Assembly: GCF_027887165.1 (NCBI RefSeq)
Contig: NC_077230.1
Span: forward strand, 38,019,351-38,083,350
DNA from: Monodelphis domestica
Lineage: Eukaryota > Chordata > Mammalia > Didelphimorphia > Didelphidae
Direction: 5' to 3'
DNA: 64,000 bases
Positions 1-64,000 of the stretch are shown here, piece after piece; position 1 is the stretch's first letter; the number at the start of each line of letters is the position of its first letter. Position numbers and translations under genes: made by a program. The notes below the pieces were generated by a model, which saw nothing but the letters and a program-made list of their open reading frames with translations, was not told where the DNA came from and made no database searches.

Positions 1-539
1 GCATTCTCTTTCATCTAAAAGAAGACAAAAAAGACACAAAATGACTAAAGTCACAGCATGGCATGTACTCCCAACTTTAGCTCAAATCCAGGTAAGACAT
101 GATCTGAGAACCCTATGGCAACTGGCCATCCTCACACACTCTACACGAAGGAAAGGGCCTTGACCATGTTTCCTGTTGGATACTTTTGAGTATACCCCAG
201 TTCTACAGCCCATCAAAAAGGCTCCTCTTCACCACATTGTCAGAGGACCCAAAACAAATACCTTGCAAATACTCCCCAGCCTGCAGGGAGATCAAACTAT
301 GCCAGTTCATAGATGGGTCTGTTTGGTTGGCTTTCCATTATGATCACAATAAATGTTTCTGAAATAAGAAAAGTACCCCAAATGCCTAAGATTAACCACT
401 ATTTCATGATGGAAAATCCTTCATCAAGGGATTGAAACTACAGTTCGCAAAAGAAAAATTGTAAGTTATCATCAACTTTATTAAACATGATTGCAAATCA
501 TTAATAAAATTGTATGCATTAACAGAATGGGGGCTCTAC

Positions 540-930
540 CTCAGGAGGTAGCATTACAAAAGGTCAGAACTGCCAATTTTGGAGAGGATATATAAAAATT
601 AGCACAATGAGTTGTTCTACCTTTGACATGGCATATCCATTTGGAAAAACAATTTGGAATTATAATTTTGAAAAAGTGACTTAAAATGTCTATGCCCTTT
701 GAATATTTTACTCTCAAGCATACATTCCCAAGAAACAAAAAAACTAAAAAGGTCCCCCTGACATCTAAATATTCATTATACCCTTTATGTTGTTGGAGGC
801 AATTAGGGGAAGAAGTGGTTATCATGCCGGGCATGGTGTCAGAAGACACAAGTTCAGATCTAGTTTCAGTTACTCATAGCCTGGGCAAATCGCTTAAATG
901 TTATATTGTCTGTGTCTTGGCTCAAATTTT
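540..930 (+). repeat. Decayed LINE 3' piece followed by SINE-like sequence
   Basis: 640-720 resembles the L1 3' region (ACAATTTGGAATTAT, GTCTATGCCCTTTGA). 830-900 resembles a tRNA-type SINE body (acaagttcagatc, cctgggcaaatcgctt). No gene. The same sequence occurs at 59243-59640. Confidence 0.4.
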
Positions 931-1224
931 GCTCAAATAAACTCAGACAATATAACATTTAAATGAAGTAGGTTCTGGGAATTTTTTAAGGTTTACAATC
1001 CTAACCTTATGAAGTAGGTTCTCAGAATTTCTAAGGTTCACAGCACCGAGCGGGCAACCTGGACAGAGCTACAAAGACTCCACATATTGCTCTAGCCTTC
1101 CAGGAGGTTTTGGCCTCAGGTCATATCCAGTACAACCCAGCTGAATTTAATCCCATCAAAAGTCTTCAGAGGTCAGGGAAGTCCAAACTCCAAGATCCCT
1201 TCCTCACAGACTTCTGGACTTTAA

Positions 1225-2505
1225 TATAAAGAAGGAAACTATAAGTAAATTAGGTTAACACAGAATAGTATACCTGGTAGACCTTTTGGAAGGGAAAGAT
1301 TTTAAAACCAAGCAGGACATAGAAAGAGTCACAAAATATAAAATAAATAATTTTGTCTACATCAAATTAAAAAGTTTTTGTACAAAGAAAACCAATGTAA
1401 CTAAAATCAGAAGGGTAACAACAAATTGGGAAACAATCTTCATAAAAACTCTGACAAAGGTTTAATTACTCAAATTTACAAAGAGCTAAATCAATTGTAC
1501 AAAAAACCAAGCCATTCTCCAATTGATGAATGGGCAAGGGACATGAACAGGCAGTTCTCAGCCAAAGAAATCAAAACTATTAATAAGCACATGAAAAAGT
1601 GTTCTACATCTCTTATAATCAGAGAGATGCAAATCAAAACAACTCTGAGGTATCACTTCACACCTAGCTGATTGGCTAACATAACAGCTATGAAAAATAG
1701 TGAATGCTGGAGTGGATGTGGCAAAGTAGGTACACTAATTCATTGCTGGTGGAGTTGAGAATTAATCCAACCATTCTGGAGGGCAATTTGGAACTATGCC
1801 CAAAGGGCGATAAAAGAATGTCTGCCCTGTGATCCAGCCATAGCATTACTGGGCTTGTACCCCAAAGAGATAATAAGGAAAAAGACTTGTACAAGAATAT
1901 TCATAGCTGCACTCTTTGTGGTGGCCAAAAATTGGAAAATGAAGGGATGCCCTTCAATTGGGGAATGGCTGAACAAATTGTGGTATATGTTGGTGATGGA
2001 ATACTATTGTGCTAAAAGGAATAATAAAGTGGAGGAATTCCATAGAGACTGGAACAACCTCCAGGAAGTGATGCAGAAGGAAAGGAGCAGAACCAGGAAA
2101 ACATTGTACACAGAGACTGATACATTGTGGTACAATCGAAGGTAATGGACTTCTCCATTAGTGGAGATGCAATGTCCCTGAACAATCTGCAGGGATCTAA
2201 AAAACACTATCTACAAGCAGAAGATAAACTGTGGGTGTAAAAATACCGATGAAAAGCAACTGCTTGACTACAGGGGTGGAGGGGATATGACTGAGGAGAG
2301 ACTCTAAATGAACGCTCTAATGCAAATACCAACAACATGGAAATTGGTTTGAATCAAGAACACATGTGATACCCAGTGGAATTGCGTGTTGGCTGTGGGA
2401 GAGGTGGTGGGAGTGGGGGAGGGAAGAAAAGAAAATGATCTTTGTTTCCAATGAATAATGTTTGGAAATGACCAAATAAAAATTAAAAAATAAATAAAAA
2501 TAAAA
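1225..2505 (+). mobile_element. L1 LINE, 5'-truncated, ORF2 C-terminus to poly(A)
   Basis: Translations such as [54 protein letters not shown] and WLNKLWYMLVMEYYCAKRNN are the L1 ORF2 C-terminal region. The frame is interrupted. It ends in an A-rich tail at about 2475-2505. Confidence 0.9.
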
Positions 2506-2989
2506 CCCTTTTCTCTCCCTACTCAAGTTTGGGGGAACTCAGGCTTTGGCAGCCTGAGCCCCCTGCTAGTCAAGTTGACTGACCCTGGGTTTGGCCCCTT
2601 AGCCACAGTTCAGAAACAGGGCAACAGGAGCTGAGGTAAAGCCTGACAGAATCATAATGCCTTTTTTCAGGTTTCTCTTCTCTCATTCCCTTCAATTGAG
2701 AAGTGTTGGGGGGAAATTTCCTGTCACACGCAGGAAAAAGTGGGTAACCCTCAGGATAAAGTCTTATTCAGCCTTCTCTCTTCAGCTTCTCCCCACTGAA
2801 AGACCAATTGCTCTTCTGAAGATAACCTTCTCTTCCTCAAGATTCCAACCTCCTGCTCCTGGTGCCCCTTCCCCAATGAAGTGATCAGATCCACACACTC
2901 TTCAGCCTGGCACTTTTTGTTTAGTGCCTGCCTCTGTCACAAGATCTAATGTTGGGCATTTTAAGTGAAAAATTCAATTATTTAGTTTT

Positions 2990-3748
2990 TTATTTAAAAT
3001 TATTCATCTAGTGTTTCATAGAATGATTGAAAATATTTCTTTATTCTGAACTTAAGCATTACATAAAGTGAGCATGTCTCAAAGTAGAAAAGTGGTTTGT
3101 ATATAGAATTAAGAATCTCTACCATATGGAGCTAGAATTATTTTTATTGGTATATAATACATTCAAAATGTTTCTTTCAAATTTATCCTGTTTCTATGGT
3201 TTATAAAAAGGTTAATTCTGGGCTTCCTTCTGTTATCTTTTATGTAGATCCTAGGTTTTTTTTTTATAAGAACCCAATATTTGATCAATTACCCCAAATC
3301 TATACCACTGAGTCTCCAATGTCTCTTAGACAGTACCATAATGTTTAGATGATCACTGCTTTATAGTACAGTTTAAGATCTGGTACTGGTAGGCTTCCAC
3401 CATTCACATTTTTCCCCCATTAGTCCCCTTGATATTCCTTTGTACTTCCAGATGAATTTTGTAATTATTTTTTCGAGTTCAATAAAATAGTTTTTTTGGT
3501 AGTTTTATTAATATGGTACTGAAAAAGTAAATTAATTTTTAGGTAGGAAGTATCATTTTATTATGTTAATTCATCCTAGCCATGAGTCATTGTACTTTCC
3601 CAATTATTTAGATCTAGTTTTAATTGTGTGGAAAGTGTTTTGTAATTGGGTTCATATAATTCCTGCTTGTCTTGGCAAGTAGATTGCTAAATATTTTATA
3701 TTGTCTAGGGCAATTAAAATGAAATTTCTTTTTCTAAGTCTTGCTGCT
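2990..3748 (-). mobile_element. L1 LINE fragment, antisense, cut at the segmental-repeat edge
   Basis: The reverse strand carries ORF2 sequence (GGTAGAAGCC…TACCAGATCTTAAAC; compare the sense L1 at 50320). It is cut at 3748, where the paralogous copy continues. Confidence 0.75.
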
Positions 3749-4600
3749 GAATTGTTGTTGGAAATATGGCTGGCAGAGGGTTTCTCCCACTCCCATCTTC
3801 TGTGCTAGTTTTGTTGATTTCAGAATCTTAGCAATAGATAGAAAGCAAACAAGAACAGTTCTAACTTTTAGAAACTGGTTGGGCCTGTGTCTTTGGGCTG
3901 AATTGAGAAGAGGCACTCAGAATCAGGACTGGGAAGCCAACACTCCTCCCACCTCCAACACCAGGAAGGAAGTAACAACCAGGCAGGAATAAGGGCTAGT
4001 CACAAGACCCAACTGCCACTCCCAGTTGCCCCTTCCCCCACCAACTATCAGTCTTGTTTCCTTTCCAAATAGCCTTCTTACCCTTCCCCCTAACTTTTTG
4101 ATTTTAGTCAGTCTCTCTCTTTTCCCCTCCCTAATGTTACTCCCTTTCCAATGTCCTCCCCTCTTATTTATTCCCCTCTTACTATAGTGCCTTTGAAATG
4201 ACCCCCCAACCTCTCCCTCTCTTGTGTAGCTCCCCTCCCCACATGCCCATTTATTATCCTTCTACTTCTCCATAAGAAACAATACAATTCTCTGCCCCAA
4301 TGGATCTGATTGTTCTCTCTCTGAGTCAATTTCAGTGTGTATAAGATTTAAGTATTACATGTTGCCAAACTCTTCCATTCTTCCATTGAATTGATCTTCT
4401 CCCCCTCCCCCATGAGCTTCTTTATGAAAAATATATTTACCCCATTTTATCTCTTTTCCAATTTCTCTTAGTATTAACCTATGTTTACACCTAGTTTTTT
4501 AAATACATTTTGACATATTATCCTATACAGTTTGTCACTGTACCCTCTTTCTAGCTAACCTGATGAAAATGACATTTTTTAAGAGTTATCAATATCTTTT
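3749..4600. other. No gene seen; pyrimidine-rich unassigned DNA
   Basis: Non-coding, C/T-rich on this strand around 4010-4300. It may be the L1/HAL1 inter-ORF region of the following antisense element, but no diagnostic motif was found. Confidence 0.35.
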
Positions 4601-5220
4601 CTTATAGAAATACAAATCATTTTTACCTCATTGGGTCCCTTAAAAAGTTTGGTTTTCTTTCTTTTTTCTTTCTTACCTTTTGGTGATTCTCTTGAGTTCT
4701 GTTTTGGGGTATGAAATTTTCTGTATAAGTCAGGTCTTTTCTTTAGGAATGCTTGGAAGTCTTTTTAAAATTAAATTACCAAAATTTCCAGTGCATGACT
4801 ATAATCAATATTGCTGGGTAGTTGATTCTTGGTTGTAGACCCAGTTTCTTCATATTCTGTAATATCATATTTTTTGCCTTGCAGTCCATCAGAGTGGATG
4901 CAGCCAGTTCCTGTGTTATCCTAACTGTGCATCCATGATATCTGAATGGTTTCTTTGTAGCATCTTTTCCTTAATCTGGAAGTTCTTGAACTTGGCTATA
5001 ACATTCCTTGGTGTTGTCAATTAGGTATTAAATGCAGCAGGTGGTCTGTGGATTCTTTCAATCTCTACCCTCTTGTTCAAGAATGCCTGAGCAGTTTTCT
5101 TGAATAATTTCCTGTAGAATGATATCCAGACTTTTTCCTTTGGTCATGATTTTCTGGTGGTCCAATGTTTCTTAAATTGTCTCTTCTGGATCTATTTTCT
5201 AGGTCTTTTTTCCCAACGAT
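4600..5220 (-). mobile_element. L1 (or half-L1) ORF1 remnant, antisense
   Basis: The reverse strand encodes DLENRSRRDNLRNIG, VEIERIHRPPAAFNT and TTPRNVIAKFKNFQIKEKML, matching the L1 ORF1 RNA-binding region, with stops. Its 5' truncated end abuts the gene A exon at 5238. Confidence 0.85.
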
Positions 5221-5237
5221 CGCTTTTTCTTCTGCAG

Positions 5238-5334
5238 AGAACTGGAATTAAAAAATGAAGAGATGGAATTGAAAAGAATAATAGAAGAAGAAGGTCAGAA
5301 ATATAAAAAAGACCTCAAGGAAATTGATGAAAGT
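5238..5334 (+). CDS. Gene A exon: coiled-coil segment
   Basis: Acceptor TTCTTCTGCAG ends at 5237 and donor GTGAGA starts at 5335. The exon is 97 bp, enters needing two bases from the previous exon and leaves in phase 0. It reads ELELKNEEMELKRIIEEEG then QKYKKDLKEIDES, strongly charged and heptad-like. It aligns with gene B exon 35962-36049 (LK..IEE..G...K...I), with two extra codons near the front. An L1 remnant ends within about 20 bp of the acceptor. Confidence 0.6.
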
Positions 5335-8300
5335 GTGAGAGTACAGTTCATATATATATATATATGAACTGTATCTATGATTAAAAACCCAGTGTCTGGC
5401 TCAAATATTTTCCCTCTTCTTTGTGAATAAAATCTAAATTCTGTGACTTCCAAACTGAAACCAGAGGGTTCTACAATTAATATCCAGCGTACCTTGAAAT
5501 AAATCTTATTATATATACATATATGCATATAAATCTCATATACTCACAGCTTAGCAAAGGACCAGACACATAAAAAGCATTTAATAAAGGTCATTTTTTT
5601 TCTATATACACATGACAAGATGTATAAACATATACATACACACATTTATATATGTGTCTCTGTGTGTGTAACTTACATCTATATATGCACCTTGATCAAA
5701 GAACAGGATACTTTTTTATCAAACCTCTCCTAACATCATTCTAACTGCAAATGGTCTGGTCCCTGTAATTTCCCAGTTCTTATGGCACTTTCACTAATTT
5801 TGTCTTTGAACATCTTTACTAGTCCATTCTCCAAAATTATAATCTCCCTGGAGACAGAATCTGTCTTTTCCCTTTCATTTACAATACTACACACAGAGAG
5901 TGGTTTCATTTTATAATATTAAGAAGGAAGACCTACAATGAAGTACTCCTTCTAATGTCCATCCTGGATGTCTAAACCTCACCAAGTCGGTAACATCTTA
6001 GTGCTCTGGGAAACTCTCTGCTACTAGAGAGCAATGGAAGTGACACTTTCCTTCAAAAAGTTAATTCTTCACTGGGAGATCTTTTTGCCTTTGAATTCTA
6101 TCCCTAACCTCATCTACTATGTCTATTCCTATCCCCTTTCCCTTTCCCATCCCCATTTCGACCTCTATACCAATGTCTATCCCTATCCCTAACTTCATGT
6201 TAATCCTTAAATCTATTTTGATTATTATTCCCTGACAACCTATTCATGGAATTTGTGTATAAGTATTTTTAATGTATAGTATTAAGGGGTTAATTGGAGA
6301 GCAGAGAGGCCTGATAAGTGGCTAGCAGGTACAAATGAGTTATTTATGGAATAGTTATGAATGCTGGAGAAAAAAGGATTGAATAAATTGAAATTAATAG
6401 AATTATTATGGTTGCACAAATTTCAGACTAACAACTTGATAGAGAAACTTAAAAAATACGTGAACATATCTGAAGTGAATATTGGAAATCAGCCTGAGGA
6501 GACAGTAAAAGAAGATATAACAACAGGGCAATTATTGGCCGCAGAGGATATCAGTTTAGGTAAGAGTTTGATTCTTGATTAGGCTGAAAGGAATCAATTA
6601 GTGTCAAGAAAAGAGGCAGCAGAGGTTATAATGTAAATATGGAATTTTAGCTGATAAACATTCTGTTGGTCTATTAACACAAATATTTTTAATTTTTTAA
6701 TTGTACAATTTTAATTTTAAATTAAAAAATTTTTAAAAATTAAAAAAAATTTAAATGTTACATGGAGGAACAATTTTTGACAAGTTTTTTTTTTTTACCA
6801 TTTTAAAATTCAGATTTGCTACTTACCCTCCTCCCGCTCCCAGACAAGATGATTAATAGGAGAGAGGAGCATATACCCATACTTTCATGTTATACATACT
6901 TCCATGTTATTTCTGTCCATAGATGATAGAAGACACCTATCACTCTTACAATATAAATCTCATGAAGGTTATATTATAGGAGCAGATGTCAGGTTTTGAT
7001 CTGTCCTTAGCTTCTAAAATTCTGTCTTTGGCTACAGACACTATTTTCTTCATGAATCCCTTGCAGTTATCTTGGAGACTTACTTTACTGATAATGGTTT
7101 TAGTCCTTCACAGTTGATCATGGCAAAATACTTCTGTTACTATATACATTGTTCTTCTGGTTCTGTTCACTTTTTTCTGAACTCACTCTTTCACTGTTTT
7201 TTATGGTACAATAGTATTTTATTATAACTATATAGAAGAACTTGTTCATTCTTCTCCCACATGATGAATAACCCCATAGTTACCAATTCTTTGCCACTAC
7301 AAAAAAAGGTGCCAATAATATTTTGGTACAGTTAATTCCTTTTATTCTACCTTTGATCCATTTGGGATACTAAGCCTGTAATGAGACTACCGGCTCAAAG
7401 GGTATGCATAGTTGTCTTTGGGTATGGTTCCCTATAGCTCTCAAGAATGGTTGTATCAGTTCATAGTTCCACCAACAGCATATCAGTGTTTCATTTTTCC
7501 CATGTCTCCTCCAACATTTATCATTTAAGTCAGTTTAGCTAATATGAAAGTTAAGAAGGCATTTCTCAGAATTGTTTTAATTTAACTTTCTCTCATCAGT
7601 AGTGATTTGGAGCATTTGTAACTATAACTGAATAATTTTAATCTCTTCCTCTGAGAACTGCCTGTTGATATCTATTTCTTGATTGGGGAATGTTTTGTAT
7701 TCTTATAAATTTGACTTGGTTCTCTATATATTTGAGAAATGAGGCTTTAGTCAGATACTTTATATAACCCCCACCCCCATTGGTTGTTTCCTAGATTGTT
7801 GTTTCCTTTCTCATTGGTTTTATTTCAGTAAAATCTTTTAAATTTAATTAAATTAAAATACTTTTTTAAATTAAGAAAGCCATGATTTATATATTTGATT
7901 TATTTTTTCAGAAAACCAAATTTTTTTCTTATTTGTTAGTTCTATAGTTTTATTTCAATTTATTCATATCTCCCTTGATTTTCAGGATTTCCAAATTGCC
8001 ATTTAATTATGGGTTTTTAATTTGTTTTTTTATAGTTTTTTTACTTGCCTAAGCAATTAATTGATGTTCTGTTTCTCTATTTTATTAATATAAGCTATGA
8101 GATATGAATTTCCTTCTAAGTAGTGGTTGGTTACATCCCATAAATTTTGTTTGCATTCCATAAATGTTGTTAATGAAATTGTTATTTGTTTCTATGATTT
8201 AATCTTTGATCCATTTGCTCTTTAGGAAAAGACTGTTTCTAATTCTAAAAATTAGTTTCTAATTTATTTTTAGTCTTCTGCATTTTGTGTCACTTTTCCA

Positions 8301-11300
8301 GCATTCTGGTCTGAAAAGTATGGATTTAATATTTCTGTTTCTATACATTTGGATGTGAGGCTTTTATGACCACTTATGTGCTTGATTTTTGTGAAAGTCA
8401 CACATATTGCTGAGAAAAAGTGCATTCCTTTCTATTTCCCTTCAGTTTTCTCCAGAGGTCTATCATGTCTGGGTTTTCTAAAGTTCTCTTTACCTTCTTA
8501 ACTTCTTTCTTGTTTATTTTCTGGTTGGATTTATCTACTTTTGACAGGGGAACGTTGAGATATTCCCCACTAGTAATATTCTTATTTTATTTTTCCTTCT
8601 GTAACTTCATTAATTCTTCCTTTATGAATATGGATGCTATGCCATTTGATGTATAAATGTTTAATAATGATATAATTTTCATTATCTATCAAACCTTTTA
8701 TCATTATGATATTTCTTTCCTTATTTCCTTTGATCAGATCAGTCTTTGCTTTTGATTTGTCTGAAATCAGATTTACTATCCTGGCTTTTATTACTTTATT
8801 TGAGGCATAGTATATGCTACTCCAGCCTCTTTTATTCTGTGTGTGTTGTGTCCATGTTTTAAATGTGTTTCTTGTGGGCAGAATAATGTGGTGTTCTGGT
8901 GTTTAAACAACTCTGCCTTCCTTTTCTGTTTTATGTGTAAGTTCAGTCCATTCACATCCACATTCAATATTACTAATTGTGTTTTCATGCATCTTATTTT
9001 CCTTGTTTATTCTTCTCTTTCTCTCTTTTCAGCCTTTCCATGTTCATAGATGTTTTGTTATTGACTATCACCTCCCCCAATTCAACCCTCCTTTTTTGTT
9101 CACCCTCAACCCCTTATTCTCTCTAACCTCCTACTTCCCTATAGGGTAAGATAAGTTTCTACAGATGAATATGGCTGTTATTTCCTTTTTGAGCTAGTTC
9201 TGATGAGAGTAAGGTCCAATCAGAGTTAAAGCACATCTCCTCCACTGGATTTGCTGTTTATGTGCCTGTTAATGAGAAATAGTTTGCCTCCTTCTAGATC
9301 TCCTTTTCTCTTTTCTCCATTTATTCTTCTTTCCCATTCCCTCCCATTTAATATCATCCCATCTTATTTAGCTTCCTTTCTTTGATGCATACCCCTTTTA
9401 TTGCTCCAATATTAAGTATTTTAGATACTTTAATCTTAAGTATTATTTTCAATATTAAGTATTTTAGATTCTTTAGCTTTAGCTTACCTTTGAAATATTA
9501 TAGATGTCTTAATTATTTCAATGATCATCTTGCCAGGTATGAATCAACTCAATTCAACTTTCGCAAAACTATCAAGTATTATTCCTCTCTTGAGTTTTGA
9601 ATTTAGTCATCAAATTTTGTTTTCAACTTTTTTGCATGAGAAAAGTCAAAATTTCCCTATTTCATTAAAGAGCAGTTGTTACCTTTTGGAAGTTTAATCT
9701 TGGTTTTACTCAGTGTATAATTCTAGGTTGCAGTCCTTTGAATCTTTGCTTTTCAGAATGTCATATTCTGTACCTTCCAGTCCTTTAATGTAAAAACTGC
9801 TATGTCCTGGAGAATCCTGACTATGGCTCCTCAATATTTAAAATATTTCCTTCTGGCAGCTTCTACTACTTTTTCTGTGGCCTGGGAGTTCTGGAATTTG
9901 GTTATAGTAGTACTGGGGTATTTTATTTTGGGTTCTCTTTCAGGAAGAGAATGGTGGATTCTGTCTATTTCTATTTCCCCCTCTTGTTTGAGGATATCGT
10001 AATATTCCCTGAGGTCTTCTTAAAATATGGAATTCAGGATTTTCTATTGATCATGGTTTTCAGGTATTCTGATGATCTTCAGATGATTTCTCCTAGGTCT
10101 ATTTTCTAGGCTGGTCATATTTACAATTGAAGTATTTCAGACTTTCTTCTATTTTTTTTTTTAATTTTAGATTTTGTTTTATTGTTTCTTGCTTATGGTT
10201 TCATTAACTTCTATCAGTCCAATTCTAATTTTAAGGAGTTTTCTTCCTTGAGTTCTTGGTGTTTCCTTTTCCACTTGACTGTCTTTTCTTTAAAGGGTTG
10301 GTTCCTTCAGGTTCTGTTTTGTTTGTTTTGGTTTTGGGTTTGTTTTTTGGTTTTGTTTGTTTGTTTGTTGTTGTTGTTGTTTTTTGGTCTCTATTCCCAT
10401 TTGGTGGATTCAATTAATTAGGAAGTTTTTTTCTTCAATGATTTTTTTCCCCCAGCTGTTGAGTTTTTCAATTAATTCCCTTATATTTTTTAACTTCTTC
10501 CAGGGATTCTTTTTAAGATCTAAACTCCTTGCCCACTTTCTTTTGAGGCTTCACATGTTTCCTTTATGGCATTGTTGTCCTCTTCTGAGTCCATATATTG
10601 ATCTTCCTTGTCACTAAAGTACATTTCCCAGGTCAGTTTTTTCTTTTTTTACTTCTTTTTCCATTTTTTTCTTTCCTTTGTAACCATATTTATCTTTTGA
10701 GATCCTTCTCTGTTCCTGGAGTAAAAGGGTATATTGTTCTAAGATTACAGAGTACTCTTCTCTGTTATTTGGTTTAGGACTAGCTGCCCTTGTTCCTCAT
10801 GGTTTGTCTGTCATGGAGACAGCAGTACTGGCATGTTCTGGGGAGGTTGGCAACTGTTTCATCCAACTATATTTAGCATAATGACTTACCAGTTCTCCCA
10901 TTGTTTTGTGGGTTAGTCTGGTCCCCACTATGTTGCTTCACTGCCCCTACCAAGTAGCCTGGGTGGAAAAGGCTCCCTGCTTTGATTTCTACTGCCCCAA
11001 GCTTTCCCCCACCACATGTAAGTAAGCAAATTACTTCACTGTAGTTCTAGTTCCCCCTTCTTGCATCCCTGTAACCTCAAGATTCTTTTGCCATTTGGAA
11101 GTGGATAGTTCATTGTTAATTCTAGTTCCATCTTTACTCCTTTGGAGTCCCAAGGCTCTGATGTCACATGAGAGTTTGAAGGTTCCTTACCTTCTCTACC
11201 TGTATAGAGTGACCCCAGCTGGGTTCCAAGATCTGCCAGTACTATCAGATTGCTCTCTTCTCTTACCTAAAGTGAGATGTTGCTCCAACTTTTCTTTGTT

Positions 11301-14300
11301 TTGAGGCAATTTGTTTTCTTTTGTTTTTGCATTGAGGAAATGGAGTGCCTTTTCTTCCTACATCTTATCTTTCAGCATGTAACTTTTGTCTTCATGCAAA
11401 ATCTGAATAAAAGTGAAGAGGGCAGTTCTAAAGAGAGGAAGCTGCTGAGGTATCTATACACATAAATGTACATATTCACATATGTACACACATATACATC
11501 CATATATACATATACATATCTATATGTCTGTACGTATATGCATGTGTGAGCATAGAATGCCTTCCCCATTTTAAAGATTTTTTTTCATAGACATTGAAAA
11601 TGTTTTTTTTACCAAGAACTCCTTGAGAGCAGAGATTGACTTTTTTGTCTTTTTCTGTATCCTTGGTGCTGTACCTGGAACACTTCAGGCACTTACTAAT
11701 GATTGTTGACTTATTCAAAACCTAGAATTTATTTTTTTAAGATATATTATCTATATAAAGAAGAATGTGCATTTTTGAAAGACTTTCAAGTTTTTGAACT
11801 ATAACACTCAAGGATGAGATAGAACATTTTATTATCCCTATTACTACAAGAGGAAACTAAGAATCACAGCTGATGATTACCTTTGGCTTATATGTTTCTG
11901 TGCCAAGAATAATCCCATGTGCCTTACCACCAAGTTTATACTCTGCCTGATTATTAGTAAATTTTCTGGGAAAAAGAAACATATAGACATACACACACAC
12001 ATACAGACAAAACACAAATACACATACAAATGGTATCTAGGCTGGGGCAAAAACTGAAGCTAGTGAGTGGGGAAAAGATTGCAAAAACAGAAAATTACTC
12101 ATAAATTTATAAATTACCTATCTTTAAGATCAACGCTGCCATACTCTTAAGAGATGTGCATTATACAATGTCACATGTATCTGATTTCTTTTAATGTAAA
12201 ATACTCTCTGTAAGGCATATCATCTTGTTTTATCTTCATGACAACTCTGTGGAGGAGGTTACATAAATATCATTTTCCAGATTTTACGGAAAACAAAAAC
12301 AGGAAGATTCTGGAAATAAGACAGTACTTGTTCAAGTACACCCAGCTAGTAAATGGACAAGCCAAGATTCTGTAGAAAGAATGCATTGTCACTTTAAAGA
12401 TATATTACAGAATCCAAATTGTAAGAAGGAATGGAATACATTCTCTCCCTAGTTAATCTGGGTCACCCTAAGATTTTATTAAGCATGGGACTCACTCTAA
12501 TTCCCTACTTAAAATGAATGTGTAAACTCTAGCTTGAGTCTCTAGCTGCCTTTCTAATGAGACTCACCATCACCTTTGTCAGAGTTATGCAGAAAGTGAG
12601 GCAGGTCAAGATTCTTTTGAGAAAAGTGAGTTGGGGGGAGGATTCAGTCTATTTCGCCTTCTGCAGATTTGACTATACCATTTACTAGCTGTTTGGAACT
12701 TTGAACAACTTACTTAACTACTCATGTTCTTTAAATCTCATATGAAAAGTAGTACTGTGAGAACACCAATCTGACCTTTTGGTGTACATAGTTTCAAAGG
12801 AGAAATGCTTGGAAAAAATATTGGACAAATTAAATAAAGAAGTATTATATATACATTTACATATACATATACATATATACATATTCTGAAAAGAATGAGT
12901 TCCACATACCAACCAGTGAAGTTTCCTAAAGAATACAGTTCTTTCAGAACAAAAATGACACAATAGAGAAAAGAGAAATGGATCCTATTTTGACTCTGGC
13001 AAAGGCTTAAAAGTACAGGTAAATTTGGAACAACGATTGCCCAGGTGCCAAGAAGAGGAAAAGATCATGAAAAAGTGGTTGGAATGGAACAGAGAGGATA
13101 TTATAGAACAGAGATGATGTTATAAGCATCAGTGTTTGATATTAATAAACATTTTAATCACTGACATAGATAAAAAATAGATTCCATATGAAATTTGCAA
13201 ATAATTTGTTTTAGCTATAATTTTCCCAAACCTAGTACTATGGAAAATATATTTTTGAATGTTTTAAATGAATATTATTTTAGATATATCTGTATCTATC
13301 TCTTTAGATCTATATGACTGTCCATCTAAATTTAACTGTTGGCAAATAAGTATGCGATGGCTTCCTTTCTTAGCTATAGATGTTAGACAACCTATATAGA
13401 TGTTAGACAACCTATCTATATAGAAGGTTCATTAGAAATCACTTTCTTGGGTGTCATCATTTACCTGAATTTGTCTGGTATTGTGAATATGACAGCTTTT
13501 GGAGCATCATTGCCATTGCTAACAGTAGGCAATCTGGTTCAGCCTTTTGAGTCTGGGGTGAATGAGTCACAGTGGGAAAGTGGATGATGCACTTCAGGGG
13601 CTGTTATTTTTTTGGCTGCTGAGTACCATTATTATGGTGATATGTTCAGTTGGTGTTCAGGGAGGGTTAGAACTACTGTGAGAGCTTGCTGAATGCTTTT
13701 CAGGGCTGCTTATCCCCGTTTGGTGTCTACCTCTTTCCCAGCTCTTACCTGTGGCTCCAAGCTATAGTTTTCAGCAGCAGCCTGTTAAAACTGTCCAGGC
13801 AGATGGGTTAAGCTTGGGTTTATGTCTAACTCTAGGCTTGTGAAGACCTCTCCTGCCAGAACAGATGGATGAGGCAATTTGTTTCAGTAGCCATGAAGGT
13901 GGCTGAAGCAAACACTTTCGAGTGCTTAAAACTTGGACGGCTATTAGAGACACTGACATCATTTAGGTGCATTTTCAGTCATCCTGACTTTTGTCTTGCC
14001 ACAGGATTTAGATGACTCTGGAAGAAAGAGTGAGGCTGAGAACTCTGGGCAACTCACTGAAATCCAATTCACACATAAGTTAAGATATTACCCTGTGATG
14101 TCACTGGTATTCTTTGAAATGAAGGGTCACCACCACCACCACCAATTGATGGAACATATTTTTTATTGACTGAATCATCCTTTTATCTTCTTAAATCTAG
14201 CTTTGTTTTAAACTGCCCTTGCAGCTGGCTAATATTTTCTTATAAATTCCAAATGATCAGTTTTTTAGGAGGAAGCTCAAAAATTATCTATTCAATCCAC

Positions 14301-17202
14301 TCATTTTGTAGGTGAGGAAAATGAAGCCCAGAGAATACATATAGATGACTAGCTCCCCTGCTAAGACTTCAAGTGTCTTGCCCCTAAATCCAATGCTCTA
14401 TGTTCTTACCTATGCTTGATAATATAGAGGGTCATTAGCAATAGGAAGCAATTAAAGGTTGCTGTTGCCTCTGGTTAAACCTAGGAAGAAACTTATACTG
14501 TTCTACTCATTGAATTATTCATATTCTTAGATATCACAATTAAAAAAGAACAAGTAGAAGAATTAGTAGAAGAGGAGATCAGCAGTGGCAAACCTGCAGT
14601 GGGAAAAGCTCCAATGCAGTTTTCCTGGTTTTGGTAAGAGATGTGCTTTTTATAAATGGATAACAAAATTCTTAACAGACAAAATAATTTATTTCTGCTG
14701 GATTTTACCCCAATTGGCTACCATTTTGCTGTGTTTTTCCTTTATATAAAAGAACCTCATTATTTCTGTATGGTTTCTCAGTTGTTCACATCTTCCTCAA
14801 ATGGACTCTGGCATAGAGGTATCCAACTCACAGCCTATGGACTGGCCCCAAGATATCCATTTCTTTTTGAGTTTGATAACACCAACATAGAGGAAAAAAT
14901 ATAGGACATAGAGTGTATCCAGGGTCAAATTGGAGCTTTGTCACTTCAACTTGTGTGATTGAGGTTATGTGATTTCTGATCAATACGTTTGAGATTTCTC
15001 ATCTATATAAAATGAGGGGATGGCACAAGTTTACATCCAGTGTTACTTCCAAATCTACATCAGGGAAACTTCAACTCCTTACAAGACAAATCATGTATTA
15101 GTTGTGTTTAATGTAGAGGAGGAAGCGGTAGAGAGAGATGATACCATGCCACATGCACAAAACTTTTAACTTAATTGACTTCCATTTCTTGTTTGTTTCT
15201 TTTTTTTAACATAAACGTCAGGTTAGGTTATACCTATTCTCTTCGATATATGCCAACATAGACATGTGCCCCATAAAAAACCAAAGTTCCTTTAACATAT
15301 GGCTTTATCTTTCTTATGGAATTGAAATTTATGAATTTTTATAGTGTGTTTCTCTTTAGGTAACTTTTTGCATCATAATAGAATATATTTTATGCTTTAA
15401 TTATTTCCCTCTCAAATCTTGGATGATTCTAGCAATGTCCAAGGATACAATTGGCGGAGCTTCTTTTGTTTTAAAAAACATGATAAACAAGTACAGAATG
15501 TGCGCAAGCAGGAAGAAACTTACCTAAAGGTAAATTTTCATTATTTGAAATTTGTCATAAAGATTTATGTGCGTATCTCCATTTTAATTACTAGGGAATG
15601 AGCTTTTAAAATAATCTCTAAGACCCTTTCGCAGTTTTCACTGTCAATGGTTATATAAACATAGGCCAATCTAAGCTTTTAAATATTGTCTCTCTTGATC
15701 TCTAGCTATTTGATGACACCTCTGCTTCTTTTATACCCCAAAGCTGCTGGTGTCTGACTGGACAGAAACTCAAGTTGGCCATTGGTTAAAGAGTATTGGA
15801 ATGAAAAAATATATCCTGAAATTTGATTATAAAAGAGTAAGCAGTCAAGAACTTCTTGAATTAGACAATGATGCATTAAAAGTAAGCTTCAGAATTGGCT
15901 TTTTATATATGCTACATACAATTTTATATTAACTTATTTTATGTTGGGCATTGGATGCAAAACTACAAATAATGGGATTCCTATATATGGCCCATTTGAC
16001 AACCTTATGGTTTTAAGGAAAACATGTTAACTACCTTTTTGAATGTAGTTTCAAGAAATGTTTTTTAATGTGATTTGCTCCCCCTTTTTTTTAGTATTCC
16101 TGCCATATGGTCATTCCTTTTTATTTCTATTTATTCATTGAAGCCTTATACCTTCCGTCTTAGAATATATAACATGTAAATTTCCAAAGAAAAAGAATTT
16201 TAAGGGGTGGTCAATGTGAGGCAAGTGACTGTCTCAGCATCATACTTCTAGGGGGTCACATTTGAAACCAGGATCTCTTTTCTCTAGGTCTGGTTCTTAA
16301 TCTATTGAGCCACCATTCTTTTTTTTTAAGAATTCTATGTATTAACAAACACTGGAAAGCAGAAAAGCAATATTTTAATTTTTGACCACGCAGATTAACT
16401 TCACTGAAACAGATTAAAAAACAGTAATCATGGGAAATGGCAAGCTTTCATTTCATTTATAGTAAATACAATATCAATATTTTAAGCTTTAAATATCAAA
16501 TATTGGTTAGAATAACATCTTTGTCATTGACTAGAGGTACTAGAGGAATATGATAATTGACAACACAAAACCCTGAAATATATTCTACTTGGATTCATTT
16601 GCCACATAAGAAAATATTAGGAGGATTTTTTAAAATATAGCTTCTTTCACAATTATTTCTAAAGTTCCTAATGTATTCTATTTAAGTACCTCTAAGCTGT
16701 AAATTTCTGATATTCTGGGTTCTTCCATTTGAAGACAAATGAAAATTATGCAATTAAAAATAATAAAAAAAATGTATAGTGTTTCAAATGCAACCATCTC
16801 TGGGCTCCCAACCAGTTAAGCAAATAAAAATTAATAGATGAGAAATGTAGCTTCAAGTATAATTATGACACCAATAAGAAGTACCAACACTCTTCTTAGA
16901 AAAGATAGTTTTTATGTGAATTCCTTAATGCCTTTTAGAGTTCTACAATGTAATTTTTTTACTTCATTCAGAGATATTGAATATTTTCCTAATGTTGTAA
17001 AATCTGAGTTCTTCAGAAAGGATACTTAATTTAATGTTCAGTTTCATTATGTAAAGAGTTATAAAATATATTCATTTGAATGCATGCATGTAAAGTAACA
17101 GCTTTCATTTTTTTTCCAAAGTGCATTGGAATCACTAAGAAGAGAGATCGCAAGAAAATCCTTAAGGGAATTAAGAAAATTCAACAGACAGAAAATAATT
17201 AA
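5238..17202 (+). CDS. Gene A: neurabin-like coiled coil + SAM protein, 3' part (six exons visible)
   Basis: Exons read at 5238-5334, 6427-6559, 14531-14633, 15433-15529, 15744-15881 and 17122-17202, all with AG acceptors and GT donors. The phases join without a stop to give about 215 residues ending in TAA. The order is a charged coiled-coil-like segment, a short acidic/Lys linker, a Trp/Phe-rich and basic segment, then a SAM domain (WTETQVGHWL, SIGMKKY, ELLELDNDALK, CIGITKKRDRKK). SAM domains are five-helix protein-interaction modules; in neurabins the SAM is C-terminal, behind PDZ and coiled coil, on an actin- and PP1-binding scaffold. Any such role here is inference. The PDZ exons expected upstream are not in the window. 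The gene is paralogous to gene B exon by exon. It could be a young pseudogene upstream, but the visible frame is intact if a shifted acceptor is used at 15744. Confidence 0.72.
5335..6426 (+). other. Gene A intron
   Basis: Homologous to the gene B intron 36050-37982 from about 5370 on (shared words such as ccagagggttc and the ttcttaactgggag block). It holds TA-rich microsatellites near 5351-5364 and 5510-5530. No extra exon seen. Confidence 0.6.
6427..6559 (+). CDS. Gene A exon: acidic linker
   Basis: Acceptor TTTCAG and donor GTAAGA. The exon is 133 bp, phase 0 in and phase 1 out. It encodes TNNLIEKLKKYVNISEV, then a Glu-rich stretch and the motif TTGQLLAAEDISLG. It matches gene B exon 37983-38193 at both ends (…GQLLAQGDFNSG) but is 78 bp (26 codons) shorter in the middle, so the reading frame is kept. 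Confidence 0.68.
6960..11300 (-). mobile_element. Old L1 LINE, antisense, lacking the RT core
   Basis: From left to right: 3' region (about 6990-7890), EN-RT linker (about 7915-8400), EN domain (8791-8988 reverse: LNVDVNGLNLHIKQKRK, CPQETHLK), inter-ORF, ORF1 (about 9600-10400, antisense DLENR-type region near 10100) and probable 5' UTR to about 11300. About 2 kb of ORF2 encoding the reverse-transcriptase core is missing at about 7900. The same junction is present at about 40040 in the gene B intron. Confidence 0.82.
11590..11720 (+). repeat. L2/MIR3-type 3' tail
   Basis: Pattern 'aactccttgagagcagagattg … tatccttggtgctgtacctgg … aatgattgttgac', characteristic of CR1/L2-derived 3' ends. Confidence 0.6.
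12230..12400 (+). repeat. MIR-like SINE remnant
   Basis: Diverged MIR core: 'attttacggaaaacaaaaacagg … caagtacacccagctagtaaatgg'. Confidence 0.5.
13438..14150. repeat. Unassigned interspersed repeat shared with the gene B intron
   Basis: Homologous to 40470-41225 over its whole length (attttcagtcatcc, tttgtcttgccacaggattt, gaagaaagagtgaggctga). It resembles a family scattered through marsupial DNA, possibly LTR-type. It predates the gene duplication. No open frame. Confidence 0.5.
14265..14415 (+). repeat. MIR-like remnant
   Basis: 'cattttgtaggtgaggaaaatgaagcccagag' pattern. The same insertion lies at about 41345-41500 in gene B, just upstream of the homologous exon. Confidence 0.55.
14531..14633 (+). 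CDS. Gene A exon: Glu-rich linker ending FSWF
   Basis: Acceptor TTCTTAG and donor GTAAGAG. The exon is 103 bp, phase 1 in and phase 2 out. It encodes DITIKKEQVEELVEEEISSG, then KPAVGKAPMQFSWF. The gene B counterpart at 41624-41735 ends KKRFSWFR and has the same phases. Confidence 0.68.
14634..15432 (+). other. Gene A intron
   Basis: Homologous to gene B intron 41736-42516 at similar length. No repeat or exon recognised. Confidence 0.55.
15433..15529 (+). CDS. Gene A exon: aromatic/basic segment
   Basis: Acceptor GATTCTAG and donor GTAAAT. The exon is 97 bp, phase 2 in and phase 0 out. It encodes CNVQGYNWRSFFCFKKHDKQ, then VQNVRKQEETYLK. The gene B counterpart 42517-42613 has exactly the same length and shares FFxFKKHDKQVxNVxK. 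Confidence 0.68.
15744..15881 (+). CDS. Gene A exon: SAM domain helices 1-4
   Basis: The exon is 138 bp, phase 0 at both ends, donor GTAAGC. It encodes LLVSDWTETQVGHWLKSIGM, then KKYILKFDYKRVSSQELLEL and DNDALK. The W..xxV..WL..IGM..Y...F pattern is the SAM signature. The acceptor CCCCAAAG|CTG lies 41 bp downstream of the AG homologous to gene B's acceptor. Using the homologous AG near 15702 would put the SAM out of frame, while the downstream AG, which has a pyrimidine-rich tract, restores it. Confidence 0.68.
15882..17121 (+). other. Gene A intron between SAM exons, with an old SINE
   Basis: A diverged antisense SINE body at about 16135-16325 ('tgaggcaagtgactgtctcagcatcat … tttgaaaccaggatctc'). 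The same old SINE is the target of the nested insertions in gene B (45890-51960). Confidence 0.5.
17122..17202 (+). CDS. Gene A last exon: SAM helix 5 and stop
   Basis: Acceptor TTTTTTTCCAAAG. The exon encodes CIGITKKRDRKKILKGIKK, then IQQTENN and TAA. It continues the SAM domain (the LGI..xxDR.KIL..I pattern) and matches gene B's last exon 52855-52956. Confidence 0.72.
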   Translation, partial: CIGITKKRDRKKILKGIKKIQQTENN

Positions 17203-17960
17203 TACAATCTAACAATTAAATATATCAAAAAGATAATTCTGGAAGATACAGCAAAAATGAGAAAAATATAATTACATGATATTTACCTTTAATCTACTAC
17301 TTCAACATATTATTTTGATATAGAATAATTTTTCATTGTTGAAAAATTATTAATATCATCCATAATAAGCATTACACATATTATACTGTATTTCTGAATA
17401 AACTGATTATAATATACACATATGCTCTCATTTTTGTAGGAAATGGATATGGAATTTCCTCAGTACAACTGAAGGAATAGTGCAAAAAGCAATTTTCCTA
17501 GTATAACAGAAACTCTTAGATGTTTTCAATCTTGTTCAACTTTTCATTACCTCTGCCTAGACCACCTGTAAAAAATCTGCCTCAAACATTGAATTGTTGC
17601 TTTCTTATTGTCCCAGAGTCCTTAATAGACATTAATTGCAGAACCTTAATCTTCTTCTCTACAAGTCCAGCCCTCTCTATTCTTTGTTAATTTTGCTTCA
17701 GAATCCAAATATGAACAAAAGAAATAAATGTATATAAAAATTTATACATATAATAAATATATATCTATACGGTATATATGATATGTGTGTGTGCATACAT
17801 ATATATTGCCCATGAGACCTCCTTCTTACCTTCTCCCATTAACTACTACATTGACTTCTCCATAGTTTTTTGGTCATAATACTCTCCAAATCATAGCTCA
17901 AGTGCTCCAAAATACTGTTTTACATTTATCAATCTGTTAAAGAATGTTATTCAGTTAAAC
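17203..17960 (+). other. Gene A 3' UTR and flank shared with gene B
   Basis: This non-coding DNA follows the TAA. Homology with the gene B flank resumes after B's minisatellite and runs to about 17.95 kb (B: about 54.83-55.34 kb), marking the approximate 3' limit of the gene duplication. Confidence 0.5.
17397..17402 (+). terminator. Candidate polyadenylation signal of gene A
   Basis: An AATAAA hexamer lies 195 bp after the stop codon. The aligned position downstream of gene B (54897-54902) reads AAAAAA. Confidence 0.5.
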
Positions 17961-18668
17961 CAATGGCCAACGAGGTGCTTTTGTTGTCCTCTCCCAGGAC
18001 AATACTCTTTAACAACTCTGCCCACTTCTGCTCCCAAAGAGATAAAAGGAAAACGTGCTTTAGGACATCGACAACATGAAGCAATAGTTGTAAAGAGTGA
18101 AGAACTATAGAAACATGCATGGACTATACGCTATAGCACCCTTGAGCTATTTAGCTTTAGAATCTTTGCTTTTTAATTCTTACTATAAGCTTTTAATAGA
18201 CACAAGGATCATTTGTTTTAGTTTTGTTTTTAGACCTGTGGCCTGAAGGAGCCATGTGCACTAGGAAAGAAAATAGGAAAAGTTACTTGGTTTAGAGGAT
18301 CATATGTATCATCTAAGTTTCCCTAGTGCATATGGAAATATAAATGATCCAAGATAATTTCTTGGGATCTGAGAATGTCCATGAGAATAATATACTACGG
18401 GAAGATCTCCATTGACTGCTGCTGTTGAAAGTAAGGACAAACCTGAGAACACAATGACAGTTTTATTCTAAAGGCTAAAGCCAGAGATAGGGACTTGTGT
18501 ATTTCTAAAGGGACCGACTTCTGTAGGCATGATGTGGCCTAGGAAGAAGAATCAAATTTCAGTTCAACAGGACTAAAACAATAGGAGATTCATGAATGCC
18601 TGATTCCCTTTTACATGTGAATAAATTCTGTCACAAAGGTAAGTTTAATAAGAAGTTAAGGTGGCAGC

Positions 18669-18669
<1 letters not shown>

Positions 18670-18708
<39 letters not shown>

Positions 18709-18722
18709 TGTGTGTATGTGTG
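18670..18722. repeat. (TG)n microsatellite
   Basis: About 26 TG units with two TA interruptions. Confidence 0.95.
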
Positions 18723-19599
18723 TTTTGAATCATTTTCAATTGCAAACAATATTTAATACTAAATCTAGGAGGAGATAGGAAATCTTTACAGACTACTGTG
18801 TAGAAAGACAGACATAAGGTGACATAGTTATACCTTTCTTTGAAAGCTCAATGCTGGAAGCACTGGATTAGGGAAGGATATGGCAGATATAATGCAGGCT
18901 TCAGGGGAGAAAGACCTGCTAAGAAGTTTTGTGTGACAGAAGGGCAGGCCATGTTAGAGAGAAATGTTGGAAACGTCTCCACAGATAAGCTTTGGCAACT
19001 GGTTGGATGGAGGAGGAATGATGGACTGAGCCTATGAAGAAGACAATAGTTGGTGAGGCAGGGTGATGAAATAGTGAGAGAGAGAAGAGGAAGAGGGGAG
19101 ATTTTCTGATTAGAAAATAAGAATTTCAGCTTTGGAAATACTGAATATCAGATGTTTATAGGACAATGGTATAATTTAGAGAGGCATTACCTACCAAAAA
19201 TTCCAGACTGGGATCTGGAAAGCTTACCACAATCTCAACACCCAAAGATTAAAGTCCAAATATTTGGAGAACCAAAAAAAAAAAAAACAACCCACCCCAA
19301 TATACTTCTTTTTCACTGTCCTCTGATCAGGACTGATCTTCCTTCACCACTCTGCCTACTGCTGCTGTCATAGAGCTAGAGAAAACATGCTTTTTGATGT
19401 CAGCAATAATTCACATTAGCTGTTGGGAGTGGAGCTATGTGGAAACGTGAGAGTGGTTTGGGTTCCTGAGTTGATTACATTAAAAAATTCCTTTAAAAAA
19501 TCTTTTTCTCAACACTTTTCACATTTACATAAAAGGTTTTTATTCTTTTTAATTTTACATAGTTACAAGAGCCTTAGTTTAAAAGCCCTGGTTCACTTA

Positions 19600-19797
19600 A
19601 AAAATAAAACAAACAAAAAACCCTTGCCTTCTCACTTAGAATCAATGCTGTGTATAGTTTCCACAGCAGAAGAGTGGTAAGGGCTAGTCAATGGGGTTTA
19701 AGCTTCTTGCCCAGGGTGACCAAGCTAGGAAGTGTCTGCGGCCACATTTGAACCCAGGACTTGGCTCTCAATTCACCGAGTCACCCAACTGCCTCCA
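19600..19797 (-). mobile_element. tRNA-derived SINE, antisense
   Basis: The reverse strand carries the SINE body (antisense 'gggctagtcaatggggtttaag', 'cacatttgaacccagg'), with a T/A-rich 3' end at left. Confidence 0.65.
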
Positions 19798-20454
19798 AAG
19801 TGGTTCATTCTTGAAAGAAAATTGAAAAAAGTTACTTTTCTTTTGATGAGTTACATGAATGATTCCAGTCATCCAAGTATCCCTGAAACTCATAAATTCA
19901 TTTAGATGGTTTCTGAGGAACTGAAGCTAACATGAGAAAAATGTTCCCTAGAAACTTACCCAGTCACCTGTGGGGAAACAATAACAGCAGATTCTAAAGA
20001 ATGCCAGAAAAAGGAGTCCATGAATTTGTAAGAACACATATTTCTATATATATGATATGTCTGAGGAAGCAGAGACAGTTCTGTACTTGCTACCTCTGGG
20101 CTAAGCCATATTATCCTCCTTGAGGGCTGGTTGTTTCTCTCAAGCTCGGTGCCCACCATAAATACTTGTTGGCTAACTGGATTGATAAATGGAATTGTTT
20201 ACACACTCGTTGCTAGGGGAGCTTGTTTTGAAACTTAGGAAGTAAAATTATGTAAGTCTCAAGAAAGAAAAAGAAGTCTAAATATTAAATGTATAAAGGT
20301 GGTAAAATGGAAAGATTGGTAGGCCTAAGCTGAGGTATCTGTTAACTTTTACTGCTGCTTTTTGACTGCTGGCTGACCATTCTGAGTTTCAAGGCAACTG
20401 AAGAGTTGATTCAAAAGAAATGACTGGTGGTTCCCTTAAGAGGGCCAAACACTC

Positions 20455-20575
20455 AACAGCCAATAAGAGATCATAGAACATAGAACAACTGTCAGGTTAC
20501 CAAGGAATCAGGAGGATTATAAATAAAGGGAGGAGACTGGGGAGGTCATTCCTGCAAAGGAAACCAAGGAGGTAG
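20455..20575 (+). promoter_or_regulatory. Candidate CCAAT/TATA promoter and non-coding first exon for gene B
   Basis: CCAAT lies at 20460-20464 and TATAAATA at 20518-20525, 58 bp apart. That spacing is typical of a core promoter and predicts a start near 20550. A possible donor AAGGAG|GTAGGA follows at 20572. It lies about 2.4 kb upstream of the first recognised exon of gene B. It could equally be a promoter inside an unrecognised repeat. Confidence 0.3.
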
Positions 20576-21090
20576 GATGTGTTAAGGGTTGGAAGGGTGG
20601 CAGTTTGATAAATTGTGGAATTATTTGTTTTAGAGTAGTTGCTGGGAATTTCTTTTTGTTGTGGAATGGTTTGATATGGAATTGGTGATTTTTGATGTAT
20701 AAATTTTTAAAAAATATTGATAAACAGAATTCTAAAGGGGATCTCAGAGATTTTGTCCATTTTCAAAGGAATTGAAGATTATTGAGGAATCTATAAATAT
20801 TATAAAATACTATGGCAGGTTCCAGGGGGAAAATATATCCTAACCAAAATCTTCCTACCTGTTTTCTTTTTTATTTTAATTCTTTTTCTTTCTAGCTTTT
20901 AAACATTATTTCATGTTTTCTGTTTCATATGATTTTCACAATTTTGGTCAGTCCTCTAGTGAAAAAATATAAGAATATTGGGGAAAGAAGGAGTGGGATA
21001 AATCGTGGAAATTCATCTTTATATAAATATTTAGAAACAGAAACCAATCTATATGTATGTACTACATTTAAATAAATATATATAAGTCTG
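20576..21090. other. No gene or repeat recognised
   Basis: AT-rich single-copy-looking DNA between the candidate promoter and the AT array. No splice-bounded open frame was supported. Confidence 0.4.
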
Positions 21091-22570
21091 AATATAAAGA
21101 TTATATCCAATTAATATCAATTATTAATTAATGATTATCAATTAGTAATTGTCACTAATCAGTAATTGATTAATTAATTATCATCAATGTGTAATAATCA
21201 AAAATTAATAATTGGTTAATATAAATTATTTATTATAAATCACTAAATTATTGAATTATTTTGTTTTTATTTATATACATTTAATTAATTTATTTTTAAT
21301 AAATTTTATTTTTATATATTTATATATTATTTATTAAATTGTTTATTTTAATTTATTTTAATATAACATAAATTCATTTAATTTAATTTTTAAAGGTAAT
21401 TTAATTCAATTATTTATTAAAATAATAAATACAATATAATATTATTTATTAATTAGTGACAGCCATTAATTGATGATCATTAATTAATAACTGGCAATGA
21501 TTATTATTTTTAACCATCATTAATATTAAACAATTATTGGTTTATCAGCATTGATTATAATCAATTAATAATTAATGATCATTAATGAATCTATTCATGA
21601 TCATTGATTACTAATTATATTAAGTGAATTTAATGGATGGTCATTAATTAATAATTGATCATGATTATTATTCATAATAATTATTAAGTGATATTAAGTA
21701 ATTATTGATTAATGATGATTGATATTAATTATTTTATAGTCATTATTATTAATTACATCAAACAATTATTGATTTATTTTATGAATTAACATTAACCAAT
21801 TATTATTTGTTTAATAATTAATATTAAGAGATTATTGATGTCATCAGTTTATCCTTATTAAATAATTGTTTAATATTAAATAATAATGATTATGGAAAAT
21901 AATAATTAATAATGAACATCAATTAGTATATGTCCCTAATTAATAATTGATTAACATTAATTATTGATTATTAAATTATTGTATTTTAGAGTATATTTAA
22001 TTAATTAATTTATTTTAAATACATTTTCTTTTTATATATGTATATATAAATATATTTTATTCATTTTTAAATTTAATTTTACTTATTTATTAATTTATTT
22101 AATTTAACTTTTAAATCAATTTAAATAAAGTATTTATTAACTTATTAAAATAGTAAAGTATTAATCATTAAATATTGATCGATATTATTACTAATTAATG
22201 ACAATTGCTAATTGATTATTATTAATTAATAATCTTTTAGTATTTATTATTAATTAATTAACAATAATTAATAATTGATTCTTAATAATTAATTATTATA
22301 AGTAATCAATATCAATTATTAATTAATGGTTGAGAATTAATAGTCAATTAATAACAATTATTAACTAATAACAATTATTAATGATGATCAATCAACAATT
22401 GATTATGTAATAATTAAATTATTATAATGTGTTATGTTGTATAAATATAATAATATGATAGGATAGGATAGGATATAATCATTACATTATAAATTCTGAT
22501 TAATTGAAAATAATAATTTATTAATGATCATTAATTATTAGAATTCATTAATTAATATTAATATTTAATT
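21090..22570. repeat. 1.5 kb AT-rich array with a long-period internal duplication
   Basis: Almost entirely A/T, built from TTAATTAAT, AATTATTAAT and TGATCATTAAT words. Two long blocks are similar to each other: about 21130-21470 and about 21915-22205 (shared CAATTAGTA, TTTAATTAATTTATTTT, TTTTTATATAT and AAATCAATTTA-type words in the same order). Their spacing is about 720-780 bp. Confidence 0.75.
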
Positions 22571-22969
22571 AACATTAAAGGATGGTTTTAGAATATAAAG
22601 AAAAGAATGTTAGTCAATGTGCCTTGTACCACTTACCATAAACATTAATTAGGCTATAGCAAAATTGTATATACCTTTAGAATTCCTCCCCTTCCATTAG
22701 GTATAATGCTGATTTTTCCCCCTCAAATTTAATCAACATACAGGAGTAAATTTGAACATATGAGATACATTGTGAAAGGAAATATTATTCTTGTGTATCT
22801 TGGGGTCGAACACTAAGATAAAAAGAATTTTTAAGGGGCGTATCAATTAATGTCAAAAGACTGATCAAGAAAACTAATTTTTCTAAATAAAATTAATACA
22901 CCACTGTACTTTGAAATTATTTATATTTTGTTGCCCATGCACTTAAATTTTTTTTTTATTTTTTTCAAG
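22571..22969. other. No gene recognised upstream of first gene B exon
   Basis: Single-copy-looking AT-rich DNA ending in the long pyrimidine tract that serves the acceptor at 22969. Confidence 0.4.
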
Positions 22970-23088
22970 TAAAGATCGAATATTTTCTTGTTCAAGAAGC
23001 TTGTTGATAGCTTTTAATCTTCTCTGTGAAAAAATGATGCAAAGAAGAGTCCAGAACCTCGATTTATTTTCTTGTCAAATAGACAAAG
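22970..23088 (+). CDS. Gene B exon: pre-PDZ segment, possible start exon
   Basis: A long pyrimidine tract and AG precede 22970; the donor is AAAG|GTAAGC. The open frame reads KDRIFSCSRSLLIAFNLLCE, then KMMQRRVQNLDLFSCQIDKG. The end aligns with neurabin's pre-PDZ RVEKLELFPVELEKD. ATG ATG at 23034-23039 may be the start, or the frame may enter from an upstream exon (phase 2). The front half sits where neurabin has its PP1-docking RKI(H/K)F region, but the RVxF-type motif is not preserved. Confidence 0.6.
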
Positions 23089-26000
23089 GTAAGCTTTAAC
23101 TATAAAATTGCTTATTTCATACATGTATGCCATTTTTCATCAATTTTATTTTTATTAATTTGTTTTTCACATCAATAAACATCAAATCTAGAAAATATTA
23201 AAAATATTAGGAATAATTCCCAAATGAAGATTAAGGAGTGTAAGTTTAACTGATAAATATTTTTGATATCATAACTTTTAAAATAATTTCAGAAAGGTGA
23301 GTTATAGCAATAAGGCACTATTTCCATTGATATTCTTGTCCTTGTTTAGTGAAAAATAATATGATAGAAGATGATCTAACCATACCAGATATCAAAGTGT
23401 ATTATTATAAAGTACTTATCTTCAAACTAATCTATTATTGATGAAGAAAGAGTAGTGGATCCATGGAGTAGAGTAGGTACACACAATATGCACAGTAGAA
23501 ATGACTTTAGTAATGTTGTGTTTCTTACATGCAAAAATCCATATTTTAGGGTCAAGAACTCACTGGGTCAAAAACTGCTGAGAAAACCAGAAAGCATTTT
23601 GGCAGAAACTAGATGTAGACCAATGCCACACATCATGTATCAAGATAAGGTCAAAGTGGCATTTGATTTATGCGTTCAGGGTAATGCCAGATTTAAATTA
23701 GGGGGAAAAGAATTATCAAATAAAGGACAGAGAACATTATAGGAGGTGCAATGGATCATTTTCATTACCTTTAAAAGTTTTCCTCACAAAACCAATATAG
23801 CTAAGACTAGAGGGAAAGAAGAAAAATGGGGAAAAATTTAAAGATCTGATTAAGGCCTCATTTCTCAAAGATATAGAGCACTGGATCAACTTCATAAAAA
23901 ATACAGGTTGTTCCCCAATTCATAGATGCTAAAATTATATGAATAATCAGTTTTCAGATGAAGAAATAAAAACTGTCTCTAGCCACATAAAAAAGCACTA
24001 AATCACTATGAAGAATACAAATTTAAACAACTCTTACTTTTCATGCCTATCAAATTTTCTTAAAGAGACAGGAAAGGAAAATGAAAAATGTTGGAGGTGA
24101 TGGGGGAATATTTGAGACACTAAGGTACAGATGGTGGAATTGTGAACTGATTCATCTATTCTAGAGAACAATGTGGACATATGCTCAAGGAGCTATACAA
24201 TTGTGCATATTCTTTGACTTGGCAATATCACGACTAAGACAGTATCCCAAAGAGATTAGAAATTTTTAAAAGATGAAAAAAAAATGTTCCTATATGTACA
24301 AAATAATTTATGGGAGTTCTTTTTTGTGTTGAAGAACTTAAAATTTCAGGGATAACATTCAATTGTGAAATGGCTGAAAAATTTGTGGTATGTGATTGCA
24401 ACAATATTATTGTGCTACATGAAATGATGATTAAGATGATTTCAAAAAACCTGGAACACTTATATGAACTGATGCAAAATGAAGGAAGCAGAAGCAGAAC
24501 ACTGGGTGCATGAACAGCAATGCTATGCAATGATCAACTGTAAATGACTTTGCTATGCCCAGAAATACAAAGATTGAAAGACAGTTCTGAAGAACTGAAA
24601 AATGTTATCCACTTACAGTGGAAAAGGTGATGGAATCTAAATGCAGAGCAAAACATATTTTTTTTACTTTATTTTCCTTTTTTCCTGGTATGTTTTATTT
24701 CTCAACATGATGAATAAGGAAGGAAATATGTTTTACATGACTGCATATGTATAATCTTTATCAAATTGCTTACCTTTTTAATGAGGTTGGAGACCAGGGT
24801 GAGTAGGAAAGAATTTGGAACTTAAAATAGATTTTATATGTCCTTAGAAAAAATTTTAATCATTAAAAATATTTTAATGTGCTTATATGCTGAAAGGTAG
24901 AAAGTTCAGCAAAATCATTGGTCTAGGGGAGACTGTAACAGAGTCAGATATATATTGCTAATTATTAAGGAAAAGATACCGGTAAAGTATAAGTGGATGG
25001 CTTATAATTCCAGTGCAAAGCTAGAGTGACCAGGCCAACTGTACTGGGAGGAAATTTTATTCTTACTGTTGCTTCAGATGTTTTAGGCTTTCATTATTAT
25101 TACTATTATTATTTTTGTATTTATAGGTGACAACGAACTGGGGCTTTGTACTTGTATCTTCTTTGATCCAGCAGATGAGGATGGAAAGGAACCAGGGGTT
25201 TTTATAACTGAAATTATTGAAGGAGGTGCAGTTCACAAACTTGGATGGTGAGTTTGGTTTTGTAATTTTATAAGAATTGACTTTGTAGGGAGGATTTAAC
25301 ATCATTCTAAAAAGGGTTAATATTGTAAACATGGAAAGTGACTACACAAATAAAATCTCTGAAAAATACAGAAATATCAACTTTAAAAATATTGTCATGA
25401 CCAAGCTAGTAAGGAAATGGAATTGGCTTGGAAACAAAGAGTCTATAATTCCACTCCAACTTGGTCTGTAAACTGTGACTTTATTCTTGATCATTGAGAA
25501 GGTCTTTAATAATTGCCATAATGAGCCCATTGTAAACATGTGCCCAGCTATTTCCAAATCAGGTCAAATTAACAAGTATTTATAAATCTGTACCATTCCA
25601 GAACCTGTGCTCTCCATGAAGGGATATAAAGAAAGTGGGAAAATAGTTCTTGATTTGGAGAAATGAAAAACTGAATTGACTAGGCAACAAACAAATTACT
25701 ATTGTGTGCAGAAAAGATCTATACTAAATAAATGTGAGAAAATCTGGGTGTGGGGGATACTTTGGTTGTATTAGAAAAAATGGTATCCATGAGACACTGG
25801 CAACTATCTTCAGAGATTATTGAAATTTGACTATACAATAAAATAATTCCTGAATTGAGAGAGGGCTTCCTAGATATAGGAATGTAGGAATATACATTTA
25901 AAATATTACTATAAACTGCCCAAAGTGAATCCTTGAGAAAGGAAAAAAATAAGAAATGCAAATAGGTTGCCAAATCATAACTTTAACCTTGTAAGAATTT

Positions 26001-29000
26001 ACTATGCAACTGAGGTCAAATGGTACCCTCTATGTCCTTGCTCATGATGTAATTTTGGACTTTAAAATAGAATTCTTCCTGAGATGACACTCTGTTACAT
26101 AGAACTGAAAGCAAAAAATGCCATCAGGTTTTCTGTTTCAAAGCCTGAGGCTCATTACTTCTTCATCCCCAACTCACTTAGCCCAGATGGTTTTAGAATT
26201 TGTTCCTGCTTCCAAGATTGTAACAGAATTGATTTCTTTAGATGCCTATCCTGAATATCCCAGATAAATGGTGAAAATTTTCTCCTCTTAACCTCCCAAA
26301 GTTGTTTTCTTTTCCTCAGTTTCTATGATGACATTTATCTGTTTATTATCACCCAAGGTCTCTACAATAAAAATATCAACTAGAAGTTTCCTTCTGAATT
26401 ATCGTCTCCTTACTCAGTCTTCAGTCAGTGGGTGCATTGTCTGATACCTCAGAAGAATCATTTGTTTTAGTTTCTGCAGATCCTATTGACTTTCTGAAGA
26501 ATATTAAAATTGAAACAATACTCTGATAATTGTTTGTAGGAGGGCATCTGTGTTTGTGGATGATTTCTCTTGGATCCTTCTCACTGTGTTTTCCAAGATC
26601 TGCCAAAGTCCCTTCCTTTTTCAATCTCATTTCATTATTGAGACTTAGCCAGCTGGAAAGGCTTGGAGTACAGACTCAGTTATGAACACTAATCATCCTT
26701 GAAGCCCACTTAAAAAAAATCCAGGGAAGAATCCCCAGACAGGCTGCAGGGTAATGAAATTATTGAGACACACCAGCCCTCTAAGTCCTCTGATTAATTT
26801 GTAGAGAAGTGGTGACTGAAAAATTTGTAAGTGGCAACCATTATAGTAATGGTATGATGAGTCATTGAAGTCTATCTCTTAAATTAGTACCATATCTTCT
26901 AATCATACACATGCATTGGACTTTTAGGTCATAAAAATCTTCAATGTAATTTTAATTACTCTGCAATTCTATTTTTCAGTATCCGTGTATTTGACCAGAT
27001 TATTAAAATAGGTGACATCAATCTAATTGGATTGGATGAAGCAGAAATCATCTCTACTTTTAAAAAAATGGACGATTCTCCTTTCCAGTAAGTAAATTTT
27101 CCCACATTTCTTTAAGATGCAGAGATTGCTAGATCATTGTTTTTGATTTGGAAATTTCTTTAGCAATGTGTTCAAACAGAAAAATTGGGGAGAAAGAAAG
27201 CCTAATTAACATGTTTAAATAATTTCTCTTTTTGTCTTCTTTTGCTAGGAAATGACCCTCTTTTTTTTTCTGTTCAGCAGTTCACAAGACATTTTAGGAC
27301 CCATTTGCACCTTCCTTTCTGAATACTCTATCACATCTCAAGCAAACCCTTGATTTTCGTTTGCATTTATTTTTAGTTAATGAATTTTTATTTTCTTGGC
27401 AAATAATGCTCCTTGAACCTGAAGAGGTTTTTTTGTTTTGTTTTTTGTTTTGTTTTGTTTTGTTTTTGTAAGAATGAAAGCTTAGCTGAATTTCCCCATT
27501 CAGCACTTTGCATGGCTATGTCTTAATCCAAAGTACATAAATTAAATGTGGATATTTTGTACCTAGGATTGAAATTGGCCGCGAACCACCTGAAGTGAAG
27601 TCAAAACTTATCGAACTCCTCGAGTTGTCAGAGGAAAGGAAGAAATATTTTATGGATTCGCTCATAGTACAGGTATTATGTGAACCAAATAAAAAAATGC
27701 AGAAACGCAAAATTCTTTCTTTTTTTATCATAATATTAAAATAAAATTTTGGTTCTTTAAAACGTTTCCTTTCCTACTCTTCAGTAACTTCATCTTAATT
27801 TATTACATACTTTTTTATTGTTGCTCTTTTATGCAATTTTACCAATGTCTCTGAGATTTACATTCTAATCTTCTCTGATGCACTCCAACCTTCACCACTG
27901 AATTATCATTTGTAGTATAGAGAATGAATTAAGCAAAACTGAACAATAAATACAGCAACTGAATCTGATAGTTTTTGCTCCTTTCTGAACAAAGGAGATA
28001 TATACATGTGTGTATGTGTATGTATATTTTTATATCTCTAACTTTTGTCCCAGACTTAGATTTTCCATTACAATTAGTCAGAGGATGGCAAAATTTTAAT
28101 GCTGCTTTAATTTACCTTAGTTATAAAGAGCCTTCTGTTTCTGCTTACTTTACATTATTTAATGTGGGGTTTTTTAATGTCTCGTAGAATTCTTATTGTT
28201 AATTTCAAAAACTTAATAATATCTCATTATATAATATATCACAGCATTTGTTCAGGTCTTCCCAAATTAACGGACACTTTGTATTCAGACAAAGAATATG
28301 TGAGTGTATCCATATTCCCTTGATTTCCTGCCTTTGATGACTTTGGGGTTTCACTTCTATTCTAGTTGCATTGATTTTGTTCATGTTAAATCTTTCTCAG
28401 TAGTGCAAAATTTCTATTTTTTCTTTTATTATAATCACAAACCCCCTAGTTTTTTACCATCAATATGCCTCACAAATATTGGTGTAAGAGGTCTTATTCC
28501 TGTTGTTTTTCTAATTTTGAATGCTGTATGGATATTGGTTGATATTAAGGTTGTATATGCAACTTGAATTCATTATGGTAAATTATATAGCCCTTTCCTA
28601 TTCAAACTTTCATTTGTATCACATGATTTCCAGTTTTTCTCAGGCCTTCCAGAATACAGAATCCTTCCTCTCTCATTTTTGTTTTTGGGTTTTTGAACCC
28701 CTGGAGTGCTGAGTTAATTATCTTCTGGGACTTCCTCATGGTAGAATATTTTATGAACTCTTAATTATTGTCAAGTAATCCTGAGTAATTTTATTAATTT
28801 TGAAGGTTCAGTTTGAGGACCTGTTAATTTTAGACCTCTTTTATTATTCTTGTCTTTAACATTTCCATTAAGATTCCTTTTCACAACAATCTCTGACCAA
28901 CAATCTTTTTTTTTTTTATGTCTTTCTGTATCCTATCTCTAAGGCTTTCCCCAAAATGCTGGTCTACCAATCTGTAAGCCCCTGGAGGTGAAGGAATGTT

Positions 29001-32000
29001 TTATCTTTATATCCCCAGGACAACACACAGGCTTGCACTTTTTAGATGCTTAAGAAATTATGATTGAATTAGTTGCTCATGTTGTTATGCTGATGCATAA
29101 GCAGGCTCTTGCTTTTTATTCTGTGCTATTTAGCTAGATGTTTTGGCAAACTCTTTAAAATGTTTTACTATAATTTTGAAATGACCATCTGTCCTCTAAT
29201 AATGATAATGTCTTTGGAAGAAAGATCAAAGAATATATTTAATCTTTCAAAGTGTGTATATGGGTATATTGGTATATATTTCATTTTGCAAAAAGTATAA
29301 AAGTATTTACTACTGCCTCCTTAAAACCTCTTTCCTATCCAATTATGAAATCTTTAAACATTAGCACATTAGGAGAGTGGATTTTGTTTGTTTATTTTAA
29401 GCATGTTCTTGAGATTTCTTAGATTTAGGCCTATATTGTAATTACACTTTCTAAACATTTTCTCCATTTAAAGGAAAAAATTAGAGATATCACTATTGTG
29501 AGAGGACAAGCAAGTATTTGTAGAAGTCCAAGAGTACCATGGTACTGGATGGCCAGGTATATATAGAGATATATATATATAGGTATAAAGATATATATGT
29601 AAGCTTTTATTGAGTATGTAAACTAGTGGTTTTTTTAGACAAAACTTAGTGAAAGGTTAATAATAAAACAACAATATGCTTTTGCCTCTAAATTCCATTT
29701 ACTGGGAAGATTTCCAAATTGGAGACTGAATTTAAAAAATGTATATATTCAGTGGGTTTTTGGGATAATATTTTCCTGATGAGGAATGGCCTCATCATTT
29801 CTGGCTTATAAATATATAGAATGAAATAATATAGTGCATTTAAATAAGTAAATATCAGGAATAGAAGAAATCTGGAAACATCTTGATAAACTTTGATGTA
29901 AAGCAAATAGAACAGATAAAAACAAAAACAAAAAGAATGTTTTTTTTAACTTTACCTTCTGTCCTATAATTGAAGCTAAGTGTCAGTTCCAAAGCATAAG
30001 AGCAGTAAGAGCTAGGCATTGGGGTCAAAAGACCAGCCCAGGGTCACATAGCAAAGAAGAACCTGAGGCCAGATTTGAATGCAGGACCTCCCATCTCCAG
30101 AATCTCTCTATCCACTCAGCCAATTAGCTGTTCATGAGAATATATTTTTTGTGAATCAAGACAAAAAAAAAGGTCTAGAGAGAGCAATGGATAAGCAAAA
30201 ACTGTTAGGCAGAAGAATAGATTTAAAAATGTTATTTTAGAGTGTTTCACTGACTCCCTATTATGTAAATTCATGTTCACCATAAATAGCACAAAAAGGT
30301 AGAGTCTCCTAAGCATGATGATTGTTCCTTAGGTTACTAAAAGTGTTGAATCAAGCATGAAACTCCCTAGGTTTCTTCAAATGCACAATATATTTTAGAC
30401 TCTTCATACATCTAGTGATAATGTCCAGTTCTGATTGTATCTCTCCAGGACTTCTTAAATATTGACACTGTTTTAGTGAAAAATTCAGAGTTTTTTGCAC
30501 TCATTGCTTTCTAGAATTATTGAACATATAGAAGGATGAATTTTTTTCAAATATCTATGGTCACTCCAAGATAGATGCAAAGTTAAGACAGTGTAGTTTC
30601 CTAGAGTCACAACTTATTGTCATATTGTTGTTCAGTTGTATAATTCTTCCTAGGACACTCTTCAGAGTTTTCTTGGCAAAAATACTAGAGTGGTTTGCTA
30701 TTTCCTTCTCTAGCTCATTTAACAGGTGAGGAAACTGAGGCAAACATGATTAAGTGACTTGCCTAGTGTTACACAGTTAATAAGTGTTTGATTTGATGAC
30801 TGAATTTTAACTTAAAAGATGAGACTTTCCTTACTCTAGGCTTGACACATCCAGTGTGCCACCTACCTATCCTTGCTGCCATTAATATTCACATTTTGAG
30901 TTGGATTACCTAGAGAAAAGAGTAAAATATAACTCAGCTGTGTGCCTGTGATATCAAATAGGGATAGGAATTTCCCAAAGGAGTATAACAGTGACAAAGG
31001 GTTGTAAAGTTTAAAATTAGTGGTTGGATGATGATTATATGAAATTATGTGATTGCCAGTACTTATTACAACTTGAGTCAGAATTTATTTACAAATAGAG
31101 AGGAAACAATAAAGAAGAGAAATGTAAGGGGGATGGAGAAGTTATCTATCCTATCAATCTAAATGCTTTTCTCTGGGTCTGCTTAATCCAGGAAGAGATT
31201 AATTAGCTCTAACCAGGAACCTTGCAGCCTCCTCCAAGATGGAAGTTAGTCTCTCTAAAATCTAGGAGAGGGATCAGCCTTTTACTCACCCAAGGGAATA
31301 ATCCTAGAGTCAGAGTCCAATTAGAAGCCTAGTTCCAAACCCATGATCCAAGCAAGTCTCCAGCAAAGCTCCCTTGAAGACTATCTAAGACTATCTCCAG
31401 AAGACAATCTCTTCAGACTATCTTCTCAAAGACAATCACTCTGCCCTAAAGAAGTTCGGGGTTTGCTTTTTATGGTGACTTCTTGTCCCCTCCCCTCTTC
31501 TCAGGGGTCAGTCACAGTTTCCAAATTGTCTAGCACTGCCCATGGGGCAGTATGGGTAGGATCAACTTTTCACCTTCTGAAGGTTAAATTCTCATCAAAA
31601 AGATTCACAGATTCCTGGCTGACTGAGGTGTGAATTCTCTAAGTACCTTGCTAGATTCTCATCTAGTACTAAATATGGTGTTTCATCTTTTGTTGGTACA
31701 ATTTAAAAGGAGACAAAGGAGAGTTAATCCTCTTTTTCTGTCAAGTGAAGGTACTAAATAGGGGTACTTAATAGTGTTAACTCAGGATAGACAGTAAAGA
31801 ATTCCCTTTTCACAGGATACTGGGGTCCAGAGGATTGGGATGATGCTGTGTCCTCTCCTTTTCCATTAAGGTCTTTCCTGTTTTTGACCTAAGCATGTAA
31901 TGACTACTTTAGTCTTGGGGAGACCAGACCACTTGAAGGAAAGATCAGGCATTTATCTCAGTCTTTGCTTCCTTTTGCCTCTACTCAGTAGCTCCAAGGA

Positions 32001-35000
32001 AAATTGAACAGAAAAATTTGGTCAAATAAGGAAGTGCAAAAGTACTTGATCTACTCTGTGAGACAGCTATGTATTTCCTCTTCATAAAACATAGGCTTAA
32101 TAAACCCAGGGTCTGAATTCAGTTCAGGCTCTCTGGACCTCTGAAATTCAGAATGTTGATTTTATGCAGAACACAATAACCTCAAGACTGATGTTGGATC
32201 ATTTATGTAGGACAGGCAGTTAGAGGTTCAAGGTTGCTGAATTGAGCCCTAAAGATCTTGTGTCCACATGGAAAAAGCTGCCAGACTCTTAGAGTGGGCA
32301 GGACAGCCCATCCTCCTTCTGTTCAGGAGAGAATTATTTGCCACATGCCCTAGAGTCATGATGGTAAACCTATGGCACATGTGCCAAAGATGGCACAGAG
32401 AGAACTCTCTGTGGACACACATGTGCCTTCCATGGCAGAGTTAATTACTAGAAAGGTAGAAGAACTTGGGGTAGGGGGACTGCTCCCTTCCCCTCTCTCC
32501 ACTGTGCATCCTTACCCCTCAGTACTCACTCCCATTCCTGAGTGGAGTGCTCAGGCTACTCTCCTCTCTTTCTCCCTCCCCTGTCTGAGTAAGGGCAGAG
32601 GACACTTGGTTGCTGGGTGGCATGGTCTCTAAAAGGTTCTAAAAGGTTTGCCATCACTATCCTAGAGCCTTTTTGGTGAACCTATAGCAGGTGTGCTGGA
32701 GGGGCTGCTCCCTTCCCCTCTCCATGTGCGCAAGGACAATTCTTATATCACCTGCCCCTCAGCCTAGCAGTCAAATGGGAACATTTCCTCCTTCCCCTGT
32801 CTGGAGTAAAGTCAGTTGTTCTTACATGCATCGTGAGGGTTTCAGTTTGGTCACTTGCTCTCTAAAAGTTTTGCCATCACTGCCCTGGAGAATCAAAGGA
32901 GGAGATGCGATAACACCCCCCACACACATACCTCCTCCTGTCACAGGGCTGGGACAGCTCTGAGCATGTTCCATCTCCATTATCATGACATTTATATGAG
33001 AAGACAGTCAGATAGACAGGCAGACATAGTGCAAAATTCATTATTCACATTTGTTCTAAATGCAAGTTTAGGCCTTTCTTGAACCTCTAATATGAGAAAA
33101 ATCACAATTCAAGAGAGCTGTGATTACTTCTGTTACAATGATTGGGAGAATCATGTGGCATAATTTTGGAGTTGTGTGTTTTTATTTTATCTTTAGAGCT
33201 CATTAAATAATATTTGAGTAAGTAGAGATATAGGCTAGATGTATAATTTCATTGAAATAGGGAATACTCATGTGTATAGTTAGAAAATCTTGAAACCCTA
33301 CTACATTACCCAGAATACTTTTCCCTTTGTGCACATTTGAGTCAATTCACATAACTGTTTATAAGTTCTGTAGCTCCTCTCAATTGCTCTCTTCTTTCAT
33401 GACTGGTCCTGGGTATCGGTAGTTCTTTTATTTTAGTTATTAATTAATAAAAGTTTAAAAATAAAATTTATAGAATATTAATTTTAATCTTTACATTTTG
33501 GTTTACCACAAAGAGAATTTTCAAATATTTTTTTAAGATAGAATAGATAAATTTTTTCAAGCATGCTTTTCTGCCAGCCCACCTGCTTTCCCCACCGTCT
33601 GCTTGAACCAGCTCTCCTCCCACTACTGCTGCTGCCACCCACCACCAGATCTTGGGAGTGGTTTCTCCTCTCCCTGCATGCTCTTGGGAAGAGTGCTCAG
33701 CTGCAGTCTCCCACTGCTATTTCTGATTCAAGTGTCTGCACAGAGGGTGAGATTCCCCAATTTTTGGCCAGTCTTTTCCCCACTCCAGGTGGGTTTTTGA
33801 GCCTGTGCTAGCCATTTTTCAGTGAGGAAAAGTGACACCATGCTATTCAGCCCCACCCCCTTCTAGTTTATAAGCTGAATTTCTTAAACTGACCCTTGGC
33901 ACCTGGCTTGCAACTCAGCATTTTTTTCACAGGAAAGGGGACCCATCTGCTGTTTTTTTTTTTTTGAGGGCACATTAACACAAATCAATGGATTTTAGAT
34001 TTTATTTTTCTACCTCCTACCCAAAACATCGAGGACTAATCTTTCTTTCATATGAAAATATGCTATTGTTCTCCCTTGAAGTTTTGCCCTTCTTTGAGTT
34101 TACTCTTTAAATAAAATCCATTCAGTCTTCCCTTTTTTTTTTTTTTGGAGGAAAAATGCTTTTACAAAGCATGCTAGGAACTCTCACAGAACAGTTTGAA
34201 TTGCTTGATGTCTAACTAGTGCATATTAGTTCTTGTTTTTTTTACTAGCAGTTTGTATTTGCACTGCATATTTCCCATTTTGTTTGCTTCTCAAGAATAT
34301 GCAACAGGCTAGGGGGAAGCTGGGTAGCTCAGTGGATTGCAAGCCAGCCCTAGAGACGGGAGGTCCTAGGTTCAAATCTGGCCTCAGACACTTCCCAGAT
34401 GTGTGACCATGGGCAAGTCACTTGACCCCCATTGCCTAGCCCTTACCACTCTTCTGCCTTGGAGCCAATACTCAGTATTGACTCCAAGAAGGAAGGTAAG
34501 GGTTTAAAAAAAAAAAGAATATGCAACAGGCTAGACTGCTTAAATTAGAGACCAAACTGAAATATTCTGACAAAGTGTTATGGGGTTCAGATGTGTACCC
34601 CTAGGGTTCAGGAAGGATACCTTTGGCAAGAATGCAAGTCTCCAAAACTTAGCTTAAAAACAAAAAGAGAAATTTATTAGTTTAGGAGGCAATGTTGAGA
34701 ATGGCCAGGAGGATAGCAAGGTGGAGCAGCAAGATGGGGAGCAGTTCCTTGGGAGGACAGCATGAATGGAAAGGCTGCTCCCCTGAGGACAGCATAGATG
34801 GAAAAGCTGTCCCCCCAGACGACATCAGTTCTGGGGATTTAATACTCTTTACAACAGATGCTATGTCATGGTGTGGACATGACCTAGAGTGTTAATAATC
34901 ACTCAGGCATTTGGTGGGGTTGAGGTGGTCATCTGACTTGGGTCTGCCTGGAGGCATAAAGATTCCTTAACAAAAAGATATCTTGAGATATAGCCTGATA

Positions 35001-38000
35001 GGATCTAGGTGTAGCCTGGAGGTGTGTCTCTCTGTCCAAAATAGTTTGCCTGAGTTTCTGGGGGTACAGTGCCCATGTCAAAAGTTTTGATATTCTTAAA
35101 TATTCTCAACACACAGAGTAGAGAATCCTGCCCATTGCTTCTATCAGAAATTTCCGAGTTCTGACAAATGAAGTGCAAATAGTTAATAAATAGTGCGGAG
35201 GGGAATGAACATTAAAAGAGATCTGGAAGTTTATTGTTTCCTAACTACTTTTAATTTATTAACCTCCATGAGAGTAAAAGAAGTCTATTGGAATTGGAGA
35301 AAAGGATTTTTGACGTCCCTGCCTATGTCTTTGTTACGCTTATTTTATTTGCTGATTGCTTGTGTTAAGAGTTAATTTTTTTAAAGTTCATATGTTAATC
35401 TAATCAATATCTTTCTGATATACTGAATCATTTCAAGCTAATGTTTTTGCCTATTAGATATATTCTATTATATTGATTTTTGTACCTTTCCCTCTGACTG
35501 TACTGAAGAACATCATTATGAAAGCCCATAAACACCTTTTTCAGTGGCAAAATCATAACTCATTAGGGGTGTGCTGCCGTGTCACATAGATAATGATGGA
35601 TGGACTTCATCAAAACTGGTTACAACTTGTATACAACCTTTAGAGAATTTAATGAGCTAAGAATTTCAATTGCAATTTTAAGAGGTCTACAGAAATTACT
35701 TTAGATATCTAGGAGATTTCTGGAATGATATTTAAAATATATGTGCATACATATATTTTAAAAAATGTTGAACTAAAAGGTAGAGAACCAAATAGATGTT
35801 CCTACCTAGCCTAGAAAGGCTAAGTGACTTGCCCAAGTTAATACAACTAATTAGTGGAAACTAACAACTAGGTTCTAGAACTAGAACTTGAGTCCAAATC
35901 TCTTTAATTCCAAGATGGTTTGATTGCCAGTTGTATGAAACTGCTACCTTTTCTTCCACAGTGACCTGAAATTTGTTATTGGGGCACTGAAAATATTAAT
36001 AGAAGAAGATCAGGGATGTAGAAAAAACATCCAAGCTATCTTTGAGCAGGTAAGACAGCACAGTTCCTCCCCATTAATCAAGTTTTATTGAATGTTAGTT
36101 GTGTTCACAGTGATAAAAGTGGTGGAAAGCAAAGCAGTCAGTGTGAATGGTGCCCATAATAATGCATGAAATAAATGCTTCCTATTTCATTCATCCATTC
36201 TGTTGATCAGTCCAAACAAAACTTTTCAATCTTACTAAAACTCTTCTTGGCCTAAGAGGACTGCTTTATGAAAGGTGAATTGACCAAAACTCCCATATCA
36301 CTACTCTCTGCCTACTTCTACTTATCACTACTTGATCAAGAGAAAGGATCATCGGCTGGGGTATCCTTCTTCCTTGCTTCCCTTACTCCATTGCAGCTAT
36401 TAACTACTCTTAGGTCTTAAGATGTGTATCAGTAACTTTCTTCCTTCTGAAGTGAAGAAGGCCCACCAGGCTTTTTTTATTATTATTTTCTCTGTGAATG
36501 TGCCTCTGAAGTCTGCTAGAATGTAGGCCTTACAATCGATTTCCCCTACTTTTATGCTATCATTGTAACTACTAATTGAAGTACCTCTGGATGTGTGCAA
36601 AATGCTGCTAAGCTCTGGAAACATAAATAGAAAAAATGAAACATTTCCTGATCTTGAGACACTCTTACTCGATACTCTAAGTGGAAAGTACAACATTTAA
36701 AATAAGGTTCAGCTGAAGCACAAGATGGAATGGTTCAGAAGTCCTGGGGTCTCAGTGGTAGAATGGATGGAATGGATAGCAAGCGCCATTTGGCAATGAT
36801 TTCACAAAGATTAGTTAGACTGGTTCTGCCATCTATCACATCAGTAAATTCTTTTTGTATTTGAGGATTAAACCCAGTGTCTCGGTCACATATTATCAAG
36901 GCTTTCCTGTTGTCATTGGATAAAGTCTAAACCCAGTACCTTCCATATTCTGACACCAGAGGGTTCCATACTTAATTCCCAGAGTACCATAAAATAATTT
37001 ATATACATATATATATATATGCATATATCTATATCTATATCTTTGTAGTCATATAAATCTTATATACCCAGAGCTTAGCTGAGGACAAGAAGACCAGACA
37101 TGGAAGAAGCTCTTAGTAGTGAATATCATTTTTCCTTTTTTCTATACACATGTAAATCTGTGTGTCAGTATATACATATATATGCACATAAATTCATGCA
37201 CACATTTATTTATATATGTGTATGTGTGTATGTGTCGATATCTATACCTCTATCTAAGGCCAGGTTACTTACTCATCAGACCTGCCCTAACATTCTTCTA
37301 GTTTGCAAAAGGGCTTGTCACTGTAATTTCTCAGCTATTATGGTATTTCCACTGACTGTTTTTGAACATCTCTTGGAGTCCATTTTACTAAATTACAATC
37401 CTCCTAGAAGCAGAAACTGTCTTTCCCCCTGTATATACAGAACTATGCAGGAAGAGAGGCTTCGTTTTCTAGTGTTAGGAAGTGATATGTATTGAAGTGG
37501 TCCCCCTGATGTCCATCCTGGATGTCTGAAGCTCACCAGGTCAGTAACATCTTACTGCTTTTGGCAGCTTCCTGCAACTAAATGGCAGTGAAGGTGTCAC
37601 CTTGCCTTGAAAAACACAATTCTTAACTGGGAGAGCTTTTAAGCTTTGGATTCTATCCCTAACCTCATTCCTATCTACATGCCTATCTCTTTCCCTCTTC
37701 CCATTCCCATCCATGTCCCCATCTCAGTTCCCAAACCTATCCCTGTCTCTAATCTCATGTAAATCTCTCGTCCTATCCTGATTAGTTTTACTCAATAGCT
37801 ACTAGTCATGGAATTTGTGCATATGTTTTTGAATGTAATAGATCTTAAGGGGTCATTTGAGAATAAAGAGGTCAGATAAGTGGCTAGCAGGAATAACTGA
37901 GATGGTTGTGACTGTTGGAGAGGAAAAGGATTGAATAGCGTGTAATTAATAGATTTATTTTGGTTCATTTGGTAAATTTCAGGCTAACATTTTTCAAGAC

Positions 38001-41000
38001 AAATATAAAGACATGAACACATACAAAGTGAATATGGAACAGAAACCTGATGAATCAAATAAAGAAGGCACATTTTTACCATTGGCCCCAGAAGAAGAAT
38101 TATTACTAGAACAATTTAAAATAAAACCTAAAGAGATAAAAAATGAAGATTTATCACCAGGGCAATTATTAGCCCAAGGGGATTTCAATTCAGGTAAGAC
38201 ATATATCCTTGCTCAAAACATTTGACCCTAAAGTTTTCTGATAGAAAAGTGAAATTTGGAACAAATGTTTCTATCACTCACTGAATCTCTGGTCTCTATT
38301 CCTTTTCCCTTCATATCTCTAATAATGAGAATGCTAGCTGCTTTATAAGGCTTTCTCAACTATTGCTGATCCCTCTCTTGGTGATTGAACTATAAGGGAC
38401 CTTGGAAATATTCTACTATAACATTTTAATTGCTATAGAAATCTATCCTATATGTATGTCAGAATATCATTTAGCTTCTGCCTCAAAATATGCAGTGATA
38501 GGAAACTCATTTTCTCAACATCCAGGCCACACTATTGCTAAATTACTTAAGCTTTTAGAAAAGATTTCAGTACAATTTTTTTTTGCTCAGGCTTTTTTTT
38601 TTATAATTTAGTCCTTTTCCCTTCTTTTGAAATAATACAGAAAAAGATCTTGTTCCTCTTTCCCTATTACTATCCATTTGACCTATAAAATCAACTTATT
38701 TTCCACCTAAGACTTTTTTTTTAATCTCTATGATCATGTGTAGCCTGAAGACAATCTTTATATGATTTCTTATTACATCGTTGGGACATGGTTTTGTTTA
38801 GAGTCTATTATCCATCCTACTTTAATGACATCCATTTTGGTTTATCAACATTCTGTTGGTCTCATTGCAACAAAATCTTTTTTTTTTTAATTCAATTACT
38901 TATAGGAATAATTTTGGCCATTTCTTTTGACATTTTAAAATTCAGATACCCCCATCTCTCTTTTCCTACCTGAGGGGGGTGAAGATTCTGATATAGGTTA
39001 TACTCATACTATCATGTAATACCTATTTCCATATGGTTCCCATCATGATAAAGACACATAACACACATATTCAATAGAAATCTCATGAAGATTTATAATA
39101 TAACTTATAATTTATAATATAACTATTATAGTAGAAGATGTCAAGTTTTGATCTACACTCAGATTTTTTTTTGTAGCTTCCTTGACCATTGATAGTATGT
39201 TCTTCATGTGTTACCTTGGAAGCTTAATGAAAATGGTTTAGTCCTTCACAGTTGATCACTGTATAATATTTCTGTTATAGTCTCTAGTTATAGTTGTTCT
39301 GCTCACTTTTTCTGAATTCATCCTGTTCATTGTTCCTTATGGCATAATAGTAATCCATTACAACCATATTCCACAGCTTGATCATTCAACCACTAAATAA
39401 TGGATAACCCCTCAGTTTCCAATTCTTTGCCACTATAAAAAGAGTTGATAATAATATTTTGGCACAGTTAATTCCTTTTATTCTATCTTTGATCCATTTG
39501 GATCCTGAACCTTTAGTGAGATTGTTGTATAGACCTTTGGGTATTGTTTCATATAAGTCTCTAGAATGGTTGTATCGATTCACACTATCACCAATGAAGT
39601 TTATTAGTTTTCCAATTTTCCCACCTCCTCTTCAACATTTATCATTTTCCATTTTGGTCATGTTAGCTAATCTGAAGGGTGTGAGATCATTTTTCAGAGT
39701 TGGCTTAATTTTCATTTCTTTCATCAATAGTGATTGGGAATTTTTTAAAATATGGCTATGTAAAGTTTTAATCTCTTCTGAGAAATGCCTATTCAAATCC
39801 TTTGACCATTTCTCAATTGAGGAATGTTGTGTATTATAAATTTGACTCAGTTCTCTTTATATTTAAGAAATGAGACTTTTGTCAAAAATTGCTATAAATT
39901 TTTCCTCAGAATTTGTTTTTTCATTTCTAATCTTAAGTACATTTGTTTTATTTGTGCAAAACCTTTTTAATTTAATGAAATCAAAATTCCCTTTTAATCA
40001 AGTATGCTGATGATTTATTTATTTTATTTTTTCATAAAACAAACTATTTGTCTTATTTTATTAGTTCTATGCTTTTCTTACTTTCAATCTATTCATCCCT
40101 TGCTTGATTTTCATGATTTCCAATTTGCTGTTTAATTGAGGATTTTTAAATTTGTCCTTTTCTAGGATTTTTAGTTGTATCACCAATTCACTTATGACCT
40201 GCTCTTTCTCTACTTTACCTGATATAAGCAATAAGAGATGTGAATTTTCCTCTAAGTACGGCTTTGGCTACATCCTAAAAAATTTGATATGTTGTCTCCT
40301 TATAATCATTGTCTTTAATGAAATTATTGATCGTTTCTATGATTCATTCTTTGACCCATTTATTCTTTAGGCAAAAATTTGTTTATATCTATCATATGCC
40401 ATATGCCATAAATTTATTTATTGGCAAATAGAGAAGGTTTCCTATTTTAGCTATAAATATCACTTGTATAAATGGTTCATTAGAAAACACCTTTTTCCTG
40501 GGTGCCGTCCATTACTTGCATTCCTTTTGCACTGTGCATCTGTGAACATTTGGAGTATCACTGTCATTGCTAACAGAAGGAAATCTGGTTCAGCCTTATG
40601 AATCTGAGATCTGGAAGAATGAATACTGGTGAATTGAGCAACAGTTGGAAAATGAATGCTGTAGTTCAGGGGCTGACTTTTTTTTGGCTGCCAAGTACCA
40701 ACAATTAATATGATTGTTGTTCAGAGAATATTAGAACCTCTAGTGTGAGGGCTTGCTGAAAGCTTTTCAGGGCTGCTTATCTACCTTTGGTGTCTACTTG
40801 TCACTCAGCTCTCACCTGTGGTTCCAAGAAGTTGTAGCATGTGGAGCAGCCTGTTAAAACTGAACAGATGGGTTAAGTTAGGTTGATATCTACTCCAGGC
40901 TTGTGAAGACCTCCTCCTGGAATAGGTGGATGAGAAAATTTGCTTCAGTAGCCATGAATGTAGCTGAAGTATGCACTGTGGAGTGCGTAGAGTTTGGTTG

Positions 41001-44000
41001 GACATCTAAGACACTAAAGTCATTTAGGTTCAGTGTCAATCATCTAGGTTCAGTGTCAGTCATCCAGACTTTTGTCTTGCCACAGGATTTAGATGATTCT
41101 GCAAGAAAGAGTGAGGCTGACAATTTTGTGCAACTCACTTAAATCCAATTCATACACAAGTTAAGATATTATTCTGTGATGTCACTGGTACTTTTCAAAC
41201 ATAAGGATCACCACCACCACTGCCAACTGATTAATCAACATTTTTGACTGTCTCATCCTTTTAAGTCTTCTTCAATCTAGCTTTATTTGTTTTAAACTGC
41301 CCTTGCAGCGGGACTAGTATTTTCTTGGTAGATATTCTAGATCATCAGTCTTAGAAGGAACCTCAAAGACCACCCACTTTAATCCCTTCATTTTGTAGGT
41401 GAGAAAAATGAGGCCCGGAGAAGATATTCAGATAGTTACCTTCCCAGCTGTGACTTCATGGCTTCTGGCTCTAAAATCAAGGCCAAAGGTAGGTTCTTCA
41501 CTTTATAAGATGTCTAAGCCTTGGTCAGCAATAGTAACCAATGAAAGATTGCCGTTGTCCCTTGCTAATCCTAGTAAAATATTTGTGTACTGTTGTACTC
41601 ATTGAATTATTTATTTTTCTTAGAGACTCCAATAAAAAAAGAAAAAGAAGAAGATGAAATAGTAGTGGAGGAAGAGATTATTAGCACTGGAAAACCTACA
41701 GATGGAAAGGCTAAAAAGAGATTTTCCTGGTTCCGGTAAGAGATGTACTTTTTATATATGGATAACAATATTCTTAATAAACAAAACATTTTATTTCTCC
41801 TGGAATTTACCTCTTTGGCTACTGTTTGCTATGTTTTTTGCCCCTTTCTACAAAAGAACATTATTTATATGAATTTTCTCAGTTGTTCACATCTTCCTCA
41901 AATGGGTGCTGGCATAGAGTAAAAGTGTCAAATTCACAGTTTATGGATGTGACCCAGAGAGATCCATTTCTTTTTGAGTCTGATAATAACAACTTAGTGG
42001 GAAAAGTATAGGACATGGAATCTGGAGTTTTATCACCTAGTCATGTGTTCAAATTCAAGTATTTTCTGATCAATAGGTTACAGACTTCCCATCTATAAAA
42101 TATTACAAGTTGACATCTAGTGTTACTTCAGATCTAAATCAGTGACCCCATCACTCCTTACAAGACAAATCATGTATTAGTTGTGGTTAATGTGGAGGAG
42201 GAAGAAGTAGAGAAATGATATTGTGCCATATGCACACATATTTAACTTAACTGGCTTCCATATCTAGTTTTATATTTTTACCTATAGCACCAAATTTGAT
42301 CTTGCCCCTTCTCTAATACATGTGCTGACATAGCACGTATCCTACAAAAAGTGTAACTCCAAACTCTTTTAACATGTAGCTTTGTCTTTTTTTTTTCAGA
42401 ATTGAAATTCATGAAATTTTTATAGTGTGCATCTATTTAAGATCTTTTTTGTGTCATAGTAGAATGTATTTTTTGTTTTAATAATTATTTCCCTCTCAAA
42501 TGTTGTATGATTCTAGCAATATCAAAGAATGCAAGCTGTGGAACTTCTTTCATTTTAAAAAACATGACAAACAAGTAAAGAATGTGCACAAGTGGGAAGA
42601 AATTGATCAAGAGGTAAATTTTCATTATGTTAAATTTATCAAAGAGTGAAGTTTGTTTCCCCATTTAAATTACTAGAGAGTGAGCTTTCTCTTAAATTAG
42701 AAAACTATAATTTACCTTGGATTGAGGAGTTAACATTCTGTCATAATTATTAATCAGTATGCATAGGAATAAAATTACCTGAGTAAGGAGCAAAAGTACC
42801 ATAGCGGCAACTGTTTGGCCTTGAAGTCTCTTTTTTGTTCCCAGAGATCATTCAAGAACCTCTCTCAAGAAAAGGGAATGATTAAGAACTCTTAAAACAT
42901 TTGAATTCTCTGTATTTGGATGTTCTTAGGACAAAGGATAATTGATTCAACTTTTGGCCTCAGAATATTGTTGGCTGAAATTTTTCTAAAATTATGGCAC
43001 AGAGTATTGAAATACACTTAACCTAGAGAAAAGTGCAAGTTGAATTGTTATGGGCTGATGCAGGTAGGAAGTGATAACATATTAGGATAATTTTCCCTCC
43101 ATGAGACAGAAGGGGTCTTTGAAGGGGCTGTACAATATTTAAAAAATAACAGGTAGGTAAAATGGTAAAAGTTTACCAAGAAATACCACTGTCGGTTGTT
43201 GGCAAAATAAGAGGAGAGATTGCATGTGTATGTCTTGATTTACTGTGCCTGTGTTACTGAGCAAAAAAAAGAACATGAGAGCCACAGATGGGCCAATATG
43301 TCAATGAAGGAAAATAATAAATGTTGAAGTGGATATGGCAGAATTCGGACACTAATGCATTGCTAGTGGAGTTGTGAATTAATACAAGCATTCTGGAGGG
43401 AAATTTGGAATTATGAGCAAAGGGCTTTAACAGAACACATATCCTTTGATCCAGCAATACCACTGCTGGGTTTGTACTCCAAAGAGATAATAAGGAAAAA
43501 TGTGTATACAAAATATTCATAGCTGAGCTCTTTGTGGTGGCAAAAATTGGAAAATGAGGGCATGTTCCTCAATTAGTGAATGACTAAACAAATTGTGGTA
43601 TATGTTGGTGATGGAATACTATTGTGTTATAAGGAATGATGACCTACTTGATTTCTATATGAACTGGAAAGACCTCCATGAACTGAAGCACAGTGAAATG
43701 AGCAGAACCAATCGAATGATATATACTGAAAGTGAAACATTGTAGAACTATCCAACATAATGAACTTTACTACTTGCAGCATACAATAGTCCAGGACATT
43801 CCTGAAGGACTTATGAGAAAGAATGCTATCTATATTGAGAGAGAGAACTATAGGAATAGAAATGAAAAAGAAAAACTTAAGACTTAACACTTAGAACTTG
43901 TTTATATGAATATATGATTTGGGGTTTGAGCTCTATGGTAAAAATGAATAATATAAAATTAGATATCAAGGGATAACATTTGTACAATCTAGTAGAATTG

Positions 44001-47000
44001 CTTATTGCTTCTGGGAGGGGAAAAGGGAAAGAAAATGAGTCATATAAACTTGAAAAAATATTAAAAATAAAAAAAAGAATATGAGGTGTGAGGTCAATTG
44101 AGAACATATCTATTGATCTTCACACATATTTTTACACATACATAAATAAATAGATACACATGTACATATGAGTAAGTCCAACTAAAGATTTCATCACCCA
44201 CCAGGCATTAGGAGGTATTTCTGACCTGCCCAATTTTGTTTGTGGTCTAGGTAGCAAGAATACAATTCTGAATTGCCTCACATTAGGAATTCTTTTGAAT
44301 CCTCCAAGGATGGTCCCATCTCTTAATAGATACTGAAAAAGGACCCCCACAACACTGTCTAATGGAGATGGGCATATTTTTTTCAATTTTCTTTTACTTA
44401 TAAAATAATAAATGGCAATAAAATACAAGCTTTCCTCCAAACCTAAAGGTGACAACATCGAATATATTTAACATTTGTAATCATGATGGTCAACTTGCCA
44501 AAATCTTGTAAAAAAAAAAGTAAGATTTGTTTCCATTTACTTTCTAGAAATATTACCCATCAGTAGAAATAGACAAAAAGCTAGGATGCACTTTAATAGT
44601 TCCTGACCAGTTTCTCAACTGATATGGTAACCTCAATTGGAAAGTTATGGATATCAGACACTGGAAGAGGGAATTGGGGACTTGAGGGTTCTTTGCCTTT
44701 ATAAGAACCATCACTAGATTCTAAAGTTAGCTAACACCTAGCTAATCTAACTTCTAGTCTTAGAACCTGATGATGACTCCTCCTCTGCCTCCCATGACCC
44801 AGAAACCCCAGCAGCTCCCACCAGGCCAAGTTGCCTCAACTTCCTTCCTGGGTGGATATTGGGTAAAGTGGCCTGTGTTCCTGGCCAAAGAAAAGACAAA
44901 ACTACCTGGGTAAAGGTAGATTTTAGTTCAATTTATTTTGGCCATGGAGAATAACTGAATACACTTTGGATGTAGATAATTTTCCTCTCATCTTGTCTTA
45001 ACTTGGAGTAGGTGGAAACATTTTAGTATTAATACATTCCCTTACAAAGTCATCACTCCTTAAGTGAAAATATATCGAGTATTTTGCCTGTTTTAGAATA
45101 CTGCTATTTTTAAAAAGGCTCCAAAATATTTTCATTGCAAAAAATAAAGTTTTTTTTTCCTGGTTTACAAAACTCACTTCAGATCTCTTGTTGTTCTGTG
45201 AATTTTTGACATACAGATGAAAGAAAAGGGTGGTGGGGATAAGAAATACAGCAGCCTTGAAAAGCAAAATTTATAAAAAAACGAACTGTGAAATGAGGGA
45301 TGATTTTGGAACAAATGGTCTCTAAGGCTCCTTTGAGTTTTTGCTGTCTATGGTTATATTAACATATAGCCATGGAAGCTTTTTAAATATTGTGTCTCTT
45401 GACCTCTAGGTATTGGATGATTACTGTCCTTATTCTACTGAAGCCCCTAAAACATTGCCAACAGAGTGGACAAATATTGAAGTTGGTAATTGGTTATGGA
45501 GCATTGGAATGGAGGAGTATGTTGTAAAATTTTATTGTAAAGGAATAAATGGTGAAAAACTCCTTACACTGGACAATCGCTCTCTAAAAGTAAGTTCAAG
45601 AGTTGACTTTATTTTTTACAATCCATTAGAAAACATATATATATATATGTGTGTATATATATATAATCACTAATTTTATGGAGAGAGTATATAAAACATA
45701 ATACAAAAATGGGAAATCCTATATATGATCTATTGGCCAATCTTATGGTTTTAAAGAAATCATGTTAACCTCCTTTTGAATGTAGTATCAAGGGAGATTT
45801 CTTTTTGATTGTGATTTGTTAAATTCCCCCCTCCCCTTTTTAGTATTCCTAACATGTGGTCATTTCTTTTTATTTATATTTATTATTTATTTTTAAAAAC
45901 CTACCATTCCATCTTGGAATCAATACCCATGTATTAATTCCAAGGAAGAAGAGGAGTAGGATCTGGGCAAGGAGTGGGTAGTGAGTGACTTGCTGAGGGT
46001 CACATTGCTAGCAAGAGTATCGAGAGTATGTGAGGGGGAAGCTGGGTAGCTCAGTGGATTGAAAGCCAGGCCTGTAGATGAGAGATCCTGGGTTCAAATT
46101 TGACATCAGACATTTCCCAGCTGTGTGTGACAAGGAAATCACTTTAAAAGACTGATATATATATTAATTTAAGGTCACCAAGGAATTCAGCTATGTAATT
46201 CCTAAATGAAAACTCAAGTCAGCAGTCAACCTTTTATGGAGTTTAATTACAAACAGGAGAAAAAAGATATTAGAGATAGAGAGAGAGGGAGAGAGAAAGG
46301 GGAGAGAAGGGAATAGGGCTTAAATACCTCTTCTGTTTAGGCTGGGCCAAAAGGCCCAAGCCCCTAGATAGCTGAGGCAAAGAAAAGAGATCAGTCCCTA
46401 TCACTCACGTGACCAAAATGGAGAAACAGTCTCAGGGGCTTCTACCTCCAGCTTCCTTCAGACCTTCTCAGAGCACCATCTCTCAGAGCAAACCTCTCCA
46501 ACCAACCCCCCCTAGTCCTCAGACCCCACTATCTTTAAGGAAACCATCCAAGTTCCCTCCCCTCAGTTCTCACATCTACCAATCACTGTCCATGTCTTCC
46601 CTGTGCCAATGGTGGCTCTAGGTTAACCCAGGACCGCCCAGAGGTCTGTGGCTTTGCACATGTCTGTCTGTTGAAGGTCATATTCTCAAATAATTAAATC
46701 TTGAACCTTTGCTGCAGCCCTTCCTAAATCCTGTTACCCTGAGTAGGGTGGAGATTGGAATAATTAAATTTTGATCTATGCTGCAGCCCTTCCTAAATCC
46801 TGTTAGCACTGAGTAGGGTGGAGATTGTAATTTCCAAGACCTGGTTCTGTCATTCCAAGTATCTCTATTGTATCAATTCTAAAATCAATCATGACTCAAG
46901 GAACTTCCTGTTCTATGCTTAAGCATAGGTCAAAGCCCTTTCCATTGTTCAGCAAAAGGTTTCTGTCCTAAAGTAATCTTAAGAAGGGAGGAGGAGGAAC

Positions 47001-50000
47001 CTCCCATGCCAATGGGGTTCACATTCCAATAGACTATCAGTAAGAAATTTTCCAAGTATGAAATTTCCCAATGGTGAAATTTCCAACATTTATAAGTCTA
47101 GGAAATTTTAAGGTTTACACGTGTGACCATGGGTAAGTCACTTAATGCCCATTGCCTAGCCTTTACTGCTCTTCTGCCTTATGACCAATACATAATATTG
47201 ATTCTAAAGTGGAAGATGAGGGTTTTTTTAAAAAAAGAGTGGTTGGGATTCCAGGTAAACATGGTGGTAGTCTAGAAGCACGACTTCCTCTTCTCAGTAC
47301 CCACTCATAATAGACTACCTCAAAAGACCAAAAACCCAAATTCATAAGAATAAAGAGACTCTACAGTAGGGCCCAGCATTAAAGGTATGTGGAATTTGGG
47401 TATTTCCACACTATAAGGGGGTGAAAAAGCTCCCTTCAAAATGTGAGCTGATCTAACCTCCCCCACTCCACCTATGGAACCAGAGTCAGAGCTAGCTTGC
47501 TCCTGAATCAGCGAATGAGTAAGAAGCAGCTCTAGGTCCTTGGGAACTAACTAAGACCACAAAAGACCTACCCCTGAGAGCAGCTACATGTGAAACCCCA
47601 GCAGCCTGAAAAGCACAGACCATGGGTGCTCCTGGGAAGATATCACAGAGAAGGGCAGCAAACAGTAGAAGCTGCGGAGATTCTGGAGCTTGCCTCGGGC
47701 AAAATCCTTGCTCCTTAGCTCCATACACAGAGTTCCTTCCCATCTCACTCAGATTTCTGACTAAAATGGGAAGGAAAAACCTCTACAGTGATGGTAAATT
47801 GTGACCAGGAGCAACAACCTCCCTCCAAGGAAAACAAAAAGAAGTTATTGACCCTGGAAAATTTTTACAGAGGAAAAACTCAAGCTACAAAGGAAATACA
47901 AGTGGCAGCTTCCACACTAAAGGACCACAAAACCTAGAACATGATAGGCAAGAGAATTGGGTCTTCAACCAAGGATCACCTATCCATCAAAATTGACTAT
48001 ATACTTGCAGGGGAAAATATGGGCATTCAACAAAATAGAAGATTTCCCAGTATTTGTAAAGAAAAAAACAGAACTATAAGTGGAAAGTTTGATATCCAAA
48101 CACTAGATCAAGAGAAACATGAAATGGTAAATAAGAGAGGGAAAAGTGGAAAAAAAATTTTTATTCAATCTTTCTTTTTTAAGGGCTTAAATTAGATCAA
48201 ATTATATGTATTAATATATGGGGGAAATGTTATTTGTAACTCTCAAAAATTATATTCAATATCATGGTAATTAGAAGAATCATTCACAGGAAGAGACTGG
48301 GGCACTAAGGGGCTATGAGATGATATGCAAAAAAGGGGGGGGGAAATCAAAGATGGCACGAAGAGATACTTCAAGAAATAAAATAAATAGTATAATCTTT
48401 ATCACACAAAGATACAAATGGGCAGGGGAGGGGAAGAATACTCTTATTAGACGGAGAGAAAGAGAATGCTAATAGGTAATACATGAACCTTACTCTCAGT
48501 GAAATCCATTCTGAGAGGGAAGAGAACCTACACCATCTTTAATTCTATCTTATCTGACAGGGAATGTGAGAAGGGAAAACTAAGGTGGGTAGGTTGGAGA
48601 AAAGTACAAAAAGGGAGGTAAAGAGAGGGGGGAGGGAACGTAAGAGACCCTAAAAAAAAGAAGGGAACAAAAAGGGAGGGGCCAGAATGGGAAGCATATT
48701 AAGGGAGGGGATTAGGGGAATTGATTAAAAGTAAACCACCAGTTTAAAAAGATGTAGCAAAAGAAGAAAGGACAGAACTAGGAGAGGATATCAAAATGCT
48801 GGAGAATACAAAAGTGACAATCCTAACATTGAATGTGAATGGGATGAAATCACCCATAAAATGAAAGCAAATAGGAGAGTGGATTAGAATCCAAAATCCT
48901 ACCATATGTTGTCTACAAGAAACACACCTGAGGCGAGTAGATACTCACAAGGTTAGAATCAAAGTTTGGAGCAAAACCTGTTGGGCCTCAAGTGATAGAA
49001 AGACGGCAGGAGTTGCAATCATGATATCTGACAAAGCCAAAGTAAAAATAGATCTGATTAAAAGGGATAAGGAAGGTAAATCCATCCTGATAAAATGGAG
49101 TATAGACAATGAAGAAATATCACTAATCAACAAGTATGCACCAAATGGTATAGCATCCAAATTTCCAAAGGAGAAACTAGTGGAATTGAAGGAGGTAATA
49201 GATAGTAAAACTATACTAGTGGGAGACCGTAATCTACCACTATCAAATTTAGATAAACCAAATCAAAAAATAAATAAGAAAGAGATAAAAGATGTGGATG
49301 AAATCTTAGAAAAATTAGGGTTAATAGGTCTATGGAGAAAAATAAATAGGTACTAAAAGGAATACATCTCCTTTTCAGAAGCACATGGTACATTCACAAA
49401 GATTGACCATATACTAGATTATGAAAACATGGCAAACAAAAGCAGAAAAGCAGAAATAATAAATGCAACCTTTTCAGATCATAATGCAATAAAAATAATG
49501 ATCAGTAAAGGTATGTGGAGAGCCAAATCAAAAATTATTTGGAAATTACATAATATGATTCTCCAAAATTGGCTAGAGAACAAATCATCAAAACATTAAT
49601 TTCATTGAAGAAAATGACAATGATGAGATATCCTTTCAAAATCTATGGGATGCAGCCAAAGCAGGATTCAGGGGGAAATTTATATCTTTGAGTTCATATA
49701 TTAACAAATTAAGGAGGGTAGAGGTCAATGAATTGGACGTGCAAATCAAAAAACTTGAAAGTGAACAAATTAAAAATCCCTAGAAGAAAACTAAATTAGA
49801 GATCCTAAAAATTAAGGGAGAAATAAATAAAAGTGAAAGTGAAAGAACTATTGTACTAATGTAAAACTAGAAGCTGGTATTTTGAAAAAAACAAACAAAC
49901 AAAATAGACAAACTCTACTGGTCAATCTAATAAAAAAAAAGGAAAGAAGAAAAACAAGGTAATAGTGGAGATGAAAAGGGAGACCACACCTCCAGTGAAG

Positions 50001-52956
50001 ATCATTAAAAACTCTATTGCCCAATTATATGGCAAAAAATATGCTAATATAGGTGATATAGATGAATGTTTACAAAAATATAAATTGCCTAGATTAACAT
50101 AAGAAGAAATAGAATTCTTAAATAATCCCATATCAGAAAAAGAAATTGAACAAGCCATCAAAGATCTCCTTAAGAAAAACATCCCTAGGGCCTGATGAAT
50201 TAACAAAGGAATTCTATCAAACATCAAAGAAAAGCTCAAAGTTCATTTGGAGAAGAATAAAAGATCAAGGATATCCAGGGAAATAATGAAAAAAAAACGC
50301 AAAGGAAGGTGGCCTTTGTAGTACCAGATCTCAAACTATACTATAAAGCAGTGGTCATCAAAACAATTTGGTAATGGCTAAGAGGCAGAAAGGAGGATCA
50401 GTGGAATAGACTTGGGATAAGTGACCTCAGCAAGACAGTCTATGACAAGCCGAAACATCATAGCTTTTGGGACAAAATGTAAAATAAATAATTTTGATTC
50501 CATCAAATTAAAAAAGTTTTGTACAAACAAAATCAATGCAACCAAAATTAGAAGGGAAGTAACAAATTGGGAAACAATCTTCATAACAAAATCTCTGACA
50601 AAGGGCTAATTACTCAAACTGACAAAGAACTAAATCAATTGTCCAAAAAAATCAAGCCATTCTATAATTAATAAATGAGCAAGGGACATGAATAGGCAAT
50701 TTTCAGTCAAAGGAATCAAAACTATTAATAAGTACATGAAACAGTGTTCTAAATCTCTAATAATCAGAGAAATGCAAATCAAAACAACTCATCTCATACC
50801 TGGAAGATTGGCTAACATGACAGCAAAAGAAAGTAATGAATGATAGGGAGAAAGAAGGGGGTGTGGAAAAGTTGGGATATTTGCATTGCTGCCAGACTTG
50901 TGAATTGATCCAACCATTCTGGAGGGCCATTTGGAACTATGCTCAAAAGGGGCTAAAAGACTGTCTGCCCTTTGATTTAGCCATAACACTGCTGGGTTTG
51001 TACCTCAAAGAGATAATAAGGAAAAAGACATGTACACGAATATTCGTAGCTGCACTCTTTTTGGTGGCAAAAAATTGGAAAATGAGGGGATGCCCTTCAG
51101 TTGGGGAATGGCTGAACAAATTATGGTATATGTTGGTGATGGAATTACTATTGTGCTCAAAGGAATAATAAAATAGAGGAATTCCATGGATACTGGAACA
51201 GCCTCCAAGAAGTAATGCAGAGTGAAAGGAGCAGAACCAGGAGAACATTGTACACAGAGACTGATACACTGTGGTACAATCGAATGTAATGGATTTTTCC
51301 ATTAGTGGCAATGCAGTGATCCTGAAGAACCCAGAGGGATCTATGAGAAAGAACAGTATTCACATTCAGAAGAAAAACTGGGGGAGTAGAAACACTGAAG
51401 AAAAACAACTGCTTGATTACATGGGTCTAGGGGGATATGTTTGGGGATGTCGACCATAAAGGAACATCCTAGTGCAAACATCAACAGCATGGAAACAGGT
51501 TATGATCAAGAACACATGTAATACCCAGTGGAATTGCGCATCAGCAATGGGAAGGGCAGGCGCCGGGGAGGGGAGGGAGGGATAGTATATGATTTTTGTA
51601 ACCAAGGATTAATGTTTGAAATTGACCAAATTAAAAAATAAATAAAATGAAATGAAATGAAAAAAAAAGAGTATGTGAGGCCACATTTGAATTAAGGACT
51701 TTTAAAAAAATTTAATTTGTTAGTCAATTTTTAGAACATTATTCCTTGGTTACAAGAATTATATTCTTCCCCTCCCTGCCCTCTCCCCACCCTTCCTGAA
51801 TCTGTTGCTCAATTTCATTGGGTATTACATGTATCCTTGATCAGAACCAATTTCTATGTTGTTGGTGTTTGCATTATGATGATCATTTAGAGTCTACCTC
51901 CCCAGCCATATCTGAGTTAAGGACCTCTTGTTTCTAGGCCTAGCTCTCAATTTGCTAAGCCACCTGTCATTCTTTTTTAGAACTCTGTGCATTAAAAAAG
52001 AAAAAAAAAAACAAACCACTGGTAACCAGGAAAGCAGTTTTGTCGTTTTTGAACAGTCAGATTAATTTCACTGAAACAGATTAAAAAACATTAATCATGG
52101 AAAATGGCAAAATTTCATTTCATTTATAGTAAATAGAATCTCATATTTTATAAGGCCTAAATTGTAAATCCTCGTTAGTATGATACCTTTGTCTTTGACT
52201 AGAGATACTTGATCCATGAAATATGATAACTTACTAGACAAAAAAAAATTCTACTTGGATTCATTTATTTCCTAAGAGAATAGAATTTTGAGGGTTTTTA
52301 AAGTATACTTTCTCTCATAACATGTTTCTAGGATTTTCCTAAAATATAGTATTTGATTTAAGTTCCTTTAAGCTGTAAATGTCTGATATTCTGACCCTTC
52401 AATTTTAATTTAATTTTTAATTTTAAAAATAAATTATTAATACATTTAAGTATTGATTGATTTTATTATTCATTCTTTTACTTAAGTAAACAGGAATGTT
52501 TTAATTAATTTAATTTAATTTTCCATTTAATTTTTTTTTCAATTTGGGATTGTTTCAATAGCACAAGCATCATTGGACTCCCATCCAGATAAATAACAAT
52601 TAATGCATGAAATCCCAAAACGTTTCACAACGGCAAACTATTACGGTAGTTCCTTAATGTATTTTAGGATTGTACGATGTAATTTTTTACTTCATCCAGA
52701 CCTAGGGAATATTTTTCTATTGTTGGAAAATCTGTGTTCTTTAGAAATGATCCTATAGCAGCTTCATTTTCAGGTTCATTATGTAAAGAATTAGAAAATC
52801 TATTCATCTGAATAAGTAGATGCAAAGTTACACTTTTAATTTTTCTTTCCAAAGGAAATCGAAGTCAACAGGAAGAAAGACCGCCGGAAAATACTTAAGG
52901 CTATTAAGAAAGTTAGAGATTTTTGGGAAAAAAATCATCATTTCGTCTTACTATAG
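22970..52956 (+). CDS. Gene B: neurabin-like PDZ - coiled coil - SAM protein (eleven exons)
   Basis: Exons read at 22970-23088, 25127-25247, 26980-27087, 27567-27672, 29474-29556 (tentative), 35962-36049, 37983-38193, 41624-41735, 42517-42613, 45410-45589 and 52855-52956. Every junction has AG/GT borders and compatible phase, giving 441 codons without a stop, or about 420 residues from the first Met at 23034. PDZ: LGLCTC carboxylate-loop region, GVFITEIIEGGAVHKLG, IRVFDQIIKIGDINLIGL, IEIGREPPE. This follows neurabin's GIFVKTVTEGGAAQRDGR, IQVNDQIVEVDGISLVGV and VIGREKPG closely (recalled family sequence). A charged helical segment, an acidic linker and a C-terminal SAM follow. Neurabins are actin/PP1 scaffolds at synapses and junctions; a scaffold role here is inferred. 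The long N-terminal actin-binding part of neurabin was not found. Confidence 0.75.
23340..24890 (+). mobile_element. Old L1 LINE 3' half, sense, in a gene B intron
   Basis: 'gatgatctaaccataccagatatc' (L1 ORF2 LTLPDxK region), through a diverged ORF2 C-terminus (24160-24500), to the 3' UTR. Many substitutions and no long frame; an older subfamily than the element at 1225. Confidence 0.75.
25127..25247 (+). CDS. Gene B exon: PDZ first half
   Basis: Acceptor TTTATAG and donor GTGAGT. The exon is 121 bp, phase 1 in and phase 2 out. It encodes GDNELGLCTCIFFDPADEDG, then KEPGVFITEIIEGGAVHKLG. The ELGL loop and GVFITEIIEGGA strand-helix match the neurabin PDZ, and the exon border falls after the EGGA..(K/R)xG motif. 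Confidence 0.78.
25248..26979 (+). other. Gene B PDZ intron
   Basis: No repeat family or additional exon recognised. Splits the PDZ after the EGGA(V)HKLG motif. Confidence 0.5.
26980..27087 (+). CDS. Gene B exon: PDZ middle
   Basis: Acceptor CTATTTTTCAG and donor GTAAGTA. The exon is 108 bp. It encodes CIRVFDQIIKIGDINLIGLD, then EAEIISTFKKMDDSPF. The (I)xVxDQI(I/V)x(I/V)xxxxL(I/V)G pattern is typical of PDZ beta-strands 3-4 and closest to neurabin. Confidence 0.78.
27427..27470. repeat. (TTTTG)n simple repeat
   Basis: About eight TTTTG-type units in the intron before the third PDZ exon. Confidence 0.85.
27567..27672 (+). CDS. Gene B exon: PDZ end and start of helix
   Basis: Acceptor GTACCTAG and donor GTATTA. 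The exon is 106 bp, ending in phase 0. It encodes QIEIGREPPEVKSKLIELLE, then LSEERKKYFMDSLIVQ. IGREPPE equals neurabin's IGREKPG; the following Glu/Leu-rich helix parallels neurabin's SEVAQLISQTLEQERRQ. Confidence 0.76.
27673..29473 (+). other. Gene B intron with decayed LINE-like and L2-like DNA
   Basis: 28960-29080 carries an L2-like 3' tail ('ctgtaagcccctggaggtgaagg … tatccccagg'). 28180-28560 looks like decayed antisense LINE DNA. No exon supported. Confidence 0.45.
29474..29556 (+). CDS. Gene B tentative exon bridging PDZ and coiled coil
   Basis: Acceptor CATTTAAAG and donor GTATAT, both weak. The exon is 83 bp and encodes EKIRDITIVRGQASICRSPR, then VPWYWMA, entering in phase 0 and leaving two bases. 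This is exactly what the flanking exons 27567-27672 (ends phase 0) and 35962-36049 (needs two bases) require. Without it, gene B would be out of frame between them. The YW pair falls where neurabin has LESYWIEAQ, which is suggestive only. Confidence 0.45.
29943..30125 (-). mobile_element. tRNA-derived SINE, antisense
   Basis: Antisense body: 'gagctaggcattggggtcaaaag … gggtcacatagcaaag … agatttgaatgcaggacctccc', ending 'ctatccactcagccaattagc'. Confidence 0.7.
30600..30875 (+). repeat. MIR-type SINE
   Basis: 'tttgctatttccttctctagctcatttaacaggtgaggaaactgaggcaaac' with a 'tgacttgcctagtgttacacag' core, then the common marsupial MIR-family tail. Confidence 0.8.
30947..31814. mobile_element. Probable solo LTR of an endogenous retrovirus (fossil)
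   Basis: The block begins TGTGA and ends TCACA, is GC-richer than its surroundings and has no coding content. No internal retroviral region is seen. A target duplication is not obvious, so the call is tentative. Confidence 0.45.
32356..32659. mobile_element. hAT-type non-autonomous DNA transposon, first of a tandem pair
   Basis: Terminal inverted repeats TGATGGTAAACCT … AGGTTTGCCATCA. Flanked by 8-bp CCCTAGAG (32348-32355) and TCCTAGAG (32660-32667), one mismatch. No transposase. Confidence 0.82.
32668..32882. mobile_element. hAT-type non-autonomous DNA transposon, second of a tandem pair
   Basis: Same family: starts near TTGGTGAACCTATAGC and ends TTTTGCCATCACTG. Left flank TCCTAGAG is shared with the first element; right flank is CCCTGGAG (32883-32890). 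Confidence 0.78.
33540..33960. other. GC-richer block without gene
   Basis: C-rich non-coding block ending in a T-run. Overlapping short open frames show no family resemblance; possibly an antisense LINE 5' UTR. Confidence 0.3.
34313..34514 (+). mobile_element. tRNA-derived SINE, intact, young
   Basis: Starts GGGGAAGCTGGGTAGC. Pol III A-box-like TAGCTCAGTGG at about 34322 and B-box-like GGTTCAAATC at about 34370. Ends in an A-run. Perfect 20-bp target duplication at 34293-34312 and 34515-34534. Confidence 0.95.
34576..35111. mobile_element. Solo LTR of an endogenous retrovirus (fossil)
   Basis: Begins TGTTATGGGG and ends CTCAACA. Short similar flanks (acaaag / acagag). No internal retroviral region. 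Confidence 0.6.
35785..35925 (+). repeat. MIR-like remnant
   Basis: 'gctaagtgacttgcccaagttaatacaactaattagtgg' core about 40 bp upstream of the acceptor at 35961. Confidence 0.55.
35962..36049 (+). CDS. Gene B exon: coiled-coil segment
   Basis: Acceptor TTCTTCCACAG and donor GTAAGA. The exon is 88 bp, needs two incoming bases and ends in phase 0. It encodes SDLKFVIGALKILIEEDQGC, then RKNIQAIFEQ. It aligns with gene A exon 5238-5334. Confidence 0.66.
36050..37982 (+). other. Gene B intron
   Basis: Homologous to gene A intron 5335-6426 in its right part (about 36840 on). TA-rich microsatellite at 37005-37045. No exon seen. Confidence 0.55.
37983..38193 (+). CDS. Gene B exon: long acidic linker
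   Basis: Acceptor ATTTCAG and donor GTAAGA. The exon is 211 bp. It encodes ANIFQDKYKDMNTYKVNMEQ, a Pro/Glu-rich middle with PEEELLLEQFKIKPKEI, and the end DLSPGQLLAQGDFNSG. It is 26 codons longer than the gene A counterpart. No known domain is recognised in the linker. Confidence 0.7.
39140..40385 (-). mobile_element. Old L1 LINE, antisense, paralogue of the 6960-11300 element
   Basis: The 3' half and EN-RT linker are joined at the same internal junction (about 40040) as in gene A (about 7912). The element then ends abruptly at about 40385, where sequence homologous to gene A 13330 resumes. Confidence 0.8.
40470..41225. repeat. Unassigned interspersed repeat shared with the gene A intron
   Basis: Homologue of 13438-14150, with the local duplication 'catctaggttcagtgtca' at about 41033-41058. 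Possibly LTR-type; no coding content. Confidence 0.5.
41624..41735 (+). CDS. Gene B exon: Glu-rich linker ending FSWFR
   Basis: Acceptor TTTCTTAG and donor GTAAGAG. The exon is 112 bp, phase 1 in and phase 2 out. It encodes ETPIKKEKEEDEIVVEEEII, then STGKPTDGKAKKRFSWFR. It is 9 bp longer than gene A's exon, in frame. Confidence 0.7.
41736..42516 (+). other. Gene B intron
   Basis: Collinear with gene A 14634-15432 at nearly equal length. No new insertion. Confidence 0.55.
42517..42613 (+). CDS. Gene B exon: aromatic/basic segment
   Basis: Acceptor GATTCTAG and donor GTAAAT. The exon is 97 bp. It encodes RNIKECKLWNFFHFKKHDKQ, then VKNVHKWEEIDQE. Length and phases are identical to gene A exon 15433-15529. 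Confidence 0.7.
42690..45320. other. Gene B-specific intron insertion block
   Basis: Gene A has 214 bp between the matching exons and gene B has 2.8 kb. The extra DNA holds an L1 3' end and unassigned sequence; no exon supported. Confidence 0.6.
43270..44075 (+). mobile_element. L1 LINE 3' end, sense
   Basis: 'ttctggagggaaatttggaattatgagcaaa', 'tttgatccagcaataccactgctgggtttgtac' and 'ggtggcaaaaattggaaaatgag' mark the L1 ORF2 end. Interrupted frame, A-rich tail at about 44055-44075. Confidence 0.85.
45410..45589 (+). CDS. Gene B exon: SAM domain helices 1-4
   Basis: Acceptor GACCTCTAG and donor GTAAGT. The exon is 180 bp, phase 0 at both ends. It starts VLDDYCPYSTEAPKTLPTEW, then TNIEVGNWLWSIGMEEYVVK and FYCKGINGEKLLTLDNRSLK. 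This is a clear SAM pattern; GINGEKLLTLD parallels neurabin's ITGEQLLQLDG. Confidence 0.75.
46034..47235 (+). mobile_element. tRNA-derived SINE split by an LTR
   Basis: The 5' half at 46034-46125 (GGGGAAGCTGGGTAGCTCAG, B-box-like GGTTCAAATT) and the 3' half at about 47120-47235 (ccatgggtaagtcactt … A-run) match the intact SINE at 34313. Flanking AGAGTATGTGAG occurs at 46023-46034 and again at about 51669-51680. Confidence 0.85.
46126..47119. mobile_element. Solo LTR of an endogenous retrovirus (fossil)
   Basis: Begins TGTGACAAGG and ends TTTACA inside a SINE whose two halves join correctly around it; short GTG repeats lie at the edges. Internally it has an AG-rich tract and an imperfect ~70-bp tandem duplication at about 46690-46830. 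No internal retroviral region. Confidence 0.72.
47240..51668 (+). mobile_element. L1 LINE, sense, long but lacking most of the RT core
   Basis: Probable 5' UTR from 47240. EN domain in interrupted frame (about 48820-49350: NPTICCLQETHL, KAKVKIDLIKRDKEGKSILI, LINKYAPNG). EN-RT linker to about 50240, jump to the ORF2 C-terminus at about 50260 (YLHCCQTCELIQPFWRAIWN, KTCTRIFVAALFLVAKNW), then A-rich tail at 51630-51668. It sits in the A-rich end of the SINE. Confidence 0.88.
51700..51908 (-). mobile_element. L1 3' end fragment, antisense
   Basis: Reverse complement of the L1 3' UTR ('aatttctatgttgttggtgtttgcatt'). Left T/A-run and imperfect flanks GAATTAAGGACTT / GAGTTAAGGACCT support a separate insertion. 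Confidence 0.8.
52855..52956 (+). CDS. Gene B last exon: SAM helix 5, short tail, stop
   Basis: Acceptor TTTCTTTCCAAAG. The exon encodes EIEVNRKKDRRKILKAIKKV, then RDFWEKNHHFVLL and TAG. The usual LG(I/M) turn of the SAM is replaced by EIEV. The tail is 7 residues longer than in gene A. A 42-bp minisatellite begins about 50 bp after the stop. Confidence 0.7.
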   Translation, partial: EIEVNRKKDRRKILKAIKKVRDFWEKNHHFVLL

Positions 52957-53009
52957 AAATTGATGGAAAAAAGACACAGAAACTGAAAGATATGGCAAAA
53001 ATGGAAAAA

Positions 53010-54826
53010 GCAATTACTTTTGTTATATTTACTTTTCATCATTTTACTTCTATGTTACTTTTGTTATATGAACTTTTAAGGGATTTTACTTCCATGTTAT
53101 TTCTGTTATTATTAACTTTTAATCATTTCACTTCTATGTTACTTTTGTTATATGAACTTTAAAGGGATTTTACATCCATGTTACTTTTGTTATATGAACT
53201 TTTAAGGGATTTTACTTCCATGTTATTTTTGTTATTATTAACTTTTAATCATTTCACTTTCATGTTACATATGTTATATGAACCTTTAAGGGATTTTACT
53301 TCCATGTTACTTTTGTTATATAAAATTTTAAGGGATTTTACTTCATTTGTAACTTTTGTTATATTTACTTTTAAGGGATTTAACTTCTATGTTACTTTTG
53401 TTATATGAACTTTTAAGGGATTTACTTCCATGTTACTTTTGTTATATGAACTTTTAAGGGATTTTACTTCCATGTTATTTTTGTTATTATTAAATTTTAA
53501 TCATTTCACTTCCATGTTACTTTTGTTATATGAACTTTTAATCATTTTGTTACTATTACTTTTATTATTATTATCTTTTAATCATTTCACTTCCATGAAA
53601 CTCTTGTTACATGAACTTTTAAGGGCTTTTACTTCCATGTAACTTTTGTTATATGAACTTTTAAGGGATTTTACTTCCATGTAACTTTTGTTATATTTAC
53701 TTTTAAGGGATTTTACTTCCATGTTACTTTTGTTATATCACCTTTTAAGGGATTTTACTTCCATGTTATTTTTGTTATTATTAAATTTTAATCATTTCAC
53801 TTCCATGTTACTGTTGTTATATGAACTTTTAATCATTTTATTACTGTTACTTTTGCTATTATTAACTTTTAATCATTTCACTTTCATGTTACTTTTGTTA
53901 TATGAACTTTTAAGGGATTTTATATCCATGTTACTTTTGTTATATGAACTTTTATCGGATTTTACCTCCATATAACTATTTTTATATGAACTTTTAATGG
54001 ATTTTACTTCCATGTTACTTTTGTTATATGAACTTTTAAGGGATTTTATATCCATTTTACTTTTGTTATATGAACTTTTAAGGAATTTACTTCCATGTTA
54101 CTTTTGTTATATGAACTTTTAAGGCATTTTACTTCCATGTTACTTTTGTTATTATTAAGTTTTTAATCATTTCACTTCTATGTTACTTTTGTTATATGAA
54201 CTTTTAAGGGATTTTACTTCCATGTTACTTTTGTTATATTTACTTTTAAGGGATTTACTTCCATGTAACTTTTGTTATTATTAAGTTTTTAATCATTTCA
54301 CTTCCATGTTACTTTTGTTATATGAACTTTTAAGGAATTTACTTCCATGTTACTTTTGTTATATGAACTTTTAAGGAATTTACTTCCATGTTACTTTTGT
54401 TATATGAACTTTTAATCATTTTATTGGTGTTACTTTTGCTATTATTTACTTTTAATCATTTCACTTTCATGTTACTTTTGTTATATGAACCTTTAGGGAT
54501 TTTACTTCCATGTTCCTTTTGTTATATGCATGTTACTTTTGTTATTATTAACTTTTAATCATTTCACTTCTATATTACTTTTGTTATATGAACTTTTAAT
54601 GGATTTTACTTCCATGTAACTTTTGTTATATGAACTTTTAATGGATTTTACTTCCATGTAACTTTTGTTATATGAACTTTTAAGGGATTTTACTTCCATG
54701 TTACTTTTGTTATATGAACTTTTAATCATTTTATTACTGTTACTTTTGTTATTATTAACTTTTAATCATTTCACTTCTATGTTTCTTTTGTTTTATTATT
54801 AACTTTTAATTATTTCATTTTTAAGT
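53010..54826. repeat. 42-bp minisatellite immediately downstream of gene B stop
   Basis: About 43 units. Type 1 runs TTTTACTTCCATGTTACTTT then TGTTATATGAACTTTTAAGGGA. Type 2 ends in TATTATTAACTTTTAATCA. The types are interspersed, with a few indels. Since 42 is divisible by three, both strands show chance open frames with 14-residue repeats (LLRDFTSMLLLLYE type). Gene A has only a single related stretch at about 17278-17325. Confidence 0.93.
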
Positions 54827-55340
54827 AAGTATTATTTTGATAGAGGATAATTTTTGCACAGGTTAATAATTGTTAGTATCATACATATAACATATGAAAA
54901 AATGGTTATAATATGCACGTATACTTTTTTATAAGAACCAATATGGAATTTCCTCCATATGACCATACTGTAAAAAGCAATCATTCTAATCTAACAAAAT
55001 TTTTAGCCATTTTTCCTTTTCATCTTTTCATTGCCACTGCCACCAGCTTTAAAGAATCTGTCTCAAGTACTCTTTATTAGTTCATAATCCCAGAGAACTC
55101 AATAGGCTTTAGTCAAGCCCTCATGATGCTCTGTTACTTTTGTTTCAGAATCTATATATAAACAAAAGAAATGCATATAAAAATCAGTACATGTTATAGA
55201 TTTCCTGTAAGGATACATATTGTTCATGAGAATCTCCTTATTACCTTACTTTTTTGTCATAATCCTCTCCAAATCATATTTTAAGAGCTACAAAGTATAG
55301 TTTTATATTCATCACTCTCTTATAGAATTTAGTTTAAATT
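54827..55340 (+). other. Gene B 3' flank homologous to gene A
   Basis: Collinear with gene A 17325-17950 (aaacaaaagaaat, cctctccaaatcata and similar words). The AATAAA of gene A corresponds to AAAAAA at 54897-54902. Confidence 0.55.
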
Positions 55341-55745
55341 TCTATCAAAGTATTTTAAATAACAATGAAAATAACTTCATAAAACTTTCCCCCTTAAAAT
55401 TTCAGTTCATTCTCTCATAAAGGTATAAAAGCTCAGTGGAATAAGGATACCTCTTTAGGATTCATACATAGGCACAGGCAGCACTTATGCTTTGGGACAT
55501 GGGTGAACAGAACACGTTGGAGGGCAATGAAATTAGAGCTAAGAGATATCCCAAAACTATCCTCAATAAGGACATTGTAACATGTAAGGCATCCATTGAT
55601 GTTAAGTGATCAGCCTAGATGTAATCATAAAACTGACTGGACAGGACCCTTCCTCCTGATAGGGAATATTTTAATATGGATACTTGCACACACATATGTA
55701 TTTCCATTTAAGTGTGTATACACATATATACAATAATCTATACTA
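55340..55745. other. No feature recognised
   Basis: AT-rich DNA past the end of the gene duplication. No open frame or repeat family identified. Confidence 0.35.
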
Positions 55746-56515
55746 AAAAATAAGCATCATATGAAACTGAGAAACACTAGCAGCTATCCCAATAAATATA
55801 AGAGTAACGAAAAAATACCAACTCTCCTCAATACTATTTGAAATTTTTCTGGAAATACAATAGTAATAAGAAAGACAAATCCAGGACCTAAAGGGATGAA
55901 AACAGGAGTATATCTAGTTATTCTTATTTGCTTATAACTGACAGATGTCTTAGAAAATCCTAAAAAAATCAGGAGATATTGTAACTGAGATGAGAATTTA
56001 TAGCAAATTTACATTCTACAAAGTAAACCCTCAAAAATCAATACTATTTCTATATAATAGCCACAAAGATTAAATGGGTAGTAATAGAGATAAAAATCAC
56101 ATTGTAAATAACTATAAATAGCTGCAAATAACATGTTAGGATCAAACTACTGAAATATACAAACTAATTTTATAAACAACATTATAAAGTGATCCTTGAG
56201 GAAGAAAAGAAAACTATAAATAGCTGGAGGGAATATTCATTATTCATGACTGGTGATCATAATTTAGGGCAAGTGTCAGTGCTACTGTGCTTAACCAATT
56301 TCTAGTGCTATGTCAATCAAATTTTAAAGGTTACATTATGAAATTCAATAGAATTATAACAACTCAATTTAAAAAATATATATAAAGGGAAATAATGAAT
56401 GAAGACTGGGAAATATAAAGTCTGTTAATTAAATACTGAGTCCAGACTTCATACTGTTATAAGGAAGCAATCACCAAAGTCATACTCCAATGATTAAAAA
56501 ATTGAAAATTAAATT
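55745..56515 (+). mobile_element. Decayed L1 ORF2 fragment, sense
   Basis: 'aacactagcagctatcccaataaa', 'ccaactctcctcaatactatttgaa' and 'atcaatactatttctatataatagcc' are diverged L1 RT-domain sequence with many stops. Confidence 0.65.
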
Positions 56516-57935
56516 TTGTATATATAGTCAGTGAAGGGTGGTTTAGCATAAATGTTTGTTCTATTGTGACAAAGGCTTTTTTCTATATCAAAAAATTATG
56601 TGGTTTAGGTCGTTTTTCTTTTCTATATGATTGTCTTTACTCTTTTCCTTATGTTAAACTATCTTTTGTATTCCCCCCATAAATCTAATTTTTTTAATCA
56701 CAGATTGGTTTTTGGATCAATCACTGTATTTTGTTGACAGAATTTTACTAAAAATTGTTAAATTAAGTTTCATTAAAAGTCTGGACTTCTGTAATTTTTC
56801 CTTCCCTTGTTTAGGTGTTAGGATTATAATTATTCAGTGAAATTTAATAGTGCTTTCTCAATGTTTTGAAAATATTTTATGTGTATAGTAATACTATAAT
56901 TATTCTTTGAAAGTTTGACTCAATTCAGGACTAGGAATTTTTCACCAATATCCCCTGAATTCCCACTTTGGCATGGCATTTCATTTATACTTTGATTTCT
57001 TTCTCTCAATTGGATTATTAAAGAACTTTATATGGGATTCTGTTAGTTTGGATATTTAACATGCTCGAAGATTTTTCTCTATTTTGTATTTTCAGTTTTA
57101 TCATCATAAAATCATATAAAGTTGGAAATTATTTGATTCCAGTTTTGTGTTTTATTATATTTTCTAGATTCTTAATTGGATTTTCTTCCATCTTTCTAAT
57201 CATGTTGATGATTTGTCAAATTTGTTCATCTTTTTCAAAAAATCAACTTGTAGTTTTATGCATTATTTTCATCATTTGCAAAGTGGATTTTTTACTTAGT
57301 TTTCTCTAATTTTTCATGGTTCATTTTTCTATATTTTCTATTTATTAGCTGCGTTTCAGATATTTTAGTATGTTATTTCATCCTTACAATTTCCAATTGC
57401 ATTTCCTGTTTTACCTAAAAGTTTATCAATTAAAAAGTCATGTTGGTTTTCCAAGTTATGTCTCTTAAAATTGTTTTATGTTATTTCAAATTTTTTAAAT
57501 TGTCTTTTTCCTATAAAATGTGGGAAATGAATAATAAACTCTTTTATGAATTTATATTGTCAATCAAATTTCTATATCGGCCATGTTGAAAAAATACGAA
57601 TGTCTTATTCTGTACTCTTGAGTCTTTGATTTATCAGGAGGCAAATAGTATGCTTTTTCATTAAGCATCTTGAATGATGGTTGGTCATTACACTGATTAG
57701 AATTCCTAATTTGTTCAATGTTTTTGTCATTACCATATTGTTCTCCTTGGCTCTGTTTACTTGTCTCTCCTTCACACTTTACAAGTCTTCCCATTATTTT
57801 CTCAAACCTTCTTCCATTATTTATTGAAATACAATACCATTCTATCATATTTCCATCACATAACTTTCGGCCATTCCCCAATTTGTGGGCTTGCCTTCAA
57901 ATTTCTATCCCTAGCCACATTAAAAAGGTATATAA
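56515..57935 (-). mobile_element. Decayed LINE fragments, antisense
   Basis: 56550-57440 resembles antisense L1 RT and EN-RT linker ('gacaaaggcttttttctatatc'). 57540-57900 resembles an antisense L1 3' region. Probably at least two joined fragments. Confidence 0.6.
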
Positions 57936-58084
57936 TATATTTTAAAATATGTATGCAAATACATATATGTGATATATAATATCCTTATGTATATGCTATC
58001 ACTCCCTTCCTCTGGCCTCCCTCTCATTACCCCATTTTCCCACAGTAAGGCCAGTTACATCTCTCACTATGAGTTCTAAGGGGG

Positions 58085-58255
58085 TAGTATCCTTTTTTAT
58101 ACTTTTTAAACTTTTACCTTATGTCTTAGTACCAATACTAAGTAAAAAGTTCCAAGGCAGAAGAACAGTAAGGGCTAGGCAAAGTTGCCAAATTTGAATG
58201 CAGGACCTGTCTGTAGGTCTGGCTCTCTAACCATTGAAAAACTCAGCTGTCCTGG
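58085..58255 (-). mobile_element. tRNA-derived SINE, antisense, diverged
   Basis: 'aacttttaccttatgtcttagtaccaatac … agtaagggctaggcaaag … tttgaatgcaggacc' is the SINE body in reverse. Confidence 0.6.
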
Positions 58256-58528
58256 TATGATCCCTTAATAATAAAGTCTTCAGCCATCATATCAGTGTGT
58301 TATGTTTACCCTATTAGGTGATTAGGAGCTGGTTACTTTAACACTATGAACATCAATTAGACTTTGGTAAGAGATATTTGCTTCAACAATATAGTAAGAA
58401 AAGAATTCCAAATATTACCCCAACACCTTTTCTCCTATTTCAACACAATCACAGGCAAGGATGAGATCATACTTAACTTGGATTTGATCCACAAAATTTA
58501 TTTACAAATCTCTCACTGAACAATGGAA

Positions 58529-58530
<2 letters not shown>

Positions 58531-58602
<72 letters not shown>
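58531..58602. repeat. (CT)n microsatellite
   Basis: About 36 uninterrupted CT units, some 100 bp left of the right segmental repeat. Confidence 0.97.
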
Positions 58603-58606
<4 letters not shown>

Positions 58607-58703
58607 GTTTTTAAGCATAGCCCAGCCTGGACCCCAGGCCCCAGACTTTCTGTAAGTGGCTAGAGCTTCTGAACTTTTAAAATGCACAAGGCCTGGCCAT
58701 CTG

Positions 58704-61700
58704 CATTCTCTTTCACCTAAAAGAAGACAAAAAAGACACAAAATGACAAAAGTCACAGCATGGCATGTACTCCCAACTTTAGCTCAAATCCAGGTAAGAC
58801 ATGATCTGAGAGCCCTATGGCAACTGGCCATCCTCACACACTCTACACGAAGGAAAGGGCCTTGACCATGTTTCCCGTTGGATACTTTTGAGTATACCCC
58901 AGTTCTACAGCCCATCAAAAAGGCTCCTCTTCACCACTTTGTCAGAGGACCCAAAACAAATACCTTGCAAATACTCCACAGCCTGCAGGGAGATCAACCT
59001 ATGCCAGTTCATAGATGGGTCTGTTTGGTTGGCTTTCCATTATGATCACAATAAATGTTTCTGAAATAAGAAAAGTACCCCAAATGCCTAAGATTAACCA
59101 CTATTTCATGATGGAAAATCCTTCATCAAGGGATTGAAACTACAGTTCTCAAAAGAAAAATTGTAAGTTATCATCAACTTTATTAAACATGATTGCAAAT
59201 CATTAATAAAATTGTATGCAATAACAGAATGGGGGCTCTACCTCAGGAGGTAGCATTACAAAAGGTCAGAACTGCCAATTTTGGAGAGGATATATAAAAA
59301 TTAGCACAATGAGTTGTTCTACCTTTGACATGGCATATCCATTTGGGAAAACAATTTGGAATTATAATTTTGAAAAAGTGACTTAAAATGTCTATGCCCT
59401 TTGAATATTTTACTCTCAAGCATACATTCCCAAGAATCAAAAAAAACTAAAAAGGTCCCCCTGACATCTAAATATTCATTATACCCTTTATGTTGTTGGA
59501 GGCAATTAGGGGAAGAAGTGGTTATCATGCCGGGCATGGTGTCAGAAGACACAAGTTCAGATCTAGTTTCAGTTACTCATAGCCTGGGCAAATCGCTTAA
59601 ATGTTATATTGTCTGTGTCTTGGCTCAAATTTTGCTCAAATAAACTCGGACAATATAACATTTAAATGAAGTAGGTTCTGGGAATTTTTTAAGGTTTATA
59701 ATCCTAACCTTATGAAGTAGGTTCTCAGAATTTCTAAGGTTCACAGCACCGAGCGGGCAACCTGGACAGAGCTACAAAGGCTCCACATATTGCTCTAGCC
59801 TTCCAGGAGGTTTTGGCCTCAGGGCATATCCAGTAGAACCCAGCTGAATTTAATCCCATCAAAAGTCTTCAGAGGTCAGGGAAGTCCAAACTCCAAGATC
59901 CCTTCCTCACAGACTTCTGGACTTTAATATAAAGAAGGAAACTATAAGTAAATTAGGTGAACACAGAATAGTATACCTGGTAGACCTTTTGGAAGGGAAA
60001 GATTTTAAAACCAAGCAGGACATAGAAAGAGTCACAAAATATAAAATAAATAATTTTGTCTACATCAAATTAAAAAGTTTTTGTACAAACAAAACCAATG
60101 TAACTAAAATCAGAAGGGTAACAACAAATTGGGAAACAATCTTCATAAAAACTCTGACAAAGGTTTAATTACTCAAATTTACAAAGAGCTAAATCAATTG
60201 TACAAAAAACCAAGCCATTCTCCAATTGATGAATGGGCAAGGGACATGAACAGGCAGTTCTCAGCCAAAGAAATCAAAACTATTAATAAGCACATGAAAA
60301 AGTGTTCTACATCTCTTATAATCAGAGAGATGCAAATCAAAACAACTCTGAGGTATCACGTCACACCTAGCTGATTGGCTAACATAACAGCTATGAAAAA
60401 TAGTGAATGCTGGAGTGGATGTGGCAAAGTAGGTACACTAATTCATTGCTGGTGGAGTTGAGAATTAATCCAACCATTCTGGAGGGCAATTTGGAACTAT
60501 GCCCAAAGGGCGATAAAAGAATGTCTGCCCTTTGATGCAGCCATAGCACTACTGGGCTTGTACCCCAAAGAGATAATAAGGAAAAAGACTTGTACAAGAA
60601 TATTCATAGCTGCACTCTTTGTGGTGGCCAAAAATTGGAAAATGAAGGGATGCCCTTCAATTGGGGAATGGCTGAACAAATTGTGGTATATGTTGGTGAT
60701 GGAATACTATTGTGCTAAAAGGAATAATAAAGTGGAGGAATTCCATAGAGACTGGAACAACCTCCAGGAAGTGATGCAGAAGGAAAGGAGCAGAACCAGG
60801 AAAACATTGTACACAGAGACTGATACATTGTGGTACAATCGAAGGTAATGGACTTCTCCATTAGTGGAGATGCAATGTCCCTGAACAATCTGCAGGGATC
60901 TAAAAAACACTATCCACAAGCAGAGAATAAACTGTGGGAGTAAAAATACCGATGAAAAGCAACTGCTTGACTACAGGGGTGGAGGGGATATGACTGAGGA
61001 GAATCTCTAAATGAACGCTCTAATGCAAATACCAACAACATGGAAATGGGTTTGAATCAAGAACACATGTGATACCCAGTGGAATTGCGTGTTGGCTGTG
61101 GGAGAGGTGGTGGGAGTGGGGGAGGGAAGAAAAGAAAATGATCTTTGTTTCCAATGAATAATGTTTGGAAATGACCAAATAAAAATTAAAAAATAAATAA
61201 AAATAAAACCCTTTTCTCTCCCTACTCAAGTTTGGGGGAACTCAGGCTTTGGCAGCCTGAGCCCCCTGCTAGTCAAGTTGACTGACCCTGGGTTTGGCCC
61301 CTTGGCCACAGTTCAGAAACAGGGCAACAGGAGCTGAGGTAAAGCCTGACAGAATCAAAATGCCTTTTTTCAGGTTTCTCTTCTCTCATTCCCTTCAATT
61401 GAGAAGTGTTGGGGGGAAATTTCCTGTCACAAGCAGGAAAAAGTGGGTAACCCTCAGGATAAAGTCTTATTCAGCCTTCTCTCTTCAGCTTCTCCCCACT
61501 GAAAGACCAATTGCTCTTCTGAAGATAACCTTCTCTTCCTCAAGATTCCAACCTCCTGCTCCTGGTGCCCCTTCCCCAATGAAGTGATCAGATCCACACA
61601 CTCTTCAGCCTGGCACTTTTTGTTTAGTGCCTGCCTCTGTCACAAGATCTAATGTTGGGCATTTTAAGTGAAAAATTCAATTATTTAGTTTTTTATTTAA

Positions 61701-62472
61701 AATTATTCATCTAGTGTTTCATAGAATGATTGAAAATATTTCTTTATTCTGAACTTAAGCATTACATAAAGTGAGCATGTCTCAAAGTAGAAAAGTGGTT
61801 TGTATATAGAATTAAGAATCTCTACCATATGGAGCTAGAATTACTTTTATTGGTATATAATCCATTCAAAATGTTTCTTTCAAATTTATCCTGTTTCTAT
61901 GGTTTATAAAAAGGTTAATTCTGGGCTTCCTTCTGTTATCTTTTATGTAGATCCTAGGTTTTTTTTTTTTTATAAGAACCCAATATTTGATCAATTACCC
62001 CAAATCTATACCACTGAGTCTCCAATGTCTCTTAGACAGTACCATAATGTTTAGATGATCACTGCTTTATAGTACAGTTTAAGATCTGGTACTGGTAGGC
62101 TCCCACCATTCACATTTTTCCCCCATTAGTCCCCTTGATATTCCTTTGTACTTCCAGATGAATTTTGTAATTATTTTTTCGAGTTCAATAAAATAGTTTT
62201 TTTGGTAGTTTTATTAATATGGTACTTACAAAGGAAATTAATTTTTAGGTAGGAAGTATCATTTTATTATGTTAATTCATCCTAGCCATGAGTCATTGTA
62301 CTTTCCCAATTATTTAGATCTAGTTTTAATTGTGTGGAAAGTGTTTTGTAATTGGGTTCATATAATTCCTGCTTGTCTTGGCAAGTAGATTGCTAAATAT
62401 TTTATATTGTCTAGGGCAATTAAAATGAAATTTCTTTTTCTAAGACTTGCTGCTGAATTGTTGTTGGAAATA
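58704..62472. repeat. Right copy of the recent direct segmental repeat
   Basis: Matches 1-3748 base by base with about 2% difference and shares all inner repeats, including the 3' end of the sense L1 at 61200. Similarity stops at about 62472; here the antisense L1 continues uninterrupted to the window end. Confidence 0.93.
59928..61208 (+). mobile_element. L1 LINE, 5'-truncated (copy within right segmental repeat)
   Basis: Same element as 1225-2505, carried along by the segmental duplication. The same ORF2 C-terminal peptides and A-rich tail are present. Confidence 0.9.
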
Positions 62473-64000
62473 TATAGAAAAGCTGATGGTTTATATGGGA
62501 TTATTTTTTATTCTATAACTTTACTAAACTTGTTATTTCCATAAGCTTTTTAGTTGATTCTCTAGGATTCTTTAAGTATACCATCACATCATCTTCAAAG
62601 AGTGATAGTTTAGTCTTTCCATTGCCTATTCTTTCCATTTCTTTTTTTTCTTCTACTGCTAGCGTTTCTAGTACAATGTCGATAATAGAAATCATAATGG
62701 GTATTCTTGGTTCACTCCTGATCTTATTGGGAAGGCTTCTAACATCTCCATTGCAGATGATGCTTGCTGGTGGTTTTAAATAGATACAGTTTATAATTTT
62801 GAGGAAAGGCCCTTTTATTCCTATACTTTCTAGTGTTTTAATAGGAATGTGTTGTATTTTGTCAAAGGCTTTTTCTGCATTTATTGAGATAATCATGTGA
62901 TTTCTGTGGATATGGTCAATAATATGGATGGTTTTCCAAATATTAAACCATCCTTGCATTTCTGATATAAATCCCACCTGGTCACAGTGAATAATTCTCA
63001 TGAACACTTGCTAGAGACTTTTTGCTAATATTCTATTTATGATTTTTGCAACTATATTCATTAAGGAGGTTGGTCTGTAGTTTTCTTTTTCTGTTTTTGG
63101 TCTGCCTGACCTTGGACTCAGTACCATAGTTGTGTCATAGAAGGAATTTGAATTTCTTTGCTTATTTTGTCAAATAGTTTGTAAAGTATTGGGATTAGTT
63201 GTTTTTTCAATGTTTTCTGGGGATTTTTTTCTTAGGGAATTCATTGAAGGCTTGTTCAATTTCTTTTTCTGAGATGAGATTGTTTAAATATTCTATTTTC
63301 TCATTTGTTAATCTAGGCAATATATATTTTTGTAGATATTCACCCATTTCACCTAGATCTTAATAATTATCTTAATTACCTCTTCATTAGTGGTGAGGTC
63401 ACCCTTTTCATTTTTCATACTGTTAATTTGATTTTTCTTTCTTTTTTATTAGATTAACCAGTATGCTATCTATTTTATTTGTTTTTTTTTCAAAGTACCA
63501 ACATCTAGTCTTATTTATTATTAGTTCAATAGTTCTTTTACTTTCAATTTTATTATTTTCTCCTTTGATTTCTATGATTTCCATTTTAGTTTTTATTTGG
63601 GGATTTTTAATTTTTTCTTGTTCTGGTTTTTTAATTTGCATGCCCTATTCCTTGACCTATTCCCTCCCTGATTTGTTGATATTATCACTCATGGATGCAA
63701 ATTTTCCTTTGAGTACTGCTTTGGCCTCATCCCATAGATTTTGATCAGTTGTTTCTTCATTGTCATTCTCTTCATTGAAATCAGTAATTGTTTCTTTAAT
63801 TTGTTCTTTGACCCAACAGTTTTGAAGAATTAGATTATTTAAGTTTCTAATTAATTTTAAATCAGCCTTTCCACAAGCCCTTATTGATTATGATTTTTAT
63901 TGCATTATGGTCTGAAAAAATTGTATTCATTACTTCTGTTTTCCTACATTGGTTTGCAATGTTTTTATGCCATACTACATAGTGAATTTTTGTATGTGTG
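61940..64000 (-). mobile_element. L1 LINE, antisense, running off the window
   Basis: The longest frame (62513-63007, reverse, 164 aa) is ORF2 RT: NAEKAFDKIQHIPIKTLESI, YLKPPASIICNGD, LSLFEDDVMVYLKNPRES. The catalytic (F/L)ADD motif reads FEDD and the GxRQGCPLSPLLF motif is disrupted. 63423-63641 is the EN-RT linker (EIIEIKGENNKIESKRTIEL). Several interruptions, so a dead copy. The same L1 is truncated at 3748 in the left segmental repeat. Confidence 0.9.

Follow-up and report, generated by a model that had tools for sequence, protein, structure and literature searches.

Tandem neurabin-like genes ending in a SAM domain, one with open PDZ exons, in the opossum Monodelphis domestica

What are the two same-strand genes that end in a SAM domain in this part of the Monodelphis domestica genome, and how do they relate to neurabin, a scaffold protein of nerve cells? 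The window analyzed here is a stretch of 64,000 nucleotides (NC_077230.1, positions 38,019,351 to 38,083,350), and all coordinates below are counted from its first base. Gene B (23034-52956, + strand) consists of 11 phase-consistent exons, or 421 codons with the stop, which code for a PDZ domain, a linker and a SAM domain. Gene A (5238-17202, + strand) has counterparts to the last six exons of gene B; any exons preceding them would fall to the left of the window. The two were proposed in a preliminary description as a tandem pair on one strand, and this is what we find: the six exons are present in both genes with their order kept and their phases matching, so the observation is confirmed. Our preferred reading, to which we assign a probability of roughly two in three, is that genes A and B arose by duplication from a neurabin-1-like ancestor and encode short SAM adaptors, with open PDZ exons in gene B.

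The exons of gene B, all on the + strand, begin with E1 (23034-23088, MMQRRVQNLDLFSCQIDK), given here as the coding part from its ATG; it could reach back as far as an acceptor at 22970, and it holds the N-terminal flank and first strand of the PDZ. The domain continues through E2 (25127-25247, GVFITEIIEGGA) and E3 (26980-27087, IRVFDQIIKIGDINLIGL) and finishes in E4 (27567-27672, IEIGREPPEVKSKLIELLELSEERKK), where a helix-like stretch follows. Next come E5 (29474-29556, EKIRDITIVRGQASICRSPRVPWYWMA), the linker exon E6 (35962-36049), the acidic linker exon E7 (37983-38193), E8 (41624-41735), which ends in KKRFSWF, and E9 (42517-42613, NIKECKLWNFFHFKKHDKQVKNVHKWEEIDQE). The first part of the SAM domain is in E10 (45410-45589), its end and the stop codon in E11 (52855-52956). 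Joined from the ATG at 23034, these exons contain no internal stop, nor does the spliced reading counted from acceptor 22970 in its 441 codons; the base-shuffled reading has a mean of 35.6 stops and a minimum of 20 (2,000 shuffles). Some splice sites score low by simple matrices, namely the E9 acceptors of gene B (-6.2) and gene A (-5.7) and the E4 donor (0.2).

Are these genes already known? When a provisional spliced translation of gene B, 341 aa long, was searched against a protein database, two of 2,958 candidates reached E ≤ 10, both from M. domestica and both named "uncharacterized protein." The first, P0001 (LOC103102196, 332 aa, in a cluster of 2 sequences), matches gene B at 99% identity over the common part, and the second, P0002 (LOC130453618, 362 aa, in a cluster of 29 sequences that may be isoforms, copies or both), at 95%; the two loci belong to the same gene family as gene B. 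The pair had been called undescribed, which agrees with the literature searched (titles and abstract beginnings, with most subscription papers and preprints outside it), where we found no description of gene A, gene B or either LOC; NCBI, however, already has these uncharacterized entries. The suggestion of a marsupial cluster likewise fits the two Monodelphis proteins, whereas a broader mammalian one gains no support from a search that requires shared 5-residue words and similar length and so could miss distant relatives.

P0001 maps exon by exon to E4 to E11 of gene B, with E5 matching its residues 43-69 and its first residues, MDDSPFQ, forming the end of E3, and all six exons common with gene A match it in gene B. 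P0002 contains in addition an optional exon (41399-41488, + strand) that is absent from P0001. This SINE-like piece, presumably a MIR, occurs in both copies, with an in-frame TAG in the gene A counterpart at about 14312-14400; it is possibly a case of exonization in one copy. Its absence from P0001, its SINE-like character and the in-frame stop in gene A led us to keep it out of the core gene B model.

Does gene B encode a PDZ domain? The residues first cited as neurabin-like sit in three phase-compatible exons, E2 to E4, to which E1 is now added as a fourth; its phase 1 fits E2. Without E1, the PDZ scores 28.8 bits against the neurabin-1 chain 9gsu_C and 34.6 bits against neurabin-2 (2g5m). 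With E1, the score for 9gsu_C rises to 44.1 bits (E = 2e-10, alignment from query residue 2), a gain of about 15 bits, compared with only about 2 for the single-PDZ DLG2 chain 4h11 (29.4 to 31.7). Because E1 raises the neurabin-1 chain far more than the DLG2 chain, it looks real and neurabin-specific. Pfam recognizes the PDZ in gene B at 25.9 bits (cut-off, 23.2), and among the matches listed at E ≤ 1e-4, seven neurabin/spinophilin chains outrank all other single-PDZ chains, the best for neurabin-1 being 9gsu, 3hvq and 1wf8, with similarity also to spinophilin (neurabin-2, PPP1R9B; 2g5m, 3egg and 3egh). The PDZ is seen for gene B only; any PDZ of gene A would lie beyond the window.

The strongest challenge to our reading is that there is no working PDZ, E1 and E2 being relics or untranslated and the product being NCBI's linker-SAM protein of 332-362 aa. 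This alternative, which overlaps with the preferred reading except for the PDZ, we hold at somewhat less than even odds. Unlike the gene B reading, both NCBI proteins are without E1 and E2; they begin with MDDSPFQ, after most of the PDZ, and by Pfam they contain SAM only. The ATG of MDDSPFQ, in E3, is the next in-frame ATG after those of E1, and a transcript without the E1 coding sequence would yield exactly this start. With the NCBI start at E3, a translated PDZ thus rests on one unannotated exon. Weighing against relics, all three exons from E1 to E3 keep an open, phase-compatible and neurabin-like reading, with donor scores of 7.2, 6.1 and 3.3, and there is the selective gain that E1 brings to 9gsu_C over 4h11. 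The gene B PDZ may be translated.

Gene A, in our preferred reading the partner of gene B, can be followed through all six common exons (+ strand). E6' (5238-5334; acceptor score 6.5, donor score 1.0) is linker and runs from phase 1 to phase 0 like its gene B counterpart at 35962, with which it aligns weakly. E7' (6427-6559) and E9' (15433-15529) correspond to E7 and E9, and E8' (14531-14633) contains QFSWF. The SAM domain is read from E10' (15744-15881), with a shifted acceptor, and closes with the stop in E11' (17122-17202). Relative to gene B, gene A shows a 4-bp gap some 30 bases past the start of the SAM exon. The acceptor homologous to that of gene B, at 15706 (score 4.5), leads into a shifted frame and a stop; since the gap breaks the frame from there, the gene A SAM is in frame only from 15744 (score 2.1), at a cost of 14 codons. 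Read from this acceptor, its best PDB match is neurabin-1 (2gle, 50.4 bits, E = 1.4e-12), which is also the best match of the gene B SAM (40.8 bits, E = 2.1e-9), so that the gene A SAM is the nearer of the two to neurabin-1. The Pfam search that recognized the PDZ also matches SAM_2 at 43.9 bits (cut-off, 20.5), and no SAMD14 chain is among the PDB matches listed for the gene A and gene B SAM. Both halves of the neurabin likeness first proposed, PDZ and SAM, are thereby borne out, with neurabin-1 as the best SAM match in the PDB and neurabins leading the single-PDZ chains.

How strongly have the two genes diverged? Across nine aligned intron regions, A and B differ at 23.8% of sites (1,234/5,183; K2P, 0.29), and the alignment contains 99 gaps, of which 82 have a length not divisible by three. 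The protein-guided exon alignment gives a K2P of 0.40 against this 0.29. When exons are aligned as DNA with their flanks, for five of the six (E6, which aligns weakly, is left out), 161/549 exon sites differ compared with 476/1,751 flank sites (P = 0.33). This levelling arises because the flanks of the E7 block align poorly (39% different): in the four exons without that block, the counts are 124/419 and 338/1,398 (P = 0.03); when the five exons are instead compared with the nine intron regions, P is 0.005. In these five exons, differences at the three codon positions are 65:49:47, without an excess at third positions. In the protein-guided alignment, 4/21 fourfold sites differ, too few to decide. 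Exon divergence is thus at least equal to intron divergence and possibly higher, in keeping with the fast evolution suggested earlier. We do not claim positive selection, as alignment and choice of regions can yield an exon excess.

The comparison of dN/dS between A and B that had been proposed gave a divided answer. Over all six exons, a codon model estimates omega at 0.79 (209 codons), indistinguishable from 1 (P = 0.37); other estimators give 0.346/0.633 (NG86) and 0.389/0.486 (YN00). By group, E6-E7 (72 codons) has an omega of 1.74 (P = 0.23), E8-E9 (65 codons) one of 0.65 (P = 0.39) and E8-E11 (137 codons) one of 0.47 (P = 0.03); the lowest value, 0.28 (P = 0.015), comes from the 72 codons of the SAM exons, these codon-model P values being uncorrected for five groupings.

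It is tempting to see in such numbers decaying duplicates, one or both being pseudogenes or transcribed remnants whose frames survive by chance or which died recently. The overall dN/dS of 0.79, exons that are not more conserved than introns, and the frame break at the homologous SAM acceptor of gene A would all fit. However, a neutral simulation with the introns as its calibration, which starts from the present sequences and ignores how the exons were chosen, predicts 5.3 stops in gene A and 6.3 in gene B, along with 5.1 and 6.2 frame-breaking indels. None are observed except one, the 4-base change in gene A. The simulated probability of no stop is 0.0046 for gene A and 0.0017 for gene B; that of no stop with at most one frameshift is 0.0002 for gene A, and it occurred in 0 of 20,000 runs for gene B. 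The SAM omega of 0.28 and the greater closeness of the gene A SAM to neurabin-1 also speak against decay, which we regard as unlikely, though gene B could be alive with gene A recently dead. Together, these results show genes that were coding through most of their history, with a constrained SAM and a remainder evolving almost freely.

It is very improbable that the genes are not neurabin-derived, their PDZ being of DLG-type or other origin and an unrelated SAM having been added to it (e.g., that of SAMD14): DLG4 chains do have the lowest whole-sequence PDZ E values, above neurabin, but they lead because their several PDZ copies add up, and for a single domain they reach at most 18.2 bits in the N-terminal PDZ part compared with 30.1 for neurabin-1 3hvq_C (one matched stretch), while PDZ and SAM each match neurabin-1 independently and the FSWF and LDD spacing ahead of the SAM also resembles that of neurabin-1.

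How much of a neurabin is left? Gene B and neurabin-1 (PPP1R9A) are alike in having a PDZ, a charged region and a C-terminal SAM in that order. Neurabin-1 has roughly 1,100 residues; gene B is shorter, at about 420, with the charged exons E4 to E7 between PDZ and SAM. An AlphaFold2 model of P0001, predicted with P0002, has a mean pLDDT of 31.0, too low for a coiled-coil conclusion or a fold search. In the spliced 441-residue reading of gene B, the RVxF-type PP1-binding pattern [RK].{0,1}[VI][^P][FW] has no match. A splice-site screen of 17300-22970, which has limited power, gave 8 candidate exons before E1, none neurabin-like by eye, and no N-terminal F-actin-binding exon was found; one candidate (20239-20318) with weak splice scores fits a loose PP1 motif. 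For gene A, an actin-binding region would be outside the window. Because neither the PP1 motif nor the actin-binding N terminus was found, we view genes A and B as a neurabin-derived variant and not as a neurabin proper. They also differ from neurabin-1 in being tandem copies and in their fast divergence.

Under the preferred reading, a neurabin-1-like gene would have been duplicated in the opossum lineage to give genes A and B, which keep at most the PDZ-SAM half of neurabin; the actin- and PP1-binding N terminus and most of the long middle were apparently lost. In gene B, the exons that code for an entire PDZ, a short charged linker and the SAM are still open. Both products would most likely be short cytoplasmic adaptors working chiefly via SAM, which may associate with itself or with SAMs of the neurabin-1/SAMD14 type. 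With no actin or PP1 anchor, they might serve as a decoupled scaffold or as a competitor of neurabin-1. The exons, their phases, the domain matches, the Monodelphis annotation, the SAM constraint and the maintained frames come directly from the analysis; we count against this reading the omega of 0.79 overall, the exon divergence, the shifted acceptor of gene A and the NCBI start in E3.

To our knowledge, mammalian neurabins are a two-gene family plus SAMD14, spinophilin is without a SAM domain, and SAMD14 is without a PDZ. If the preferred reading is true, genes A and B would be a further neurabin branch, shortened, duplicated and lineage-restricted, and a natural experiment on the PDZ-SAM half without actin or PP1 anchoring; two uncharacterized opossum loci would also gain a family assignment. 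Were ordinary decay the explanation, this would amount to a modest case of gene duplication. Going further, the genes may belong to a multi-copy family specific to marsupials or didelphids, with the SAM under purifying selection and the linker free or diversifying, whose members would be natural decoys: through them, SAM assembly of the neurabin type would be uncoupled from actin and PP1, the acceptor shift rescuing one copy from a frameshift; we find this extension doubtful. According to PMC7242717, the SAMD14 SAM resembles that of neurabin-1 (57% identical), and the neurabin-1 SAM did not reconstitute Samd14 function. The Caenorhabditis elegans neurabin NAB-1 has an actin-binding N terminus, PDZ, coiled coil and SAM, according to PMC6179291.

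The surroundings of the genes hold several repeats. A LINE-like antisense fragment lies in a matching intronic place in both genes (7208-7872 in A, 39314-39988 in B) and, because the place is equivalent, its insertion probably predates the A/B duplication. A third gene copy was considered at the end of the window (62474-64000) and rejected: this segment matches 49396-50188 in antisense and corresponds to nothing in A and B but intron sequence, and we take it to be LINE-1. Starting 57 bases past the gene B stop, some 43 copies of a 42-bp unit stand in tandem (53014-54817), and no tandem array is listed after that of gene A. Positions 1-3767 and 58703-62473 are 98.9% identical, a direct segmental duplication that is open on the left, where the window begins, and far younger than the A/B duplication; 100 bases ahead of its second copy is a perfect (CT)36 microsatellite (58531-58602).
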